From positions 1-64,000 of the forward strand of contig JAQTZB010000006.1 of NCBI GenBank assembly GCA_028688015.1: a stretch of 64,000 bases of DNA. The letters are read 5' to 3'. The notes below the pieces were generated by a model. The model made no database searches. It saw only the letters and a list, made by a program, of their open reading frames with translations, and was not told where the DNA came from. Source of the stretch: Elusimicrobiales bacterium (lineage in GTDB: Bacteria; Elusimicrobiota; Elusimicrobia; Elusimicrobiales; UBA9959). How positions within the stretch are numbered: position 1 is the stretch's first letter; the number at the start of each line of letters is the position of its first letter. Positions 1 to 64,000 of this stretch are shown here, one piece after another. The translations under genes and the position numbers were made by a program.

Positions 1-1
1 G

Positions 2-544
2 GACGACTGCGACGCGCAGGAGCGCTCCGGCGAGCTGCTGGAATGCTCCTCCCCCGAGACGCTCATCCTCTGCGGCTACAACACCACGCGCAACCGCCTC
101 AACCAGTACATCCGCGCCTCGCGCGGCTTCGAGACCCCGGCGCCCTCCAGCGGCGACCGCGTGATCTGCCTGCGCAATAACCACAAGAAGGCCATCTATA
201 ACGGCATGCTGGGCACTCTTATCAGCCTTACCCCGGCGCAGAAGGACTGGTACCAGGCCGAGATCCAGCTGGACGACCGGGAGCGCCCCTACGACGGGCT
301 CATCTACGCGCCGCAGTTCGGCGCCAAGACGGGGATAAATTTCACGGCCGACCGGAAACTCGCCATGACCGGCGACCTGTTCGACTTCGGCTACGCGCTC
401 ACCGTGCACAAGGCGCAGGGCAGCCAGGCCCGGCGCGTGGTGATGTTCGAGGAGCGCTTTCCCAAGATGGACGACGAGATGTGGCGCCGCTGGCTCTACA
501 CCGGCGTGACCCGCGCCGAGGAAGAGCTGTACCTGTTCGGGTAA
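2..544 (+). CDS. Superfamily 1 helicase, C-terminal part (RecD/Dda-like), cut by window edge
   Basis: The frame is open from the left edge, so only the last 180 residues are visible. The segment ALTVHKAQGSQARRVVMF followed by WLYTGVTRAEEELYLF is the motif V/VI region of a UvrD_C_2 type module, as found in RecD2 and phage Dda-like DNA helicases; the Gln of KAQGS and the Arg of VTRA are the usual nucleotide-contacting residues. Upstream, GDRVICLRNN resembles the GDxV loop of the same group, here followed by a small beta-rich insert. The Walker A and B motifs must lie outside the window, so ATPase activity is inferred. The GNAT gene follows 18 nt downstream and is probably co-transcribed. It is distinct from the Pif1-like helicase at 26764. 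Confidence 0.75.
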   Translation, partial: DDCDAQERSGELLECSSPETLILCGYNTTRNRLNQYIRASRGFETPAPSSGDRVICLRNNHKKAIYNGMLGTLISLTPAQKDWYQAEIQLDDRERPYDGLIYAPQFGAKTGINFTADRKLAMTGDLFDFGYALTVHKAQGSQARRVVMFEERFPKMDDEMWRRWLYTGVTRAEEELYLFG

Positions 545-562
545 TTACAGGAAGGAGAGCTT

Positions 563-1615
563 ATGGGAACAGATTTCGAGATAATCCCGTTCGACCCGCA
601 TACCGCCACGGACGAGCTCTGGACGCTGTATTTCGACCAGACCGAAGCGGCCTACCGGGAATACGAGCCCGAGGACCCGCTGCTGTCGCGCGCTAAAAAG
701 AAGGAGCTGACCCTCTCTTCGCTGCCTAACCCGTACAGGAATGACTACACGTACCTCGTGCTGGCCGAAGGCGGCGCCGTGCCCGCCGCTTCCGCCAGCA
801 TGGTGGTGGAAGCCCCCGGTTCACCCACCTACGCGTCCAACAAGCATATCGGCAACCTGCACGGTCTTTCGGTGTCGCCGAAATACAGGCGCCAGGGCCT
901 GGCGACGCGCCTCGTGGCCCATATCCTGCGGGACATGGCGATCCGCGAGCCCCAGGTAACCGAACTGCAGGTTCCCGCCGCGCTGGAGACCGGCCATAAA
1001 TTCCTTGAGCGGAAAGGCGGCACGGTTTCCCTCGTGCACTCCGAGAACCGCCTTTATTTAAAAGACGCCGACTGGGCCATGATAGAGCGCTGGGACGCCG
1101 AGGGCGCCAGGCGCAACCCAGGCACGGAAATACTTACTGTGACTGAGATCCCGGAAACCGACCTGCAGGATTATGCCCGCGCCTATACCGAGACCATCAA
1201 CCAGCAGCCCCTGGGCGGCCTGCAGATGAAGATGGAGATCACGCCGGACCAGATCCGCTACATGGAAAAGAAGTCCGCCGAGCAGGGCACCGTGCACACG
1301 ACCATCTACACCAGGGAGGCCGACGGCCGCGTTGGCGGGCTTACCGAGACCTCCTACCTCGGGGACCTGGGGCACGTGGCGCGCCAGATGCTCACCGGCG
1401 TGCGCCAGGAGTACCGCGGCCGCGGCCTGGGGAAACTGCTGAAGGCCCGCATGCTGCTGCATATCAGGCGGGAGTACCCCGGCGTGAAGTATATAGTCAC
1501 CGGCAACGCCGACAGTAACGCCCCGATGATGGCCATAAACACCGCGCTCGGTTTTAAAAAGCACCTCCCGGTGCTGCTGTACACCCTGAAGATAAAGCCG
1601 GAGCTCCTGAAGTGA
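563..1615 (+). CDS. Tandem GNAT-fold N-acetyltransferase
   Basis: This 350-residue protein has two GNAT domains. The first, about residues 60-165, carries the acetyl-CoA pyrophosphate loop YRRQGLA (109-114); the second, about 240-345, carries EYRGRGLG (283-290), the better match to the Q/R-x-x-G-x-G/A consensus. Two-domain GNAT proteins act on small molecules, peptides or antibiotics; the substrate cannot be read from the sequence. The start is supported by AGGAAGGAG about 9 nt upstream. The stop overlaps the GTG start of the next gene by 4 nt (GTGA), so the two are translationally coupled. Confidence 0.8.
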   Translation: MGTDFEIIPFDPHTATDELWTLYFDQTEAAYREYEPEDPLLSRAKKKELTLSSLPNPYRNDYTYLVLAEGGAVPAASASMVVEAPGSPTYASNKHIGNLHGLSVSPKYRRQGLATRLVAHILRDMAIREPQVTELQVPAALETGHKFLERKGGTVSLVHSENRLYLKDADWAMIERWDAEGARRNPGTEILTVTEIPETDLQDYARAYTETINQQPLGGLQMKMEITPDQIRYMEKKSAEQGTVHTTIYTREADGRVGGLTETSYLGDLGHVARQMLTGVRQEYRGRGLGKLLKARMLLHIRREYPGVKYIVTGNADSNAPMMAINTALGFKKHLPVLLYTLKIKPELLK

Positions 1616-1962
1616 AGAACCTGGTCTGCAAGATCTGCACCATCAAGCTGGTGGAGGCCGCCTACGCCAGGGCGTGGTGGTTCCGGCTGGTGCGCGAGCC
1701 GCTGCGCTGGGGCATGCTGCTGCTGGGGCGGCTCTACGAGGCGGACTTGGAAGTTTACGACGTTCACAGCGCCTCCTGCCGGGCCTGCCCGCGGCTGACC
1801 AAGCTGGAGCTGAAAGAAAAGTCCGCGCTGTTCCGGCTGCTGAATAATCTGGTCAATCCCTGGTTCGACCGCCTGCTGGAGCGGCTCATCACAGAGCGCG
1901 AACTGCAGGAAGCCAAAGACGCCGCCGAGCGCGCTGTGCTGAGCGAAGTGAAAAATAAATAG
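1612..1962 (+). CDS. Small protein with two CxxC pairs, unknown function
   Basis: I do not recognise this 116-residue protein. It begins at a GTG that overlaps the preceding GNAT stop codon. Two cysteine pairs (CKIC near residue 6 and CRAC near residue 58) could form a metal site or a redox pair. The stretch between them (AYARAWWFRLVREPLRWGMLLLGRLYEA) is long, aromatic and amphipathic rather than a clean transmembrane helix; the C-terminus is a charged helix rich in Glu and Lys. Coupling to the GNAT gene suggests a shared role, but nothing more can be said. Confidence 0.6.
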   Translation: MKNLVCKICTIKLVEAAYARAWWFRLVREPLRWGMLLLGRLYEADLEVYDVHSASCRACPRLTKLELKEKSALFRLLNNLVNPWFDRLLERLITERELQEAKDAAERAVLSEVKNK

Positions 1963-1973
1963 CGCCGGCCGGG

Positions 1974-2007
1974 GCGACACGCCCTTGTCGGCTTTGTGTG
2001 CTAGACT
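1974..2007 (+). promoter_or_regulatory. Palindrome plus extended -10 module, copy 1 (recQ)
   Basis: GCGACA (1974-1979) and TGTCGGC (1986-1992) form an inverted repeat around the 6-nt spacer CGCCCT. Exactly 9 nt later comes TGC-TAGACT (1999-2007), an extended -10 box. The recQ ATG lies 7 nt after the -10, so recQ mRNA is probably leaderless. The same geometry recurs at 21689, 24507 and 31363. Confidence 0.6.
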
Positions 2008-2014
2008 ATCTCTG

Positions 2015-3853
2015 ATGAATACGCAGGAAATCCTTAAAAAGCGCTGGGGCTACGACGCCTTCAAGCCGCTGCAGCGCGAGGCCATAGAGGCCGCGCTGGC
2101 CGGGCGCGACTCGCTGGTGGTGCTGCCCACCGGCGGGGGCAAGAGCCTGTGCTACCAGCTGCCGGCCATAGCCGGGCAGGGGCTGGCGCTGGTGGTCTCG
2201 CCGCTGATAGCGCTGATGGACGACCAGGTGGCCGCCGCGCGCGAGGCCGGCCTGGCCGCCGACGCGCTGCATTCAAATCTTAAGGTAGGCCCCAAGCGCG
2301 AGGCCTATGCCAACCTGAACTCAGGTAAAACGGAGCTGCTCTATGTCAGCCCGGAACGGCTGCTGACCGGGGACCTGTACGAAGCCATCGCCCCGCGGCT
2401 GATACTTGCCGCCGTGGACGAGGCGCATTGCGTGTCGCACTGGGGCCACGAGTTCCGCCCCGAGTACCGCAAGCTCACCGAGGCGCTGGACCATTTTCCC
2501 AAGGCCGCCCGCATGGCGCTCACGGCTACCGCCACGCCCACCGTGCGGCAGGACATTTTGGAGCGCCTCGGCCTGCGCTCGCCGGTCATCCTGGTCGGCC
2601 ACCCGGACCGCCCCAACCTGATCTACCGCGCCTTCCCGCGCCGCGACCAGATAAAGCAGGTGCTGGAAGTGGTGCTCCGCCACCCGGGCGAGGGCGGCAT
2701 AGTCTACGCCCAGACCCGCAAGGACGTGGAGCGCCTGGCCGCCGGGCTGAAGAAAGAAGGCGTCTCCTGCGCCCCCTACCACGCCGGCCTGGGCGCCACC
2801 GAGCGCCAGCAGGCCCAGCACGATTTCGTCAACGAGCGGCTCGACGTGATAGTGGCCACCATCGCCTTCGGCATGGGCATAGACCGCTCCAACGTGCGCT
2901 ACGTGGTCCACGCCAATACGCCGCGCTCGGTGGAGCATTACCAGCAGGAGAGCGGCCGCGCCGGCCGCGACGGCGCGCCGGCCGAATGCACGCTGCTGTT
3001 CTCGGCGTCGGACCTGGCCACGCACCGCTGGCTGGCCAAGAAAGATTTTACGCTGCCGCCGGACCGCGTGCGCGCGCTGGAGAAGCAGCTGCGCGACATC
3101 GGCCGCTACGCTTCCGCGCCCGTCTGCCGGCACGGCCTGCTGGCCTCGCATTTCAGCGCCCCTTACCCGCCCGAGGGCCGGGAGCAGGAGGGCTGCGGCG
3201 CCTGCGACGTCTGCCTGGGCGAGACCAAGGGCCTGCCCGACGACGAGGCGCTGCTGACCGCCAAGAAGGTTTTAAGCGCCGCCTGGCGCGCCGAGGGCCG
3301 CTACGGCACCGGCTACGTGGTGAACCTGCTGCTGGGCCGCCCCAACGACCGCATGGAGCATAACGGCCACGACAAGCTGCAGGTGTTCGGCCTGCTCAAA
3401 GAGGCCGGCGAGCCCGCCGTGCGCTCTTGGATAGACCAGCTGATAGTGCAGGATTTCCTTGAGGTCACCGAGGACAGCGAGTACCCGCTGCTGCGTATCA
3501 CGGCCGAGGGCCGGGCGCTGTGCCAGGACCGGGGCACGGTGAGGCTGGGCCTGCCCGCCCAGCCCGCGAAGGGCAAGAAAAAGCCCAAGGCGCTCAAAAC
3601 GGTTTCCGCCGATTTCACCGCCAGCGACGAGGCCCTGTTCGACAAACTGCGCGCCCTGCGCCGCGCGCTGGCAGACAAGGCCGGCATCCCGCCCTATGTA
3701 ATCTGCCAGGACGCCACGCTGGTGGAGATAGCCGCGGCCAAGCCGGCCACGCCGGCGGCGCTGCTGGAGATCAAGGGCATGGGAGAGAAGCGCGTGGAAA
3801 AATACGGGGCGCTGCTGCTGGCGGTGGTTGCCGGGGGGAACCCGGAGGTTTAA
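2015..3853 (+). CDS. recQ: ATP-dependent DNA helicase RecQ
   Basis: RecQ unwinds forked and recombining DNA 3'-5'. All landmarks are present in 612 residues: Walker A LPTGGGKS (37-44), DEAH box (135-138) followed by the RecQ aromatic-rich loop CVSHWGHEFRPEY, TATAT motif III, QESGRAGRDG motif VI, a zinc-binding cluster C...CGACDVC around residue 370-400, a winged-helix region, and a C-terminal HRDC domain (about 535-610). The start at MNTQEILKKRWGYDAF matches the family N-terminus; an in-frame start 30 nt upstream would lie inside the promoter. A -10 box sits 7 nt before this ATG. The 3' end overlaps the convergent amidase gene by 4 nt. Confidence 0.95.
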   Translation: MNTQEILKKRWGYDAFKPLQREAIEAALAGRDSLVVLPTGGGKSLCYQLPAIAGQGLALVVSPLIALMDDQVAAAREAGLAADALHSNLKVGPKREAYANLNSGKTELLYVSPERLLTGDLYEAIAPRLILAAVDEAHCVSHWGHEFRPEYRKLTEALDHFPKAARMALTATATPTVRQDILERLGLRSPVILVGHPDRPNLIYRAFPRRDQIKQVLEVVLRHPGEGGIVYAQTRKDVERLAAGLKKEGVSCAPYHAGLGATERQQAQHDFVNERLDVIVATIAFGMGIDRSNVRYVVHANTPRSVEHYQQESGRAGRDGAPAECTLLFSASDLATHRWLAKKDFTLPPDRVRALEKQLRDIGRYASAPVCRHGLLASHFSAPYPPEGREQEGCGACDVCLGETKGLPDDEALLTAKKVLSAAWRAEGRYGTGYVVNLLLGRPNDRMEHNGHDKLQVFGLLKEAGEPAVRSWIDQLIVQDFLEVTEDSEYPLLRITAEGRALCQDRGTVRLGLPAQPAKGKKKPKALKTVSADFTASDEALFDKLRALRRALADKAGIPPYVICQDATLVEIAAAKPATPAALLEIKGMGEKRVEKYGALLLAVVAGGNPEV

Positions 3854-4623
3854 GGCGCGCGGTAGAGGCGGATGCCGGCGGCTATGGCGGCCGCCATCTT
3901 TTCCTGGCCGGCCGCGGCTTTGATGAACTCCGCGTCCTTCTTGTTGGTGAGCACTACCATTTCTATCGTCAGCGTGGGTATCTCCGAAAAAATAGAGAAA
4001 GTCAGCGCCCCCTGGTTGGAGCCGACCGCGGTGCGGGAATCCCCGTACATGCCTTGCGCCTTCAGCGTGCCGGCCAGTTCTCCGCGCATGGCGTTGAACA
4101 TCACGGCCGAAAAAGCCCGGCTGTCCTCCCGCACCTGCGCCGAGGGGCCCCTGAAGCCGTTCTCCGGGTCGTTCTTGTAATCGTAAACGCCCTGCCGGTC
4201 GGGGTAGTAAAGCGCGAAGCCCGTACCGAGGGTGCTCTCGCAGTGCAGGTGCACGGCCAGCGCCGCTCCGGCCGCGTTGCAGATACGCGCGCGGTCCTTG
4301 TTTTCCACTGAATGCAGCTCGGCGTTGCGGGTCATGACCACTTCGTACCCAGCCTCTTTGAGCACGCGCTCCAGGCGCTGCCCCACCTGCCAGTTTATCC
4401 GGTTCTCGTTGGTGCCGTTCACCAGGTCGGTGGCGGAGTTAAAGGTGTTGGGGTGGCCGGGGTCCACGCAGATGACGGTGCGGGCGCGTTCGGCAGCGGC
4501 GGCGGGAGGCGCGGGAACTTCGGCGGCGGAGAGGGCCGGCAGATCGTCCAGCGCGCCGGCCTGCGCCCGGGGCAGGGCGCCCCAGGTTATCGCTGCCAGC
4601 AGTAATATCAAGCGTTGTGTCAT
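3850..4623 (-). CDS. Secreted N-acetylmuramoyl-L-alanine amidase (Amidase_3)
   Basis: The 257-residue product has a Sec signal peptide (residues 1-22, ending AQA) and an Amidase_3 domain from about residue 48. Zinc ligands are recognisable as the His of VDPGHPN, the Glu of NENRINW and the His of AVHLHCES; the catalytic Glu is in LTIEMVVL near the C-terminus. Enzymes of this family cleave the bond between N-acetylmuramic acid and L-alanine in peptidoglycan and act in the periplasm during cell separation or wall turnover. There is no SPOR or AMIN domain, only a short Ala/Pro linker after the signal peptide. It is convergent with recQ and stands alone. Confidence 0.88.
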   Translation of the reverse strand: MTQRLILLLAAITWGALPRAQAGALDDLPALSAAEVPAPPAAAAERARTVICVDPGHPNTFNSATDLVNGTNENRINWQVGQRLERVLKEAGYEVVMTRNAELHSVENKDRARICNAAGAALAVHLHCESTLGTGFALYYPDRQGVYDYKNDPENGFRGPSAQVREDSRAFSAVMFNAMRGELAGTLKAQGMYGDSRTAVGSNQGALTFSIFSEIPTLTIEMVVLTNKKDAEFIKAAAGQEKMAAAIAAGIRLYRAP

Positions 4624-4768
4624 ATCTTCGCGCCTTATATCAAGTGTAACAGGCCGGCCATTTTTGTCAAGGGCCGAAAGCCGCCCGTTCTGCCGCCAAA
4701 AGGACGGGGAATTAAATGGCGGCCCGCGCCTTTAAAAAATATAATGGATTTGCCGGCAGGCGGGTATT

Positions 4769-5209
4769 ATGAAAAAAGTGTTCAAGATGATCGGCATTAT
4801 ATCGCTGGCCGGCTTGCTGCTGGTCGTCCTGCTGGTTGGCGCCCTGGTGGGCAGTGCGGCCTGGGCGCGCCGGAAGTTCATAAAAGAAACGGTTGCTATA
4901 CTTTCCCCGGTGAAATCTTTGGCGGAGATAGAAAAGCTGGATCCCGTTTACCGGCCGGACCTGATCTACACCCGCCGGTTCGCCAACGGGGAGTGGGCCG
5001 CGGCGCGGTCGCTGGACGAGCAGGATACCGAGTTCGGCTTCGAGGCGGCGCTGGTCTACACCTCCGGCGGGGAATTCTGGATCTCGAAGAACCGCCACTT
5101 TTGCGGCTACGAGGGCCTCTCTATCAGCATGAACGAAGTAAAGGCCGAGACCCTGGCGGAGTTCCTCTCCGGCCTTTCGGCTGAACACGGTTTTTTAAAA
5201 TTCAGGTAA
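4769..5209 (+). CDS. Membrane-anchored hypothetical protein
   Basis: This 146-residue protein has one N-terminal membrane helix (about residues 8-30) followed by a soluble domain with no family I recognise. The helix is followed by WARRKFIKE, so the bulk is probably periplasmic if the helix acts as an uncleaved signal anchor, although the positive charges after the helix leave the topology open. A TATAAT box at 4740-4745 lies 23 nt before the ATG, giving a very short leader with no clear Shine-Dalgarno sequence. The FIST-cyclase gene follows 39 nt downstream, so co-transcription is possible. Confidence 0.6.
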   Translation: MKKVFKMIGIISLAGLLLVVLLVGALVGSAAWARRKFIKETVAILSPVKSLAEIEKLDPVYRPDLIYTRRFANGEWAAARSLDEQDTEFGFEAALVYTSGGEFWISKNRHFCGYEGLSISMNEVKAETLAEFLSGLSAEHGFLKFR

Positions 5210-5248
5210 AGCCTCTCCGCCCGCAAAGAGGCAAGACAGGGAATAGAT

Positions 5249-7213
5249 ATGAAGATCGCCATAGGCCTCGGCCTCGATAAGAACCCGGAGAAAGCCGCCA
5301 GGACCGCGCTGGCGCAGGCGCTTAAGACCGTGCCCAAGCCCGGCCTGGCCGTGGCCTTCTCCTCCATACATCTCGACCAGGTCAAGGTGCACCGGGAGCT
5401 GTGCCGCCACCTCGACCCGGCCATACTTACCGGCGGCTCCTGTTACGCCGAGATAACCAACGCGGGGGTTTCGCGCGGCAGCGTGGCCTTGCTGCTGCTG
5501 GACGGCCCCGGGCTCAAGGCGGATTTCAGCGTGGCCGATATCTCCGACGACTGCCGCAAGACCGGCCTGGACCTTGCCGCCGGCATAAAGGGCGGCGCCA
5601 AAGACCTGTCGCTCGTCTTCGGTTCCATAGCTACCGGGAAAGAGCAGTTGATGCTGGACGCCATAGCCGAAAAACTGGCCCCGGCGCCGGTCTTTGGCGG
5701 GCTCACCTGCGGCGACTACGATCTGGGCATGAGCCACCCGGATTTCTGGACCAACTACCAGTACTGCGCGCGCGACCTGAAGAAGAGGGGGGCGCGGCTG
5801 GCCTCGCTGAAGCTGCCCGAGGGCAGCCGGCTGGCCTTCGGCTACGGCCACGGCTGGGAGCCGGTGGGCGAGGAGCTGACCATAACCCGCGCCGAGGGGC
5901 CCGCCGCGCTGGAACTTAACGGCGTGCCGGTGATAGAGTTCTACCGCCAGTTCCTGGGCCGCGACGCCAAGGAAAAATTCTTCGAGCTGATGGTGCAGCG
6001 CTACGGCTTCTCCATAGCCGCGCCCGGCGCGGGCAAGACCATTATAAAGCTGCCGGTCTCCTGCGACTTCAAGAAGGGTTCCATAACCTATTTCCCGTCG
6101 GAGGACCTGCAGGGTAAAAAAGTCCGCCTGATACAGGCCAGCCGCACAAGTTTGATAGAGGGCGCCAGGCAGGCCGCGCTGGAATGCGCCGCGGTCCGCC
6201 CCGGCAAGAAACCGGCCCTGGTCTTCATGGTCAGCTGCTGCTCGCGTTCGCACATCCTGCACAGCCGCGTCAACGACGAGCTGGAGGCCGTGCGTGGCGT
6301 CTTCGGGCGCGAAGTGCCGGTGTTCGGCATGTATTCCGGCGGCGAGATAGTGCCGTGGAGCGGCACCTGCCGGGCTAAAGGCGCCTGCGGCTCCTTCTAC
6401 CACGTCACCACGGTGGCCCTGATGGCCGTCTACGCCCCGGGGAAAGTGAAAGCCTCCGTACCGAAAGTTAAACTCACGGAGGCCTCCGACCCGGCCGCAG
6501 CCCGGCTGCTGCTGGCCCGCAGCGAAGAGATGCTCGATACCACCGAGAGTTTCCTGGCCAATATGAGCCGCAAATCCTACAAGGACGGCGCGCTGCTGCG
6601 CCGGCAGCATGAGATGATACACGCCTACACCCCGCACGGGGTCTGGAAGGAAGTGGGCGCCGTGGCCGCCGCCGGCGGCAAAGAACTGCTGGACGCGGAC
6701 TTCAACGGCGTCTTCATGTTCATGGACGTGAAGGGCTTTACGCCCTATTCCGAGGCGCATACCTCCGCCGAGGTGGTGCAGGCCTTGAACGAGATCTTCG
6801 CCCCGGCCACCGGCCTGATCTACAGCCACGGCGGCGACGTGGACAAGTACATCGGCGACTGCATCTTCGCCTGCTTCCCTTCGGCCGGGGCCGCCTGCCG
6901 CGCCGCCAGGGATATCCTGCTGCTTTTCGCCAGGCTGCGCGACAGGGGCAATCCCTTTAACGTGCGCATCGGCCTCAACGGCGGGCGCGCGGTGCGCGCC
7001 AACGTGGGCTCTGCCGACCGCCGGGAGTACACTTTTATCGGCGACGCCGTGAACACCGCCCAGCGCCTGGAGAGCAACTGCGAGCCGGGCAAGGTGCTGG
7101 TTTCCGCGGCTGTCTACGCCGAGGCCGCCTCCGTGTTCAGTTCGGCCGTGGAAAAAGTAGTGCCGCTCAAAGGCAAAGCCAAGCCGATGGCGGCCTTCCT
7201 CTGCGAGCCGTAA
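5249..7213 (+). CDS. FIST domain fused to class III adenylyl cyclase
   Basis: The N-terminal 370 or so residues read as FIST_N plus FIST_C, a putative small-ligand (amino-acid-like) sensory module: glycine-rich LTGGSCYAE and GGLTCGDYD early, then GMYSGGEIVPW near residue 375. The C-terminal 180 residues form a class III nucleotide cyclase: metal-binding Asp in FMDVKGFT (D492) and in DKYIGD (about 537), then EYTFIGDAVNTAQRLE with the transition-state Asn and Arg. A Lys at DKYIGD and Thr in EYTF favour ATP over GTP, as in class IIIb enzymes. A 100-residue helical linker joins the two. The protein has no membrane segment. The next gene begins at the nucleotide after its stop codon. Confidence 0.85.
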   Translation: MKIAIGLGLDKNPEKAARTALAQALKTVPKPGLAVAFSSIHLDQVKVHRELCRHLDPAILTGGSCYAEITNAGVSRGSVALLLLDGPGLKADFSVADISDDCRKTGLDLAAGIKGGAKDLSLVFGSIATGKEQLMLDAIAEKLAPAPVFGGLTCGDYDLGMSHPDFWTNYQYCARDLKKRGARLASLKLPEGSRLAFGYGHGWEPVGEELTITRAEGPAALELNGVPVIEFYRQFLGRDAKEKFFELMVQRYGFSIAAPGAGKTIIKLPVSCDFKKGSITYFPSEDLQGKKVRLIQASRTSLIEGARQAALECAAVRPGKKPALVFMVSCCSRSHILHSRVNDELEAVRGVFGREVPVFGMYSGGEIVPWSGTCRAKGACGSFYHVTTVALMAVYAPGKVKASVPKVKLTEASDPAAARLLLARSEEMLDTTESFLANMSRKSYKDGALLRRQHEMIHAYTPHGVWKEVGAVAAAGGKELLDADFNGVFMFMDVKGFTPYSEAHTSAEVVQALNEIFAPATGLIYSHGGDVDKYIGDCIFACFPSAGAACRAARDILLLFARLRDRGNPFNVRIGLNGGRAVRANVGSADRREYTFIGDAVNTAQRLESNCEPGKVLVSAAVYAEAASVFSSAVEKVVPLKGKAKPMAAFLCEP

Positions 7214-7882
7214 ATGACCATGCCTGACAATAAACCGATGGACGAGCGGCACTTCTTTTACATCCTGCGCCTCCCCACCGTCCTTTTTATCGTCGTTTCC
7301 AACTTTCTGGTCCTGGCAGGGGCCCTCATCTGGGGCTGGGACCTGCTGACGATGATGCTGGTGTTCTGGCTGGAGAGCGCGATCATCGGCTTTTACACCG
7401 TGCTGAAGCTGTTCTCCATCAACCTGCCTGTCGCCCTGGTTACGCTGCCGTTCTACCTGTTCCATTTCGGCTGTTTCCTGGCCGTGTACCTTGTGGCCGT
7501 CCTGACCGTTTTCGCGCCCCCGCCCGCCAGGGGCCAGCTGGTTCCGCTGCTGAAGGGCGCCTTCTTTAATGCCCCGGTCCTGATCGGAGCCGCGCCGCTG
7601 TTCATCAGCCACGGAGTTTCGTTCTACCGTAATTTCTGGCCCCGCAGGGCGCTGTGGGAGAACAAACTGAACGATATAGCTTTCGAGCCCTACCCGCGGA
7701 TAATGCTCTGGTGCCCCGTGCTGGTTGTGGCGGCAGCGGCCGTGCATTACCTCGGCGGCGGGCGGCCGCAATACGGCTACCCTGTAGTGATCCTCGTGAA
7801 GGCCTGCGCCGACATCTGGAGCCACCTTAACGCCAACGGCCTGAACCCATGGACGCGGGGCCGGGATATCGAAGCCGCTTGA
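7214..7882 (+). CDS. DUF6498-like multi-pass membrane protein
   Basis: This 222-residue protein has about five to six hydrophobic helices and the signature FWLESAIIGFYTVLK followed by FHFGCF, which I associate with the DUF6498 membrane family; its biochemical role is unknown. A conserved-looking loop near the C-terminus ends with EPYPRIM, and the last segment contains KACADIWSHL. The ATG directly abuts the stop codon of the FIST-cyclase gene, so the two are almost certainly one transcription unit; the membrane protein may be a transducer or target of the cyclic-nucleotide signal, but that is inference from position. Confidence 0.7.
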   Translation: MTMPDNKPMDERHFFYILRLPTVLFIVVSNFLVLAGALIWGWDLLTMMLVFWLESAIIGFYTVLKLFSINLPVALVTLPFYLFHFGCFLAVYLVAVLTVFAPPPARGQLVPLLKGAFFNAPVLIGAAPLFISHGVSFYRNFWPRRALWENKLNDIAFEPYPRIMLWCPVLVVAAAAVHYLGGGRPQYGYPVVILVKACADIWSHLNANGLNPWTRGRDIEAA

Positions 7883-7904
7883 TCTGACGCGACAGGAGAA
7901 TACA

Positions 7905-8933
7905 ATGAAAGTTCCAGAAACTAAAAGCTCTAACTATACCCTGCTGGCCCTGCTGGCGCTGTTGCTGGGTATCTTCCTTTTCATGGTGTGGCCCTACCTC
8001 TTCTCCTTGTTCATGGGCCTGCTGCTGGCCATCCTCAGCCGCCCGCTCTACGAGGCGCTGCTCAAGCGCCGGCTGGGGCCGCGCACGGCGGCAGGTCTCG
8101 CCATAGCTGTCATACTGCTGGCCATCATCGCCCCGCTCACGGCCTTCGCCATAACTGCCGTAAAGCAGGCCATAGCGCTGGCCGCCTACCTGGCCGACGA
8201 GCGCGGCGCCGAGTTCATCCGCCAGGCCGTGGCCGCCGTAACCGCCCTGAAGCCGGTGCAGTGGGTTATTTCGAATCCCGGCGACCTGCAGACCAAGGGC
8301 CTGGAGTTCGCCCAAAGCGCCGGAACGGCCCTGAGCAGGGTGATCCTGGTCCAGGCGGCGGCCCTGCCCGAACTGGCCCTGAAGGTGATACTTTCCCTGC
8401 TGGCCTGGTTCTTCCTGCTTTTCGAGGGCGAGGCCTTTATGAAGTGGCTGACCGGCAAGTTGCCCATGGACGCCGGCCTGAAAGGGCGGTTGGCCCATTC
8501 CTTCCGCGCCACGGCCGCCTCTACGGTGTGGGCCACCTCGGCCGCCGCCGCCGCGCAGGCGCTGGTAGTGATGCTGGGTTTCCTGGCGCTGGGCGTGCCG
8601 GGCGTCTTCCTGGCCGGCGGGGCCACCTTCATCTTCGCCTGGATACCCATACTTGGCAGCATGCCGGTCTGCGTGGCTGCCGCGGTGTACCTGTACTTCC
8701 ACGGCTCGCTCTTCAAGCTGGCGCTGATGGGCCTGGTGGCCGTGGTGGCCGGCCTGATGGATAACGTGGTGCGCCCTATAGTAATGAAGGGACACGCGGA
8801 CATGCACCCGCTGCTGGCCCTGGTCTCCATCTTCGCGGGTATCAACATGTTCGGCCTGCTGGGCGTCATCTTCGGCCCCATAGTGGCGGCCATGCTGCTG
8901 GCGCTGCTGAATTCCTGGCAGCCGCAGGCCTGA
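7905..8933 (+). CDS. AI-2E family (PerM-like) transporter
   Basis: A 342-residue polytopic membrane protein with the layout of the AI-2E/UPF0118 family: two N-terminal helices, a hydrophilic periplasmic or cytoplasmic domain around residues 80-150, and a C-terminal helical bundle containing GVPGVFLAGGATFIFAWIPILG and the DNVVRPIV and HPLLALVSIFAG motifs typical of the family. Members export autoinducer-like molecules or Na+, and substrate cannot be told from sequence. AGGAG lies 7 nt before the ATG. The 22-nt gap from the preceding gene is compatible with one operon. Confidence 0.85.
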   Translation: MKVPETKSSNYTLLALLALLLGIFLFMVWPYLFSLFMGLLLAILSRPLYEALLKRRLGPRTAAGLAIAVILLAIIAPLTAFAITAVKQAIALAAYLADERGAEFIRQAVAAVTALKPVQWVISNPGDLQTKGLEFAQSAGTALSRVILVQAAALPELALKVILSLLAWFFLLFEGEAFMKWLTGKLPMDAGLKGRLAHSFRATAASTVWATSAAAAAQALVVMLGFLALGVPGVFLAGGATFIFAWIPILGSMPVCVAAAVYLYFHGSLFKLALMGLVAVVAGLMDNVVRPIVMKGHADMHPLLALVSIFAGINMFGLLGVIFGPIVAAMLLALLNSWQPQA

Positions 8934-8964
8934 GGCCTGGTATAGGACTTTGGTCCTAGGCCCA
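8933..8964 (+). promoter_or_regulatory. TAGGCCCA site A (before secreted deiminase)
   Basis: TAGGCCCA at 8957-8964 follows the dyad AGGAC-TTTG-GTCCT (8944-8957) and an upstream AGGCCT. A TATAAT -10 box lies at 9006-9011 and the gene starts at 9053. This is one of six exact copies of the octamer, each before a gene for an exported protein. Confidence 0.5.
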
Positions 8965-9052
8965 AGTTTACCTTTGGACCCGTGCGGGAGTGGCAGTAAT
9001 CCCGCTATAATTAGATAAGCGGTTTAGTTATATTTGGAAAAAGGCGGCTTTA

Positions 9053-10252
9053 ATGAAGAAGACTAACTTCCTGTCCCTGCTCCTGCTCGCTACCTTCTCT
9101 TCCGGGGCCTTCGCCCTGGACCTTAACAAACCTCTCCCGAACTGGATAGACCAGTCCCGGGAAAAAGCCGACGGCAAAGCGCCTATCATGGCGCCCACCG
9201 TGCGCGGCGTCACCCCTTCCGACTTCCGCATGCCGGCCGAGTACGAGCCTGTCTCCGCGGTGGCCATCGGCTGGGCCGCCTACACGCCCATGCTCTCCAG
9301 CATAGCCAAGGCCGTCACCGGCCCCGCCAACGCCCAGCTCTGGGCCGTGGGCGGACCTTCCTCCATCTCCGGCGTGCCCGCCGCCAAGTACACCAAGATC
9401 CCCGCCCCGCTCGACACCGTGTGGATGCGCGACTACGGTCCCTTCGGCGTGGCCGGCGGCCGCCCCGGCATAGTGGACTCCATCTACCGCCACTACCAGT
9501 ACCGCCGCAACGACGACGCCGTCCCCGGCGTGCTCGGCAAGGCCAAGAACATCGGCGTGTACGGCATGCCGATAATCATGGACGGCGGCAACCTGATGGT
9601 TGACAGCGCCGGCACCCTGTTCATGACCAAGCGCACCTACATCTGGAACTCCAACATGAGCGAGGAGCAGGTGAACACCCACCTGAAGAATTACCTCAAG
9701 GTCAAGAAGATCGTGACCTTCGACTACGCCGGCTACCCCGGCGAGCCCGGCGACGGCACCGGCCACATCGACATGTACGTGAAGCTGCTCAATGACAACA
9801 CCGTGCTGCTGGCGGTGACCAACGACGAGCCCTTCAAGACCGCCTGCGACAAGGCCATGGCGTGGTTCAAGGCTAACAAGGCCCCTAACGGCCAGCCTTA
9901 CAAGATCATCACCGTGAAGGCCTGGGCCACCGACGCCTGGTATACCTACACCAACTCGCTGGTGGTCAACGGCGTGGCCATCATCCCGTCCTACTCGGCC
10001 TCCACCGAGGAAGCCAACGCCAAGGCCGCCTATGAGCAGGCCGGCTACACCGTGGTGCCGGTGCCCTCCGACGACAGCATAGTCGCGGGCGGCTCCATCC
10101 ACTGCGTGACGCAGACCATTCCCGGCGCGCCCGGCAAGGTCGTGGACATGACCGACATCCCCGTGTTCCAGGACATGTCCGTCACCGTCCCCATGGCCCC
10201 GCTGTCCAACGGCTCTTCCACCGCCGTGAACCAGCTGCTGCAGGGCTTCTAA
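9053..10252 (+). CDS. Secreted agmatine/peptidylarginine deiminase family enzyme
   Basis: The 399-residue protein starts with a Sec signal peptide (about 1-22, ending FA-L) and then shows the PAD_porph fold of the guanidino-group-modifying superfamily. Key motifs are VWMRDYGPFG (substrate-binding Arg-Asp), MDGGNLM, TGHIDMYVKLL with catalytic His, and GGSIHCVTQ with the nucleophile Cys351. Agmatine deiminases with this fold are cytosolic; the exported relatives act on peptidyl-arginine, as in the Porphyromonas enzyme. The substrate here could be agmatine, free arginine or protein arginine. No C-terminal sorting domain is visible. It is preceded by a TAGGCCCA site and followed by a strong terminator, so it is monocistronic. 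Confidence 0.85.
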   Translation: MKKTNFLSLLLLATFSSGAFALDLNKPLPNWIDQSREKADGKAPIMAPTVRGVTPSDFRMPAEYEPVSAVAIGWAAYTPMLSSIAKAVTGPANAQLWAVGGPSSISGVPAAKYTKIPAPLDTVWMRDYGPFGVAGGRPGIVDSIYRHYQYRRNDDAVPGVLGKAKNIGVYGMPIIMDGGNLMVDSAGTLFMTKRTYIWNSNMSEEQVNTHLKNYLKVKKIVTFDYAGYPGEPGDGTGHIDMYVKLLNDNTVLLAVTNDEPFKTACDKAMAWFKANKAPNGQPYKIITVKAWATDAWYTYTNSLVVNGVAIIPSYSASTEEANAKAAYEQAGYTVVPVPSDDSIVAGGSIHCVTQTIPGAPGKVVDMTDIPVFQDMSVTVPMAPLSNGSSTAVNQLLQGF

Positions 10253-10269
10253 GACTTACCGGAGCAAAA

Positions 10270-10305
10270 AGAGAACCGCCGGCCGCAAGCCGGCGGTTCT
10301 CTTTT
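10270..10305 (+). terminator. Intrinsic terminator after deiminase gene
   Basis: AGAGAACCGCCGGC pairs with GCCGGCGGTTCTCT and is followed by TTTT. The stem core CCGCCGG is the same as in the terminators between 16.2 and 24.5 kb, but the tail differs. Confidence 0.85.
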
Positions 10306-10329
10306 AGGCGCGCAAAAGGTTTGCGGCGG

Positions 10330-11166
10330 CTAGCGGCCCCTCGCGCCGCCGGGAACGTCTTTCAGGCCCAGCCGGGCGGCCTCTTCGCGGTTGACATAGA
10401 CGCTGGCCTTGTCCGGATAGACCACCGGCCCGGCAGCGGCCCCGGAAACAGCCTCCGCCGCCGCGCGCCCCATATCGCCGAAACCGGCATAGATGGCCGC
10501 GGTGCCGCCGCTGCGGGCCAGCCCCTCGGTGGGAACGTAGAGAGGCAGGCGGCCGCCCCTGGAAAAATCCCGCAGCATGGTGAAATTCTCTTCCGTGACC
10601 AGGGCCGGGTCGGGCAGCAGCCAGATGGCGTCGGCAGCGCCGGTCAGCCGGCGCAGGACGGCCGGCAGTTTGTCGCCGGATTCCACAGGGGAGAGCACCA
10701 GTTCCACCCCGGCGCCGCGGCCGGCCTCCTTGGCCAGGCCGGCGTAACCGGCGTAGACCTGCGACGACCAGAGCAGCGCCAGGCGCTTGAGGCCCGGCTG
10801 CAGGGCCAGCATGGCCTTGAGCGCGGCCGAGGCCTCCGGGACCATGTCCACCCTGCGGCCGCCTTGGCGGTCCACCCCGGGGGCCATGCAGTACACCAGC
10901 GCGGCGGTACGCGGGTAGCGGTCATAAGTGGCCGCCCTGCCGCCGAAAGCCACCACCACCGCCGCTTCGGACGGCGCCTCGCCCTTTGAAAGATCGTAAA
11001 CGTCTATGGTCCCGTTGTAGGCCTTGCTGAACGCCCTGAAAGCCTCCATGTAATGGCCCGAGGACCGGGAAAGCACGGCCGCGACCTCGCCCCCGAGTAC
11101 GGGGGCGGGCCACTGCGCCGACACGGCGCACAGCCAGAGCGCGGCTACGGCCGCCTTAACGCGCAC
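10330..11166 (-). CDS. ABC-transporter-like substrate-binding protein (ABC_sub_bind type)
   Basis: This 278-residue protein has a signal peptide (about 1-25) and reads as a short periplasmic binding protein of the ABC_sub_bind/TrpX group: alternating beta-alpha units with VVVAFGGRA, PGLKRLALLWSSQ, ADAIWLLPDPALV and LPLYVPTEGLARSGG. In this group the DPALVTxEN and PxYVPTE segments line the ligand cleft. It lies 12 nt downstream of the TonB receptor gene on the same strand, so the two form an operon that would capture one ligand at the outer membrane and in the periplasm; no permease or ATPase gene is adjacent. Ligand unknown. Confidence 0.75.
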   Translation of the reverse strand: MRVKAAVAALWLCAVSAQWPAPVLGGEVAAVLSRSSGHYMEAFRAFSKAYNGTIDVYDLSKGEAPSEAAVVVAFGGRAATYDRYPRTAALVYCMAPGVDRQGGRRVDMVPEASAALKAMLALQPGLKRLALLWSSQVYAGYAGLAKEAGRGAGVELVLSPVESGDKLPAVLRRLTGAADAIWLLPDPALVTEENFTMLRDFSRGGRLPLYVPTEGLARSGGTAAIYAGFGDMGRAAAEAVSGAAAGPVVYPDKASVYVNREEAARLGLKDVPGGARGR

Positions 11167-11178
11167 TTTCTCTCCTCA

Positions 11179-13083
11179 TCAGAATTTGTAGGCCGCCTCC
11201 AGCACGTACCGGGCGCCCAGGATCTCGCCGTACTGGCCCACGTCGCCGGCGGACCTGTAGGGCAGTATCTCATAGTGCCGCTTGTCGAGCAGGTTGAAGC
11301 CCCGCAGCGAGGCCTCCAGGCCGCCGCCCGCCCGCCAGGTCAGCCCGGCGTTAAGCAGCGCGTAGCCCGGCACCCGCTTAAGCAGCGGCGTGGAACTGAG
11401 GAAGGGCGGATCGTCCCAGCGGGTGGGCCCGCTCATATGGGCCCAGACCGAGCCGGAGAACCGGCTGCTGCGCCAGGCCAGCCCTGCGTTGCCCTTGTGG
11501 TGCGGCGAATTGTGCGAGTCGTTGTGGCTGCCGCTCTCGGAGGCGTTGAAATAACTGTAATTGCCGAACACCCGCGCCTTGCCGTTCAGCGCGTATTCGG
11601 CCGCGGCCTCGCCGCCAAAGGCCCGCGCCGTGCCGGTGTTGTCCCAGAGGGCCAGGAAATCGCTGGCCGACAGCGCGCTCACGCTGGTGTTGATGAGGTC
11701 GGTGAGGCGGTAAGTGTAGACGGCCAGGCAGGTCTTCAGCCCGCCGTAGGAGCCGTTGTGGGCCAGTTCCAGCGACTCCATTTTCTCCGCCTCCAGGTCC
11801 CTGCCGCCCCGGACGGTCATGGTAGCCGGCCCCGGCAGGGTCTCGGCGTGCACCACGTAGTTCTCCACCAGCGTGGGGTTGCGGAAGGCGGTGCCGGCGG
11901 AGAACCGCAGCGTATTGGCGTCGTCGGGGAAGAACATCACCGACCCGCGCGGTGAAAAGGCGTAGCCGGAGAGCGAGTGGTGGTCCAGCCGGGCGCCGGC
12001 CACCACGGTCCACTTTTCGGAAGGCTCCCAGGTGTTCTCGGCGAAGGCGGCGTAAAGGGTCTGGCGGCGGACGCCCCGGTCGAAGATGTCCGCCTCCACG
12101 CTGTTGCTGCGGCCGCTCACGCCGGCCGTCAGCTTGTCCGAGCCGGACAGCCGCATTTCCTGCGAAACGCTGGCGTCATAGGTGTCGTACTTCATGCGCG
12201 GGCCTCCCCAGAAGTCCCGGGCCAGGCCCGAATTGGAATTCCAGAAGGCGCGGGCCGTCAGGCCGCCGGTCACGAAGTCAGCGCGCAGGCTGCCGGAGTT
12301 CAGCAGCGGCCGCATCAGCCCCTGGTTGTAGACGCCCAGCTGGCTGTTGAGCCGGGAGATGTCCCCGTTCAGGCTCAGCCTGGCGCCGCCGGGCGTTTCC
12401 CAGGCCGCGTGCGCGTGGGCCTTGGCCGCGCGCGAGGCCACGGCGTCCCCGTCCTCGAAGCCGTTCATGTTGCGGTAGTCGCCGCCGGCCTTGAACGAGA
12501 ACCTGCCGTAGCGCCGGCCGAACACGGCCGAGCCGTAGCGCTGCTCCCTGTTGCCGCCGGCAGCCGACACCGAGCCGCCGTCCAGCTTCTCCGGGGTCTT
12601 GGTGATGATGTTGATCACGCCGTGCAGGGCGTTGGCACCGTAAAGCGACGAGGCCGGGCCCCTGACTATCTCTATGCGGTCGATCTCCGCCGCCGCCACC
12701 GGCAGCGCCTCCCACAGGGCCACGCCGAAAAATTCCTGCATCACGGTGCGGCCGTCCACCAGCACCAGCAGCCGGTTGCTGTCGGACTGGTTGAAGCCGC
12801 GTATGGACACGTCGCCCTGCCCGGTCCTGGTACCCACTACGTCCACGCCCGGCACCAGCCGCAGGGCATCCCAGAGAGTGGAGGCGCCCGAGGCTTTTAT
12901 GTCCTCGGCGGTTACTACGGCCACCGAGGCCGGGGCCTTGTGGCTGGACGTCTCCCGCAGCGAGGCGGTTATGAACTTGGCCTCCTCGCGAAAAAAAGCG
13001 AACTCGTCGTCTAGCTGCGACGCCGCGGCGGCCAAGGCCGGCAAGGTCAGGACAGATGACAGCAACAGTGCCGTTATTCTCAT
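11179..13083 (-). CDS. TonB-dependent outer-membrane receptor
   Basis: The 634-residue receptor begins at MRITALLLSS, preceded by AGGAGCC at proper distance, and has a signal peptide of about 20 residues. The plug domain follows: ASVAVVTAEDIKASGA, LRLVPGVDVV, SIRGF, LLVLVDGRTV, DRIEIVRGPASSLYGANA and GVINIITKT are classic plug motifs. The remainder is a beta-barrel of alternating strands ending in the aromatic VLEAAYKF. The size fits siderophore or cobalamin receptors (BtuB/cirA-like). I do not see a riboswitch or obvious Fur box upstream; a minus-strand TATAAT lies at 13176-13181. The paired periplasmic binding protein is downstream. Confidence 0.92.
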   Translation of the reverse strand: MRITALLLSSVLTLPALAAAASQLDDEFAFFREEAKFITASLRETSSHKAPASVAVVTAEDIKASGASTLWDALRLVPGVDVVGTRTGQGDVSIRGFNQSDSNRLLVLVDGRTVMQEFFGVALWEALPVAAAEIDRIEIVRGPASSLYGANALHGVINIITKTPEKLDGGSVSAAGGNREQRYGSAVFGRRYGRFSFKAGGDYRNMNGFEDGDAVASRAAKAHAHAAWETPGGARLSLNGDISRLNSQLGVYNQGLMRPLLNSGSLRADFVTGGLTARAFWNSNSGLARDFWGGPRMKYDTYDASVSQEMRLSGSDKLTAGVSGRSNSVEADIFDRGVRRQTLYAAFAENTWEPSEKWTVVAGARLDHHSLSGYAFSPRGSVMFFPDDANTLRFSAGTAFRNPTLVENYVVHAETLPGPATMTVRGGRDLEAEKMESLELAHNGSYGGLKTCLAVYTYRLTDLINTSVSALSASDFLALWDNTGTARAFGGEAAAEYALNGKARVFGNYSYFNASESGSHNDSHNSPHHKGNAGLAWRSSRFSGSVWAHMSGPTRWDDPPFLSSTPLLKRVPGYALLNAGLTWRAGGGLEASLRGFNLLDKRHYEILPYRSAGDVGQYGEILGARYVLEAAYKF

Positions 13084-13204
13084 ACAGGCTCCTTCAGCAA
13101 TGTTTCCCGGCGGCCGCTTGCGCGGGCCGGACAATTGTCAGGATATGATTTCCCCCCAAGGAAACTCCTGCTTTAATTATATAAGATTCCGGGGGCGCTG
13201 GATG

Positions 13205-13240
13205 AAAGAAAGACCGCCGGTTTTGCCGGCGGTCTTTTTC
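13205..13240 (-). terminator. Bidirectional-looking terminator after argR
   Basis: The stem AGACCGCCGG / CCGGCGGTCT has T-rich tails on both strands. It lies 17 nt past the argR stop codon on the minus strand and ahead of the TonB receptor promoter. Confidence 0.7.
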
Positions 13241-13256
13241 TGTCTTTGAGAGGGGG

Positions 13257-13703
13257 TTACTTGCCCAGCAGTTTTTCGCGCAGGAGCCGCTGCAGCGCCG
13301 CCAGGCGCTTTACGCTGGAGGGGATCACCAGCACGGTGTTGTCGCCGGCCACGGTGCCCAGCACCTCGGGAAAGCGCTGCGAGTCTATGAATTCGGCCAC
13401 GGTGCCGGCCGCGCCCGGCAGGGTGCGGATCAGTACCAGGGTCTCGTTGGCGGTTATGTCCGTGACGCTGGCGCCCAGCAGGGTGCGCAGCGGCGGGACG
13501 GCGCCCGGCTCGGTCAGCACGTAGCGGCCGCCGCCCGGCCCGGCCAGCCAGGAGGCGCCCAGGTCTTTGAGGTCGCGCGACAGCGTGGCCTGCGTCACCT
13601 TGCAGCCTTCGGCGGCCAGCGCCCGGCGCAGGTCCTCCTGGCTGCCCACCGCGCCTTCGGCTATTATCTTCCTTATGCAGTAAATTCTCTCGGTCTTGGT
13701 CAT
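13257..13703 (-). CDS. argR: Arginine repressor ArgR
   Basis: This 148-residue protein has the two ArgR domains: an N-terminal winged helix (TERIYCIRKIIAEGAVGSQE, then VTQATLSRDLKDLG, residues 1-70) and a C-terminal hexamerisation and arginine-binding domain with the signature GTVAGDNTVLVI (about 115-126; the usual form is GTIAGDDT). ArgR binds ARG boxes as an arginine-loaded hexamer and represses arginine biosynthesis. The gene is divergent from argG, and two ARG-box-like sites lie in the shared 98-nt intergenic region, so both control of argGH and autoregulation are expected. Confidence 0.93.
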   Translation of the reverse strand: MTKTERIYCIRKIIAEGAVGSQEDLRRALAAEGCKVTQATLSRDLKDLGASWLAGPGGGRYVLTEPGAVPPLRTLLGASVTDITANETLVLIRTLPGAAGTVAEFIDSQRFPEVLGTVAGDNTVLVIPSSVKRLAALQRLLREKLLGK

Positions 13704-13724
13704 GGCCGTTCCCTTTGTAAGGCT

Positions 13725-13762
13725 ATTGCATAATTATACAGTATTTTGTATATTTATTCAAG
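13725..13762. promoter_or_regulatory. Tandem ARG boxes between argR and argG
   Basis: Two 18-bp imperfect palindromes, 13725-13742 (core TGCAT-aatt-ATACA) and 13745-13762 (core TGTAT-attt-ATTCA), are separated by 2 bp. Each matches the ArgR consensus TGAAT-wwww-ATTCA at nearly all symmetric positions, and tandem boxes 2-3 bp apart are the usual arrangement for a hexameric ArgR. The AT-rich block also stands out against the GC-rich surroundings. Confidence 0.85.
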
Positions 13763-13801
13763 ACCCGGGCGGCCCCGGCTATATATAAGGAGAGTAATAA
13801 G

Positions 13802-15040
13802 ATGAAAGAGAACAACAAAGTGGTGCTGGCGTACAGCGGCGGGCTGGATACTTCGGTGATACTCAAGTGGCTGGTCAACAAGGGCTACGAGGTCATAGCC
13901 TATATAGCCGACGTGGGCCAGGCGGGGGATTTCCAGAAGGCCAAGCGCAAGGCGCTGAAAGCCGGCGCCAAGAAAGTTTACATCGAGGACCTCAAGAAGG
14001 AACTCGTCACCGACTACATCTTCCCCATCTTCAAAGCCAACGCCCTTTACGAGGGCCGCTACCTGCTGGGCACCTCGGCCGCGCGGCCGTTGATAGCCAA
14101 GCGCCAGATAGAGATAGCCGCCAAGGAAGGCGCCGCCTATGTTTCGCACGGCGCCACCGGCAAAGGCAATGACCAGGTGCGCTTCGAGCTGGGCTACTAC
14201 GCGCTCAACCCCAAGATAAAGGTGATAGCCCCGTGGAAGACCGAGGAGTTCCTCGCCGAGTTCAAAGGCCGCACGGACCTCATCAATTATGCCAAGGCGC
14301 ATAATATTGAGATCTCCAGCACCATCGCCAAGCCCTATAGCGAGGACGACAACCTGCTGCACATCAGCCACGAGGCCGGCATTCTTGAGGACCCCGCGCA
14401 CGAATGCGCCGAGGATATTTATTCCAAGACCGTCTCGCCGGAGAAGGCCCCCAACACGCCGACCAAGATAAAGATACAGTTCAAGGACGGCGCGCCTGTG
14501 AAGGTGACCAACCTCAACACCGGCAAGAGCGAGACCGACCCGCTGAAGCTCTTCAATATGTTGAACGACCTCGGCGCCAGGAACGGCATAGGCCGCATAG
14601 ACATGGTGGAGAACCGCTTTGTGGGCATAAAGTCCCGCGGCGTGTACGAAACCCCCGGCGGCACCATACTCTACGCCGCGCACAAGGACATTGAAGGCAT
14701 AGCCATGGACCGCGAGGTGATGCGCCTGCGCGACATGTTCTCGCCCAAGTTCGCCGAGCTCGTTTACAACGGCTTCTGGTTCAGCCCGGAGATGAGCTTC
14801 CTGATGGCCGCCATCAACGAGAGCCAGAAAGCCATAGACGGCTCCGTGACGCTGAAGCTCTACAAGGGCAATGTGATGGTGATGGGCCGGCAGAGCCCCA
14901 GCTCGCTCTACAATAAGGACCTGTCCAGCATGGACATAGCCGGCGGCTTCAACCAGAAGGACTCGGAAGGGTTCATCAAGATCCACGCCACCCGGCTGAT
15001 GGCCCACAGCGCCATCATGAACAGCCACGGTAACAACTAA
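13802..15040 (+). CDS. argG: Argininosuccinate synthase
   Basis: ArgG joins citrulline and aspartate with ATP to give argininosuccinate. The 412-residue product has the N-type ATP pyrophosphatase loop [12 protein letters not shown] near the N-terminus, followed by [10 protein letters not shown] and the [13 protein letters not shown] nucleotide-binding motif, all characteristic; length is normal for the family. AAGGAG lies 12 nt before the ATG, immediately downstream of the ARG boxes. Its stop codon overlaps the argH start by one base (TAATG). The upstream arginine genes are not in this window. Confidence 0.97.
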
Positions 15041-16215
15041 TGAAACTCTGGGCCAAGGGCTATGACCTGGACAAGGATATAGAGTCCTTCACGGTGGGGG
15101 ACGACTATGTGCTGGACCGCCGGCTGGTGAAGTACGACTGCCTGGCCAGCGCCGCGCACGCTAAGGCGCTGAAGAAGGCCGGGCTGCTGAAGGCCGGCGA
15201 GCTGAAGAATATACTCGCCGGCCTAAAGCGCATAGCGGAGCTCGACGCCGCCGGCAAGTTCGCCGTGCGGCGCGAGGACGAGGACTGCCACACGGCCATA
15301 GAGGGCTGGCTGACGGCCAAGTACGGCGAGGCCGGCAAGAAGGTGCATACCGGCCGCTCCCGCAATGACCAGGTGCTGGCCGCCCTGCGGCTTTACGAGC
15401 GGGAAACCCTCGTCGAGCTGAAGGCGCGGCTGGGCGCTTTCGCCGCTGCCTGTAAAAAGGCCGCGGCCAAGCAGGGCCGCATATCCATGCCCGGCTACAC
15501 CCATATGCGCCGGGCCATGCCCACCACCGTGGGCACTTGGCTGGGCTGCTTCGCCGCCGCCGCGGCGGATGACGCAAAGCACGCCGACTTCCTGCTCAAG
15601 CTCATAGACCAGTCCCCGCTGGGCTCGGCCGCCGGTTTCGGCGTGCCGGTGCTGGGCATAGACAAGAGCTACAGCGCCAAGTTGATGGGTTTTTCGAAAG
15701 CCATCGATAACCCCATCTATGCGCAGTTCACCCGCAGCAAGTTCGAGCCGGCCATCATGCACCTTTGCTCGCAGGTCATGCTGACGCTCAATAAGCTGGC
15801 CACCGACCTGGTGCTCTTCAGCATGCCCGAGTTCGGCTTCGTCTCCCTGCCCGAGAAGTTCTGCACCGGCAGCTCCATCATGCCGCAGAAGAAGAACCCC
15901 GACGTGCTGGAACTGGTGCGGGGGAAATACCACGCGGTGCTGGGCGAGGAACTTAAGGCGCTGTCGCTGGCCGGCAATTTGCCGTCCGGCTACAACCGCG
16001 ACGCCCAGCTGGGCAAAGGCCCGCTGTTCGCCGCCCTCGACGCCGCCCTGGCCTCGCTGGGCATAATGACCAAGGTGGCCGACGGCCTGAAGTTCAATAA
16101 GGAAAAGTGCGCCCTCGCCCCGGAACTGTTCGCCACGGAGGAAGCCTATAAGCTTGTAAAAGCCGGCCTCCCCTTCCGCGACGCCTACCGCCAAGTAGCC
16201 GAAAAGTTCCGCTGA
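15040..16215 (+). CDS. argH: Argininosuccinate lyase, short C-terminus
   Basis: ArgH splits argininosuccinate into arginine and fumarate. The signature GSSIMPQKKNPD with the catalytic Ser is intact, as are HTGRSRNDQV and GYTHMRRAMPT. At 391 residues it is shorter than the usual 445-465: the chain ends just after LPFRDAYRQVAEKF, where typical enzymes continue with about 50-70 residues of C-terminal helices. A terminator follows 20 nt after the stop, so this looks like a genuine short form and not a frameshift. Active-site residues come from three subunits in this family and all recognisable ones are upstream of the truncation. Confidence 0.93.
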   Translation: MKLWAKGYDLDKDIESFTVGDDYVLDRRLVKYDCLASAAHAKALKKAGLLKAGELKNILAGLKRIAELDAAGKFAVRREDEDCHTAIEGWLTAKYGEAGKKVHTGRSRNDQVLAALRLYERETLVELKARLGAFAAACKKAAAKQGRISMPGYTHMRRAMPTTVGTWLGCFAAAAADDAKHADFLLKLIDQSPLGSAAGFGVPVLGIDKSYSAKLMGFSKAIDNPIYAQFTRSKFEPAIMHLCSQVMLTLNKLATDLVLFSMPEFGFVSLPEKFCTGSSIMPQKKNPDVLELVRGKYHAVLGEELKALSLAGNLPSGYNRDAQLGKGPLFAALDAALASLGIMTKVADGLKFNKEKCALAPELFATEEAYKLVKAGLPFRDAYRQVAEKFR

Positions 16216-16235
16216 AATCACGTCCCAAAAATCCA

Positions 16236-16277
16236 AAACCGCCGGGCCCAACCCCCGGCGGTTTTGTTTTGTAGAAT
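16236..16277 (+). terminator. Terminator T3, left border of the module array
   Basis: ACCGCCGGG pairs with CCCGGCGGT, followed by TTTGTTTTGTAGAAT. The tail after the stem, including GTAGAAT, recurs at 17854, which simple functional convergence on a U-tract would not require. Confidence 0.85.
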
Positions 16278-16455
16278 GTTTTTATGGGGGGTGAGTCAAA
16301 ACTCAAAATCTGCCCCCAATAAACACATAGTTGCTCTGTTTTAACGCGGAGCAGCATCAGCTTCTGTTATGTTACTTTGTGCGATATCCCCTATTGAGTG
16401 ATATGGGCTTGAGTGTTGAGTTGATAAATATTTTGTTTATTTATGAGGTTGGCGT

Positions 16456-17757
16456 ATGTTAACTAAAGAAGTGGTTAAAGAATTGGTTACAAGAAAAACA
16501 GAAACTAGAAGCCTTGAATATAAAGGAGGAATTGACTGGGATAAATCGGAAAAGAAGAATCGTATAGATATTCTTAAAGACATATTAGCGATGTCAAATA
16601 CCAAAGATGGAGGAGTAATTCTTATAGGATTTCAAGATAGCGACTTTTCGCTAGTTGGGCTGTCAAATGCTGAATTTAACTCTTGGGATTCAACAAAAGT
16701 TAATGATTTGTTAAAGGAGTATTCAGATCCTGGATTTGCTTGTCAGGTTTATAAATTTTCAGATTTTGATGGGGGAAGGCAAATTGTGGCTATCGAGGTG
16801 CCAGAGTTTACGGAAGATGTGATAATTTGCAAAAAGGATTGGCATGATGAACATAAGCAAGTCTTAAAACGGGGATGTATTTACATAAGAACTGATAAGC
16901 CCTCATCGGAGAGTGTTACCACAAATCAAGATATGCGGGAGCTTCTTGGTCGGGCCTTATCAAAAAAAGGGGATTCTTTACTGTCGGATATCGAAAGGTT
17001 GCTTAAAGGTAAACCAATTAGTTATGGGAATGAAGAGGCCGAAAAGTATTCTGCAGAATTGGCCGATGGTGAGAAATACTTTGCGAGTAGTATCGGGGAG
17101 TATCTGCAGCGGTATGGTTATTGGGAAGTCTCAGTTTCTCCTGTGAATTACCATCCTAAGCGCGTAGCGGATTTAAGTTTGATGCGGGAGTATATTAGAA
17201 AGGCGGAAGTCGAGCTTCGTGGTTGGGACTTTCCGCATACAGATTCAAAAGATGGATCCAACTTTTTAAATGGCTATCAGTCTGTAACTATATGGAAAGA
17301 TAAATTTTACGAAGCATATCGGGCATATGGGAGTGGTCTGTTCTTGTGGAAAAGTGCATATTGGGAAGATGTGCGGGGCTATAAAACAGATGAAGGAGAT
17401 AATTGCCTATCATTTGTGAATGTGATATGGACAATAACAGAGATAGTCTTATTTGTTAGACGTTACTATGAGCATTTGTCCTATGATGGTTCTTTGCATA
17501 TTCAAATAACTTTAAACAAAACTAAAGGACGCAGCCTAAAGCAAATAGATAGTTGGGGGTTTAGTCTTCCACATAATAAAACGACCGAGGATAGTATCCC
17601 ACTTTCTTGCGATGTGTCATTCGCGGAGTTGAAGGCTAATTTCAAGGAGTTTGCTCGTAATATGGCGCGTGATGTTTTGAGAGTGTTTAATCTTGCTGAT
17701 ATCAGTGAGCAAACAGTCGAGGACTGGCAAACAAAATTGCTTGAGCGGAAGTTTTAG
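16456..17757 (+). CDS. AlbA_2/Schlafen-type putative nucleic-acid or ATP-binding protein, AT-rich
   Basis: The 433-residue protein opens with an AlbA_2 (Schlafen-like) domain: ETRSLEYKGGIDWD (E-x-K/Y positions), GGVILIGFQDSDF, then VAIEVPEF and GCIYIRTDKPSSES with the typical R-x-G/D-S pattern, up to residue 155. The remaining 270 residues, rich in Trp and Tyr, match nothing I know. The domain is common in anti-phage and stress-response proteins and in transcriptional regulators. By eye the gene is near 40% GC against well over 60% in its neighbours, and its codon use differs, so it is recently acquired. It sits alone between terminators T3 and T4. Confidence 0.75.
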   Translation: MLTKEVVKELVTRKTETRSLEYKGGIDWDKSEKKNRIDILKDILAMSNTKDGGVILIGFQDSDFSLVGLSNAEFNSWDSTKVNDLLKEYSDPGFACQVYKFSDFDGGRQIVAIEVPEFTEDVIICKKDWHDEHKQVLKRGCIYIRTDKPSSESVTTNQDMRELLGRALSKKGDSLLSDIERLLKGKPISYGNEEAEKYSAELADGEKYFASSIGEYLQRYGYWEVSVSPVNYHPKRVADLSLMREYIRKAEVELRGWDFPHTDSKDGSNFLNGYQSVTIWKDKFYEAYRAYGSGLFLWKSAYWEDVRGYKTDEGDNCLSFVNVIWTITEIVLFVRRYYEHLSYDGSLHIQITLNKTKGRSLKQIDSWGFSLPHNKTTEDSIPLSCDVSFAELKANFKEFARNMARDVLRVFNLADISEQTVEDWQTKLLERKF

Positions 17758-17822
17758 AAATTGGCGCCAAGGGTGTGGGGACCTCGAGCCTGGGCGATGG
17801 GGGACGTTGATTCCTAACCGTA

Positions 17823-17861
17823 GAGCCGCCGAGGAAGCCCGGCGTTTTTGTTTTGTAGAAT
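17823..17861 (+). terminator. Degenerate terminator T4
   Basis: GCCGCCGAGGAAGCCCGGCG followed by TTTTTGTTTTGTAGAAT. The left arm has drifted, but the right arm and tail equal those of T3. Confidence 0.6.
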
Positions 17862-17933
17862 TGTTGATATAGGGGCGAGTGATAATTTAGTGCCCGCTTC
17901 TAATATTCAGAAACAAAAGATTAGGGAACTAAA

Positions 17934-19370
17934 ATGACAGAAATTGACTTTCTCTCTTCTCGATTCCAAAAAGCAGTTTCAAATATTCAAAGTCGCGCTG
18001 AGCGATTCCCAGATGATCCGATTTTGCTGCGACAGTCCTTTGTGGATATGGGGCTGCTGGAGCAGCTGACAAATAATCGCAATCAAGTTGTTACGGGTAG
18101 GCGCGGTACCGGGAAATCACACTTGTTGCGTGCGATGGAAAGTGATATTTTGCGCGAAGGCGGATTGTATTACTTTCTTGACTGTCGTGAGTTAGGAAGC
18201 GGACCCTTATCTGTTTTTGGTGATTCCTCTACCGTTATCGGTAGCCGATGGTATGGTTCAATGATAAAGCGCATAACGAGTTTTGCGTTTGATGAGGTGC
18301 TACGTAGGGAAACTCTATCTGATGCGCAAAAAGACTCGGCTACTGACCCGCTAAATCAAATTAGTGATTTACTTCTAGAGCATAAGTATGCGGATATTGG
18401 CCGGTGCTTTGAGAAATATCTCGGTAAGCTCGGGGCAAAGTATTTTACGATTGTCTTTGATGAGTGGGTGCAAATTCCGAAAGAAGCTCAGCCGTACACA
18501 GCGGAACTGCTGAAGCGAACCTTTATCGCCACTAAAACAATCAACTTCAAAATTGCTGCGATTCCATTGTATACGAAGTTTATGTGTCGCACTGCCAATG
18601 AGCGGGCTGGCTTGGAGGTTGGGGCAGATGTATTTGCGGATTTGGATCTGGATACATTTTTGATTTACGATAAAAACAAGGAGGCTGTAGAGAGATTCTA
18701 TGCGGACGTGCTCTTTCGCCACTTAAATCTTGGGGATGGCCTAGACTATAAAACAACGCATGATTGGATTGTGCGAAACTGTTTTACAAGGCGCGATGCT
18801 TTCCAGGAGATGGTCCGTGCGGCTGAAGGTGTGCCGCGTGATTTTCTTCACATATTTGTGCATAGTTATCGCGATGCCTTTCGTGACCGCGCTCAACATC
18901 AAAAAATATCGTTGCCAATTATTCGTAAGGCAGCCGAGAAATGGTACTTGGATGATAAGTTTGAGTCTGTCCGCGAGGCTACGGGTTTAACTAAACTTCT
19001 TCAGGCGATAATTGATGAGGTTCTTGCCGGTAAGCGTGCTCGAATGTTTATTATCGAGCAGGAAATGTCTGGCCATCCTCTAATCATGCAGCTTATTGAC
19101 GCTCGTCTTCTTCATCTGGTTCGTCGCGGATGGGCGCATAAAGAAAACCCTGGCGCAAGATATGATGTTATGGCAATTGACTATGGCGCATACGCTAGCA
19201 GAATAAATACTGCAAGCCAACCTGAACTTGAGCTGTTAAATCTTAATCATGAGTCTATTAAAGAGGGTGAGATGGTCGTCCCATTTGACGATATGCGTGC
19301 AATAAGGCGTGTTGAACTAAAGAGAGAGTTTTTGTCTAGGTTTGAGGTTGAGGGAGATAGTGAACGCTGA
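17934..19370 (+). CDS. P-loop ATPase (ORC/STAND-like), possible defence gene
   Basis: This 478-residue protein has a Walker A motif GRRGTGKS (55-62) and a Walker B FTIVFDEW (about 171-178), then an extended helical C-terminal half. The order and the Phe-Asp-Glu box suggest an AAA/ORC-like or KAP/Sll1717-like P-loop ATPase of the kind often found in defence islands; no nuclease, TIR or transmembrane effector is recognisable. Base composition, about midway between the AT-rich AlbA gene and the GC-rich core, suggests independent acquisition. The gene is flanked by terminators T4 and T5 and has its own upstream region, so it is not an operon partner of its neighbour. Confidence 0.7.
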   Translation: MTEIDFLSSRFQKAVSNIQSRAERFPDDPILLRQSFVDMGLLEQLTNNRNQVVTGRRGTGKSHLLRAMESDILREGGLYYFLDCRELGSGPLSVFGDSSTVIGSRWYGSMIKRITSFAFDEVLRRETLSDAQKDSATDPLNQISDLLLEHKYADIGRCFEKYLGKLGAKYFTIVFDEWVQIPKEAQPYTAELLKRTFIATKTINFKIAAIPLYTKFMCRTANERAGLEVGADVFADLDLDTFLIYDKNKEAVERFYADVLFRHLNLGDGLDYKTTHDWIVRNCFTRRDAFQEMVRAAEGVPRDFLHIFVHSYRDAFRDRAQHQKISLPIIRKAAEKWYLDDKFESVREATGLTKLLQAIIDEVLAGKRARMFIIEQEMSGHPLIMQLIDARLLHLVRRGWAHKENPGARYDVMAIDYGAYASRINTASQPELELLNLNHESIKEGEMVVPFDDMRAIRRVELKREFLSRFEVEGDSER

Positions 19371-19389
19371 CTCCCAATTGCTAGTCTCA

Positions 19390-19422
19390 GAACCGCCGGG
19401 GAAGCCCGGCGGTTTTGTTTTG
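19390..19422 (+). terminator. Terminator T5
   Basis: AACCGCCGGGGAAGCCCGGCGG followed by TTTTGTTTTGTG. Lies 20 nt after the ATPase gene; same stem and tail as T3-T10. Confidence 0.85.
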
Positions 19423-19537
19423 TGCGGGGGCGGGGAGATAAGGTTAAATTAAAGACGGAGCGGCCGCGAAGAAAATGGCAAAAATGGTCGGGCGGCGCCG
19501 GCGCTGCGCTTTATATGATGGGAGCATAGGAGAGGAA

Positions 19538-20422
19538 ATGGACAAGCGGGTTCACGCCGTGCAGCGCATGCAGGACCACGTGGAGGCGAGCCTCGATGGG
19601 GAAATAACCATGGCGGCCCTGGCGGCGGCGTCGGGGTTCTCGCCGTGGTATTCCTACCGCCTTTTCAGGCAGTATACGGGGCTCACCCCGGCGGACTATG
19701 TGCGCAGGCTCAGGCTGTCGCGGTCGGCGCTGCGGCTGCGCGACGAGAAATGCAGCGTGACCGACGCGGCCTTCGACCTGGGTTTCGGCAGCGTGGAAGG
19801 CTACCAGCGCGCTTTCCGGCGGGAGTTCGGCTGCAACCCGGGCGAGTACGCCAGGAACCCGGTACCTGTCCCTCTTTTCATCGCCTACGGAGTTAAATTC
19901 AGGGAACTCGGGAGGAGGCATATGGGCAAGCAGGACATAAGGAACGTCTTCATTCAGGTGGTGCATAAGCCGGAGCGCCGGTTGCTGCTGAAGCGCGGCA
20001 AAAAAGCCAAGGATTATTTCGCCTACTGCGAGGAGGTGGGCTGCGATATCTGGGGCCTGCTCAAGAGCGTGAAGGGGCTGGGCGAGCCGATGGGCCTGTG
20101 GCTGCCTGAAAAGCTGCGGCGGGCCGGCACTTCGGTCTATGTGCAGGGCGTGGAGGTGGCCCGCGATTACGCCGGGCCGGTGCCGGAAGGTCTGGACATG
20201 GTGCGGCTGCCGGCGGCCGACTACCTGATGTTCCAGGGCGAGCCGTTCAGGGAGGAGGACTACTGCGCGGCCATCGAGGCGGTGCAGGAGGCGATGGACC
20301 GCTACGAGCCCTCGGTGACCGGCTATAAATGGGACGACGGCAACCCGCGCATGCAGCTGGAGCCGATAGGCAAGAGGGGCTACATAGAACTGCGCGCGGT
20401 GAAAAGCGTCAAACGACGCTGA
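19538..20422 (+). CDS. AraC-type regulator with GyrI-like effector-binding domain
   Basis: The start at MDKRVHAVQRMQDHVE is the family N-terminus and has AGGAGAGG just upstream; an in-frame start 63 nt earlier would include the likely -10 box TATGAT near 19513. Residues 1-100 are a two-HTH AraC domain (MAALAAASGFSPWYSYRLFR and FDLGFGSVEGYQRAFRREFG). Residues 130-294 form a GyrI-like domain that binds small molecules, as in Rob/SoxS-type multidrug regulators. The protein therefore probably senses a toxic ligand. Flanked by T5 and T6; GC content is like the core genome, unlike the two genes before it. Confidence 0.85.
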   Translation: MDKRVHAVQRMQDHVEASLDGEITMAALAAASGFSPWYSYRLFRQYTGLTPADYVRRLRLSRSALRLRDEKCSVTDAAFDLGFGSVEGYQRAFRREFGCNPGEYARNPVPVPLFIAYGVKFRELGRRHMGKQDIRNVFIQVVHKPERRLLLKRGKKAKDYFAYCEEVGCDIWGLLKSVKGLGEPMGLWLPEKLRRAGTSVYVQGVEVARDYAGPVPEGLDMVRLPAADYLMFQGEPFREEDYCAAIEAVQEAMDRYEPSVTGYKWDDGNPRMQLEPIGKRGYIELRAVKSVKRR

Positions 20423-20439
20423 ACGCCGCAACACCGCGC

Positions 20440-20473
20440 GAACCGCCGGGGAAACCCCGGCGGTTTTGTTTAA
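20440..20473 (+). terminator. Terminator T6
   Basis: AACCGCCGGGG-AAA-CCCCGGCGGTT followed by TTGTTT. Perfect stem. Confidence 0.88.
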
Positions 20474-20532
20474 ACGGGTGGCCGCGCCCTTTTTATTGTT
20501 GTTAAATATATGCGGAATCGGTTGGGAGGGCT

Positions 20533-21624
20533 ATGAAACTTCTTAAGAACGCTATTCTTGCTTCCATCTTATTCGGTTTGTGCGGCAACCTGTATGCCGG
20601 CCAGGCTGCATCAAAATTGTCCTCGCTTTCCGATTCGCTTATCAAAGGGTATCTTGCTAGTCCCAGAGCGGCGGATGCCACGCTTGCCATATTCCGGTTC
20701 AATTGTGACGATAAGCTGGAGAAGAGGCGGGTGGGGTTCGCGGTTTCGGAGCTGATGTCCCACCGGTTTGTCGCCGAAGGCACGTTTAAAGTGGTCGAGC
20801 GCGGCGAGATGGGCAAGCTTCTGCAGGAGCAGCGCTTGCAGGCGTCCGGCGCGGTGGACACCGCTACGGCGGTCCGGTTGGGAACGCTGGCCGGCGCCGG
20901 AGTGGTCCTCATGGGGAACGTGCAGCAGGTGGACGGCGAATACCAGGTCAATGCGCGCCTGGTGAGCGTGGAGACCGGCGAGGTGCTGGCTTCCGGCTAT
21001 GTGGAACTGGATGGCCAGGTATTTGAGACGGACGCATACGGGTATATCAACTCTGCGGCGCGGGCCCATCCTGTCGGTATATATTTCCTGTACAACTACA
21101 GGCGCAACGCGAACAATCTGCCCAGGAGCGCCCGGAGCAGCTTCGGCGCGACTTACGACTACACCCCTCACGCCTTCTCGGCGGGGATCCCCGGGATAGG
21201 CCTGCGTTATACTCCGTTCTCCCGGGTGCAGGTGGATTTCTCGTTCATGACAACGGGCCGGGCTGGCGTAAAGTCTACCAAGGAAACCGTGACGGGCAGC
21301 TGGTCCAGGACTTCGGAGATCACTACCGAAGTATACGCCTATCGCGGGATACTGGCTTACCAAGGTTCCCTGTCCCACCGGCTGAAGTACGTCGCCGGAG
21401 CGGGGTTATCCAAGTACAGTCTTAATTCTGACCGGGACTCTTTCACGACTCCGTTCCTGCATACACGGTTGGAATATATGCTGCAGGGCAGGATCGGGGT
21501 GTCCTTGGCGGCGAACTATGAATTTAACCAGAAGACGTTCTTGGGCGCGGGAGGATTCTATGATGTCCCCGTCCTTAGGCTGGACAGGTTCTCGGTAGAG
21601 CCGTCGCTGGCGATCTATTTTTGA
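20533..21624 (+). CDS. CsgG-like N-terminal domain plus outer-membrane beta-barrel
   Basis: A 363-residue exported protein with a signal peptide of about 22 residues. Residues 40-170 are CsgG-like: ATLAIFRFNCDD, then VVERGEMGKLLQEQRLQASGAVD and GTLAGAGVVLMGNV, which is the same core signature as in the genes at 40548 and 50057. Unlike those, it continues for about 190 residues of alternating, Tyr-rich strands ending in a terminal aromatic (LAIYF), as expected for an outer-membrane barrel. The combination suggests an envelope assembly or porin-like protein with a periplasmic CsgG-type domain. It is the fourth module of the terminator-bounded array (T6-T7). Confidence 0.7.
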   Translation: MKLLKNAILASILFGLCGNLYAGQAASKLSSLSDSLIKGYLASPRAADATLAIFRFNCDDKLEKRRVGFAVSELMSHRFVAEGTFKVVERGEMGKLLQEQRLQASGAVDTATAVRLGTLAGAGVVLMGNVQQVDGEYQVNARLVSVETGEVLASGYVELDGQVFETDAYGYINSAARAHPVGIYFLYNYRRNANNLPRSARSSFGATYDYTPHAFSAGIPGIGLRYTPFSRVQVDFSFMTTGRAGVKSTKETVTGSWSRTSEITTEVYAYRGILAYQGSLSHRLKYVAGAGLSKYSLNSDRDSFTTPFLHTRLEYMLQGRIGVSLAANYEFNQKTFLGAGGFYDVPVLRLDRFSVEPSLAIYF

Positions 21625-21650
21625 TAGGGTGACACGATACTTAACTGCAG

Positions 21651-21684
21651 TACCGCCGGGGAAAGCCCCGGCGGTTTTGTTTTG
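21651..21684 (+). terminator. Terminator T7
   Basis: ACCGCCGGGG-AAAG-CCCCGGCGGT followed by TTTGTTTTGG. The palindromic promoter module copy 2 begins only 5 nt later. Confidence 0.88.
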
Positions 21685-21688
21685 GTCA

Positions 21689-21723
21689 CCCGACAGTCCC
21701 TTGTCGGGTTCGCCTGCTATATT
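21689..21723 (+). promoter_or_regulatory. Palindrome plus extended -10 module, copy 2
   Basis: CCCGACA (21689-21695), spacer GTCCCT, TGTCGGG (21702-21708), then 9 nt and TATATT (21718-21723) preceded by TGC. It drives the ORF6N gene, whose ATG is at 21745 behind a GGGGGG ribosome-binding stretch. Confidence 0.6.
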
Positions 21724-21744
21724 ATCTTTGGGCAAGGGGGGGCT

Positions 21745-22254
21745 ATGTCTAAAGATATCGTTCCGCAGGAAGCGCTGGAGTCCAAGATACTGCTGATACG
21801 GGGCCACAAGGTGATGCTGGACCGCGATCTGGCCGCGCTTTACGGGGTGGAAACAAAAGCGCTTAAACGGTCGGTAAAAAGGAATATGTATCGGTTTCCA
21901 CCGGACTTTATGTTCATGTTATCGGCTGCGGAGATGAAAGACTTGAGGTGCCAATTTGGCCCCTCAAGTTGGGGCGGGCATAGGTATAACGCATATGCTT
22001 TTACTGAAAATGGTGTCGCAATGCTTTCCAGCGTTCTGAACAGCCGGCGCGCCATAGAAGTGAATGTCAGGATAATGCGTACCTTTACCAGGCTGCGGGA
22101 ACTGCTCTTGTCGCACCGTGACCTCGCGCGCAGGCTGGACGAGCTGGAGAAGAAATACGACCGGCAGTTCAAGGGAGTCTTCGACGCGATAAAAGCGCTT
22201 ATGGAGCCGCCTGACGGCCCCGAGCCGAAGAAGATAACCGGGTTTAAGCCGTAG
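21745..22254 (+). CDS. ORF6N domain protein (phage-type putative DNA-binding)
   Basis: The 169-residue product starts at MSKDIVPQEALESKILLIRG; the longer in-frame start would run through the promoter module. Residues 10-95 are an ORF6N domain: ILLIRGHKVMLDRDLAALYGV, LKRSVKRNMYRFPPDFMF, then YAFTENGVAML. The rest is a coiled coil (FTRLRELLLSHRDLARRLDE...) with a Pro-rich tail. ORF6N/KilA-N proteins are typical of phages and mobile elements but are also widespread as solitary chromosomal genes; the function is presumably transcriptional. Flanked by T7 and T8. Confidence 0.85.
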   Translation: MSKDIVPQEALESKILLIRGHKVMLDRDLAALYGVETKALKRSVKRNMYRFPPDFMFMLSAAEMKDLRCQFGPSSWGGHRYNAYAFTENGVAMLSSVLNSRRAIEVNVRIMRTFTRLRELLLSHRDLARRLDELEKKYDRQFKGVFDAIKALMEPPDGPEPKKITGFKP

Positions 22255-22258
22255 GTCC

Positions 22259-22295
22259 AGAGCCGCTGGGGAAGCCGGGGTGGATGTTTTGTATT
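22259..22295 (+). terminator. Degenerate terminator T8
   Basis: AGCCGCTGGGGAAGCCGGGGTGG followed by ATGTTTTGTATTATT. It is alignable with T5-T7 but the stem is interrupted; termination would be weak. Confidence 0.45.
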
Positions 22296-22345
22296 ATTCA
22301 ACTAAGTAGCTTTACTGCGGGCGTATTAACAACTCGGGAGGACTG

Positions 22346-23560
22346 ATGGATAAATTATTCCGCGGATCTTTAAGGATTATCGTGCTGGCATTTGTGCTGC
22401 TGGTCCGCGTCAGCCCCGCGGCCCGCGCCGCCGCCGGCGAGCCGAAGGGCCCGGCTGCGCTTCCCAAACCCGGCATTGAGGCGCTGGTTAAAATACAGAA
22501 CAACTTCGTAAAGTCGGGGGCTCCGGGATCCATCCTGCTGGTAGAGGCCCCCGGGTTTAAATATTCCCGCGCCACGGGCTACGCGGACGTGGACAAGGGT
22601 AAAAAGCTGAAGCCCGACTCGCTTTTCAGGATCGCCAGCGTCTCCAAGTCGTTCTTCGGGGCGATGGCCGCCATCCTCCATGTCCGCGGCAAGATAAACC
22701 TGGACGCCCCGCTGAGCGCGACATTCCCGGAAGTGGCCGCCCGCTTCGCTCCCAAGAAAGACCCCAAGACAGGGGAAAACTGGGATCCCGGAACGATCAC
22801 TATGCGCATGCTGCTCAACCACAGCGCCGGGGTAGCCGATCCCCTGAACGACGACATGAAGGAGTGCACGGGCTTTAAAGAGGCCCTTTTAAGGCATGTG
22901 GCGGAAAATACCGGGCCTACCGATAAGGAAGCGCTGGACGCCGTCTTTTCTGAAGGCCTAATGCATAAGCCCGGGGCCGGGTTGCGGTATTCTAATGGCG
23001 GGTATATCCTGGCCGCCTATCTGGTAGAAGTTGCGATGAAGGCGCATTATTCGCGCGTTCTGCGCGACGAAGTGCTGTCGCCGCTCCGGCTGGAGCATAC
23101 CTACAACGGGGTCAGGGAAAAATACGATATCGCTAACCTGGCGCACGGCTATAATTCCTGGCTCATCCCCGGGTATGAGGATTACGCCGTCATCGACCAG
23201 GGCAACGGCTACGCCAACGGCGGCCTTGTCTCTACGGCGCAGGATGTCTCTAAATTCTTTCACGCCGTATTCAATGACCCGGGGTTCCCGCCCGGTATCG
23301 CTAAGGCCGAGTTCCTGCGCCAGTTCTTGCCCGGGCCGGACAGCCCCGGGGCCGGCGGCATTGCGATGGGGACCGGGATAGTTAAGGATCCGCAGGGGTG
23401 TTACCTGCACAGCGGCCACTTCGCCGGCTATCTCTCGCAGGCGACGTACTGCCCCGGGCCGGATCTCTTTATTTTCGTCGGGCTGACCTCGGACAGCCCC
23501 GCGCTCAGCCAGGCCAAGGACAGGTCTATTCAGCAGATCCGTAAATTGTGGATCCCGTGA
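22346..23560 (+). CDS. Secreted serine hydrolase, beta-lactamase/class C fold
   Basis: A 404-residue protein with a signal peptide (about 1-30) and the Beta-lactamase (PF00144) pattern: nucleophile motif SVSK (S98, K101), the Tyr motif YSN in GLRYSNGGYI, and the third element HSGHFAGY in place of KTG. The HxG form is typical of esterases, D-aminopeptidases and PBP4-like proteins more than of true penicillinases. It therefore probably acts on peptidoglycan peptides or small esters in the periplasm, and antibiotic resistance should not be assumed. It is monocistronic between T8 and T9, with GGGAGG before the ATG. Confidence 0.85.
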   Translation: MDKLFRGSLRIIVLAFVLLVRVSPAARAAAGEPKGPAALPKPGIEALVKIQNNFVKSGAPGSILLVEAPGFKYSRATGYADVDKGKKLKPDSLFRIASVSKSFFGAMAAILHVRGKINLDAPLSATFPEVAARFAPKKDPKTGENWDPGTITMRMLLNHSAGVADPLNDDMKECTGFKEALLRHVAENTGPTDKEALDAVFSEGLMHKPGAGLRYSNGGYILAAYLVEVAMKAHYSRVLRDEVLSPLRLEHTYNGVREKYDIANLAHGYNSWLIPGYEDYAVIDQGNGYANGGLVSTAQDVSKFFHAVFNDPGFPPGIAKAEFLRQFLPGPDSPGAGGIAMGTGIVKDPQGCYLHSGHFAGYLSQATYCPGPDLFIFVGLTSDSPALSQAKDRSIQQIRKLWIP

Positions 23561-23595
23561 CAGCCGGGAGTGAAGGGAACGGATAGTGACGGGGC

Positions 23596-23628
23596 GCCGC
23601 CGGGAGAAGTCCCGGCGGTTTTGTTTTA
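23596..23628 (+). terminator. Terminator T9
   Basis: GCCGCCGGGAGAAGTCCCGGCGG followed by TTTTGTTTTAAG. Same right arm and tail as T3-T7. Confidence 0.85.
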
Positions 23629-23652
23629 AGGGAATTCTGAACTATGGGCTGC

Positions 23653-24117
23653 TTAAGGGGCTTGTCGGGGTGCTGCGGCCGGAACAGCCGGTGCCTGTTC
23701 CCGATTAGTATGGGGGATAAACCGCGCCACAACACCGAAAACGGCCAATATGGCTGCTATCGCTATAACTGACACGGCGATGACGAGAATGGCCCCGGAG
23801 GCCCCTACTGTGATCTGGAAGAATAGGGCGATGACTAGCGGCAGGGCCAATAGGGCGGCCAGTATATGGCCGGCGTTCATGCTGCCAGCTATGCGCCGGT
23901 CATAGTGCCTGTACACGCCTCTCGCCGCAAGATAGGTCAGGTAAATGAAGAGACAGACAGCGGCTATGTATGCCGGCCCGATGAATTTGGCCAGGAAACT
24001 GCCGGGAGAATCGGCCAATGCCGGAGTTGCGAGAAGGGCCAGGAACCAGGCTGTAAGAGCCCCGGCTGTTCCAGCTAAGACTATCAGCCCGGTCAGCAGG
24101 GACATGAATATCCGCAT
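23653..24117 (-). CDS. Small membrane protein, unknown function
   Basis: The 154-residue protein has four hydrophobic segments (about 5-30, 42-65, 82-102 and 106-130) and a Pro/Ala-rich hydrophilic tail. I recognise no family. AAGGAGAGG sits just upstream of the ATG. It runs opposite to the other genes of the array and lies between T9 and T10, so T9 faces its 3' end from the far side. One of the loops, RGVYRHYDRRIAG, is strongly basic and should be cytoplasmic. Confidence 0.65.
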   Translation of the reverse strand: MRIFMSLLTGLIVLAGTAGALTAWFLALLATPALADSPGSFLAKFIGPAYIAAVCLFIYLTYLAARGVYRHYDRRIAGSMNAGHILAALLALPLVIALFFQITVGASGAILVIAVSVIAIAAILAVFGVVARFIPHTNREQAPAVPAAAPRQAP

Positions 24118-24210
24118 AGCTATCCTCTCCTTGGATCTTTAATCTTACAAAATCCCAAACCGGCCCCATAATGCGGGGGAATGGGGGCAGGCCTCGCCAG
24201 AGCGCCAGAG

Positions 24211-24241
24211 AAGTGCCGGAGTCTCCCGGCGGTTTTGTTTA
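24211..24241 (+). terminator. Degenerate terminator T10
   Basis: TGCCGGAGTCTCCCGGCGG followed by TTTTGTTTA. Left arm shortened, right arm identical to the others. On the minus strand it overlaps the stop codon of the 57-residue gene. Confidence 0.45.
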
Positions 24242-24412
24242 GGGCTGGGCCTTGGGGAGGGCGCTTATGTAGACGCCGATGTAGTACGGCCAGAGGATGA
24301 GGGCCAGCACGCCCTTCCAGAAGGCGAGCTTCAGGAAGCCGATGGTGAAAAGCCAGCCGGCGAACCAGGACAGCCCGGTGGCGCTCTGATGTTTAATGTT
24401 TATCTTTTCCAT
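24239..24412 (-). CDS. 57-residue membrane protein
   Basis: A short frame starts MEKINIKHQSATGLSWFAG and continues through two hydrophobic stretches, LFTIGFLKLAFWKGVLALIL and WPYYIGVYISAL, to KAQP and a stop. The composition (Trp, Tyr, a Lys between the helices) is that of a real small inner-membrane protein, and the frame keeps the GC-rich third-position bias of the genome. There is no strong ribosome binding site upstream. It is bounded by T10 and T11 like the other modules of the array. Function unknown. Confidence 0.6.
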   Translation of the reverse strand: MEKINIKHQSATGLSWFAGWLFTIGFLKLAFWKGVLALILWPYYIGVYISALPKAQP

Positions 24413-24465
24413 GGTTAAATGATATCACAATATCGCGGGTAATGCGGCTACGCGCCCCGCGAAAG

Positions 24466-24504
24466 CGAAACCGCCGGTGGAGGCACCGGCGGTTTTCTTT
24501 TTCT
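24466..24504 (+). terminator. Terminator T11, right border of the array
   Basis: AAACCGCCGGTG-GAGG-CACCGGCGGTTT followed by TCTTTTTCTT. On the minus strand the A-tract before the stem makes it a possible terminator for the metallo-beta-lactamase-fold gene as well. Confidence 0.85.
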
Positions 24505-24506
24505 TC

Positions 24507-24540
24507 GCGACACGCCCTTGTCGGGAGCGTCTGCTAGGCT
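24507..24540 (+). promoter_or_regulatory. Palindrome plus extended -10 module, copy 3 (orphan)
   Basis: GCGACA (24507-24512), spacer CGCCCT, TGTCGGG (24519-24525), 9 nt, then TAGGCT (24535-24540) preceded by TGC. No plus-strand gene follows; the module points into the 3' end of the convergent hydrolase gene and would produce an antisense transcript. Confidence 0.5.
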
Positions 24541-24561
24541 ATGGGTATGGGAAAGGGAAGA

Positions 24562-25548
24562 TCATATAGCCGCGGCTTCCACCATTTCAGCGTTGCCGAC
24601 GGAAAACTCGATGGTGTCTTCGAGGTCGGTGCGGAAGATCTCGGCGCCGGACTTCACCAGGCGGTCCAGCGCGTCCTGCGTGGGGTGGCCGTAATTGTTC
24701 TTGCCCACCTCTATGTAGGCCTTGGCGGGCTTTACGGCCTGCAGGAAGGGGGTGGTGGAGGAGTACTTGCTGCCGTGATGGCCGACCTTGAGGACGTCGG
24801 CCTTCAGCTCCGCGCCGTACTTCTGGACGAGGCTCAGTTCGGCGTCGTTCTGCAGGTCGCCGGTGAAGAGTATCGAGGTGCCGTTGTAGCTCAGCTTCAT
24901 GACGATAGAGCAGTTGTTGATGGTCTCGCTCTGCTTGCTGGCCATGGGGGAAGAGCAGGCGCTGAACACCTTTATGGCCACCGGGGCGCTCCAGTCCAGG
25001 CTGTCGCCGGCGGCGGGGTAGACGGTGTTGATGCCCAACCCGCTCACCTTGGCGCGGACGGTTTCATCGGCGACGGCGCCCTTGTTGTCCAGGCGGGTGT
25101 CGTAAAAGTTGTCCACTTTGATATTGTCGAGCACGTAATTGAGGCCGTTGTAATGGTCGCTGTGGGGGTGGGAGAGCATCACGTTGTCGAGATGCGTGAC
25201 ATTCTTGGCTTTAAGGAAGCCGGCCAGGGGGCCGGAGGCGGAGCCGGAGGGGCCGCCGTCTATAAGGGCGTTCTTGCCGCCGGGCAGCTCCAGGTAAATG
25301 GCGTCGCCCTGGCCTACATTGATGAAGTAAACATTAAGCCCGGGGCCGGCGCTGAGCACGGTGGCGTTCTGCGGTACCGGGGCGAGCGGGATCTCAACTT
25401 TGGGGGCGGCCGCGAGCAGCTGGCCGAAGGCCTGGGCGCCGGCCAGGGGGGCAAAATGGAATACGGATAAAAGCAGGAATAGCGCGGGGAACACGGCCTT
25501 CAGGATTGCGGGTGCTGGAGAGTTCTGATTCACGCGGTGCATATCCAC
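24562..25548 (-). CDS. Secreted ComEC-type metallo-beta-lactamase-fold hydrolase
   Basis: This 328-residue protein has an N-terminal signal peptide or anchor (about 15-40) and a ComEC C-terminal-like MBL domain. Motifs: YFINVGQGDAIYLEL, LIDGGP, LSHPHSDHYNG (HxHxDH), LFTGDL and KVGHHGSKYSS. The channel-forming Competence domain of real ComEC is absent, so it is a stand-alone exported hydrolase, possibly a nuclease or phosphodiesterase acting outside the cytoplasm. GGGAGG lies just before the ATG. A one-base-deleted version of the TAGGCCCA octamer lies 54 nt upstream, and a candidate antisense promoter points at its 3' end. Confidence 0.85.
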   Translation of the reverse strand: MDMHRVNQNSPAPAILKAVFPALFLLLSVFHFAPLAGAQAFGQLLAAAPKVEIPLAPVPQNATVLSAGPGLNVYFINVGQGDAIYLELPGGKNALIDGGPSGSASGPLAGFLKAKNVTHLDNVMLSHPHSDHYNGLNYVLDNIKVDNFYDTRLDNKGAVADETVRAKVSGLGINTVYPAAGDSLDWSAPVAIKVFSACSSPMASKQSETINNCSIVMKLSYNGTSILFTGDLQNDAELSLVQKYGAELKADVLKVGHHGSKYSSTTPFLQAVKPAKAYIEVGKNNYGHPTQDALDRLVKSGAEIFRTDLEDTIEFSVGNAEMVEAAAI

Positions 25549-25601
25549 CTCCCACTAGCTGCGCCGGCGGCCTGATGTAAAACGCTTGCCCGCCCTGCGC
25601 T

Positions 25602-25609
25602 TTGGCCTA
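25602..25609 (-). promoter_or_regulatory. TAGGCCAA near-match, site G
   Basis: Read on the minus strand, CTAGGCCAAAG matches site B CTAGGCCCAAAG-type sequences with one C missing. It lies 54 nt before the exported MBL-fold gene. Confidence 0.3.
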
Positions 25610-25712
25610 GTGGTGAATCCGGATTAAGGTCCGGAGGTGGATACTTCCCGGCCAATCCCGGGAATTACACAGAAGCCTGCTATATCGTATGGTTAATGTT
25701 GATTTCGCTCAA

Positions 25713-25770
25713 GGGCCTAAAGACCTATATTGGCATAGGCCCAAAGACCTATAAGGGCATAGGTCTAAGT
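25713..25770 (+). promoter_or_regulatory. TAGGCCCA site B with 24-bp tandem repeat
   Basis: GGGCCTA (25713-25719) and TAGGCCCA (25736-25743) form an inverted pair. The element AAAGACCTATA-NNGG-CATAGG is repeated head-to-tail at 25719-25742 and 25743-25766 with a period of 24 bp, a little over two helical turns. The exported gene at 25863 follows. Confidence 0.55.
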
Positions 25771-25862
25771 ATCCGGCCCGTCTGGGTACTATGGGGCTGA
25801 CGGTTTTTTGAGGCGGGGGTATACTGTAGGTGTAGCTGAAAGCGCGGTAGAGGAGGCGGACG

Positions 25863-26639
25863 ATGAAAAAACTTCTTGCGTTAAGCGTAGCCGCGACGGC
25901 GCTGTTCTCGGGCCGTGTATCCGCCGGGGAGGTCACTGACCCCCGGTATTTTTCTGCCGACGAAAGCTCTATAGTTATAGAAGAGATAAAGGAAGGGGTT
26001 ACGCCCCTGCCCGAGGGGCTCCTGATGCCCCCCGCTACCAAGCCTATAGGGGAGATCATAGGCACGCTGGACTCCATCGTCAACCTCTTCGAGAAGATCT
26101 GGAACATCATAGAGAAGAACCAGCCGGTGGTGAACGTCACCACCCACTACGCCAACGCGGTGCCTTTCGGCACCAGCCACTGGTCGCAGCTGCAGGGCTG
26201 GAGCCGCCCCGCCACCAAGCGCTACGGCTTCTCCATGAAGAACGGTTTCGGCTCGGAAGTGGTGAAGGTGGTTTACCAGGTGCACTACACCCACAGCGGC
26301 AACTATAAAGGCAAGGGCAAGTTCCTGACCGGGGTTACCATCGAGCCCATCAGCGTTACCACCGCCTGGGGGTATAAGGTTACCCTGGTGTCCGAGGTGC
26401 CGGATTCCACCATCGCCAACGTGGGCACGCACGAGGACCCCGTGGCCTCCATGCAGGTGCAGCTGCGCTGGACCGTGCACACCTCCGTGAAGGACATCAC
26501 CTCCAAGGCCATCTACTACATAGAGGGCAACGGCCAGCTGCAGGAGCTCGGCGCGCCCTTCAAGAACGCCCAGGCGCAGAAGGAAAAGGCCCTGCTCGAG
26601 GCGGCCGGCAACAGGCTGACGAACGTTAACTTTAACTGA
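25863..26639 (+). CDS. Secreted protein of unknown function
   Basis: A 258-residue exported protein with a 21-residue signal peptide ending SAG. I recognise no family. The mature part has an acidic N-terminal helix region (IEEIKEGVTPLPEG, then GTLDSIVNLFEKIWNIIEK) and a beta-rich domain containing VVKVVYQVHYTHSGNYKGKG, which suggests a sandwich fold. AGAGGAGG lies before the ATG, and the promoter CTGACG-17-TATACT is preceded by site B. A terminator follows, so it is monocistronic. Confidence 0.65.
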   Translation: MKKLLALSVAATALFSGRVSAGEVTDPRYFSADESSIVIEEIKEGVTPLPEGLLMPPATKPIGEIIGTLDSIVNLFEKIWNIIEKNQPVVNVTTHYANAVPFGTSHWSQLQGWSRPATKRYGFSMKNGFGSEVVKVVYQVHYTHSGNYKGKGKFLTGVTIEPISVTTAWGYKVTLVSEVPDSTIANVGTHEDPVASMQVQLRWTVHTSVKDITSKAIYYIEGNGQLQELGAPFKNAQAQKEKALLEAAGNRLTNVNFN

Positions 26640-26660
26640 ACAGCAGGCGTAAATGCCGCC

Positions 26661-26696
26661 GCTCCGGCCCCCTGTAACGGGGGCCGGGGCTTTTTA
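26661..26696 (+). terminator. Terminator after the secreted orphan
   Basis: GCTCCGGCCCCC-TGTAAC-GGGGGCCGGGGC followed by TTTTT. Stem sequence unrelated to T3-T11. Confidence 0.9.
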
Positions 26697-26763
26697 GTCT
26701 CCGGCGGTATACCGCCGGGGCGGGCCGTGCGGGGCTAAATGGTAAAATGGTCGCTGGACCCCG

Positions 26764-28326
26764 ATGGAAGACACGGAAATTGAATTCAACGAACAGTTCT
26801 CCAAAGCCCTGCACCAGCTGCAGTACGGCAGCCGCAACCTGTTCATCACCGGCAAGGCCGGCACGGGCAAGAGCACCCTGCTGCGCTACTTCCGCGCCCA
26901 TACCGCCCGCAAGCTGGTGGTGCTGGCCCCCACCGGCGTGGCCGCGCTGAACGTGGCCGGCGAAACCATCCATTCCTTCTTCCGCTTCAGGCCCGGCACC
27001 ACCCCCGACAAGGTGCGCCGCGCCCGCAAGAAGGACGCGGACCTCTACAAGGCGCTCGACGCCATAGTGATAGACGAGGCCTCCATGGTGCGCGCCGACC
27101 TGCTGGATTGCGTGGACGCTTTCATGCGCATCAACGGCCCGCAGCCCGGCAAGCCCTTCGGCGGGGCGCAGCTGGTGCTGTTCGGCGACCTGTACCAGCT
27201 GCCGCCGGTGGTCACCAGCACCGAGCGCGAGCTCTTTTCCGGCTATTATCCGGGGCCGCATTTCTTCAACGCCAAGGCCTTCAAGGAAACGGCCCTGGAT
27301 TACCTGGAGCTGGAGAAGATCTACCGGCAGAAGGACGAGGGCTTCATAGAGATCCTCAACGCCATCCGCAACAACAAGCTGGCGCCGGCGCAGCTGGCGC
27401 GGCTGAACGCGCGGGTAGGCGCTGATGTGGAAACCAAGGGGCGCGGCCTGGTGGTGCGCCTGCTAACCACCAACGCCGACGCCGCGGGCATAAACCACGA
27501 GCGGCTGCGCGCCATAGACGGCCGCTCCCACCTTTATAAAGCCGAGATAGCCGGCGAGTTCACCCGCGACTCCTACCCGGCCGACGACGAACTGCACCTG
27601 AAGGCCGGCGCGCAGGTAATGCTGCTCAACAACGACCCGCAGGGCCGCTGGGTGAACGGCACCATGGCCGCGGTGCAGGACATCATGCGGGGCCTGCCCG
27701 GCGAGCTGGACGTGGTGCACGTGCGCCTGCCGGACGGCTGCATAGAGGCCGTGGAGCCCTATAAGTGGGAGCTGTTCCATTTTGCCTACGACGCGCAGGC
27801 CAAGAAGATCAAGGCCGAGACGGCCGGCACCTTCACGCAGTACCCGCTGAAGCTGGCCTGGGGCGTGACCATCCACAAGAGCCAGGGCAAGACCTTCGAG
27901 CGCGTCATCATAGACCTGGGCAAGCGGGTGTTCGCCACCGGGCAGACCTATGTGGCGCTGTCGCGCTGCACGGCGCTCGAGGGGCTGTCGCTCGCGCGCG
28001 AGGTGCGCCCCGAGGACGTGAAGACCGACTGGCGCATAGTGCGCTACGTCACCGGCCGCCAGTACGGCGCCAGCGAGGAGCTGCTGCCGCTGGCGGACAA
28101 GGTCAAGCTGATAGAACGGGCCATAGCGGAAGGCCGGCTGCTGGCGCTGACCTACCTGAAGGCCGCCGACGAGAAGAGCTGCCGCACCGTGCGGCCGCTG
28201 TCCGTGGGGGATTGCCGGTACAACAAGACCAGTTTTAAAGGCCTGCAGGCTTATTGCCTAAAGCAGGGCGCGCAGCGCGTCTTCAGGGTGGACCGCATCC
28301 TGGAGCTGAAAATAGTGGAGCCTTAA
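26764..28326 (+). CDS. Pif1-like helicase with C-terminal WYL domain
   Basis: This 520-residue superfamily 1B helicase has Walker A FITGKAGTGKS (28-37), motif Ia APTGVAALN, DEAS motif II (IVIDEASMV, about 100-107), FGDLYQLPPV motif III, and a UvrD_C_2 end with GVTIHKSQGKTF and TYVALSRC. The last 75 residues read as a WYL domain: IERAIAEGRLLALTYLKAAD, RTVRPLSVG and FKGLQAYCLKQGAQRVFRVDR, with the usual hydrophobic and Arg positions. WYL domains bind nucleic acid or nucleotides and have been seen at the end of some bacterial Pif1 proteins. The enzyme probably unwinds 5'-3', including G-quadruplex or RNA-DNA substrates, which is relevant in so GC-rich a genome. Confidence 0.88.
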   Translation: MEDTEIEFNEQFSKALHQLQYGSRNLFITGKAGTGKSTLLRYFRAHTARKLVVLAPTGVAALNVAGETIHSFFRFRPGTTPDKVRRARKKDADLYKALDAIVIDEASMVRADLLDCVDAFMRINGPQPGKPFGGAQLVLFGDLYQLPPVVTSTERELFSGYYPGPHFFNAKAFKETALDYLELEKIYRQKDEGFIEILNAIRNNKLAPAQLARLNARVGADVETKGRGLVVRLLTTNADAAGINHERLRAIDGRSHLYKAEIAGEFTRDSYPADDELHLKAGAQVMLLNNDPQGRWVNGTMAAVQDIMRGLPGELDVVHVRLPDGCIEAVEPYKWELFHFAYDAQAKKIKAETAGTFTQYPLKLAWGVTIHKSQGKTFERVIIDLGKRVFATGQTYVALSRCTALEGLSLAREVRPEDVKTDWRIVRYVTGRQYGASEELLPLADKVKLIERAIAEGRLLALTYLKAADEKSCRTVRPLSVGDCRYNKTSFKGLQAYCLKQGAQRVFRVDRILELKIVEP

Positions 28327-28353
28327 TTTATAGAATATTCCCGGAGGATAGTT

Positions 28354-29142
28354 ATGAGAAAACTTCTTTTTTCCCTGGCTGCCTGCGCGCTGCTGGCCGG
28401 CTGCGCCACCAATCCCGTCACCGGCAAGCGCGAATTCCGCATCTTCTCCGACAAAGAAGAGGTCGCCCTCGGGGCCAAGACCCGGGATTCGGTCATTAAA
28501 CAGTACGGCCGCCGCGCGGACCCCGTGCTGGAGGCCTACGTGGCTGGCGTGGGCCGGAAACTCGCCGCCGTCTGCGACCGCCGCGAGCTGGACTATTCTT
28601 TCTACGTGCTCGACACCGACATGGTCAACGCCTTCGCCGCGCCCGGCGGCTATATTTTCGTGACCAGGGGCATCCTTAAGGCCATGTCCGACGAATCGGA
28701 ACTGGCCGGCGTGCTGGGCCACGAGATAGGCCATGTGACCGCCCGGCACAGCATGAAGGCGCTGGAAAAGCAGTACGGCTACCAGGCGCTCATCAATATC
28801 GCGTCTATCGCGGCGGGCAAGGACCTCTCCGGCCTGCAGCAGTATTCCGACTTCCTGGCCGGCGCCCTGCTGGCCGGCTACGGGCGCGACAACGAGTTCC
28901 AGGCGGATAGCCTGGGCGCCCGCTACGCCATGGCCGCCGGCTACGACCCGCGCGGCACGGCGGATTTTTTCCGCAAGCTGGAAAAGATGGAGGGCGGCAA
29001 GAAAGCCAACGACCTGGAGAAACTGTTCATGTCCCACCCGCCCACTAAAGAGCGCATCAAGAGGGTGGAAGCGCAGTCCGCTTCCGCCGCCGGCGGCGAG
29101 CGCAACCCGGCCGGCTACGCCGAGGCGGTGAAGGGCTTATGA
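28354..29142 (+). CDS. M48 family metallopeptidase lipoprotein
   Basis: The 262-residue protein has a lipobox LAGC (Cys17) and a soluble M48 peptidase domain of the LoiP/BepA-like, non-membrane type. The zinc motif HEIGHVTARH (about 124) is intact, and the third ligand Glu lies in DNEFQADSLGARYA. VTGKREFRIFSDKEEVALG is a family N-terminal motif. It would act on misfolded outer-membrane proteins at the periplasmic face. GGAGGA precedes the ATG 28 nt after the helicase gene; the next gene overlaps it by 4 nt (ATGA). Confidence 0.9.
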   Translation: MRKLLFSLAACALLAGCATNPVTGKREFRIFSDKEEVALGAKTRDSVIKQYGRRADPVLEAYVAGVGRKLAAVCDRRELDYSFYVLDTDMVNAFAAPGGYIFVTRGILKAMSDESELAGVLGHEIGHVTARHSMKALEKQYGYQALINIASIAAGKDLSGLQQYSDFLAGALLAGYGRDNEFQADSLGARYAMAAGYDPRGTADFFRKLEKMEGGKKANDLEKLFMSHPPTKERIKRVEAQSASAAGGERNPAGYAEAVKGL

Positions 29143-29804
29143 GGAAATTTATTTTAACCGCTCTGCTGGCCTCCCTGGCCGCCCCGGCCTGCGCCGGCAC
29201 GGTGCTCTTTATCGGGGACTCCCACTCCGTCGGCCCCTTCGGCTGGAAGCTCGACGAGCTGCTGCGCTCGGGCGGCCAGCGGACCGCCACTTACGCTTCC
29301 TGCGGCTCCATCGCCCAGTGGTGGGTGACGGGCAAGCCCACGCCCTGCGGCTACTTCTTCAGAGACCTGGCCGGCAAGGTGGAGAAAGGCCAGAAAGGGC
29401 CGACCCCCGTCTTTACGGACCTGCTGGAAAAAGTTAAGCCCGAACTCGTTATCGTGGAGCTCGGCGCCAACTACGCGGGCCTGCCGTCCGACGAGTTCGC
29501 TATAAAGGACATGGGCGAAATGGCGGCCAAGATAAAAGCCGCCGGCGCGGCCTGTCTGTGGGTCACCAAGCCGGACTCCCGCAAGAATCACGACGACATC
29601 CCCCGCATCCTGGAGCTGACCTATAAGGCCGTCTCGGACAAGTGTCAGGTCTTCGACAGCACCAAGGTCACCAAGTACCCCGAGACCGGGGGCGACGGCA
29701 TTCATTACTGGTCCCCGCAGGGCACGCCTATCGCCAACGCCTGGGCGCAGTATGTCTACGACTGGGCCGCGCCGGAACTGCCGGGCGCGCAGCCGAAGAA
29801 ATAG
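29139..29804 (+). CDS. Secreted SGNH/GDSL-type hydrolase
   Basis: This 221-residue protein has a signal peptide (1-19) and SGNH blocks: FIGDSHSVGPFG with the nucleophile Ser (block I), CGS in the oxyanion region, ELGANYAGL (block III Asn) and DGIHYWSPQG (block V Asp-x-x-His). The family covers lipases, thioesterases and carbohydrate O-acetylesterases; with the block I form GDSHS and periplasmic location, peptidoglycan or polysaccharide deacetylation is plausible, but the substrate is not readable. Translationally coupled to the M48 lipoprotein gene. Confidence 0.85.
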   Translation: MRKFILTALLASLAAPACAGTVLFIGDSHSVGPFGWKLDELLRSGGQRTATYASCGSIAQWWVTGKPTPCGYFFRDLAGKVEKGQKGPTPVFTDLLEKVKPELVIVELGANYAGLPSDEFAIKDMGEMAAKIKAAGAACLWVTKPDSRKNHDDIPRILELTYKAVSDKCQVFDSTKVTKYPETGGDGIHYWSPQGTPIANAWAQYVYDWAAPELPGAQPKK

Positions 29805-29820
29805 GCCGCCAGGGCAAATA

Positions 29821-29848
29821 AAAAAGCGCGGGAGGCCGCGCTTTTTTG
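29821..29848 (+). terminator. Terminator after SGNH gene
   Basis: AAAAAGCGCGG-GAGG-CCGCGCTTTTTT; symmetrical, so it may also end the minus-strand operon that finishes at 29865. Confidence 0.9.
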
Positions 29849-29864
29849 CTTTACAGCGGAAGGG

Positions 29865-30110
29865 TCAGAGAAGCATTCCCTTGAAGTTCAGCGCAAAAAC
29901 TATCATCAGAAGCCCGGCGAGAATGCCGCACCAGAGCAGGATGGTGCCTATCAGCCGGGCTGTCTTTTGCCCGCCGGTGAGCGGCTCCTGCCCGCCCTCC
30001 GCCGCCCTGGCGGGGGAGAATTTACGGCGCAGAGCCAGGCCGGCCGCAATGGGGCCCGCGGTAATGGCCAGCGCCAGCAGGATGGGGAGCAGGGCGGCGA
30101 GATCGTTCAT
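29865..30110 (-). CDS. Small two-helix membrane protein
   Basis: An 81-residue protein with two membrane helices (about 5-26 and 50-75) joined by a loop KFSPARAAEGGQEPLTGGQK. No family recognised. Its start overlaps the stop of the upstream secreted gene by 4 nt (ATGA), so they are co-expressed. Ends 17 nt from a symmetrical terminator. Confidence 0.65.
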   Translation of the reverse strand: MNDLAALLPILLALAITAGPIAAGLALRRKFSPARAAEGGQEPLTGGQKTARLIGTILLWCGILAGLLMIVFALNFKGMLL

Positions 30111-30580
30111 GGCGCGGGTACCTCCCTGCCGTCCTGGTAGCAGGCGATCTTGCCCGCCACGTAGCCGGGGGTGGTGGCTTCCTGGTTGCGCTGCATGGCG
30201 CGGGTGACGGCCAACTTGCCCTCCAGCGCGGCGGCCTTGGCGTTACCCAGCCAGAGTTTCATGGTCTTTATATCTTCGGGAGTGGTGCGGGAGGTGAAGT
30301 CGCGCAGGGCGCGAATGTCCCACTTGGCTATGGCCGCGGCGTAATGCCGGCTCACGGCCTCCTGGCGCCGCAGGGCGGGCCCGCCGGCCTCGGCCAGCAG
30401 CCGGGCCTGCAGCCCGGGCTCGAGCGCGGCCCAGGTATCCGGCGTCTGGGCCGCCTGCTCGGTGAAAAATTTAAACTGCGGCAGGAATTCCTTCTGCCCC
30501 CAAAGCACGGGTTCCTGGGCGGAGGCGGCTCCGGCCAGGCCCAGCGCCAGGGCGGCAAAAAGGAAGCGTAAAGTCTTCAT
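30107..30580 (-). CDS. Secreted helical protein, unknown function
   Basis: The 157-residue protein has a signal peptide ending ASAQ (about 1-21) and a mostly alpha-helical, Ala-rich mature domain with one Cys (KIACYQDG) near the end. I recognise no family. Upstream on the minus strand are TTGACA (30615-30620), TAGGCT 16 nt later and TATACT (30588-30593); depending on which -10 is used, the mRNA has either no leader or only about 5 nt. It forms a two-gene unit with the small membrane protein. Confidence 0.65.
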   Translation of the reverse strand: MKTLRFLFAALALGLAGAASAQEPVLWGQKEFLPQFKFFTEQAAQTPDTWAALEPGLQARLLAEAGGPALRRQEAVSRHYAAAIAKWDIRALRDFTSRTTPEDIKTMKLWLGNAKAAALEGKLAVTRAMQRNQEATTPGYVAGKIACYQDGREVPAP

Positions 30581-30627
30581 AGACGCAAGTATAGCCTAGA
30601 GTATCTTATTGCCTTGTCAAGGTCCGC

Positions 30628-31308
30628 TCAGGCGGCCGGGGGCGGCGGGGCCGCCTTGGCGTAGATAGCGCGCACGCAATCCACGTAGGGCTTGCGCTTC
30701 TCGGGGGTGAAGTCGCGGTAGACCAGCTCCACCGCGCGGCCCGCTCCGAACATGGCGTGGTCTATGGGGAACAGGGGCTCAGTCCCTGGCGGGAGGAACT
30801 CCTTCTTTATCTCCATGCGCAGGCCCCAGCCGGCCAGCAGCGCGAGGCAATAGACCCATTTCTGGGTGGCGTGGTTGTAGATCTTGAGCACGGGCCCGGG
30901 GTTCTTGGCGGTGTTGGGCTTCATCTCCCAGGTCTGGCCGGGCGCGTCGCCGGCGGCGGCCATCAGCTCGGCCCAGAACTCGCGGAAGGCCTCGGCGGAC
31001 TTGGGGTAGCGGGCGCCGATGTGGTGCACGAACTTGTAGAACTCCTCGCGGATCAGCGCGGGGTCGGTCTTGATGACCTTGGCCCGCTCGCGGTTCTCCT
31101 CGTCTAGCTTCAGGCGCGTGACCAGCGGCAGCAGCGCGGCGGTCTCGCGCTCGTCGGCGGGGGCCAGGTACTGGGCCTTGAAGGTCATGCGCTCGCCGGC
31201 CTGCGGCTGCACGGTGATGTTGTCGCCGGTTACTTTTACCACCACCCCCAGGGCCTTGTTGATGGTGTTGCGCACGGGCGCGTAAAGCTCGTAAATTTTG
31301 GTTTCCAT
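30628..31308 (-). CDS. Hypothetical cytoplasmic protein
   Basis: I place the start at METKIYELYAPVRN: a GGAG directly abuts the first ATG but sits 6 nt before the second. The 226-residue product has no signal peptide or membrane segment. It has an N-terminal small beta domain (ALGVVVKVTGDNITVQPQAG) that resembles an Sm/SH3-like barrel, a helical middle, and a C-terminal beta-alpha region ending in a Pro/Ala tail. No family recognised. Confidence 0.65.
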   Translation of the reverse strand: METKIYELYAPVRNTINKALGVVVKVTGDNITVQPQAGERMTFKAQYLAPADERETAALLPLVTRLKLDEENRERAKVIKTDPALIREEFYKFVHHIGARYPKSAEAFREFWAELMAAAGDAPGQTWEMKPNTAKNPGPVLKIYNHATQKWVYCLALLAGWGLRMEIKKEFLPPGTEPLFPIDHAMFGAGRAVELVYRDFTPEKRKPYVDCVRAIYAKAAPPPPAA

Positions 31309-31362
31309 AATCATCTCCGTATAATTCTACAACAGCCGCCGGCTTTTTTACAGCGGAAAATT

Positions 31363-31397
31363 CCCGACAGGCCCTTGTCGGGAACGCCTGCTATGCT
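31363..31397 (+). promoter_or_regulatory. Palindrome plus extended -10 module, copy 4 (radC)
   Basis: CCCGACA (31363-31369), spacer GGCCCT, TGTCGGG (31376-31382), 9 nt, then TATGCT (31392-31397) preceded by TGC. It is the likely radC promoter; radC starts 37 nt downstream behind GGGGAAGGGGGG. Confidence 0.6.
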
Positions 31398-31434
31398 ATT
31401 TACGGGCGCAATTCAGGGGAAGGGGGGCTTTATC

Positions 31435-32109
31435 ATGAACGGAGCGGGAACCATACAGGACATGCCGAGGGTGGAGCGGCCGCGCGAGAAGATCATGCGC
31501 TACGGCCCGGAGAAACTGGCCGAGGAGGAGCTGCTGGCGGTGCTGCTGCGCACCGGGCTGAAGGGCAAGAACGCGCTGGAGCTGGCCGGCGACCTGCTGC
31601 GCAGGTTCGGCCACGCCGACCTGGCCAAGGCCGGCTTCGCCGAGCTGAAGGCCGCGCACGGGTTGGGGCCGGCCCGCGCCTGCGAGATCCTGGCCGCCTT
31701 CGAGCTGGGTCGCCGCTACCTGCACGGCAAGAAGGCCGGCATCTACCTCAAGCCGCGCGACATCTGGGAGGAGCTGCGGGATATCCGCGACCAGAAGAAG
31801 GAGCATTTCGTCGTGTTCTACCTGGACACGCGCAACCAGGAGATCAAGCGCGACATCGTCTCCATCGGCACGCTGAACTACAACCTGGTGCACCCGCGCG
31901 AGGTGTTCGAGCCGGCCGTGAAGAACCTGGCCGCCAGCGTGATAGTGGCCCATAACCACCCGTCGGGCTGCCTGGAGCCTTCCGACGAGGACCTGTCGCT
32001 CACCAAGCGCCTGGCGCAGGGCGGCAAGCTGCTGGGCATAGAGCTGCTGGACCACGTCATCGTGACGCGCGAGGGCTTCATGAGCTTCAAGCAGAAAGGG
32101 CTGCTGTAG
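31435..32109 (+). CDS. radC: RadC family JAB/MPN domain protein
   Basis: The start at MNGAGTIQDMPRVERPREK is chosen because family members begin with the MPxxERPREKL motif; an in-frame TTG 60 nt upstream lies inside the promoter palindrome. The 224-residue protein has an N-terminal helix-hairpin-helix region (ELLAVLLRTGLKGKNALELA) and a C-terminal JAB metalloprotease-like domain with AHNHPSG and the downstream Asp (SDEDLSLTKRL), forming the H-x-H-x10-D zinc site. RadC is linked to recombination and natural transformation in some species, but its biochemical role is unsettled. Confidence 0.93.
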   Translation: MNGAGTIQDMPRVERPREKIMRYGPEKLAEEELLAVLLRTGLKGKNALELAGDLLRRFGHADLAKAGFAELKAAHGLGPARACEILAAFELGRRYLHGKKAGIYLKPRDIWEELRDIRDQKKEHFVVFYLDTRNQEIKRDIVSIGTLNYNLVHPREVFEPAVKNLAASVIVAHNHPSGCLEPSDEDLSLTKRLAQGGKLLGIELLDHVIVTREGFMSFKQKGLL

Positions 32110-32111
32110 GA

Positions 32112-32675
32112 CTACTTGATCAGCGGTTTGAAAGAGGCGAGGGCGGCCTCATAGGCCTTGAGGTTCTCCCTGGCCAGCGCTTCCGGGGCGGTAAAGCGCA
32201 GCACGTAGAAGCCCTGCTTTACCGGCACCACAGCGAAGCGCTCGAAGACGGCTACTTTCTGCGCGTCCATGGATCCGGCGGGCACGTATTCGAATACTTT
32301 CCGCTCGAAGACCTTGGCGTGGTAGTTGCCGGCCAGCCCGTTAGTGACAGGGCCGTATTCCTTCTTGTCGGTGTTCACCCCGAACGGGGGTTTGGAATGC
32401 AGTTTGATGTAGCGCTGCGGGGTTTTATGCAGCTTGTTGCCGGGGGCGTAATAGTTCACGGTTATCTTGGCCGTGCCCGCCGCCGCGGATGGCCCCGTGA
32501 ATTCTACGCCGTAGATCTTCCGCTCTTTCTCCGAAAGCGCGGAGCTCGGCAGGGAGGCGGCCCAGCCGGTCGGCGGGGCGACGGTGAAGCAGCCCTCCTT
32601 GGTGAAGCGGCCCGGTGCGTCGGCCGCGGCGGCTCCGGAGAGGAAGAGGGAGAACAGGCAGAATAAGGTTCGCAT
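32112..32675 (-). CDS. Secreted hypothetical protein
   Basis: A 187-residue protein with a 19-residue signal peptide and a beta-alpha mature domain: CFTVAPPTGWAASLPSS, VEFTGPSAAAGTAKITVNYYAPGN and FYVLRFTAPEALARENL. The pattern (a stress-type N-terminal PxGW and a C-terminal VLRFxAP) is reminiscent of DcrB/PsbP-like single-domain periplasmic proteins, but I would not assign it. It is 15 nt downstream of the large HExxH protein gene on the same strand, so probably co-transcribed. Confidence 0.6.
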   Translation of the reverse strand: MRTLFCLFSLFLSGAAAADAPGRFTKEGCFTVAPPTGWAASLPSSALSEKERKIYGVEFTGPSAAAGTAKITVNYYAPGNKLHKTPQRYIKLHSKPPFGVNTDKKEYGPVTNGLAGNYHAKVFERKVFEYVPAGSMDAQKVAVFERFAVVPVKQGFYVLRFTAPEALARENLKAYEAALASFKPLIK

Positions 32676-32690
32676 AGTCGTTCGCCGGCC

Positions 32691-34553
32691 TCACTTGGGC
32701 CTGGGCACCTCGGATGGTCTGGTTTCGGAATCGGCGTCCAGCAAGCCCTCGCGCCATTCGTCAAGCCTGCGCTGCGCTTCCGCCGCCCTCTGGAGGCGGT
32801 AACGGGCCGCGGCGAAGGAGGCGCGCTCGTAGTCCAGGTATTCCTTCAGCTTCGTCCGCTCCTGCGCAGTCATCAGATCCGGGTCGTCCTTGTACTTCGC
32901 CTTCAGCGCCGCCGCCTCGCGCGCGCCGATCGAGCCGCTCGCCAGGATGCGCGCGCTGGCCGTCTCGTCGGTGTGATCTATTACGCGGTAGCCGTCGTAG
33001 GTGTGCTTGCGCGCGCGCAGCGCCTCCACGCCGTCTTCCAGGTAGATCTCGGCGTCGCGCACTGCGTGGGGGTGCGAGTTCTGGGCGTAGGCCGGGCCGG
33101 CCTTCTGCATCTTCTCGGCCGTGAAGGCGGCGCCTACGCCGAAGGCCTCTACTTCGCGCTCTATCGTCCGGTGCATGCCGTCGTTGAATTGCGGGTGCAG
33201 GGTGCGTTCTTCCACTTCCTGCCGGTGGTGCGCCGCCTCGTGTACGAAGGTGGGGGCTATGTAGGACGCCAGGCCCTGCATCAGCTTCTCGTCCTTCAGG
33301 ATGTCGGCTGCGGCAACGCCCCGCTGACGGGCATAGTCCTCTATCATCCGGGTGTTGACGCGTATGTAAGGGGGATCCTTGTAGTAGCAGGTGCCGAAAT
33401 TCCCGGGCTTGTTCCTGTCGAACGCGAAGTCCAGCTTGTTGCGGCCGTCGGGGCGGGGCGTGTTGTAGAAAGCGAGGGTCTGATCGCCGGCCTTCGTGCC
33501 GCTTATTTCGCTGGCGAGGTAGCCCTTCAGTTTCCCGTCCTCGCCGTAGGAGAACATCTTGGCGGAGATCTTGGCCGCATCGTCATTGTCTACGGCCCTG
33601 TACTTGCCTGGATGGAAGATGCGCTGCAGCGTGGTGGGGGGAGGAGTGTAGCCGCCGGGGACATAGTTGTCGAAGGCCTGGTCCAGGAAGCCTTTCTGCG
33701 CTGCGGCTCCCCTGGCCGCGGCCAGGCGCTCGTTGGCCGCCTTGAGCTGCAGTTCTTTCTTTTCGGCACTTGAGATCCCGGGCGGGAGGGCGGGTTCGGC
33801 GCGCAGCAGTTCCACGTCCAGCATCAGCTTGTTGAGCTTGCCGTAGTACTCATAGGCCTTAGCCGGCGGCGGGTCCTTGATGATCAGGTCCTGCTTGAGC
33901 TCTTCTATAACCGCTACCAGGTCCGGGTTTTTCAGCAGCGCTTTTTTGCCCGCATCCAGCAGTGCTTCGGAGTCCTTCTGGGCGCTGGCGGACAGCTTTT
34001 CGTAGCGGGCGCGGATATCTTTGGCGTTCCAGCTGGCCTCGTCCAGGCCCTCCGCCTGCAAAACGCTGCGGCGGGCCTCGCTAAGCGAGGTCCAGGTGCG
34101 CAGCGAGCGGCGCACGGTGACGCCGCGGTCCGGCAGGTAGTTGTCCACCCAGCCGAAGATCTTTTCGGGCCGTGGGCCGAGGCCCAGCAGGCAGGGGTAG
34201 CAGTCCTTGGTCTCCAGTTCCCTGACAAGGGCGTAGCCGAGGTCGGATTCCTTGTACTTGCCGCAGACCTTCCCGAGGCTTACGAGCGAATTATTGTAGA
34301 GCAGGATGAGACCGGTGTTCCGTTCCACTTGCGACGCGCGTTCCAGCAGGTCTTCCTTGGCGCTCAGGTCCCTGACGCAGTCCTGAGCTTTTTCCGGGGA
34401 GAAGATCCGCTCACTGGTGTCGATATTCCTGGAGCAGGCCTGGACCAGTTGGGCCTCCTCCTGCGTAATGAGGGGGGCTTCCGCGGCGAGGGCGAGCCCC
34501 GGCAACAGCAGTAGCGACAGCGCCAATTTAAAAAGTATTTTTCCTTTCCCCAT
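32691..34553 (-). CDS. Secreted HEAAH-motif protein, candidate zinc metallopeptidase
   Basis: The start is placed at MGKGKILFKLALSLLLLPG, the beginning of a clear signal peptide; the longer frame runs through the promoter. The 620-residue product has a helical N-terminal part with several Cys, a middle helical region, and at about residue 437 the zincin motif HEAAHH, followed about 25 residues on by EREVEAFGVG, which could supply the third ligand. Long charged helices fill the C-terminus. I know no close family; a secreted peptidase is a reasonable hypothesis. The promoter is consensus (TTGACA-17-TATACT) with the ATG 7 nt after the -10, so the mRNA should be leaderless. Confidence 0.65.
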   Translation of the reverse strand: MGKGKILFKLALSLLLLPGLALAAEAPLITQEEAQLVQACSRNIDTSERIFSPEKAQDCVRDLSAKEDLLERASQVERNTGLILLYNNSLVSLGKVCGKYKESDLGYALVRELETKDCYPCLLGLGPRPEKIFGWVDNYLPDRGVTVRRSLRTWTSLSEARRSVLQAEGLDEASWNAKDIRARYEKLSASAQKDSEALLDAGKKALLKNPDLVAVIEELKQDLIIKDPPPAKAYEYYGKLNKLMLDVELLRAEPALPPGISSAEKKELQLKAANERLAAARGAAAQKGFLDQAFDNYVPGGYTPPPTTLQRIFHPGKYRAVDNDDAAKISAKMFSYGEDGKLKGYLASEISGTKAGDQTLAFYNTPRPDGRNKLDFAFDRNKPGNFGTCYYKDPPYIRVNTRMIEDYARQRGVAAADILKDEKLMQGLASYIAPTFVHEAAHHRQEVEERTLHPQFNDGMHRTIEREVEAFGVGAAFTAEKMQKAGPAYAQNSHPHAVRDAEIYLEDGVEALRARKHTYDGYRVIDHTDETASARILASGSIGAREAAALKAKYKDDPDLMTAQERTKLKEYLDYERASFAAARYRLQRAAEAQRRLDEWREGLLDADSETRPSEVPRPK

Positions 34554-34560
34554 ACTATGG

Positions 34561-34589
34561 AGTATAAGGCATAGGCCGCGCGCTGTCAA
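34561..34589 (-). promoter_or_regulatory. Consensus sigma-70 promoter, leaderless start
   Basis: On the minus strand TTGACA (34589-34584), 17 nt, TATACT (34566-34561), then 7 nt to the ATG at 34553. Transcription should begin at or next to the start codon. Confidence 0.8.
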
Positions 34590-34640
34590 TGGGCGGACTG
34601 CCGGCGCCTGCGGCTTGCGGCAGAGGAGCGGTTTGAGAAG

Positions 34641-34656
34641 TGGGCCCTTGGGCCTA
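34641..34656 (-). promoter_or_regulatory. TAGGCCCA site F
   Basis: Minus-strand TAGGCCCA (34656-34649) is followed at once by AGGGCCCA (34648-34641). It lies 60 nt upstream of the consensus -35 box of the HExxH protein gene. The divergent exported gene at 34725 could share it. Confidence 0.5.
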
Positions 34657-34724
34657 TTGCCGGCAGGGTCCATGGGCGCTTACGCCGGCAAGCGCCGTGA
34701 GCCATACTATCGTTGAGGCCCCTT

Positions 34725-35363
34725 ATGAAAAACATCATCCTTGCGGCGGCGATAATGGCGGTGGGCGCGGGCGCGGCTAAAGCCGCTGTCGGCGCGGCCG
34801 GTTTCGACGCCCTGGCCCGGTCGGTCATGAGCGGCGCTTCCCGCGCAGAGGTCGCGGTGCCCGGGATCCCTTCGCCTTCTTTCGCCGAAACCAGCGCCCC
34901 TAAAACTTTTGCCGATTACGAATATGACGCCGCCGCGGGCGCCAGGCTGGGAGCCGCCGCGGCTAAAGGCAACCTGGGCGCTTTCTACGGCAGGTGCTAC
35001 GAATATGTCTCCTACCACATGGAGGCCGCGGGCGTGATACGGCCCGAGCAGTGGGACCAGCTCAGGATAGGCCCGGACTACGCCGCCGACTTCGCCGAAT
35101 GGGCCGTGGCCAATCCCGAGGTTATGCGCCGCGAGCTGAAGCTGGTTAAGATCCCCACGCCCTCCGACAAAATGGCGATACCGGTGGGCAGCATCATAGT
35201 CTACGAGCGCGGCGCCTGCGGCTTCAGCAGGAAGGCCGGCCACATCGAAGTTGTCACCAAAGCCGACTGGGCCTGCTCGGACGGCTGCGAGAGCCTGGAC
35301 CAGGCCTGCTTCGAAGACCCCGCCGTCAGCGCCCGCATCCACGTCATCGTCCCGGTAAAATAG
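34725..35363 (+). CDS. Secreted protein with CHAP/NlpC-like Cys and His motifs
   Basis: The start is at MKNIILAAAIMAVGAGA, a signal peptide, not at the in-frame codon 12 nt upstream. In the 212-residue product, GRCYEYVSYHME (Cys near residue 90) and GHIEVVTKADW (His near 170) resemble the catalytic Cys and His blocks of CHAP/NlpC-P60 type peptidoglycan amidohydrolases, with KIPTPSDKMAIPVGSIIVYE in the typical strand before the His. The resemblance is by pattern only. A bidirectional terminator follows. Confidence 0.6.
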   Translation: MKNIILAAAIMAVGAGAAKAAVGAAGFDALARSVMSGASRAEVAVPGIPSPSFAETSAPKTFADYEYDAAAGARLGAAAAKGNLGAFYGRCYEYVSYHMEAAGVIRPEQWDQLRIGPDYAADFAEWAVANPEVMRRELKLVKIPTPSDKMAIPVGSIIVYERGACGFSRKAGHIEVVTKADWACSDGCESLDQACFEDPAVSARIHVIVPVK

Positions 35364-35377
35364 CTTCTTTTACGTCG

Positions 35378-35414
35378 GGCAGACAAGCCGGAGTTCCGCC
35401 GGCTTTTTGTCTGC
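35378..35414. terminator. Long hairpin terminator
   Basis: GGCAGACAAGCCGG and CCGGCTTTTTGTCTGCC pair across a short loop; T-tracts are embedded in the stem. Ends the gene at 34725. Confidence 0.8.
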
Positions 35415-35466
35415 CATCCCGCCTTTTTTATATCCTATTGCCAGATACAGCCGTTCCGGAGGCATA

Positions 35467-37770
<2,304 letters not shown>

Positions 37771-37789
37771 CCCTTATCTTCCCCAAAAT

Positions 37790-37821
37790 AAGAACCCCGC
37801 CCCCGCGGGGTTCTTTATTTT
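37790..37821 (+). terminator. Terminator after tex
   Basis: AGAACCCCGC-CCCC-GCGGGGTTCT followed by TTATTTT. Confidence 0.9.
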
Positions 37822-37846
37822 AAAAAGGCTGCTGCCGCCTTTTTGA

Positions 37847-37905
37847 GGGCCTAGGCGGCGTCTGGGCCCTGTATAGGGGACCATTGGTCCTAGGAGCTAG
37901 GCCCA
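37847..37905 (+). promoter_or_regulatory. TAGGCCCA site C
   Basis: GGGCCTA (37847-37853) and TAGGCCCA (37898-37905) bracket the perfect dyad GGACC-ATT-GGTCC (37878-37890). Downstream are TTACCG (37913-37918), 17 nt, and the extended -10 TGATAGACT (37933-37941), with the start codon 6 nt later. Confidence 0.55.
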
Positions 37906-37947
37906 ACGACACTTACCGTTCCTTTACCAGGCTGATAGACTATTGGT

Positions 37948-39216
37948 ATGAAAAAGCTTATCCTCGCGGTCATAGCGGCGGCTAATTTCACGGCGGCGGG
38001 CAACGCCGGGGAATTCGGCCTCGAAACCATGAGCGTGTCGGAACTGAAGGCTTCGCAGCAGACGCTGCAGGCCGTTCCGGTGCCGGTGCAGCCCGAGCTG
38101 CTGGGCATGGACAGGTCGCCCAACCAGCCTTCCCCGGTGCTGGACCTGACCATCAAGCTGCCCTTCCTCTCCCTGAGCTCCCGCCTCAAGGAGCTGCCCG
38201 GCATAAAGATGCAGCCCATTAACCCCGGCGCCCCCATCCTCTTCAAGCAGGGCGAGAACATCGCCTTCAGCAACGTGGCCGTGGACTATAACGGCATCGA
38301 GGTGGAGCCCACCCTCCTGATCAAGCCCGTTTTCGAAGGCGAGAACAAGCTCTCCATAAAGGTCGTTAAGGTAGAGGCTGACATAGCCTTCGGCCCCAAC
38401 AAGGCCCTGCCCCAGCAGCTCGACAAGGACGGCCTGATGGAAATGGTGATGACCAACCTCACCACCGGCATGCTGCAGTCCATGGACGAGGCCTTCGCCA
38501 AGAACAAGGTGCCGCTGCGCGCCAAGGACGTGCTGACCTTCAGCTACGACCGCCGCAGCTGGACCCTGCGCGCCAACGTGAACCCCAATTTCATCGCCCC
38601 GCTGATGCCCAACCTCATCAGCAATGTCAGCCTGCGCAACTTCACCTTCGACGCCGAGGGCTTCGCCCTCAGCGTGAAGAGCGGCTCCATGAACGCGGTC
38701 CAGCAGCCCGGCTATAACCTGGCCGTGTCCGACGGCCTGCTGGACAACTTCATCGCCCAGTTCACCAAGCAGGGCGACTTCCAGTTCCACCCGCAGGGCC
38801 ACGAGGGCGGCCTGAAGTTCCGCCAGGACGGCCGCCTGGAAGTGGCCGGCAAGATCTACGCCCGCGACGTGTTCGGCAAGCCCAACGTCTACTTCAAGGC
38901 CACCATCCTCCCCGAGCTCATCGGCCCCAACACCCTGCGGGTCAAGGTGGAGCGCGTGGACGTGGACCAGGCCTACGGCATCGGCATCCCCGGCTTCATC
39001 AACAACTGGATCCAGGGCAAGGTCATCCGCTCCATCACCGAGACCCTGACCACCAACGCCGAACTGGCCAAGGTGATGACCGCCACCAAGCTCGATGACA
39101 AGACCGTGCGCATCGTCCTCAAGAACAGCGCTTTCATGCCCTCCTTCGCCAAGGGCGCCGTGATACAGAAGCTCAAGATAAGCAACGGCATGATGTACCT
39201 GGGCTTCGAGCTGTGA
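37948..39216 (+). CDS. Secreted protein, long paralogue of the pair
   Basis: A 422-residue exported protein with an approximately 20-residue signal peptide ending GNAG. The first 240 residues share a clear layout with the next gene: a MSxxELKA/DDIRA helix after the signal peptide, PVLDLTIKLPF, a KQGENIAFSNV segment, PTLLIKPVFEGENKLSIKV and YDRRSWTLRANVNP. The second half appears to be a further beta-rich repeat (VAGKIYARDVFG, LRVKVERVDVDQ), giving an elongated lipid-transfer-like or adhesin-like beta structure, but I cannot name the family. Extended -10 box 6 nt before the ATG implies a leaderless mRNA; TAGGCCCA site C precedes it. Confidence 0.65.
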   Translation: MKKLILAVIAAANFTAAGNAGEFGLETMSVSELKASQQTLQAVPVPVQPELLGMDRSPNQPSPVLDLTIKLPFLSLSSRLKELPGIKMQPINPGAPILFKQGENIAFSNVAVDYNGIEVEPTLLIKPVFEGENKLSIKVVKVEADIAFGPNKALPQQLDKDGLMEMVMTNLTTGMLQSMDEAFAKNKVPLRAKDVLTFSYDRRSWTLRANVNPNFIAPLMPNLISNVSLRNFTFDAEGFALSVKSGSMNAVQQPGYNLAVSDGLLDNFIAQFTKQGDFQFHPQGHEGGLKFRQDGRLEVAGKIYARDVFGKPNVYFKATILPELIGPNTLRVKVERVDVDQAYGIGIPGFINNWIQGKVIRSITETLTTNAELAKVMTATKLDDKTVRIVLKNSAFMPSFAKGAVIQKLKISNGMMYLGFEL

Positions 39217-39239
39217 TCGCGGAGACAAGGAGAAAATTT

Positions 39240-39965
39240 ATGAAAAAACTCACTCTTAACCTGATAGCCCTGGCCCTGCTGGCCGGCAACGCGGCCGCCT
39301 TCGACCTGACGGGCATGGGCGCCGACGACATCCGCGCGGCGCAGGCGGACTTCAGGGCCCCGGCCCCGCAGGCCCAGCCCGCCGACGACCTGATCGGCCT
39401 GGATATGAATATCCGCATCCCCTACGCCACCGTCAAGAAGGGCGTGGAGCAGGTGGCCGCCTCCGAGCGCCGCCTGACCCTGATAGACAAGAGCGCGCCG
39501 GTGGCCTTCAAGTACGGCGAGTTCCTGCGCATCAGCAATATCAAGATAGACCAGGGCGGCATCATAGTGGTCCCCACCCTGACCCTGAAGCCCTACTTCG
39601 TGGGCACCGACAAGCTGGCCATCCGCGTACAGCGCATCCAGCTGCACGCCTCCATGGAGCCCTCCGTGAAAGCCGCCCCCATGCCGGCCATCAACGAGGA
39701 AGAGATCATGGTGCAGGTTATGGACGTGCTGATAAAGGGCACCTACTCCGCCGTCAACGACTTCCTGAAGAAGAAGCAGATCCCGATGAAGGCCGAGGAC
39801 GTCATCAAGCTGCGCTACGACAAGGCCGCCTGGACCCTGCACGCGCAGGTCTCCTCCAAGGTGCTGGGCCAGTTCATCCCCGCGGGTTTCATGGGCGAGC
39901 TGCACCTGACCGGCTTTGCCTTCAACGACCGCGGCCTGACCCTTACCGTGCAGACCCCCAACTAA
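39240..39965 (+). CDS. Secreted protein, short paralogue of the pair
   Basis: The start is at MKKLTLNLIALALLAGNAAA with AAGGAG upstream; an in-frame codon 27 nt earlier overlaps the preceding gene. The 241-residue protein matches the first half of its neighbour along its whole length: LDMNIRIPYATV, FKYGEFLRISNIKIDQGGI, PTLTLKPYFVGTDKLAIRV and YDKAAWTLHAQVSSK. The gap of 23 nt means an operon born by tandem duplication, followed by loss or gain of the C-terminal half. Function unknown. Confidence 0.65.
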   Translation: MKKLTLNLIALALLAGNAAAFDLTGMGADDIRAAQADFRAPAPQAQPADDLIGLDMNIRIPYATVKKGVEQVAASERRLTLIDKSAPVAFKYGEFLRISNIKIDQGGIIVVPTLTLKPYFVGTDKLAIRVQRIQLHASMEPSVKAAPMPAINEEEIMVQVMDVLIKGTYSAVNDFLKKKQIPMKAEDVIKLRYDKAAWTLHAQVSSKVLGQFIPAGFMGELHLTGFAFNDRGLTLTVQTPN

Positions 39966-39980
39966 GCCTTCACTTCCACG

Positions 39981-40014
39981 GAAAACCCCGCCAACAAAGC
40001 GGGGTTTTTCTTTT
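39981..40014 (+). terminator. Terminator after the paralogous pair
   Basis: AAAACCCCGC-CAACAAA-GCGGGGTTTTT followed by CTTTT. Confidence 0.92.
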
Positions 40015-40083
40015 GTGGCTTTTGATAGAATAATCACTGGCCAGGGCGCTTGACCGCCCGCGGCCCGATTTACGGGAGGAACC

Positions 40084-40491
40084 ATGCTTTTTGACGAGAT
40101 GAACGCGGAGATGGTGAAGGCGATGATAGAGACCATACCGGTGGAGTTGACCGTGATAGACGCCAACGACGAGGTGGTGGGCTGGAACAAGCACGAGACG
40201 CGCATCTTCAAGCGCCCGATGACGGCGATGGGCATGAACTTCCGCCAGTGCCACCCGCAGAAGAGCCTGGAGATGGTGGAGCGCATCATCGCGGAGATGA
40301 AGGCCGGCACCCGCGAGAAGGCGACCTTCTGGATAGACCTCGAGGTCGTCAAAGGCGAGCCCAAGCACAAGATGTTCATAGAATTCCACGCCCTGCGCGG
40401 CGAGAAGGGCCAATACCTCGGCTGCATGGAGTTCACGCAGGACGTGCAGGCTATCCGCGAGCTGCAGGGCCAGAAGCGGCTGATGGACTAG
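40084..40491 (+). CDS. Single-domain PAS protein (DUF438/PAS_10-like)
   Basis: A 135-residue protein consisting of one PAS domain: PVELTVIDANDEVVGWNKHE (the PAS core), FRQCHPQKSLEMVERII, FWIDLEV and EFHALRGEKGQYLGCMEF. The CHPxKS...M..G sequence is the one seen in the PAS region that follows DUF438 in other bacteria. With no kinase, GGDEF or HTH output attached it must act by binding a partner or small ligand. GGGAGGA precedes the ATG; no partner gene is adjacent. Confidence 0.8.
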   Translation: MLFDEMNAEMVKAMIETIPVELTVIDANDEVVGWNKHETRIFKRPMTAMGMNFRQCHPQKSLEMVERIIAEMKAGTREKATFWIDLEVVKGEPKHKMFIEFHALRGEKGQYLGCMEFTQDVQAIRELQGQKRLMD

Positions 40492-40505
40492 GCGGGCCCG
40501 GAAAT

Positions 40506-40536
40506 AAAAAAGCCGGCCGCGGGGCCGGCTTTTTTT
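40506..40536. terminator. Symmetrical terminator between convergent genes
   Basis: AAAAAGCCGGCC-GCGG-GGCCGGCTTTTTTT serves the PAS gene and the minus-strand operon ending at 40548. Confidence 0.92.
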
Positions 40537-40547
40537 GCGCCCGGGGG

Positions 40548-41177
40548 CTACCTGACTTTATAGAGCCCCGGCCAGATAGGCGAGAGCGAGCGGATGAAGG
40601 CGTCGGTGATGCCGGTCATGGCCGACGGGATGTCGAACCCCTCGTAGGTCATGGAGGCGGACCACATGATGGAGCCGGTCTGCACGTCCACCATGCGCGA
40701 CAGCAGCGACACGTTGGCCGTGGTGCTGAGCAGCTGCGAGTTGGGCATGCCCAGCACGCTGCCTTCCGAATAGATGGTGCCGCCGCTGACCTGCGTGACG
40801 TTGGACTGCGGGTTGGCTGACTGGCTGACGATGTAGGAGCTCTGCGGGGTGCTCTCAGCCACCGTGCCCACGAACAGCGCGTCCACTCCGAGCAGTTTGC
40901 CTATCTGTTTGGCGGTGGAGGGATCGAAGGCGGACGAAGCGGTCAAGGACTGTTCGCGCATCACGGAGTCCAGGCGCTGGCGCTCTATCACGTCGGCGCC
41001 GTTCTCCAGCAGGCTCTGCGTCATCAGGTCCGCGGCCAGCTCGCCCTTGGGTCCGCTGAAAGAGAGCACGGCCACGCGCTTCACGGTGGAGAAATCGGCC
41101 CGCGGGTTCACGGCCACCTTGGGGGTGGCGCAGGCGGCGAGGAGGAAAAGCAGGGGAAGCAGTGAATATTTTTTCAT
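40548..41177 (-). CDS. CsgG/GNA1162-like lipoprotein
   Basis: This 209-residue lipoprotein (lipobox LLAAC, Cys16) has the CsgG-related core: VKRVAVLSFSG, then VIERQRLDSVMREQSLTASSAFDPSTAKQIG (shown here as family motif in two parts: VIERQRLDSVM and REQSLTAS) and LGVDALFVGTVAES. Such proteins form or assist outer-membrane secretion pores or act as periplasmic assembly factors. It follows the TPR gene by 3 nt. Two other genes in the window (20533, 50057) share the same core. Confidence 0.78.
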   Translation of the reverse strand: MKKYSLLPLLFLLAACATPKVAVNPRADFSTVKRVAVLSFSGPKGELAADLMTQSLLENGADVIERQRLDSVMREQSLTASSAFDPSTAKQIGKLLGVDALFVGTVAESTPQSSYIVSQSANPQSNVTQVSGGTIYSEGSVLGMPNSQLLSTTANVSLLSRMVDVQTGSIMWSASMTYEGFDIPSAMTGITDAFIRSLSPIWPGLYKVR

Positions 41178-41180
41178 GGG

Positions 41181-41600
41181 TCAGCGGGCGCCGAGATTGT
41201 TGAGGTGCTTTACGGCGGTGTTGCGCAGGTTCGGGTCGCCGGTGTTATCCAGGCAGGCCTTCCAGGAAGTTATTGCCTTGTCGCGCAGGCCCTTCTTCTC
41301 GTAGATCAGGCCCAGCATGTAATGCGCGATGGCGCGCTTCGGGTCCAGGCGGACAGCGCTCTCGAAGGCCCGCAGCGCGTCGTCCGCGCGGCCCAGGCGG
41401 GTATAGGTGAAGCCCAGCTTGATGTGCAGGTCCGTGTTCTCCGGCAGCTGCAGCAGCTGGCGCTCCAGGTCCGCCGCGGTCTGCGTCAGCTCCGCGAGGG
41501 TCTGGGCGGTGATATTTTTTTCGGGGCCGGTATGCTGCGGCACCTGCGCGGCGGCCGGTAGGGCCGAGGCGAACAGTAAGACGGTCAGTATTTTCCTCAT
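41181..41600 (-). CDS. Secreted TPR protein
   Basis: The start is at MRKILTVLLFASALPAAAQ, a signal peptide; an upstream in-frame TTG adds two residues only. The 139-residue product carries about two to three TPR units: LPENTDLHIKLGFTYTRLGR, DDALRAFESAVRLDPKRAIA and HYMLGLIYEKKGLRDKAITS. It is probably a periplasmic scaffold for the CsgG-like lipoprotein encoded 3 nt downstream. A minus-strand TATGCT box (41607-41612), with TACACA 17 nt further up, puts the transcription start at the ATG. Confidence 0.78.
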   Translation of the reverse strand: MRKILTVLLFASALPAAAQVPQHTGPEKNITAQTLAELTQTAADLERQLLQLPENTDLHIKLGFTYTRLGRADDALRAFESAVRLDPKRAIAHYMLGLIYEKKGLRDKAITSWKACLDNTGDPNLRNTAVKHLNNLGAR

Positions 41601-41686
41601 AGCCAAAGCATATAAAATCCCGGGCCCCTTGTGTAGCGCCTGCTTCAGGATTTTGTAACATTTATCCGGATGGCAAGGAGGCGGAT

Positions 41687-42238
41687 ATGGAAATTTTCAA
41701 GTCTGGTCTGATCGTAGCGGCCGCGGCGCTTTCGGCCTGTGCCGGCACGGTGGCCATAAAGGCGGCCGGCGGCGCGGCCTATTATTGCGGCGAGGTCGCC
41801 TTCTTCTCTCCGGACGGCCGGCTGCCTTACGGCAAGACCGAGGCTGCCGTTAAGCGGGAGATACTCGACAATGGCGCTCGCATCGTAGAGACTGTCACCC
41901 AGCCCGCCCCCAGCCCCAGCATGCCGCCTAAAACCATAGTCACGGAGCTGAAGCGGCGCAAAGGGAAACTGGTCTATGACGCCTCCGACTCCGGCGGCAC
42001 CTTCACCGGCACGCTCACCTTCAAAGACGCGGAGCTGAAGAGCTGGACCTACAATATCAGGCTGAAGGCCGGCGGGACCGTTAAGGGCTCCGGCTCGCTG
42101 ACCGCCGAAGGCATAAAGACCGCCAAGCAGCTTACCGGCGGCCGCCCGATGTCCGTCAAGGAAGACCTGAAGGTCGCCTCGGAGGAGCAGTATACCGCGG
42201 CAGTAAATTCCATGAAACCAGCTTTTGGAGCCGAATGA
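41687..42238 (+). CDS. Putative lipoprotein, unknown function
   Basis: The 183-residue protein has a hydrophobic N-terminus with a plausible lipobox LSAC (Cys18). The mature part is beta-rich (KGKLVYDASDSGGTFTGTLTF, SWTYNIRLKAGGTVKGSGSL), suggesting a lipocalin-like or barrel fold. No family recognised. Its stop overlaps the VOC gene by 4 nt (ATGA), so the three genes 41687-42833 form one tightly packed operon. AAGGAGG precedes the ATG. Confidence 0.6.
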   Translation: MEIFKSGLIVAAAALSACAGTVAIKAAGGAAYYCGEVAFFSPDGRLPYGKTEAAVKREILDNGARIVETVTQPAPSPSMPPKTIVTELKRRKGKLVYDASDSGGTFTGTLTFKDAELKSWTYNIRLKAGGTVKGSGSLTAEGIKTAKQLTGGRPMSVKEDLKVASEEQYTAAVNSMKPAFGAE

Positions 42239-42606
42239 AATTCACCTTCTCTCATAATAACCTGAACGTCCTGGACCTCGGGAAAAGCCTGAAGTTTTAC
42301 AAGGAAGCCCTGGGCCTGGTAGAAACTCGCCGCAAGGAGGCCGCGGACGGCTCCTTCACGCTGGTGTTCCTTGGCGACTGCCTTACGCCGCACAAGCTGG
42401 AACTGACCTGCCTGCGCGACCGGAAGGAAAAGTACGATCTCGGCGACAACGAGATCCACCTGGCTTTTACCACGCCGGATTACGCCGCGGCCCATGAGCT
42501 GCACAAAAAAATGGGGTGTATCTGCTACGAGAACGAGGCCATGGGGATCTACTTCATAGAGGACCCGGATGGCTACTGGCTGGAGATCCTGCCGGAACGG
42601 CCATGA
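42235..42606 (+). CDS. VOC family (glyoxalase I-like) protein
   Basis: A 123-residue VOC protein with the order expected for glyoxalase I: FSHNNLNVLDLGKSLKFYKEALG, LELTCLRDRKEKYDLGDNEIH, and FIEDPDGYWLEILP at the end. Metal-ligand positions His (SHNN), Glu (KLELT), His (EIHLAF) and Glu (LEILP) are all present, so lactoylglutathione lyase activity is possible; dioxygenase or resistance functions use the same fold. Overlaps both neighbours by 4 nt. Confidence 0.85.
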   Translation: MKFTFSHNNLNVLDLGKSLKFYKEALGLVETRRKEAADGSFTLVFLGDCLTPHKLELTCLRDRKEKYDLGDNEIHLAFTTPDYAAAHELHKKMGCICYENEAMGIYFIEDPDGYWLEILPERP

Positions 42607-42833
42607 CCGCCTGTCCGAAATGCGGCGCCGCGATAGAGGAGGGGAAGGCCTACTGCGACGATCCCGCCTGCGGCGCCGTGCTTCCCGGCCCGGCGGAGCG
42701 GCAGTCTAAATATATCGCAATTAACAAAGAAGTTAACCTGAATTTCAAGCTGGACTTCGTCATGCTCGCGCGGATGGCCGCCCTGGCCATAGCCGCGCTG
42801 GCCGCGGCCCTGCTCTACTTTTCCCGCAAATAA
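42603..42833 (+). CDS. Zinc-ribbon protein with C-terminal membrane anchor
   Basis: The start is the ATG overlapping the VOC stop (ATGA). The 76-residue protein has a zinc ribbon CPKCGAAIEEGKAYCDDPACG at the N-terminus, a linker, and one membrane helix (about 53-72) followed by SRK. It is a tail-anchored ribbon protein of unknown role. Confidence 0.72.
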   Translation: MTACPKCGAAIEEGKAYCDDPACGAVLPGPAERQSKYIAINKEVNLNFKLDFVMLARMAALAIAALAAALLYFSRK

Positions 42834-42843
42834 AACCCGGCGT

Positions 42844-43827
42844 TCAGCCGGCGAGGTCGTCCAATACCGCCCTCATGCCGTCTAGGAAGGCCGCCATGTG
42901 CTCGAAGTTGAGCGTGGCCGGCAGGTCGGTCGCTTTGTGGTAATGCGGGGTGCGGTAGAAGGAGGTGTCTGTGAACATCACGGCCGGCCAGCCGTGAGCC
43001 CAGAAGCTGCGGTGGTCCGAGAAGTCGGCCCCGCGCACGAAAGAGGGCAGGCTGACGGTAGCCAGCGGCAGGTCGCTGGCCCCCCTGAAGGCGCGGTCCG
43101 CGCGCCCGGCCAGCTCCCGCGAAGCTATGTTGGAAACCTGCGCGATGAAGTTGCCCCTGTCGGGCAGGAAGACCCCGACCAGCGGCGGGTAGCGCTGGGA
43201 AAAGCGCGCCTCGCTGAAATAGCCTATCATCTCCAGCACCAGCGCCGCCCTGATGTCTTCGCCCCGCGCCGCCGCGGCGTCGGCGTAAATCTTGCTGCCC
43301 ATGCCCTCGCCACGGAAGAAAGGGGGCTCCTCGTTGACGAAAGCCGCGAATTTTACCGTGCGGGCGTAGGTCCTGCCCTTGGCGTAATCGGCCAGGGCCA
43401 GCACGCCGGCGGTGCCGCTGGCGTTGTCGTCCGCGCCGGGGTTGTTGAAGGTGTCGTAATGCGCGCCCACCACTATCACCTCGCCGGGCGCGGAGGCGCC
43501 GGTCTTAACGCAGGAAATGTTCTTTACCTTAACGCCAGAGGCCAGGTACTCCTGGACCTCCACGGCGCAGCCGGCCGCTTTGAAGCGGGCCGTTATATAG
43601 TCCTCGGCCCGGCGCAGGCGGGGCAGGTTGTTGTTGTAGAGGTCGCGCGGGCCTATGTCCACGGACAGGGTGGTCACGGCGGCCTTCAGTTCGGCCTGCC
43701 CGGTCAGCGTAGGCCCCCCGGTATAGGCCGGGGCGAACATATTCCAGCCCAGCATGCTAAGGGCCAGCCCGGCCGCGCAGGCGGCCGCTATGCCGAAAAG
43801 CTGCAATAAGCGCCGCTTGGTGAGCAT
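42844..43827 (-). CDS. M28 family aminopeptidase, membrane-anchored
   Basis: This 327-residue protein has an N-terminal membrane helix (about 8-30) and a periplasmic M28 peptidase domain. The two-zinc site reads GAHYDT (His, Asp), GADDNASG (bridging Asp), VNEEPPFF (catalytic and ligand Glu), an acidic ligand in the EMIGYF strand, and the final His in PHYHKATD. Related enzymes are aminopeptidases or glutaminyl cyclases. An extended -10 TGCTAGCAT lies 6 nt before the start codon on the minus strand, next to the terminator of the upstream repeat-protein gene. Confidence 0.88.
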   Translation of the reverse strand: MLTKRRLLQLFGIAAACAAGLALSMLGWNMFAPAYTGGPTLTGQAELKAAVTTLSVDIGPRDLYNNNLPRLRRAEDYITARFKAAGCAVEVQEYLASGVKVKNISCVKTGASAPGEVIVVGAHYDTFNNPGADDNASGTAGVLALADYAKGRTYARTVKFAAFVNEEPPFFRGEGMGSKIYADAAAARGEDIRAALVLEMIGYFSEARFSQRYPPLVGVFLPDRGNFIAQVSNIASRELAGRADRAFRGASDLPLATVSLPSFVRGADFSDHRSFWAHGWPAVMFTDTSFYRTPHYHKATDLPATLNFEHMAAFLDGMRAVLDDLAG

Positions 43828-43840
43828 GGGCTTATGCTAG

Positions 43841-43873
43841 CAAAAAAGAGGCGCGGCTTGCGGCCGCGCCTCT
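43841..43873 (-). terminator. Terminator of the proline-rich repeat protein gene
   Basis: On the minus strand AGAGGCGCGGC-CGCAA-GCCGCGCCTCT followed by TTTTTT; the downstream peptidase promoter begins immediately after. Confidence 0.88.
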
Positions 43874-43891
43874 CCTCAGGTTTTCTCCGGC

Positions 43892-45232
43892 TCAGTAAGG
43901 GTACTGGTAGCCGCCGGAAACGTAGGTTATGGTGAACTGCGTGCCGGCCACGTTCTTCTCGAGGATTATCATCCCCTGCGAGGCGAGGGCGGCGGCCGTC
44001 TCTGCGGCGGCGCGCTGCGCGTCGCTGCCGAAGGTGTAGTTCCCGCTGACGTATTTCTGCGTCTGCAGGTTGTACGGGGCGAGGAACACTATGTTATAAG
44101 AAGTGCCGGTCAGGCGCTTCTCCAGCACCACCACGCCGTTGACGCGCTTGAGCGCCTCGGCGGTCTCGGCCATGGAGCGCTGGGCGTCGCTGCCGAAGAT
44201 GAAGTTGCCGCTGGCGTAGTTCTGCGTCTCCAGCCTGCGGTGGTACTGGTAGACTATGGTGTAGGAGGTGCCTTCCAGGCGCTTCTCCAGGATCACCGCG
44301 CCTATGCCCTGCAGGGCCGCCGCGGTCTCGGTCAGGGAGCGCTGGGCGTCGCTGCCGAAGACGAAGTTGCCGCTCCGGTAGGTCTGCTGCTGCGCGTAGC
44401 TGCCGTAGGAGGCCAGGTAGCTGACAGTGAAGCTGGTGCCGGCGACGTTCTTTTCGAGCACCACCTTGCCCTGGCCTTCCATGGCCCTGACGAATTCATC
44501 GGCGGCGCGCTGCGCGTCGCTGCCGAACACGAAGTTGCCGCTGACATATTTCTCCACCTTCAGGCTGGAGGGGGCGAGGAAGACCAGCGTGTAGGAGTTA
44601 TAGTCGTTGCGCTTCTCAAGCACGGTGTAGCCGGCGCGCTGCAGGGCGGCCGCCGCGGCCTCCATGGACTGCCGCGCGTCGCTGCCGAACACGAAGTTGG
44701 AACTTTGGAAGCGGAACTGCTGCGTCTGCACCGCGGGCGGGTAGTAGGGCGGATAGCCGGGCTGGCCGGGATTCACCGGTGGGTAGACCGGGGGATAGAC
44801 CGGCGGATAAACCGGAGGGTAAACCGGGGGATAGCCGGGCTGGCCGGGGTGCACAGGCGGGTAGACGGGGTGGCTCGGGTTTACCGGGGGATAGGACGGG
44901 TGAGTCGGATGGCCGGGGTTCACCACCGGGGGATAGGACGGATGCGTCGGCTGCGTGGGGTGCGTCGGCTGCGTGGGGTGCGTCGGATGCGTGGGATGGG
45001 TCGGCTGCGTGGGGTGCGTCGGATGCACCTGCGGCGGCTGATGCGGCTGGCCGGGCTGCTGGTGCACGGGCTGCGGCACGCCGGGCTTGGGCGGCTGCTG
45101 CTGATGGCTGCCGCCGGTCTGGACGGTAAAGCCGGCTTTCTCCAGCTCGGCCGACATGGTCTCTACTGTGGCGGCCTTCGCGGCGCTGGCCACGGCGAAG
45201 ACGGCGGCTGTAAATAAGGCTAATTTTTTCAT
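43892..45232 (-). CDS. Secreted Pro-rich protein with five FGSDAQR repeats
   Basis: The start at MKKLALFTAAVFAV is behind GGAGGAAT. The 446-residue product has a signal peptide (1-20), a Pro/His/Tyr-rich tract (about 44-168) made of HPT/QPT and PVYPP/PGYPP units, and then five units of about 55 residues (174-229, 230-286, 287-340, 341-395, 396-446). Each unit has the consensus SGNFVFGSDAQRS, an amphipathic helix ETAxAL, then VVLEKxxxGTSYTIVYLA. The alternation of helix and two strands suggests a bead-like repeat domain; the Pro tract would be an extended stalk or wall-spanning segment. I know no described family. Preceded by TAGGCCCA site D. Confidence 0.75.
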   Translation of the reverse strand: MKKLALFTAAVFAVASAAKAATVETMSAELEKAGFTVQTGGSHQQQPPKPGVPQPVHQQPGQPHQPPQVHPTHPTQPTHPTHPTHPTQPTHPTQPTHPSYPPVVNPGHPTHPSYPPVNPSHPVYPPVHPGQPGYPPVYPPVYPPVYPPVYPPVNPGQPGYPPYYPPAVQTQQFRFQSSNFVFGSDARQSMEAAAAALQRAGYTVLEKRNDYNSYTLVFLAPSSLKVEKYVSGNFVFGSDAQRAADEFVRAMEGQGKVVLEKNVAGTSFTVSYLASYGSYAQQQTYRSGNFVFGSDAQRSLTETAAALQGIGAVILEKRLEGTSYTIVYQYHRRLETQNYASGNFIFGSDAQRSMAETAEALKRVNGVVVLEKRLTGTSYNIVFLAPYNLQTQKYVSGNYTFGSDAQRAAAETAAALASQGMIILEKNVAGTQFTITYVSGGYQYPY

Positions 45233-45340
45233 ATTCCTCCCCAAAACTTGCTGCTCTATAGTTACAGGATATGATTATTGAGCATCTTCCTCTACGGGCC
45301 AAAGTCCCAAAAATCGCAACTATTAAGACCTATGCGGAAC

Positions 45341-45355
45341 TGGGCCTATCGGCCC
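45341..45355 (-). promoter_or_regulatory. TAGGCCCA site D
   Basis: On the minus strand GGGCC-GA-TAGGCCCA (45355-45341), followed by CATAGGTCTT (45334-45325), a sequence shared with site B. It lies 109 nt before the repeat-protein start. Confidence 0.5.
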
Positions 45356-45369
45356 GGCCGGCGGCGGCG

Positions 45370-45398
45370 TTGATATTAAGGAATGTCTTTTATAGTAT
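45370..45398 (+). promoter_or_regulatory. dinB promoter, leaderless start
   Basis: TTGATA (45370-45375), 17 nt, TAGTAT (45393-45398), then 6 nt to the dinB ATG. An overlapping TATAGT starts 2 nt earlier. Confidence 0.6.
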
Positions 45399-45404
45399 TA
45401 AGGG

Positions 45405-46574
45405 ATGGAGCGGCGCATAGTGCACGTGGACATGGACGCTTTCTTCGCGGCCATAGAGCAGCGCGATAATCCCGCGCTGCGGGGCCGCCCCGTCATAGTA
45501 GGCGCCGATCCACAGGGCGGGCGCGGGCGCGGGGTGGTCTCCACCTGCTCTTACGAGGCGCGCAAGTTCGGCGTGCGCTCCGCCATGCCGATCTCGGAGG
45601 CGTGGCGCCGCTGCCCGCAGGGTGTTTTCTTGCCGCCCGATTTCGCCAGGTACGAAGAGGCCTCCGGCCTGATCCGCCGGGCCTTCTATGAATTCACGCC
45701 CGACCTGGAGCAGGTCAGCATAGACGAGGCCTTCCTGGACATCACCCGCAGCGCCCACCTCTTCGGCGGGCCGCTGGAAACCTGCCGCCGCATCAAGCGG
45801 CGGGTCAGGGAGCTCACCGGTCTCTCTTGCTCGGTCGGCCTCGCTCCCACGAAAATGGCCGCCAAGATAGCCTCGGACCTCAAAAAGCCGGACGGCCTGG
45901 TGGTGGTGGAGGCGGCCGGCCTGCGGGCCTTCCTCTCTCCGCTGGATATCTCCAAGCTCTGGGGGCTGGGGCCCAAGACCGCGGCACTGCTGCGTGAGCG
46001 CGGGATAAACACGGTGGGGGAACTGGCCGCCGCGCGGGACAGCGACCTGCTGGCGCTGGGCAGCGGCGGCCCCGCGCTGCGGCTGCTGGCGCTGGGCGAG
46101 GACCCGCGCGAGGTGCGCGAGGATTACGAGACTAAGTCGGTGGGCAATGAAACCACCTTCGGCGCCGATACGGGCGACGAGCGCGAGATCAGGGAATCCC
46201 TGGTGGCATTGTCGGACAAGGTGTCCTCGCGGCTGCGGGAGGGCGGCTTCAAGGGCCGCACTATTACGCTGAAGATACGGCTGGAGGGGTTTGAAACCTA
46301 TACGCGCGCCAGGACCCTGCCGTTCTCCACCAACTACGCCGACATAATTTCCAAAGAGGCGCTGGCGCTTTACGCGGCCTTCGAGAGGGGGCGCAAAAAG
46401 GTGCGCCTGCTGGGCGTAAAGGTCTCCGGCCTGATGCCGGCCGGCGAGAAGGAAAGCCTTTTCGAGGAAGAGGGCGATGACCGCCGCGAAAAGGCCCACA
46501 AGGCCATAGAAGCCATCCGCGGGAAATTCGGCCGGTCCTCCATCTACAGGGCCGGCGGCAAAAAAGATATCTAG
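45405..46574 (+). CDS. dinB: DNA polymerase IV (Y family)
   Basis: The 389-residue protein is an error-prone translesion polymerase. Motifs: MERRIVHVDMDAFFAAIE (metal-binding Asp and the steric-gate Phe), YEARKFGVRSAMP, VSIDEAFLDIT (second catalytic Asp-Glu pair), SVGLAPTKMAAKIASDLKKPDG, then two HhH motifs (KLWGLGPKTAALLRERGI) and the little-finger domain. No C-terminal beta-clamp motif of QLxLF type is obvious; the tail ends with KSSIYRAGGKK-type sequence. It converges with the TetR gene, overlapping by 4 nt. Confidence 0.95.
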   Translation: MERRIVHVDMDAFFAAIEQRDNPALRGRPVIVGADPQGGRGRGVVSTCSYEARKFGVRSAMPISEAWRRCPQGVFLPPDFARYEEASGLIRRAFYEFTPDLEQVSIDEAFLDITRSAHLFGGPLETCRRIKRRVRELTGLSCSVGLAPTKMAAKIASDLKKPDGLVVVEAAGLRAFLSPLDISKLWGLGPKTAALLRERGINTVGELAAARDSDLLALGSGGPALRLLALGEDPREVREDYETKSVGNETTFGADTGDEREIRESLVALSDKVSSRLREGGFKGRTITLKIRLEGFETYTRARTLPFSTNYADIISKEALALYAAFERGRKKVRLLGVKVSGLMPAGEKESLFEEEGDDRREKAHKAIEAIRGKFGRSSIYRAGGKKDI

Positions 46575-47224
46575 AGCTTAGTCCAGGGCAGGAGGGGGGA
46601 GCGGCCGGCGTGTTTCCAGCCGGTGAGGGCGCAGACCAGGTCGCCCCATTTCTTTTCCAGCTCGGCCGCGGTCACGGCGCCGTCCGGGGCCGAGGCGGCG
46701 TAGAGCATTGCGCCGAACAGCGCGTCCTGGATCGTTTCGGTCACGGCCGCCGGGTCGCCCTTCAGCTTGAAGAGGCCTTCACGTTCGCCCGCCAGCAGGT
46801 GCTCCAGGATCCTTTCGCGGCCCTTGGCTATCATGTCCTTGAAAACCCCGGCAAAGGCCCCGCCCCTGCCGGCCAGGTAGTAGAGCAGCAGCAGGATCTG
46901 CCCGTCCTGCTTCTTAGAGCGCAGCGCCCAGGCTACGTTCCCCAGGCAATGCTTCAGCAGGCGGCGGCCCGCGCCGTCTCCGGGCTCCATCAGCGCGCTG
47001 ACCGTCTCGTGGTTGTGGGCGATTATAGTGCGGACCAGCTCTTCGAACAGCGCGTTCTTGTCGCGGAAATGATACATCACGGCCGACTGGCTAAGGCCCA
47101 CGTCGTCGGCCACCATCTGGAAGCTGGCGTCGGCGAAGCCGTGCTTGGCCGCCAGCTTGATGGCGGAGAGCACTATCTTGCGGCGGGTCTGTTCGCCTTT
47201 GGTCGTTTCTGGACGGGCCTTCAT
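46571..47224 (-). CDS. TetR family transcriptional regulator
   Basis: A 217-residue protein with the TetR N-terminal HTH: TRRKIVLSAIKLAAKHGFAD, FQMVADDVGLSQSAVMYHFR and DKNALFEELV. The C-terminal helical domain has no close match to a ligand class I can name. A minus-strand TAAAAT at 47232-47237 lies 7 nt before the ATG, so the mRNA is probably leaderless. The target is unclear; the divergent neighbour at 47390 is 165 nt away and is the natural candidate. Confidence 0.9.
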   Translation of the reverse strand: MKARPETTKGEQTRRKIVLSAIKLAAKHGFADASFQMVADDVGLSQSAVMYHFRDKNALFEELVRTIIAHNHETVSALMEPGDGAGRRLLKHCLGNVAWALRSKKQDGQILLLLYYLAGRGGAFAGVFKDMIAKGRERILEHLLAGEREGLFKLKGDPAAVTETIQDALFGAMLYAASAPDGAVTAAELEKKWGDLVCALTGWKHAGRSPLLPWTKL

Positions 47225-47272
47225 AATTAGGATTTTACCTTATTTTCAGGCGCCGGCAAGGGCTGCGGTAAA

Positions 47273-47295
47273 GGGCCTAGCGCGGCGTAGGCCCA
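47273..47295 (+). promoter_or_regulatory. TAGGCCCA site E
   Basis: GGGCCTA (47273-47279), 8 nt, TAGGCCCA (47288-47295), followed by the separate 15-bp palindrome GACCCGT-G-ACGGGTC (47298-47312), which could be the operator of the divergent TetR protein. Confidence 0.55.
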
Positions 47296-47319
47296 TAGAC
47301 CCGTGACGGGTCGGCATTT

Positions 47320-47348
47320 TTGAAATACAATGTATTACACGGTATTAA
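47320..47348 (+). promoter_or_regulatory. Sigma-70 promoter of the small secreted protein
   Basis: TTGAAA (47320-47325), 17 nt, TATTAA (47343-47348). The start codon is 42 nt downstream. Confidence 0.6.
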
Positions 47349-47389
47349 CAAGGTAATGCGCGGCACGGCGGGCGGGTAAGGGAGAAAAC

Positions 47390-47836
47390 ATGAAAAAGAT
47401 CATCCTGGCGGTTCTGATGGCGGCGGCTTTCACGGGTTCCGCGGCGGCGCAGCTCCCCGGCATGGACGGCGCGGCCTCCTTCTGCGACCCGGCCTTCCAG
47501 GATTTCGTTGAAACCACCTACGGCTACCTGAACCCCCGCACCGGCATCGCCGCCCGCCTGCGCGACTCTGTCGCTTCCCCCGCGGCGACCACCGCTCCCA
47601 GGCCCGCCCTCGTCTTTGTCAGCATCCTCCCCAAGGCCGCCGACTACTCGGCCCTGCTGCGGGAGCTGTCCGCCTCGGCCGGTTTCGTGCTGAAGGGCGA
47701 GAGGGTCCGCCTGGTGAAGGGCGCGCGGCAGGTCCGCATAGTCGGCTGGGCCAGGGCCGACGGCGTAGCCGCCATCCGCGCCAGCTCCGGGGTAGCCGGG
47801 GTCGCCGTGGGCAAAAAGAAGGCTTCCGCCATCTGA
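47390..47836 (+). CDS. Small secreted protein, unknown function
   Basis: A 148-residue exported protein with a signal peptide of about 20 residues ending AAAQ. The mature part contains one Cys and an alpha-beta pattern (PALVFVSILPKAADYSALLR, FVLKGERVRLVKGARQVR, VGWARADGVAAIRASSGVAG), ending in a Lys-rich tail. I recognise no family; the last segment resembles the small beta-alpha-beta propeptide or TrbC-type folds only vaguely. It has a good promoter and TAGGCCCA site E. Confidence 0.62.
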   Translation: MKKIILAVLMAAAFTGSAAAQLPGMDGAASFCDPAFQDFVETTYGYLNPRTGIAARLRDSVASPAATTAPRPALVFVSILPKAADYSALLRELSASAGFVLKGERVRLVKGARQVRIVGWARADGVAAIRASSGVAGVAVGKKKASAI

Positions 47837-47862
47837 GCCTACCGAGGCGAAGCCTCGATACA

Positions 47863-47894
47863 AGAGCCCCCGGCAGCGGCCGGGGGCGGTTTTA
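47863..47894 (+). terminator. Terminator after the small secreted protein
   Basis: CCCCCGGC-AGCG-GCCGGGGG followed by CGGTTTTA. Confidence 0.75.
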
Positions 47895-47925
47895 TCGGCG
47901 GGGTGTTTTTTAATAAGATAGTTGT

Positions 47926-48354
47926 ATGGCTATATCCAAACCCCTCGAGTACGACCGCCCCGTTAAGCCCGAAGAGATAGACGGCCTGGGCCACGTGAAC
48001 AACCAGGTCTACCTGGACTGGTTCATGGAGGCCGCCACCAAACATTCCGAGCTGGTGGGCTGGGACGTCGGCCGCATGATAAAGATGGGGGAGGGCTGGG
48101 TGGTGCGCCGCCACGAGATAGACTACCTGCACCCTGTGCTGCCGGGCGAGACCGTGCTGATGAAAACCTGGGTGGAGACGGCCGAGCGGGCGTCCTCCAG
48201 GCGCTGCTATGAGATCTACCGGAAGTCGGACGGCAGGAAGGTCTGCGAGGGCAGCACCATGTGGGTCTGGATCAACTACAAGACCGGCCGCCCGGCCCGT
48301 ATCCCGGAGGCTGTTGTAACGGATTTCATGAATTGGAGCCAGCCGGCCGGCTAG
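47926..48354 (+). CDS. Acyl-CoA thioesterase, 4HBT/YbgC-like
   Basis: This 142-residue hotdog-fold protein has the YbgC/FadM hallmark DGLGHVNNQVYLDWF with the catalytic Asp position early, then DYLHPVLPGETVLMKTWVE and SRRCYEIYR. It would hydrolyse acyl-CoA or acyl-ACP in the cytoplasm. TAAGAT at 47914-47919 lies 6 nt before the ATG, so the mRNA is probably leaderless. It overlaps the convergent exonuclease gene by 4 nt. Confidence 0.88.
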   Translation: MAISKPLEYDRPVKPEEIDGLGHVNNQVYLDWFMEAATKHSELVGWDVGRMIKMGEGWVVRRHEIDYLHPVLPGETVLMKTWVETAERASSRRCYEIYRKSDGRKVCEGSTMWVWINYKTGRPARIPEAVVTDFMNWSQPAG

Positions 48355-48869
48355 TTCAACCCCGCCGCGGCCTTCGCGGTCCGGGCTCGTTCCACAGCTA
48401 TCACTATTTTCGCGCAGGCCTCCGCGTCCGAAAGGGCGTGGTGGTGCTTCAGCGGTATGCCGAGCTGCTGGCAGACATTGGAAAGAGTCGCGGGTTTGAT
48501 GCCTAGTTCCTTCCTCGCCAGCTGCACGGTGCAGGCGAACTGCTGCACCGGCGGCTTCAGCCCAGCCGCCGCGCAGCAGGCGTAGAGCACGCCGCGGTCG
48601 AAAGGCGCGTTATGCGCCGCGATGAAATCTATCCCCTTGAAAAAATCCACCAGCCCCGGCCAGACCGCCCCGAAGGGCGGCTCGTTCTCCACGTCTTCCC
48701 AGGTAATGTTGTGGATATAGGTGAAGATGATGTCCGGGCGCGGCGGGCGGATGAGGCGGTGGGCCGTGCGGACGATCTTGCCGTCCTCCACGCGGGCGAG
48801 GCCCACGGAGCAGGCGGAATCCCTGCCGTTGTCCGCGGTCTCGAAGTCGATAGCGGTGAAAGCCGGCAT
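48351..48869 (-). CDS. DnaQ-like 3'-5' exonuclease
   Basis: A 172-residue DEDDh exonuclease, same size as stand-alone epsilon-like proteins. Exo I TAIDFETAD (Asp, Glu), Exo II AAHNAPFDRGVL (Asp), and Exo III HHALSDAEACAKI (His, Asp) are all intact. FTYIHNITWEDV is the epsilon-type linker motif. It could proofread or process DNA or RNA ends. The start overlaps the aminotransferase stop (TGATG), so the two are coupled. Confidence 0.9.
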   Translation of the reverse strand: MPAFTAIDFETADNGRDSACSVGLARVEDGKIVRTAHRLIRPPRPDIIFTYIHNITWEDVENEPPFGAVWPGLVDFFKGIDFIAAHNAPFDRGVLYACCAAAGLKPPVQQFACTVQLARKELGIKPATLSNVCQQLGIPLKHHHALSDAEACAKIVIAVERARTAKAAAGLN

Positions 48870-49999
48870 CAGAGCGGCCCGCCCTTCAGCGCCTTCAGGC
48901 CGGCCAGCAGGCGGTCCAGGTCGGCGCGGTTGTTGTAGAAATGCAGCGAGACTCGCACGCCTTCGCCGCGGGCGGCCGTCATGACGCCCATTTTCTCCAG
49001 CCGGGCAACGGCGCGCGCCGGGTCTTTCGCCTTGACGATGGTAATGCCGGAGCGGCAGGCCCGCTCCAGCGGGGTGGCCGTTTCCAGGCCCAAGGCCTTA
49101 AGGCCGGCTTCGAGGTAGTCGTTCAGGTCGAAGATGCGGCGCTGTATGTTCTCCACGCCCAGGTCGCTTAGCAGCCTGGAGGCCGCGCCCAACGCGAAGA
49201 TGCAGGGGAAATGCACGCAGCCGGCCTCCACCGCGCCGGCCTCCGGCTTCATCACGCGCGCCTGGTTGTCCATCCGCTCTGGTACCGCCACCGAGCGCCA
49301 GCCGGCCTCCGGAAATTTAATTTTGCCCAGCCAGCGCCGGGAGGCGTAAAGCCCGGCCGCGCCGTAACCGGCCATGGTCCACTTGAAGCAGGAGAAGACC
49401 ATAAAGTCTAGCCCGGCCTTCTTCACGTCCACCGGCATGGCGCCCAGCGCCTGCGTGGCGTTAACGACTAAAATTATGCCGCGGCGTCGGCACAGCCGGC
49501 CCAGCGCTGCGAGGTCCTGCCTGAAGCCGGTGCGGTACTGCACGTAGCTGGTGACCAGTATCTTAATGTCAGGCGTGAGCGCTTTCTCAATGTTTTTTAG
49601 CGGGTAACGCCGGTCTTCCGGTTCCAGGAATTTAACTTTGAAGCCGGCGTTCAGCCAGGCCAGCGTGGAGGAGGGGAACTCGTCGCGCATGGTCAGCACG
49701 GTCCCGCGCCCTTTCAGCGCGCCCGCCACCAGGCTCATGCCGTGGGAGGTGTTCAGCGTGAACGCGACCTGCTTCGGCCCCGCGCCTATCAGCCCGGCCA
49801 GCGCGGCGCGGGAAGCCTCCAGCCGCTTCAGCCACTGCTCCCAGTAGGCGTCGCCATGGGCGAGGGCCTCGCTGTAATAGGCCGCCCCTGCGGCGGCCAC
49901 GGGCCGCGCCAGCGGGGCGCCGCCGGCAGCGTTGACGAAAGTATATTTTTTCAGCGCGGGGAACAGGGCCCTCGCGGCTTTCCAATCAGGTTTTTTCAT
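48869..49999 (-). CDS. Class V aminotransferase-fold PLP protein with Asp-to-Asn change
   Basis: The 376-residue protein has the cysteine desulfurase/CsdA-like fold: FTLNTSHGMSLVAG (phosphate-binding turn), TMRDEFPSS, a strand LVVNATQALGAMPVDV, and the PLP lysine in FSCFKWTMAGYG (K206). The strand normally reads VDA-x-Q, whose Asp contacts the pyridine nitrogen of PLP; here it is Asn180. The rest (GLYASRRWL, VRVSLHFYNNRADLDRLL) is normal. Activity may therefore be altered; isopenicillin-N-epimerase-like, kynureninase-like or desulfurase roles are all open. The exonuclease gene is coupled downstream. Confidence 0.82.
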   Translation of the reverse strand: MKKPDWKAARALFPALKKYTFVNAAGGAPLARPVAAAGAAYYSEALAHGDAYWEQWLKRLEASRAALAGLIGAGPKQVAFTLNTSHGMSLVAGALKGRGTVLTMRDEFPSSTLAWLNAGFKVKFLEPEDRRYPLKNIEKALTPDIKILVTSYVQYRTGFRQDLAALGRLCRRRGIILVVNATQALGAMPVDVKKAGLDFMVFSCFKWTMAGYGAAGLYASRRWLGKIKFPEAGWRSVAVPERMDNQARVMKPEAGAVEAGCVHFPCIFALGAASRLLSDLGVENIQRRIFDLNDYLEAGLKALGLETATPLERACRSGITIVKAKDPARAVARLEKMGVMTAARGEGVRVSLHFYNNRADLDRLLAGLKALKGGPL

Positions 50000-50010
50000 G
50001 GTCGCCAGTT

Positions 50011-50040
50011 AAAAAGCCGGGAGCTGACTCCCGGCTTTTC
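50011..50040 (-). terminator. Terminator after the CsgG-like gene at 50057
   Basis: AAAAGCCGGGAG-CTGA-CTCCCGGCTTTT, with a T5 run on the minus strand. Confidence 0.9.
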
Positions 50041-50056
50041 GCTCCTTGCCCGGAAC

Positions 50057-50965
50057 TTACTTGCCTTCGCGCAGGACGTCGGTTTTCTGCACGGCCGCCT
50101 TGGTTTCGGCGATGGAATACTTGGGATTGACCTTCACCACCCTGGCGGTGCCGACCTTCTCCTCTTCGGAGCCCAGGGACTCCCCGGTGTCGGGGTCCGT
50201 CATCTCCTCCCCGGCGCGGAAGATGGAGTAGGTGCGGCCGACCTTTTCCCCGTCGGCGGCGCCGGAGTTGATATAGACCTGGTTGCCGGTGACCTTGATT
50301 ATCTTGACGGCCGAGCTGCCGCCCTCGTCGAACTTGGCCGTCAGCTCTTTGACCACGTCGTCGACGGCCTTGCGGGCCGCCTTGCCGAGGATGGTCTCGT
50401 CGAAGCCGTCCTTGCCGAAGTCGAAGCTGGGGGCTATGCTGAGGTCGCCCTTGAACTCGGCGCTGGACTTGGAACCCTCGCCCTTGGCCGCGGCGACTAT
50501 CTGGCCGGAGGTGGTGTCTATGGCGCGCACGTCTATGCCGGCGCGCGCCGTGTTCTTGGACATTTTCGCGCCGCCGCCGAACGGCAGCACTTTTTCAAGG
50601 CCGCCCACGCCGATCTTGGAATCCTTGACTCCGAACTCGGTCACCGCGCCAGTCACGATGAACTGCGCGCCGAGCAGGCGGCCTATCTTAGCCGCGGTCT
50701 GCGCCGTAACGGCCCCGGAGGCGCCCAGCCGCTGCTCCTGCATTACCGACTCCAGCTTCTCGCGCTCTATCAAAGTGTATTTCCTGGTTTCGGAAAGGGC
50801 GGTCACCATCATCTCCGCTATGCCGGTGCCCACGTTCTGCCAGCCGTGGCCGTGGCTGGATTTGTCTTCCAGGTCCAGTACGCAGATTATCTTCTTGCCG
50901 CCGCACCAGCCGTTGGCCGCCAGGGAAAGCAGCAGCGCCGAAATAAGTATAGCCTTGTTTTTCAT
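50057..50965 (-). CDS. Secreted CsgG-like protein
   Basis: The 302-residue protein has a signal peptide (1-21, ending NGWCGG) and a CsgG-type domain: KIICVLDLEDKSSHGHGWQ, EREKLESVMQEQRLGASGA, KIGRLLGAQFIVTGAVTEFG and ARAGIDVRAIDTTSGQIVA. It continues with an additional beta domain (VKIIKVTGNQVYINSGAADG, FRAGEEMTDPDTGESLG) of a type often attached to FlgT/CsgG-like proteins. A lipobox is not convincing (C21 follows W). Likely an envelope pore or assembly factor. It has TTGCCCTCC-type ribosome binding sequence (GGAGGGCAAG) before the ATG. Confidence 0.8.
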   Translation of the reverse strand: MKNKAILISALLLSLAANGWCGGKKIICVLDLEDKSSHGHGWQNVGTGIAEMMVTALSETRKYTLIEREKLESVMQEQRLGASGAVTAQTAAKIGRLLGAQFIVTGAVTEFGVKDSKIGVGGLEKVLPFGGGAKMSKNTARAGIDVRAIDTTSGQIVAAAKGEGSKSSAEFKGDLSIAPSFDFGKDGFDETILGKAARKAVDDVVKELTAKFDEGGSSAVKIIKVTGNQVYINSGAADGEKVGRTYSIFRAGEEMTDPDTGESLGSEEEKVGTARVVKVNPKYSIAETKAAVQKTDVLREGK

Positions 50966-51050
50966 CTTGCCCTCCGTATTTAAGGGTTATGATAGCAAAA
51001 AGTCCCGCGCGGTATTTTGTAAAATAGAGGGAGCAAAGTAAGGAGGCCTA

Positions 51051-51941
51051 ATGTTCGCTTTCGCTAAAAGAACCATGATTTTCCTGTCGGTGAATGTCCT
51101 CATCCTGCTGACGCTGTCCTTTACGCTGCGGCTGCTGGGCATAGGGCATTACTTCACGGCCCGCGGCATAGACTACAACGCGCTGCTGGCCTTCTGCCTG
51201 CTCTGGGGCATGGGCGGCGCCTTCATCTCGCTGGCGCTCTCGCGCATCCTGGCCAAGCTGATGATGGGCGTGCGCGTGATAGACCCGAATAGCGCCGACC
51301 ACGGCGAGCGCGAGCTGGTGGCCACAGTGCACCGGCTGGCCGCCGCGGCCAACCTGCCGGCGATGCCCGAGGTGGGTTGGTACGACAGCCAGGAGGTGAA
51401 TGCCTTCGCTACCGGCCCCACCAAGAGCCGCGCGCTGGTGGCCGTTTCCGCCGGGCTCATGGAGAAGATGAGCCGCGAAGAGGTGGAGGGCGTGCTGGGC
51501 CACGAGATCGCCCACATCGCCAACGGCGACATGGTGACGATGACGCTGGTGCAGGGCGTCATCAACGCGCTGGTGATGTTCCTCGCCCGCGTGATAGCTT
51601 TCTTCCTGGCCAACCGCGGCCGCGACAGCGACAGCAGCTCGGCCCCGAGCTACCTGGTGGTCTTTCTGCTCGAGATGGTGCTGAGCTTCTTCGGCATGAT
51701 CGCCGTGGCCGCGTTCTCGCGCTACCGCGAGTTCCGCGCCGACGCCGGCAGCGCCGAGCTGGCCGGCCGCCAGAAGATGATAGCCGCCCTGGAGGCGCTG
51801 CAGCGCACCTCGCGCTACGTGGACCTGACCGGCAGGCAGTCGGTGGCCACGCTGAAGATCTCGGGCAAGCGCGCCTTCATGCTGTTCGCCACGCACCCGC
51901 CGCTGGAAGACCGGATAGCGCGGCTCAAGTCGGCCGTCTAA
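51051..51941 (+). CDS. htpX: Protease HtpX homologue (M48B)
   Basis: A 296-residue inner-membrane metalloprotease. Two N-terminal helices (about 8-30, 42-62), the zinc motif GVLGHEIAHIANGD, two further helices, and the third ligand Glu in YREFRADAGSAELAG match HtpX; VGWYDSQEVNAFATGP before the active site is a family hallmark. HtpX degrades damaged membrane proteins. AAGGAGG precedes the ATG. A stem-loop without a T-tract (51946-51970, AGCCGCCCGC / GCGGGCGGC) follows. Confidence 0.94.
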   Translation: MFAFAKRTMIFLSVNVLILLTLSFTLRLLGIGHYFTARGIDYNALLAFCLLWGMGGAFISLALSRILAKLMMGVRVIDPNSADHGERELVATVHRLAAAANLPAMPEVGWYDSQEVNAFATGPTKSRALVAVSAGLMEKMSREEVEGVLGHEIAHIANGDMVTMTLVQGVINALVMFLARVIAFFLANRGRDSDSSSAPSYLVVFLLEMVLSFFGMIAVAAFSRYREFRADAGSAELAGRQKMIAALEALQRTSRYVDLTGRQSVATLKISGKRAFMLFATHPPLEDRIARLKSAV

Positions 51942-52049
51942 CGCCAGCCGCCCGCCCCAAGCGGGCGGCCTGATTCTCGGGTCCGCGCCGCGCCCCCGGT
52001 GGCGTTTTGCCCGGGCTGTTGCTATAATCTCCTCTAGGGGGAGAAACCT

Positions 52050-52781
52050 ATGTGCGGCAGATATTCTCAGACTCTGGACCTGGCCGAAGTAGTAAAGCGC
52101 TTCGGCATTAAGCCCCCGCCTTTCAACGCCAAGCCTTCTTATAACATCGCGCCCGGGTCCCAGGTGCCGGTGGTTTGCTTTGGCGGACTGAAGCTGCTGA
52201 AGTGGGGCTTCATCCCAGCCTGGTCCTCAGGCGCCGCCGGCCTGGGCGCCTCCATGCCGCTGTTCTCCGCCGGCAACACGCTGGAGCGGAAGTTCTCCGA
52301 AGAGACCGCGCCCGACACGGCCGCGCCGCAGGCGCGGGAGGGCTTCATCAACGCCAGGGCCGAGGGTATCGCTTCCCGCCCCGCTTTCAGGACCGCCTTC
52401 TACCATACCCGCTGCCTGGTCCCCGCGGACGGTTTCTACGAGTGGCACAGCTCGGCCGGCGTAAAGGCGCCCTACCGCTTTGAAATGCGCGACAAGGGCC
52501 TGTTCGGCATGGCGGGCGTTTACGAGGAGAAAAGCGGCACCTTCGCTATCATCACGGCCGCGGCCAGCGCGCTGGTGCGCACGGTTCACCACCGCATGCC
52601 GGTCATCCTGGAGCGCGGCCAGGAGGCGCAGTGGCTGGACCCGAAGTTCAGGGACAGCGAGACCCTGCTGCCGCTGCTGCGCGCCTACGATTCGGCGAAG
52701 ATGCACGGCTACCGCGTCTCCGACGTGGTGAACGATCCGAAGAACGATTCCCCCGACTGCCTCAAACCCCTCGAGGCCTGA
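52050..52781 (+). CDS. SOS-response-associated peptidase (SRAP/YedK-HMCES)
   Basis: The 243-residue protein has the catalytic Cys2 exposed after Met removal (MCGRYSQT), the YNIAPGSQVPVV loop, INARAEGIASRPAFR and CLVPADGFYEWH with the conserved Glu, and VRTVHHRMPVIL with the catalytic His. SRAP proteins form a thiazolidine crosslink with abasic sites in single-stranded DNA. TATAAT (52023-52028) and a GGGGGAG ribosome-binding stretch precede it. The sirtuin gene follows 5 nt after the stop, so the two are co-expressed. Confidence 0.93.
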   Translation: MCGRYSQTLDLAEVVKRFGIKPPPFNAKPSYNIAPGSQVPVVCFGGLKLLKWGFIPAWSSGAAGLGASMPLFSAGNTLERKFSEETAPDTAAPQAREGFINARAEGIASRPAFRTAFYHTRCLVPADGFYEWHSSAGVKAPYRFEMRDKGLFGMAGVYEEKSGTFAIITAAASALVRTVHHRMPVILERGQEAQWLDPKFRDSETLLPLLRAYDSAKMHGYRVSDVVNDPKNDSPDCLKPLEA

Positions 52782-52786
52782 CCCGC

Positions 52787-53530
52787 ATGGACTCTACCCT
52801 CCGCAAAGCCAGGACGCTGGCGGCCGGCGCCAGGAAGATCCTGGTGTTCACCGGCGCCGGCATCTCCACCGGCAGCGGCATCCCCGATTTTCGCGGCCCG
52901 GACGGCGTCTGGACCAAACGTGAGCCGGTGCTTTACCGGGAGTTCATGGATTCCACCAGGGCCAAGCAGGAATACTGGAAGTACAAGGCGGAGACTTTCC
53001 CGGCTTTCCTGGCCGCGCGGCCCAACGCCGCGCACAACGCCCTGGCGGCGCTGGAGGCTGCCGGCCGGCTGCTGGCGCTGGTGACGCAGAATATAGACGG
53101 GCTGCACCGGACGGCGGGCACGGGCCCGGACAAGCTGGTGGAACTGCACGGCACGGGGCTCTGCGCGGAATGCGTGGACTGCTTCGGCTGGACCTCCATG
53201 GAGGAGGCTGTAGCGAAGTTCAATAACGACGGAGCGCCGCCGCAATGCGCCTGCGGGGGCTGGCTGAAGCCGGCCGTGGTGATGTTCGGCCAGCCGCTGG
53301 ACCAGGAGTGCCTGATCAAGGCTTTCAGGGCGGCCGAAAATTGCGACCTGGTCGTCTCTGTCGGTTCTGCGCTCTCCGTGGAACCCGCGGCCTCGGTGCC
53401 GCTGGCCGCCAAATCCGCCGGCAAGCCGTACCTTATAATCAATCGCGGCCCCACCGCCCACGACGCCCTGTGCGACCTCAAGCTGGACGCCGACGCCTGC
53501 GAGATACTCCCTCAACTATTTACCCAATAA
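52787..53530 (+). CDS. NAD-dependent protein deacylase (sirtuin)
   Basis: The start at MDSTLRKARTL lies 5 nt after the SRAP stop. The 247-residue sirtuin shows FTGAGISTGSGIPDFRG (NAD loop), TQNIDGLH, LHGTG with the catalytic His, the zinc cysteines CAECVDC and CACGG, and VVSVGSALSVEP. The small-domain sequence lacks the Tyr/Arg pair seen in desuccinylases as far as I can judge, so lysine deacetylation is the default. Pairing with SRAP links NAD-dependent deacylation to DNA damage control, but only by position. Confidence 0.92.
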   Translation: MDSTLRKARTLAAGARKILVFTGAGISTGSGIPDFRGPDGVWTKREPVLYREFMDSTRAKQEYWKYKAETFPAFLAARPNAAHNALAALEAAGRLLALVTQNIDGLHRTAGTGPDKLVELHGTGLCAECVDCFGWTSMEEAVAKFNNDGAPPQCACGGWLKPAVVMFGQPLDQECLIKAFRAAENCDLVVSVGSALSVEPAASVPLAAKSAGKPYLIINRGPTAHDALCDLKLDADACEILPQLFTQ

Positions 53531-53575
53531 ATATTCGGTGACCTGCCGCGAGGTGCGCTCGTGGGTTGGCGGCCT

Positions 53576-53744
53576 ACCGCAGGGGGTAGGAACGCAAAAC
53601 GCGCTCGCGCACACCGTGCGCTCGCTCCGCATTCGCCCTCGGCGCTACGCAAGCCTCGGGCAAGAAAGTGTCGCTTCGCTCCACGCATGAGGGTTTTGCT
53701 AACCCTACCCCCTGCGGTCTCCGCTGATGGCTCGCTTGGGGTAG
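53576..53744 (+). ncRNA. Candidate structured RNA, 5' half
   Basis: ACCGCAGGGGGTAGG-aac-GCAAAAC (53576-53600) pairs with GTTTTGC-taa-c-CCTACCCCCTGCGGT (53693-53718), a 22-bp stem with one small internal loop closing about 90 nt. Inside is GCGCAC-ACC-GTGCGC. CTACCCC (53705-53711) can alternatively pair with GGGGTAG (53738-53744), so two exclusive folds exist. No frame here looks coding. It is not tmRNA, SRP RNA or RNase P RNA by the landmarks I know. Strand assigned because the downstream gene is on +. Confidence 0.4.
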
Positions 53745-53772
53745 TACTGACAAACATACGGAGGGGACGGCG

Positions 53773-53921
53773 GGGGAGGGGTTCCGTGCGACTTTGGGGA
53801 AGGGGGCCCCGCCCATAATTTCCCAAGGGCGGGGGGAACCGCGCAACGGTTCCCTTCTGCCCAGGAGCACGGGGCCCCTCCCCTGCTGGCCCCGACTTCG
53901 CATCTCGCGGGCCCTGGGCAG
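53773..53921 (+). other. Candidate structured RNA, 3' half with pseudoknot topology
   Basis: A 17-bp stem joins 53773-53789 (GGGGAGGGGTTCCGTGC) to 53867-53883; the two mismatches to a perfect inverted repeat are both U-G pairs. Its interior holds CCCCGCCC/GGGCGGGG (53807-53814 with 53827-53834) and GGGAACC/GGTTCCC (53834-53854). CTGCCCAGG (53857-53865), inside the big stem, pairs with CCTGGGCAG (53913-53921), outside it, which is a pseudoknot or an alternative fold. The block spans the gap between the sirtuin and the LTA-synthase-like gene. Confidence 0.4.
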
Positions 53922-53944
53922 GGAAGTTTTGTAAAATTGTAGGG

Positions 53945-55849
53945 ATGAATAAGGACAGGCGTGGGCTTTTCTTTAACTTTTTCTTATTATTCCTCGGCTT
54001 CTCGCTGCTGACGCGCCTGACGCTGCTGGTCATGGCGTGGCCCGAGCTGGACGGCGGGCTTTGGGTGCTGCTGAAGATCTTCGGGGCCGGTCTGGTCTAC
54101 GACTGCGCCGCTTTCTCCTATCCCGGCGCCGCCCTGGCGCTGTACCTGCTGGCCGTGCCGGAGCGGGTCTACTCCCATATCTATCACCGCCCGGTCATGT
54201 ACGCGGCGTTCTTCGCCGCCGCCTTCCTGCTGGCTTTCAACCTGGCCGCCGAATATTATTTCTTCTATGAGTTCGGCGTGCGCTACAACTTCATAGCAGT
54301 GGACTACCTGGTCTACACCAACGAGGTGGTGGGCAATATCCGAGAGTCTTACAACCTGCCGGTGGTGCTGCCGCTGGTGGGCGCGCTGGCCGCGGGCTCG
54401 CTGTGGCTGTTCGGCCGCAGGCTGTCCTTCTGCTTCGCCGACCCGCTGCCGCTCAAGCGGCGCCTGGCCTGGGGCCTGCCCGCGCTGGCTCTGCCCGCCC
54501 TGGTTTTCCTGCTGCTCGACGGGCGGCTGGCGCAGGTGTCCAGGAACGAGTTCGCCAAAGAAGTGGCCATGAACGGGCTGTACTCGTTCGGCTCCGCTTT
54601 CCTCAATAACGAGCTGCCCTACGATAAATTCTACGCCTCCATCGACCAGGCGGAGGCCTTCAGGAACCTGCGCGCCGGCCTGGCGCAGCCCGGCGCCGCC
54701 TTCAAAGGCGAAGGGCTGGACGTCCTGCGCTCCATCAAAGGCCGCGGGCCGCTGAAGAAACTTAATGTCGTGGTGCTGGTGGAAGAGAGCCTCAGCGCCG
54801 AATATTTGAAGGCCTTCGGGGCCGCCAAGGGCGACGCCTTGCCCAACCTGGACGCGCTGGCCGCGAAGTCTCTGTTCTTCAAACGCTATTACGCCGCCGG
54901 CACGCGCACCGTGCGCGGCCTGGAGGCCATGACGCTGTCCATCCCTCCGCTGCCCGGCACCTCCATAGTGAAGCGGCCTGACAACGGGGATTTCTTCTCG
55001 TGGGGCTCGGTGATGCGGGGCCTCGGCTACGCCAGCAAGTATATTTACGCCGGGTACGGCTACTTCGACAACATGAACGCCTTTTACTCGGGCAACGGCT
55101 TCGACATCGTGGACCGCGCCAATTTCACCAAGGACGAGATAACCTTCGCCAATATCTGGGGCGTCTGCGACGGCGACCTGCTCTCCAAGACGCTGAAAGA
55201 GGCGGACGCCGACTATAAGGCCGGCAGGCCGTTCTTCTACATGGTCATGACGACCACCAACCACCGCCCCTTTACCTATCCCGAGGGCAAGATAGATATC
55301 CCGCCGTCGTCCCAGAGCCGCCGCGGCGCCATAAAGTACTCCGACTACGCCATCGGCGAGTTCCTGGCGGCAGCCGCGAAGAAGCCCTGGTTCAAAGACA
55401 CTGTCTTCATCATCACCGCCGACCACTGCGCCAACTCCGCCGGCAAGGCCGAGATCCCGGTGCGCAATTACCACATCCCGCTGCTCATTTACTCCCCGGC
55501 GCACGTGAAGCCCGGAGAGGTGCGCACCCTGGCAGCGCAGGCCGACCTGGCCCCCACGGTGCTGGGGCTGATGAACGCCTCCTACGACAGCCGCTTCTTC
55601 GGGCGCGACCTCTTGGACGGCAAGCCGGAGGGCCGCGCCTTCCTGTCCACCTTTCAGAAGATGGGCCTGTTGAAGGACGGGGAACTGGCCGTGCTGGGCC
55701 CGAAGAAATACCTGAAAACCTATAAGTGGGAAGAGGCCGCTCAGACGCTGGCTGAAACTCCCGAAGACAAGGTTCTGGAGGGGGAGGCCGTCTCCTTCTA
55801 CCAGGGCGCCAACTACGTTTACAAGAAGCGGCTGAACCGGCTGAAGTAA
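53945..55849 (+). CDS. LtaS/OpgB-like sulfatase-fold transferase, first copy
   Basis: The 634-residue protein has about five N-terminal membrane helices (up to residue 205) and a periplasmic alkaline-phosphatase-fold domain. Metal and catalytic positions: VVLVEESLSAEYLKAF (Glu), AAGTRTVRGLEAM (nucleophile Thr), and IITADHCANSAG (Asp-His), plus NYHIPLLIYSPAH. Such enzymes move phosphoglycerol or phosphoethanolamine from phospholipids to glycans or lipids, releasing diacylglycerol in the phosphoglycerol case. TAAAAT (53932-53937) lies 7 nt before the ATG, so the mRNA should be leaderless. The TPR/barrel gene starts 3 nt after its stop. Confidence 0.87.
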   Translation: MNKDRRGLFFNFFLLFLGFSLLTRLTLLVMAWPELDGGLWVLLKIFGAGLVYDCAAFSYPGAALALYLLAVPERVYSHIYHRPVMYAAFFAAAFLLAFNLAAEYYFFYEFGVRYNFIAVDYLVYTNEVVGNIRESYNLPVVLPLVGALAAGSLWLFGRRLSFCFADPLPLKRRLAWGLPALALPALVFLLLDGRLAQVSRNEFAKEVAMNGLYSFGSAFLNNELPYDKFYASIDQAEAFRNLRAGLAQPGAAFKGEGLDVLRSIKGRGPLKKLNVVVLVEESLSAEYLKAFGAAKGDALPNLDALAAKSLFFKRYYAAGTRTVRGLEAMTLSIPPLPGTSIVKRPDNGDFFSWGSVMRGLGYASKYIYAGYGYFDNMNAFYSGNGFDIVDRANFTKDEITFANIWGVCDGDLLSKTLKEADADYKAGRPFFYMVMTTTNHRPFTYPEGKIDIPPSSQSRRGAIKYSDYAIGEFLAAAAKKPWFKDTVFIITADHCANSAGKAEIPVRNYHIPLLIYSPAHVKPGEVRTLAAQADLAPTVLGLMNASYDSRFFGRDLLDGKPEGRAFLSTFQKMGLLKDGELAVLGPKKYLKTYKWEEAAQTLAETPEDKVLEGEAVSFYQGANYVYKKRLNRLK

Positions 55850-55852
55850 CTT

Positions 55853-57376
55853 ATGAAAAAACTATTCCTGCTCGTGCTCCTGCTGCCGGCCCTGCCTCTT
55901 GCCGCCGCCCAGCCCGGCGGCTACGACTACGGCATGGAACAGCGCAAGAACGGCGACTACGCCGGGGCTAAAGCGACTTTTATGAACCTGCTGCTGTCCG
56001 GGCCCGCTAGCTCCGGCGCCCTTGAGGGCCTGGGGCTCGCCTGCATAGCCCTCGGCCAGTACGAGGAGGCCTCTGTTTACCTGGAGCAGTGGAACGCGCA
56101 GAGCCCCGGCAGCCAGTACGTCCTGGGTCTGCTGGCCCGCGCCCGCAGCGGCATGAACGACGATAAGGGCGCGCTGCGCGCCTACGCCGGCCTGGCCGCG
56201 CTGGATCCCCGCAACTGCGCCGCCCGCCAGCGCGTAGATTCTCTCTCGGAGCGCGCCGGGTCCGCGGTCTTCCCCAGGGCCCGCGCTTACCGCTCCGTCT
56301 CGCTTGAAAGCCTGGCCACCAGCAACCCGCAGCGCATCATTTACGAGGGCTCCTCCGCGGGCGCCCGCTTCCGGACCCCGCTGAAGGGCGGTCTGGATGT
56401 TTTCGGCGGGGCCGAACTTCGCACCGATGCCCAGCGCAACGCCGGGCGCGGGTTCACCTATTTCGAGATCCAGGAGCAGGCTTACTCCGCCGGCCTTTCG
56501 GGCCGCTATGGTAAAGAGCTGCTCTGGGAGGGCGAGTACGGGCAGTCCCTGTTCTCTGATATTTCTTCGCCTGGCGGCGGGCAGCTCTCCCTGGGCCGCG
56601 GCAGGGCGGCGCTGCGCCGGCGCTCTTCGTCGCTGGAGCTGCTTACCCAGCCGCGCCTGGTCCGCACCTCGTGCGGCGCGCACCTGTACCGCATCCCGCG
56701 CGAAAACTCGGCGCGCGCCGAAACCGCCGGGCCGCTGCTCGGCTGGGATTGGACGGCCAGGGCCGGGCTCAGCGCCGTGGCCGGCGGCACCACGCTCGGC
56801 ACCGCGGGCCTGCGCGGCCTGAAGGATTACGGGGCTTACGGCTTCTCTACTGGCTATTCGCACGGCCAGCAGGAGTTCTACAGCGCGGCCGCCTCGGGCC
56901 GCCTGCGCTACGTTCACGCCGACCGCTTCGGCGCCGGCGTGAGCCGCGGGGAGAAGGAAGTTTACCGGGCCGGCGCCTCGCTGGGCCGTTCTTTCTTCTC
57001 GGACGGCAACCGCCTTTCCGAGGCCGACGGCTACCTTACGGCGTGGCTGCCCTGGCAGAAAGAATTTTCCGGCGGCTACCGGTTCTCTCACCTCAATTTC
57101 ACCCGGGGCCTCGACGGCTACGATACGCTGGACGAGACCGGTCACTGGCTCGGCGCCGGGTGGCGCCGCTGCGCCGGCTACAACTGGTCGGCCGACGCCG
57201 GCTACGAGCACGGCTACGTTACGGATAAGCTGATGTCCTACCACGCGGATCTCTATACGGCCGGGGCGGAATGGTATTCCGGCCGCGGCTCGGTGCGGCT
57301 GCAGGGCCGCCGCCGCACCACCGGCGGGCGCGGCCATTCCTGGTCGGCCGGCCTGCAGGCGCGCTATAACTTTTAA
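55853..57376 (+). CDS. TPR plus outer-membrane beta-barrel protein (YaiO-like)
   Basis: A 507-residue exported protein with a signal peptide (1-19), four or so TPR-like helices (about 25-130: EQRKNGDYAGAKATFMNLLL, LGQYEEASVYLEQWNAQSPG, GALRAYAGLAALDPRN), and then a barrel of about 14-16 amphipathic strands ending in the outer-membrane signature LQARYNF. This layout matches YaiO/BcsC-type proteins that export polysaccharide. It is translationally coupled to the transferase before it, suggesting that the transferase modifies a glycan that passes through this pore. It overlaps the convergent glycosidase-like gene by 4 nt. Confidence 0.78.
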   Translation: MKKLFLLVLLLPALPLAAAQPGGYDYGMEQRKNGDYAGAKATFMNLLLSGPASSGALEGLGLACIALGQYEEASVYLEQWNAQSPGSQYVLGLLARARSGMNDDKGALRAYAGLAALDPRNCAARQRVDSLSERAGSAVFPRARAYRSVSLESLATSNPQRIIYEGSSAGARFRTPLKGGLDVFGGAELRTDAQRNAGRGFTYFEIQEQAYSAGLSGRYGKELLWEGEYGQSLFSDISSPGGGQLSLGRGRAALRRRSSSLELLTQPRLVRTSCGAHLYRIPRENSARAETAGPLLGWDWTARAGLSAVAGGTTLGTAGLRGLKDYGAYGFSTGYSHGQQEFYSAAASGRLRYVHADRFGAGVSRGEKEVYRAGASLGRSFFSDGNRLSEADGYLTAWLPWQKEFSGGYRFSHLNFTRGLDGYDTLDETGHWLGAGWRRCAGYNWSADAGYEHGYVTDKLMSYHADLYTAGAEWYSGRGSVRLQGRRRTTGGRGHSWSAGLQARYNF

Positions 57377-58302
57377 TTTTCAGGGTTCTGGCTTTCCAGC
57401 CAGTTGCGGTAGGTGCGGTAGTGATGGATCACGAAGCCGCCGAAGGCCGGCTCCGGCGCGAAAGCCTTCTCGGTCAGCGCCAGTTCCCGCTCCATGTCTC
57501 CCGCCTTCAGGTGATAGAAAGAGACCTTCTCTATTTCGTTCTTGCCGGTTTCCACCCCGATAATAACTTTGCGCCCGATCCCCGCCGCGTATTTTAATTC
57601 CGAAGCGGCGTGGGCTATGATCCCGTCGCGGCCCTCGGCGCGGTCGCGGTAATCCATCAGGGCCAGGTAATCGTAAACGTCGGCGGCGTGCTCGCTGACC
57701 GGCTTCACCCGGCCTTCCCATTCCAGCGTAATGCCGTCCAGCCAGAACGGCACCGCCGGGCCAACGGCGAGGTCGAGCTTATAGGCTTTCTTCAGGTCCA
57801 TCAGCTTGCGGCTCATGGACAGGAATTCCAGCAGCAGGGCGGTCTTGCGCTCTTTCCACTGGTCCAGGATATGCGGCTCTATGTCCAGATTCACGCCTTC
57901 GAACCTGTCCCTCTCCTTTTCGCGGGCGTTGTAATCCAGCACGCGTTTCAGCATGGCCAGCGCGTCGGGATGACGGGCGGGCAGGACATATTCCTCGGTG
58001 TTGAGATAGGCGGAGCCCAGCAGAGCGTAAGTGCGGATGCCTTCGCCCCGCAGCCTGCGTATCAGGCGGCGGTACAGCCGCGGCTTTTGCACCAGCAGGT
58101 TGCGGCCCTGGAAGGAGTCGGCGTAGAGATAGAGGGTATTGATCCCGCGAGCTTTGAAAAAGGAGATCGCGTCTTTAGCGGCCGACCGGCTCTCCAGCAT
58201 GGCGTAAGACTCTTTTTCCCACATCCAGACCGCCCTGTCGGTCGCGGCCCTGGCGCAGGGGGCCGCCAGCAGCAGGACCAGCGCGGCAAGCAGGCTTCTC
58301 AT
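57373..58302 (-). CDS. Secreted TIM-barrel, glycoside-hydrolase-like protein
   Basis: The 309-residue protein has a 19-residue signal peptide and reads as a beta-alpha barrel: AVWMWEKES, FKARGINTLYLYADS, GIRTYALLGSAYLN, FEGVNLDIEPHILDQW (with the likely acidic catalytic pair Asp and Glu at the end of strand 4), LDLAVGPAVPFWLDG, YDYLALMDYRDRAEG and KVIIGVETGK. It resembles putative glycosidases associated with exopolysaccharide loci, but I cannot give a GH number. Its start overlaps the stop of the large transferase gene (ATGA), so they form an operon. Confidence 0.72.
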   Translation of the reverse strand: MRSLLAALVLLLAAPCARAATDRAVWMWEKESYAMLESRSAAKDAISFFKARGINTLYLYADSFQGRNLLVQKPRLYRRLIRRLRGEGIRTYALLGSAYLNTEEYVLPARHPDALAMLKRVLDYNAREKERDRFEGVNLDIEPHILDQWKERKTALLLEFLSMSRKLMDLKKAYKLDLAVGPAVPFWLDGITLEWEGRVKPVSEHAADVYDYLALMDYRDRAEGRDGIIAHAASELKYAAGIGRKVIIGVETGKNEIEKVSFYHLKAGDMERELALTEKAFAPEPAFGGFVIHHYRTYRNWLESQNPEN

Positions 58303-60725
58303 TTTCCGCTCCCCGTGAGCAGCACCGGTATGCGGTACTTGCCGGCGCCCACGGCTTTGCCGGTGTCCGGGTGGGAGGGAATGACGGCCAGGAAATAGCG
58401 GCCAGGGGGGACTTTTTCCGATTTGATGTTCAGCCTGATGGTGACCGAGCCATCCGGCTTGAGCTCCTGCGGCAGGCCGTAAGATTCAGTCAGCTCCCGC
58501 GCTTCGGCGGTCATCAATACCGCCAGCGGTACGAACTTGGGCGAAGGGTCCTTGCCGGGATTGGCGAAAGTGATCTCTACCGCCAGGGCGCCGGCCCTGG
58601 CGCTCTCCGGGGCGCGCACCTCGCGCACGGCCAGCCCGGGCGTAAGGTTGTCGGTGACCGCGTCGGGCAGCTTGAGGCGCTCTTCCTGCACATAAGGCCC
58701 CAGGTCCGTTTCCGTGCCTTCCGGCATCAGCGCGTTGGTCCTGGCCACCAAGGCGTTGGCGGCTTTGAAGGCGGCGAACTTTTCCTTCATCACCCGCAGG
58801 GCCTCGTTGTCGGAAGACTGCGGGATCTGCATGGAATCCCCCAGCCGGTAGACGGCGTCATGGTTCAGGTACCAGTAGCCGGAAATAAAATCCACCAGGT
58901 CCGTCTTGGTCTGCATCATGGGGAAGGTCTGCACGTTGCGGAAGGCGGTCTGCGTGTCCAGGCCGGAGCCAAGCCAGGTCACGCGCCTGGGCGTCTGCAG
59001 GCCGTAATTGTGCGACAGGTAGGCCAGCACCGACGGCGCCACGTCCAGTTGGGAGGAGACGGATTTAAAGCGGGCTGGCGCTTTCAGCATAGGCGAAAGC
59101 ACCAGCAGCGGCACGTAGTAGCGCGACAGCCGCGTGCTCATCGGGATCTCCGGCAGCCGGTGGTCTCCGGTCAGGATAAAGACGGTGTTGCGCCAGGCGG
59201 GCCTCTTCTTCAGCTCTCCGATGAAACGCGAGACCTCGTCGTCGAAGTAGAGGACGGAGGTGTAGATGTCCCGGTGCTTTCGGTAGGCCTCTTTCCTTCC
59301 CTCCTGTATGCCGAGGGCGTCCAGGTGCCGCTCGAAAACCGGGTAGTAAGCCTCCTGGCCCAGGAACTTGTAAGGGGTATGCATCGTGGAGGTTTTTAAC
59401 ACCGTAACGGAAGGTTCCACCCCGGCCTGCGCCTCCCCGGCCAGCGCGCGCGTGACCAGGTCCCTGTCGGCGTAGCCCCAGGAGGTACTCTTCTTGTAGC
59501 CGGGCCCGAAGTTCAGTTCGTCGGTGATGCTGTCGGCGCCGTTGATGGTGTAGAAGGCGCGGTCATTGTCGAAGTCGGAGTTGAAACCGCAGTAGACCCT
59601 GAGGCCGTAGCCGGCTTTCTTCATCAGGCTCAGCAGCGTCATGTGCTTCGGCATTTTGGCGCCCAGTTCTGCCAGCCCGTTCTTGCCGAAGGGCATGGAG
59701 CCGAACAGCGCCGGCAGTACGCCGAAGGTGCGGCCCTGGTTGGCCAGAAAATTTTCCCAGTACAGGCCTTCGGCCGCGAGCGCGTCCAGCTTGGGCGTAA
59801 AGCTGCCCAGCACGGCGCCCGGCCCGGAGAAGCCGCGGCCCAGCCCCTCGGCTATGAAGAAAACGAAGTTCGGCGCGCGGGGCGCCTTGTTGAAATAAGG
59901 GCCCAGCGCGTCGTAGGTGCGCTCTTCGCGCAGGAAAGGGTAGTCCGTGGACAGGGTGCCCAGGGCCATGCCGGAGGACGCCTCCGTTTTTATCACCTTC
60001 CGGCCGGCCGGGGAGAAGTAGGCGGCGGTCCCGTCGATAAAAAAAGAGATCTTGTTAACGGCCAGGCCCAGCGCGTGCTCGGTGAGGCCGCGTATGGTGC
60101 CCGGCTGCGCCGGGGCGAAAACAAGGAGGGGCAGCGCCGCCGCCAGGGCCAGCCCGGCCGCCCTGGACGGAAGGTACGGCAGGGCGCGCCTCTCAATAAA
60201 AGCCAGCGCGGTCCACAGGGCCGCCAGGGCGGCGCCCAGGCCTATGAACATGGAAACGGAAAGCGAGCCGGCGCCCTTTACCGTGGTGAAGATGTCCTTC
60301 ATGGTATAGGCGTAGAGGTCCGAACCCAGCGGCACCCCCGAGAGCAGGTAATACTGCACCAGCGCCAGCTGCAGCAGTACGAGGACGGACCAGAACAGGC
60401 CCAGTTTAAGGCGCGGGGCCTGCCCCTTCGACGGCAGGAAGGGCAGCGAGACCAGGAAGAGCAGGGGTAAATGCCTGGCAAGGCAGAATAGGTCCAGCGC
60501 GGCGGCCGTGGCCCAGATGCGCGCCGCGGCGGCGAACCCTATGCCTGGCTCCATGCCGGAGTACAGCTCGTCGGCGCGCAGCAGCAGCAGGCCCGCCAGC
60601 AGGGCCGGCAGGGCGCGGAAAAATACGGCGGCGCGGTCGCCCAGCCAGGCGGCCAGCCTTGCCCGGGCGGGCGCGGCGGGGACAGCTTCCCCCGGCTGCG
60701 CGTCTTGCTTTTTTTTCAGTTCCAT
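58299..60725 (-). CDS. LtaS/OpgB-like sulfatase-fold transferase, second copy
   Basis: An 808-residue protein with six or so membrane helices in the first 220 residues and a large periplasmic sulfatase-fold domain. FVFFIAEGLGRGFSG supplies the first metal Glu, NQGRTFGVLPALFGSMP the nucleophile Thr, and FILTGDHRLPE the Asp-His pair; TMHTPYKFL is a conserved substrate-site loop. Compared with the copy at 53945 it has an extra C-terminal beta domain of about 150 residues (EVRAPESARAGALAVEITF ...) after LVAVEITFxNP, possibly a carbohydrate-binding module. AGGA lies 6 nt before the ATG. Coupled to the glycosidase-like gene. Confidence 0.87.
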   Translation of the reverse strand: MELKKKQDAQPGEAVPAAPARARLAAWLGDRAAVFFRALPALLAGLLLLRADELYSGMEPGIGFAAAARIWATAAALDLFCLARHLPLLFLVSLPFLPSKGQAPRLKLGLFWSVLVLLQLALVQYYLLSGVPLGSDLYAYTMKDIFTTVKGAGSLSVSMFIGLGAALAALWTALAFIERRALPYLPSRAAGLALAAALPLLVFAPAQPGTIRGLTEHALGLAVNKISFFIDGTAAYFSPAGRKVIKTEASSGMALGTLSTDYPFLREERTYDALGPYFNKAPRAPNFVFFIAEGLGRGFSGPGAVLGSFTPKLDALAAEGLYWENFLANQGRTFGVLPALFGSMPFGKNGLAELGAKMPKHMTLLSLMKKAGYGLRVYCGFNSDFDNDRAFYTINGADSITDELNFGPGYKKSTSWGYADRDLVTRALAGEAQAGVEPSVTVLKTSTMHTPYKFLGQEAYYPVFERHLDALGIQEGRKEAYRKHRDIYTSVLYFDDEVSRFIGELKKRPAWRNTVFILTGDHRLPEIPMSTRLSRYYVPLLVLSPMLKAPARFKSVSSQLDVAPSVLAYLSHNYGLQTPRRVTWLGSGLDTQTAFRNVQTFPMMQTKTDLVDFISGYWYLNHDAVYRLGDSMQIPQSSDNEALRVMKEKFAAFKAANALVARTNALMPEGTETDLGPYVQEERLKLPDAVTDNLTPGLAVREVRAPESARAGALAVEITFANPGKDPSPKFVPLAVLMTAEARELTESYGLPQELKPDGSVTIRLNIKSEKVPPGRYFLAVIPSHPDTGKAVGAGKYRIPVLLTGSGK

Positions 60726-60817
60726 GGTTTTCCTGCGGCGCTGTCCCGGCTGAAATATCGGCGGCCGGGGCTATTTGCTATTATACGTAGACTGGCTGTT
60801 ATTGATCGGCTGCGAAT

Positions 60818-61192
60818 ATGAAAAAACGCATACAGAGCTTTAAATACGCCGGCCGCGGCGTGGCGAAAGTGGCGGCGACAGAGATAAATTTCCACCTGCA
60901 TTTGCTGGCCGCCGCGGCGGTTACCGCGCTGGGTTTCTACTTCCGCCTGGCGCCGCTCGAATGGGCCGCCGTGCTGCTTTGCTTCGGTCTGGTCCTGTCC
61001 GCCGAGGCCATGAATAGCGCGGTGGAGCGGATCGTCAACTTTATTTCCCCCGGACACCACGAGAAGGCGGGGGAGATAAAAGACATCTCCGCCGGCGCCG
61101 TGCTGCTGACCGCCGCGGCCGCCGCGATCGTCGGAGGGATAATCTTCATCCCTAAAATAGCCGCCCGCCTGGGCGCTACTACTTTGCCTTAG
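60818..61192 (+). CDS. dgkA: Diacylglycerol kinase (DgkA family)
   Basis: A 124-residue integral membrane kinase with three helices: FKYAGRGVAKVAATEINFHLHLL, LVLSAEAMNSAVERIVNFISP (the family signature with catalytic Glu and metal-binding residues) and KDISAGAVLLTAAAAAIVG. The family phosphorylates diacylglycerol in Gram-negatives or undecaprenol in Gram-positives; the nearby LtaS/OpgB-like enzymes, which release diacylglycerol, favour the first. Its last 14 nt overlap the 3' end of the convergent phosphatase gene. Confidence 0.92.
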   Translation: MKKRIQSFKYAGRGVAKVAATEINFHLHLLAAAAVTALGFYFRLAPLEWAAVLLCFGLVLSAEAMNSAVERIVNFISPGHHEKAGEIKDISAGAVLLTAAAAAIVGGIIFIPKIAARLGATTLP

Positions 61193-62285
61193 CGGCCGCG
61201 TAGTAGGCTTCAAACTCTTTCGATTCAGAAGACCTCGACAGGAAGGCGTGCACCACGGCCGGTTTTTTAGCCGCCCGGATCTCGCGCGCCGCCGCCTGCT
61301 TGCCGGCTTTGTCCAGCGCCAGCCAGGGGCAGCTGACCAGCTTCAGACCGTATTTCTCCGCTATCGCCGCTTCCTTCTTTAGCCACGGCAGATTTTCCGG
61401 GTTGGCCGGGTCCAGCAGCGAAACGAGCGTTTCCACCGTGCCGTTGATTATATAACCGAAAAATTCCTCGTCGGTCGGGTAAGGCGTCAGGTAGACGTCC
61501 TTTCCCAGTTCCGTGATCTCTCCGCGCTCGAAGCTCTTCAGGCCCTTAAGAGTGCGGGCGGAGGAGGTATCCGGATCTATAACCGCCCCGCCGGAAGTTG
61601 CCGCCAGCATGCGCTTGAAAACGTTTACCCTGTCCTTGCCGAGGTAGCAGTGCACGTAATACTTGCCTGGGCCTCTTTTCTGCAGCTCTTTCAGTTTCGC
61701 GGCGACGTGGTCGTTGGAGGAGACCCACGGCAGCATGGGGATATGGATGAGCTCCAGCCCGGTTTCTTCGGCCTCCTCGCGCTCTCGGGCCAGCAGCACC
61801 GGCTCAAACGGCAGGACGGCGGGGCTCAGCAGCGAGATGACGGCCGTGTAGCCTTCAGCCTTGAGCGCCGCGAGGCGGTCCTCCTCCGGGTAGGGGCCGA
61901 AGGTGAACTCCGACCAGGAAAAACTTTCGGCGGCGCTCTGCGCCGCGCCGCCGGTCATTACTCTGGGGTTCATCCACAGGCCCAGCGCGGCCAGCCCCAG
62001 CGCCAGCGAGGCGGCCGGCAGCCCGTAGCGGGCCGCTTTCGCCGTCGCCGCCCCGGTCTTGGCGGTCAGCCAACCGGCCAGCAGGAGCGAAACTGCCGCC
62101 AGCGCGCCTATAAGGAGAAAAACCAGCAGCTTTTCAGGCGTCTCGCCCCAGCCGGCGGTCCTGGCGTAACCGGTGGCCCAGCGCACCGGGCCCGTCAGCG
62201 TCAGCGTGCCAAGGAAGAAGCCGCCGAAGAGCCAGTGCCAGAGGAAGAGGGCCAGGCGGCGCGGGGCTGGAAGGAACTTTTTCAT
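61179..62285 (-). CDS. Membrane-tethered dual-specificity phosphatase with a dead second domain
   Basis: The start overlaps the glycosyltransferase stop (TGATG). The 368-residue protein has three membrane helices (about 12-30, 52-72, 90-105) and then a PTP/DSP domain with the P-loop HCYLGKDR (Cys213, Arg219; HC-x5-R), with the general-acid region near LPWVSSND. A second copy of the fold follows at about 262-360: VYLTPYPTDEEFFGYII, LVSCPWLALDKAG and VVHAFLSRSS, where the Cys is replaced by Ala (346-347). The second domain must be inactive and may bind substrate. Being downstream of the glycosyltransferase, it may act on lipid or glycan phosphates at the membrane. Confidence 0.78.
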   Translation of the reverse strand: MKKFLPAPRRLALFLWHWLFGGFFLGTLTLTGPVRWATGYARTAGWGETPEKLLVFLLIGALAAVSLLLAGWLTAKTGAATAKAARYGLPAASLALGLAALGLWMNPRVMTGGAAQSAAESFSWSEFTFGPYPEEDRLAALKAEGYTAVISLLSPAVLPFEPVLLAREREEAEETGLELIHIPMLPWVSSNDHVAAKLKELQKRGPGKYYVHCYLGKDRVNVFKRMLAATSGGAVIDPDTSSARTLKGLKSFERGEITELGKDVYLTPYPTDEEFFGYIINGTVETLVSLLDPANPENLPWLKKEAAIAEKYGLKLVSCPWLALDKAGKQAAAREIRAAKKPAVVHAFLSRSSESKEFEAYYAAAKAK

Positions 62286-63703
62286 CACGCCACTTTCCCT
62301 TTGCTCTCGAAGACCTGCCGGTCCTGCGTGCCCCAGTCCTTCTTGCGGAAGGTCAGCGTGGCCAGCAGGCGCTCCAGCAGCATGAGCTGCCGGTAGCCGA
62401 AGAATTCCACCGCGGACAGCACGCAGAGGCGCAGGATGTCAGAGGTCTTCTTGTAGCGCCGGAAATTGTAGATGTCCAGGAACACGGCGCCGATGTTGAT
62501 GGAGATGCCCCAGAATACGGCCAGCAGCACCAGCATGACCAGGAACTGGAGATTGAGCATGTCGAAGTAATAAAGGATGGGGATCGAGACGTAGCCGAAA
62601 AGCTCTATCAGCGGGCCGAGGAACTCGACGAAGACGAAGTAGGAGATGCCCACCAGGCTGGTGGCGCCGTACTTCGGGTTGAGGATCATGGACTTGTTCT
62701 GCAGCAGCGCGTCTATCATGCCGCGGTGCCAGCGGTTGCGCTGCTTTAGCAGCATGCCCAGACTGAACGGGGCCTGCGTCCAGCAGACCGGGTCCGGCAC
62801 GAAGAGGATCTTGTAGGGGATCTTGTTCTCGCGGCAGTGCCGGTGAAGCCGCATCACCAGGTCCATGTCCTCTCCGACCGTCTTTCGATAGCCGTTGACG
62901 GCCACCACGATGTCCTTGCGGAACACGCCGAAGGCCCCGGAGATTATCAGCAGACTTTTCAGGGCGTTCCAGCCGGTACGGCCGGACAGGAAGGCGCGGG
63001 TATATTCCAGCACCTGCATGGCCTCCAGCGTGGCGCGGGGCAGGCCGATCTCCATCACCGCCCCGTCCTTTATGGTGCAGCCGTTGAGGATGCGGATGAT
63101 GCCGCCCGTGGCTATCAGTTCGTCGTCTTCGAGAAAGAGCTTGGAGGATTTCAGCAGGGCGTCCGGCTCCAGCAGGGAGTCCGCGTCTATCGAGCAGAAA
63201 ATAGGATAGGAGGAGACATTGATGCCCGCGTTGATGGCGTCCGCTTTGCCGCCGTTGAGCTTGTCTATGACTATCAGGTTGGAGTATTCCGTAGACCGGT
63301 AGACGGCCTGGATGTCCTCGTGCGGCACCTGCAGGCGGACGGGCTTGATGGAGGAGGCGAGCTTGAAATCCCGCTTCAGCCTCGCCAGGGTGCCGTCGGA
63401 GGATCCGTCGTTCACCACTATCACTTCGTATTCCGGGTAATGCAGGTTCAGCAGAGCCTGCACGCTCTGCGTTATGACGGCCTCTTCGTTGTGGGCCGGC
63501 ACTATCACCGTGACCGGCTTGAAGTAGAATTCGCTGGCCAGCTGCCGCCTGGCCACGCGCGCGGTGGTCAGGTAGGCGTGGCGCACTATGTCGCGCAGGG
63601 CCAGAAAAATGAGCAGGGTGTAGGTGGTGTTGACGACAAGGAAATAAATGAAGACTACGTACTGGGAAGCGTGTACGGCCAGCCAGAGCAGGAACAATTT
63701 CAT
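62285..63703 (-). CDS. Family 2 processive glycosyltransferase (PgaC/BcsA-like)
   Basis: This 472-residue membrane protein has N-terminal helices (about 12-38), a GT-A catalytic domain, and four C-terminal helices. Catalytic motifs are complete: VIVVNDGSSDGT, FCSIDADSL (DxD), KTVGEDMDLVMR (TED-type Asp) and LKQRNRWHRG (QxxRW). These belong to processive enzymes such as PgaC, hyaluronan or cellulose synthase. The substrate cannot be read. It overlaps its neighbours on both sides (ATGA with the HEAT-repeat gene, TGATG with the phosphatase), so the three form one operon. Confidence 0.9.
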   Translation of the reverse strand: MKLFLLWLAVHASQYVVFIYFLVVNTTYTLLIFLALRDIVRHAYLTTARVARRQLASEFYFKPVTVIVPAHNEEAVITQSVQALLNLHYPEYEVIVVNDGSSDGTLARLKRDFKLASSIKPVRLQVPHEDIQAVYRSTEYSNLIVIDKLNGGKADAINAGINVSSYPIFCSIDADSLLEPDALLKSSKLFLEDDELIATGGIIRILNGCTIKDGAVMEIGLPRATLEAMQVLEYTRAFLSGRTGWNALKSLLIISGAFGVFRKDIVVAVNGYRKTVGEDMDLVMRLHRHCRENKIPYKILFVPDPVCWTQAPFSLGMLLKQRNRWHRGMIDALLQNKSMILNPKYGATSLVGISYFVFVEFLGPLIELFGYVSIPILYYFDMLNLQFLVMLVLLAVFWGISINIGAVFLDIYNFRRYKKTSDILRLCVLSAVEFFGYRQLMLLERLLATLTFRKKDWGTQDRQVFESKGKVA

Positions 63704-64000
63704 GATGCTCCCTGCGTCAGCGCGTAGGCCGCCGCAGCCGCAGCGAATTTGTCCTGCGAGGCGGCTTCTTCCTTCAGGGCCGCCCGGGCCGCGCCGCCCG
63801 CCCGCGCCAGGGCCATGGCCGCGGCGAGGCGCACATGGTAGCTGTTGTCGCGCAGCAGGCCGCGGATCTCCGGCAGCATGTCCATGCAGCAGAGGTCGGA
63901 GTATTTCAGCGCCGTCAGCCGCACGCGCCAGTCGGCGTGCCTTAGTGCCGCCGGTATCAGGCTAAAGTTCCCCATTTTGGCCAGCGCCCTGATAGCAGCT
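63700..64000 (-). CDS. HEAT-repeat protein, cut by the right window edge
   Basis: The frame is open past the apparent ATG at 63975: it reads AAIRALAKMGNFSLIPAAL, so that Met lies inside a HEAT repeat and the start is outside the window. At least three repeats of about 31 residues are visible (LRHADWRVRLTALKYSD, LRDNSYHVRLAAAMALA, AAALKEEAASQDKFAAAAAA), each with the typical R-x-AAxxAL pattern. HEAT-repeat proteins with glycosyltransferases next to them occur in exopolysaccharide loci and act as scaffolds. Coupled by ATGA overlap to the glycosyltransferase gene. Confidence 0.8.
   Translation of the reverse strand, partial: AAIRALAKMGNFSLIPAALRHADWRVRLTALKYSDLCCMDMLPEIRGLLRDNSYHVRLAAAMALARAGGAARAALKEEAASQDKFAAAAAAYALTQGAS

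What the first reader, a model, noticed from the sequence alone, without database searches (positions are those of the whole stretch)
8933..47295. TAGGCCCA octamer marks a group of exported-protein genes
Exact TAGGCCCA copies lie at 8957, 25736, 37898 and 47288 (plus strand) and 34656 and 45348 (minus strand), 40-130 nt before a start codon and always oriented toward it. Three have a clear GGGCCTA partner upstream (25713, 37847, 47273), and 45355 has GGGCC. All six downstream genes encode Sec signal peptides (deiminase, unknown 25863, paralogous pair, repeat protein, small secreted protein, HEAAH protein), although only about one third of genes here are exported. A near-copy precedes a seventh exported gene (25602). 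I saw no exact copy inside a gene. This looks like an operator of a secretome regulon whose regulator is not known to me.
Basis: partly seen in the sequence, partly recalled or inferred. Interest (0 to 1): 0.78.

Follow-up and report, generated by a model that had tools for sequence, protein, structure and literature searches.

The report
Shared switch for secreted enzyme genes
In Elusimicrobia bacteria, a repeated palindromic DNA site placed at fixed distances upstream of promoters marks genes for secreted proteins, many of them degradative enzymes, so an unidentified regulator probably controls them together.

Summary
The six TAGGCCCA copies are real and all intergenic, but the octamer is only a fragment. 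The element is a 16-bp dyad, TRGGNCYWWRGNCCYA (two inverted heptamers, 2 bp apart), often in tandem copies 24 bp apart. Its centre tends to lie about 30, 54 or 77 nt upstream of a -10 box, so the nearest copy abuts the -35 region. The window's genome holds 37 sites with at most one mismatch; 30 precede exported-protein genes (27 of 34 intergenic regions; base rate 29 of 139). It is conserved upstream of relatives in the genus. Exact sites are enriched in five families of the same class (762 against 49 for the reversed pattern) and nearly absent from other Elusimicrobiota classes (2 in 103 genomes). Downstream genes include many secreted hydrolases: trypsins, clostripains, phospholipase D-like proteins, a deiminase, subtilase, papain. 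The regulator is unidentified: two CRP/FNR proteins and the neighbouring TetR do not fit the phylogenetic pattern. The geometry resembles NarL/BvgA tandem dimers. The "near-copy" at 25602 lies at the edge of a 2'-deoxyguanosine riboswitch.

The parts
8943..8958 (.). distal dyad TAGGACTTTGGTCCTA (14 of 14), upstream of the deiminase gene 9053-10252; the octamer at 8957 straddles its end
   Evidence: -10 TATAAT 55 nt from centre; upstream regions of relatives keep a dyad (27 of 30 score >=11)
8967..8982 (.). proximal, degenerate dyad unit (10 of 14), 24 bp downstream of the distal one, next to the -35 region
   Evidence: relatives show a similar second block by eye
9053..10252 (+). exported Porphyromonas-type peptidyl-arginine deiminase family protein
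   Evidence: PF04371 E=1.9e-41; signal peptide by rule
25712..25775 (.). array of three dyad units at 24-bp steps (25712-25727 score 13, 25736-25751 score 14, 25760-25775 score 11)
   Evidence: (TRF period 24)
25605..25675 (-). 2dG-II riboswitch between the dyad array and exported gene 24562-25542(-); explains the near-copy at 25602
   Evidence: 67.9 bits
24562..25542 (-). metallo-beta-lactamase-fold (ComEC-like) protein with a signal-peptide-like N-terminus (my rule called it TM); -10-like TACGAT 54 nt from the 25736 centre, hence 30 from the 25712 unit
   Evidence: ComEC models concern one of 47 proteins, which I take to be this one
25863..26639 (+). exported protein of unknown family, with paralogues in the genome
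   Evidence: no Pfam match
34641..34656 (.). dyad TGGGCCCTTGGGCCTA (14 of 14) between two exported genes; weaker unit at 34665-34680 (11)
32691..34553 (-). exported HEAAH-containing protein
   Evidence: no Pfam match
34725..35363 (+). exported protein with a sub-threshold CHAP match
   Evidence: E=7.7e-5, below the curated cut-off
37876..37913 (.). two dyad units 22 bp apart (37876-37891 score 10, 37898-37913 score 11); the second has its centre 30 nt from -10 TAGACT
37948..39216 (+). exported protein, first of a paralogous pair (second 39240-39965); match in 28 of 32 genus genomes
   Evidence: no Pfam match
45294..45356 (.). dyad units at 45294-45309 (30 nt from one of two equal best -10 candidates, TATCCT, of the minus-strand gene) and 45341-45356 (contains the octamer)
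43892..45232 (-). exported repeat protein
   Evidence: no Pfam match
47264..47303 (.). distal unit with only its right half kept (47264-47279, score 11) and dyad TAGGCCCATAGACCCG (47288-47303, score 13), 30 nt from -10 TACAAT
47390..47836 (+). small secreted protein
   Evidence: no Pfam match
46571..47224 (-). TetR-family gene sharing the divergent region; considered and disfavoured as regulator

Best explanation
The element is an operator array for one dimeric transcription factor, most likely an activator, that controls a subset of secreted-protein genes, with many extracellular hydrolases, in the class to which these Elusimicrobia belong. Each dimer binds a 16-bp dyad TRGGNCY-WW-RGNCCYA. 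Dimers stand in tandem, mostly every 24 bp, at preferred distances from a sigma-70-type -10 box (centres about 30, 54 and 77 nt upstream of it, roughly -43, -67 and -90 from the start of transcription if that is 7 nt after the box). The nearest dimer abuts the -35 region and would contact RNA polymerase; upstream dimers would help it cooperatively. Shown by computation: the dyad, its 24-bp period, its register to predicted -10 boxes, its place before exported genes in the window's genome, and enrichment across five families. Inferred: that a protein binds it, that it activates, that one factor serves all sites. Guessed (about 0.35): that the factor is a NarL/FixJ-type response regulator, because the 7-2-7 dyad and tandem placement resemble NarL and BvgA promoters.
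For: Association with exported genes: 17 of 59 against 1 of 89 intergenic regions, discovery set; 20 further stretches; 27 of 34 regions. Period and register: (mean dyad score 7.9 and 7.4 at +24 and -24 against a mean of 5.0 over offsets beyond 6; 23.3 of 47 promoters in register against 4.5 expected, none of 2000 random placements reaches it), repeated in other families (11 of 21 against 2.0; 5.7 of 14 against 1.2). Conservation. Phylogenetic spread. Geometry precedent.
Against: No regulator was found. The -35 hexamers of dyad promoters are not weak (mean 3.3 of 6 matches in 33 against 2.7 in 112, the two sets were picked differently), which does not favour strict activator dependence. Association was not significant in small samples of G039, G027 and G028, nor at >=13 in the larger G027 sample. 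7 of 37 sites precede no gene that passes the export rule. About half of the promoters are out of register. Signal peptides were called by a home-made rule that errs (it calls the TetR protein, a RuvA-like protein and some enzymes exported), and the consensus was tuned on the discovery set.
Confidence: 0.8

Rival explanations
1. The regulator is a CRP/FNR-family protein: the dyad can also be read as 5-6-5, like a CRP site, and centres near -43 and -67 could suit it.
For: Geometry only (recalled). Genus genomes hold CRP-type HTH genes (31 of 32); G000 has A (L302) and B, FNR-like with CX2CX5C (L157), and one weak third match.
Against: Neither A nor B has a relative at E<=1e-3 in gut-family genomes such as G024 and G073 (12 and 18 exact dyads, control 0). 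G027 has only a 6e-6 match to A and none to B, yet carries the array. Two f2 genomes, G157 and G161, do have both. A and B were the only CRP queries; a divergent member is not excluded.
Confidence: 0.05
2. The TetR-family protein encoded at 46571-47224, divergent from 47390, is the regulator and represses these genes.
For: It shares an intergenic region with a dyad (47288), and TetR sites are short palindromes (recalled).
Against: Strong relatives (E<=6.6e-65) occur in 19 of 32 genus genomes; the other 13 have only weak matches (E>=1.7e-10). Of those 13, G005, G013 and G014 keep dyads upstream of 37948 relatives, and G005 also upstream of its 25863 relative. No hit at E<=0.01 in the sampled half of G027. 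Sites lie upstream of the -35, not over the promoter core.
Confidence: 0.03
3. It is an RNA element (attenuator, terminator or riboswitch) formed by the inverted repeats.
For: Dyads can form short stems; riboswitches occur in some of the same regions.
Against: The dyads tend to lie upstream of the predicted -10 at fixed distances, so they would not be transcribed from that promoter; no Rfam family matches them in the window.
Confidence: 0.03
4. It is a dispersed intergenic repeat or a composition effect, and the link with exported genes is incidental.
For: Several GGCC-containing words are commoner between genes than inside them here, and most single octamers are genic.
Against: The reversed pattern gives 0 exact sites in this genome and 49 against 762 across five families; the low-GC genome G027 (39.7% G+C in the sample) shows it too; other classes have 2 sites against 20 reversed in 103 genomes (summed by hand); preferred register to the -10.
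Confidence: 0.03
5. It is a site for a sigma-54 enhancer-binding protein.
For: Sigma-54 has been proposed as a controller of the bacterial exterior (PMC3162934, title and passages seen).
Against: The promoters have TATAAT-type -10 boxes.
Confidence: 0.02

Closest known systems
NarL promoters of E. coli (ogt, yeaR-yoaG)
   Same: 7-2-7 inverted heptamers; a site abutting -35, centred at -44.5 at ogt; activation also from -67.5 in an engineered promoter (PMC7419079, passages seen)
   Different: Different heptamer letters (NarL's TACYNMT is recalled); ogt sites are centred at -44.5 and -77.5, not 24 bp apart; different genes; the regulator here is unknown
BvgA promoters of Bordetella (fhaB, ptx)
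   Same: Head-to-head dimers in tandem at constant spacing, the nearest abutting -35; at fhaB a strong site furthest upstream; controls virulence genes including exported proteins (PMC7250471, passages seen)
   Different: 22-bp spacing on one DNA face against mainly 24 bp here; unrelated site letters; no BvgA counterpart identified
CRP/FNR operators
   Same: 16-bp-scale dyads near -41.5 and -61.5 (recalled)
   Different: The two CRP-family proteins tested are absent from many dyad-bearing genomes

Membership tests
NarL/FixJ-type (7-2-7) operators | two inverted heptamers separated by 2 bp | tested here: met
   TRGGNCY-WW-RGNCCYA; base counts at 34 sites
NarL/FixJ-type (7-2-7) operators | nearest site abuts the -35 region | tested here: met
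   one class of centres lies about 30 nt upstream of the predicted -10 hexamer; start sites not mapped
NarL/FixJ-type (7-2-7) operators | NarL heptamer consensus | tested here: not met
   TRGGNCY differs from the recalled TACYNMT
NarL/FixJ-type (7-2-7) operators | bound by a NarL/FixJ protein | not testable with these tools
   such proteins exist in G000 (L155) and G027 (L349, L370), but residues at recalled base-contact positions differ between them by eye, so no candidate is named
BvgA-type arrays | tandem dimers every 22 bp | tested here: not met
   main period 24; 22 in the 37948 promoter
CRP/FNR regulon | regulator present wherever the operator is | tested here: not met
   for proteins A and B only
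TetR regulon of gene 46571-47224 | regulator present wherever the operator is | tested here: not met
Secretome regulon | operator enriched before exported genes over other genes | tested here: met
   in the window's genome; weaker and threshold-dependent in G027; not significant in small samples of G039 and G028

The most novel reading that the evidence does not exclude
One previously undescribed regulator, ancestral to a whole class of Elusimicrobiota, switches the extracellular degradome (proteases, phospholipase D-like proteins, nuclease, murein enzymes) as a unit through cooperative 24-bp dimer arrays. In some members 2'-deoxyguanosine riboswitches are stacked behind the same promoters, so that scavenging or lysis of other cells is governed by one signal and tuned by released nucleosides.
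Probability: 0.3. Interest if true: 0.75.

Novelty: new member of a known kind. Interest (0 to 1): 0.63.

Why it matters
Most Elusimicrobiota in these searches are known only as MAGs, and I found no description of a regulon of this kind in them. A class-wide operator gives a handle on a whole secreted-enzyme programme, predicts which unknown proteins belong to it, and makes its regulator findable by a DNA pull-down or by phylogenetic profiling. The dimer spacing and register also offer a deeply conserved example of tandem-dimer promoter architecture outside the model phyla.

Tried and rejected
Octamer as the operator: rejected, 31 of 48 genomic copies are inside genes. Near-copy at 25602 as an operator: rejected, it is at the edge of the riboswitch. 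CRP-A, CRP-B and the TetR neighbour as regulator: rejected by presence/absence. Autoregulated transcription-factor gene: in the window and 40 stretches, regions scoring >=11 without an exported neighbour were listed; none showed an obvious transcription factor, judged by eye from the first 150 residues. NarL/FixJ signature search in held sequence: one in G000 (L155) and two in half of G027 by tblastn, too different to name. Shared N-terminal motif in the mature proteins: proline-rich stretches seen by eye, not tested. Literature: searches showed no report of this element (listings only; the library is open-access only). Two wanted papers were not held. PMC11495043 (passages) counts Elusimicrobiota among the phyla with the fewest predicted extracellular proteins in activated-sludge MAGs, a point against a large degradome in that setting.

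Rows left out: the no-dyad comparison set used 52 of 64 proteins, leaving out 12 from site-selected pieces. The footprint test used 28 of 30 loci for 37948 (L071 and L080 had too little upstream DNA; one of the 28, L079, is a likely paralogue), 30 of 30 for 9053, and 8 of 30 for 25863 (the rest were paralogues or partial matches). In one search five loci were printed in the wrong orientation (L059, L071, L072, L118, L130); one search uses the strands given. Family sums were typed by hand. Several stretches were placed around octamers, so the test is not blind; those were placed by eye at round coordinates with the octamer places known, and hold no octamer. The base rate has no 300-nt limit, whereas the site test has.
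Full report
Observation. TAGGCCCA occurs six times in the window at the stated places. Shuffling gives a mean of 2.58, and 4 of 100 shuffles reach six, so the number is only mildly unusual; the placement is striking, 6 in 5,831 intergenic nt and 0 in 58,169 coding nt. Genome-wide there are 48 copies; 31 are inside called genes and 17 intergenic, 14 of the 17 next to a gene that my rule calls exported (counted by hand). The window lies in an Elusimicrobiota genome: relatives of gene 37948 come from records titled as Elusimicrobia or Elusimicrobiota/Elusimicrobiales MAGs in 18 of 22 loci, the other 4 being titled only 'bacterium'.

What the element is. Upstream regions of relatives from the genus showed that the octamer is part of a larger dyad. 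I first scored TAGGNC-N4-GNCCTA, then, having seen those hits, fixed the consensus TRGGNCYWWRGNCCYA (14 scored positions) and kept it unchanged. It is two inverted heptamers with a 2-bp centre. At 8957 the octamer is out of register, straddling a perfect dyad at 8943-8958.

Association with exported genes. In the discovery set (window and 20 stretches), intergenic regions scoring >=12 number 17 of 59 before exported genes and 1 of 89 before others (not blind, since some stretches were chosen near octamers and the consensus was tuned here). In 20 further stretches, none holding an octamer: 4 of 28 against 0 of 89 (p=0.003), and at >=11, 10 of 28 against 6 of 89 (p=0.0004). Small samples were not significant at >=12: G039 1 of 16 against 1 of 41, G027 1 of 6 against 2 of 24, G028 1 of 3 against 1 of 29. 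Genome-wide, 37 sites have at most one mismatch (the reversed control pattern gives 12), 12 of them exact (reversed control 0). Of the 37, 30 have an exported gene starting within 300 nt, 5 another gene and 2 none. By intergenic region this is 27 of 34, against 29 of 139 in the further stretches, p=5e-13. The export rule is home-made and errs: it calls the TetR protein of the window and some enzymes exported.

Array and register. Around the best site of 47 promoters the dyad score peaks at +24 and -24 (7.9 and 7.4 against a mean of 5.0). Peaks at 7, 8 and 16 also occur; I read them as self-similarity of the arms. The distance from dyad centre to the best-scoring -10 hexamer clusters at 30, 54 and 77: 23.3 of 47 fall in those windows, random placement gives 4.5, and none of 2000 placements reaches the observed value. 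The windows were chosen after seeing the histogram, and the 47 include genes from site-selected pieces, so the independent checks matter. In other families, 11 of 21 sites fall in the same windows against 2.0, and in the sampled half of G027, 5.7 of 14 against 1.2. Taking the start of transcription as about 7 nt after the -10 box, dimers would be centred near -43, -67 and -90.

Conservation and spread. Upstream regions of relatives score >=11 in 28 of 28 (gene 37948), 8 of 8 (25863) and 27 of 30 (9053). Same-length pieces inside the genes do so in 18%, 9% and 6%. At >=12 the figures are 15 of 28, 8 of 8 and 24 of 30, against 3%, 0% and 0.2%. The contrast is weakest for 37948. Across 198 genomes of the phylum (sums typed into), exact sites against reversed control are: f1 146 against 18 in 18 genomes, f2 270 against 16 in 52, f5 45 against 1 in 3, f7 281 against 10 in 15, f8 20 against 4 in 1. 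Families f3, f4, f6 and f9 of the class have 2, 0, 1 and 0 in 1, 2, 2 and 1 genomes. The other 103 genomes have 2 in all, against 20 reversed. I read 38 of the 109 exact sites of five genomes of f2, f5 and f7: 21 precede a gene that passes the rule (one of these is a RuvA-like false call, with a true signal-peptide gene on its other side), and several of the 17 others look like signal peptides by eye. In half of G027, 11 of 84 exported against 6 of 192 other regions score >=12 (p=0.004), but at >=13 it is 3 of 84 against 4 of 192 (not significant); two of the six others look like signal peptides by eye.

What the genes do. Of 47 dyad-bearing genes (including divergent neighbours such as the TetR gene and a TonB receptor gene that has a cobalamin riboswitch), Pfam finds 5 trypsin, 5 clostripain and 3 phospholipase D-like proteins, and single M14, S8, papain, deiminase, endonuclease I, murein and deacetylase enzymes (25 of 30 families shown). 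NCBIfam adds an M6 metalloprotease domain. Among 52 exported proteins without the dyad the commonest families are CsgG, TPR and outer-membrane efflux, with hydrolases too (two M28, an amidase, MltA, GDPD) (only 25 of 81 families are shown, so single hydrolases may be hidden, and by eye a trypsin-like protein is among them). So the regulon is a part of the secretome that looks enriched in extracellular hydrolases, not the secretome as such; I did no statistical test of that enrichment.

Regulator. Two CRP-family proteins might fit the geometry, but both are absent from gut genomes with many dyads. The TetR neighbour has only weak matches in 13 of 32 genus genomes, including three that keep the dyads. 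A sigma-54 activator is unlikely (together with the -10 boxes). The closest functional parallel is the NarL/FixJ family: NarL sites are 7-2-7 inverted repeats and activate from -44.5 and, in an engineered promoter, from -67.5 (PMC7419079, passages). BvgA binds as tandem head-to-head dimers every 22 bp with the last abutting -35 (PMC7250471, passages). NarL/FixJ-type proteins exist in G000 and G027, but I cannot name one. Activation is inferred from position; -35 hexamers are not notably weak.

Side findings. A 2dG-II riboswitch lies at 25605-25675 minus between the dyad array and a metallo-beta-lactamase-fold gene. A second lies directly behind a dyad promoter in L252. I searched the window, 20 site loci and 7 stretches and found these two. 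That suggests, but does not show, that products of DNA breakdown feed back on some members.

Verdict. A conserved operator-like system, not reported as far as five library searches show (listings only). It is a new member of a known kind, with its regulator open.

Noticed in passing
window 25605-25675 (-) and L252 2481-2551 (-): 2dG-II (2'-deoxyguanosine) riboswitches downstream of dyad promoters; by eye the one in L252 is followed by a terminator-like hairpin and a 53-aa exported peptide.
   Followed up: partly
L034 8988-9134 (-): Cobalamin riboswitch before a TonB receptor gene, in the same divergent region as a dyad for a clostripain-like gene.
   Followed up: no
window 16456-17757 and 17934-19370 (+): Two long ORFs that my gene caller, trained on this genome, did not pick up, suggesting unusual codon usage.
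   Followed up: no
window intergenic regions: The word ACCGCCGG (both strands) occurs 18 times in 5.8 kb of intergenic DNA of the window but 5 times in 40 kb of other intergenic DNA.
   Followed up: no
L157 12616-13338 (-): CRP-family protein with an FNR-like CX2CX5C N-terminus (by eye), with strong matches in the seven genus genomes sampled.
   Followed up: partly
N-termini of dyad-bearing proteins: Many show a proline-rich stretch soon after the signal peptide, by eye; a common propeptide or linker is possible but untested.
   Followed up: no
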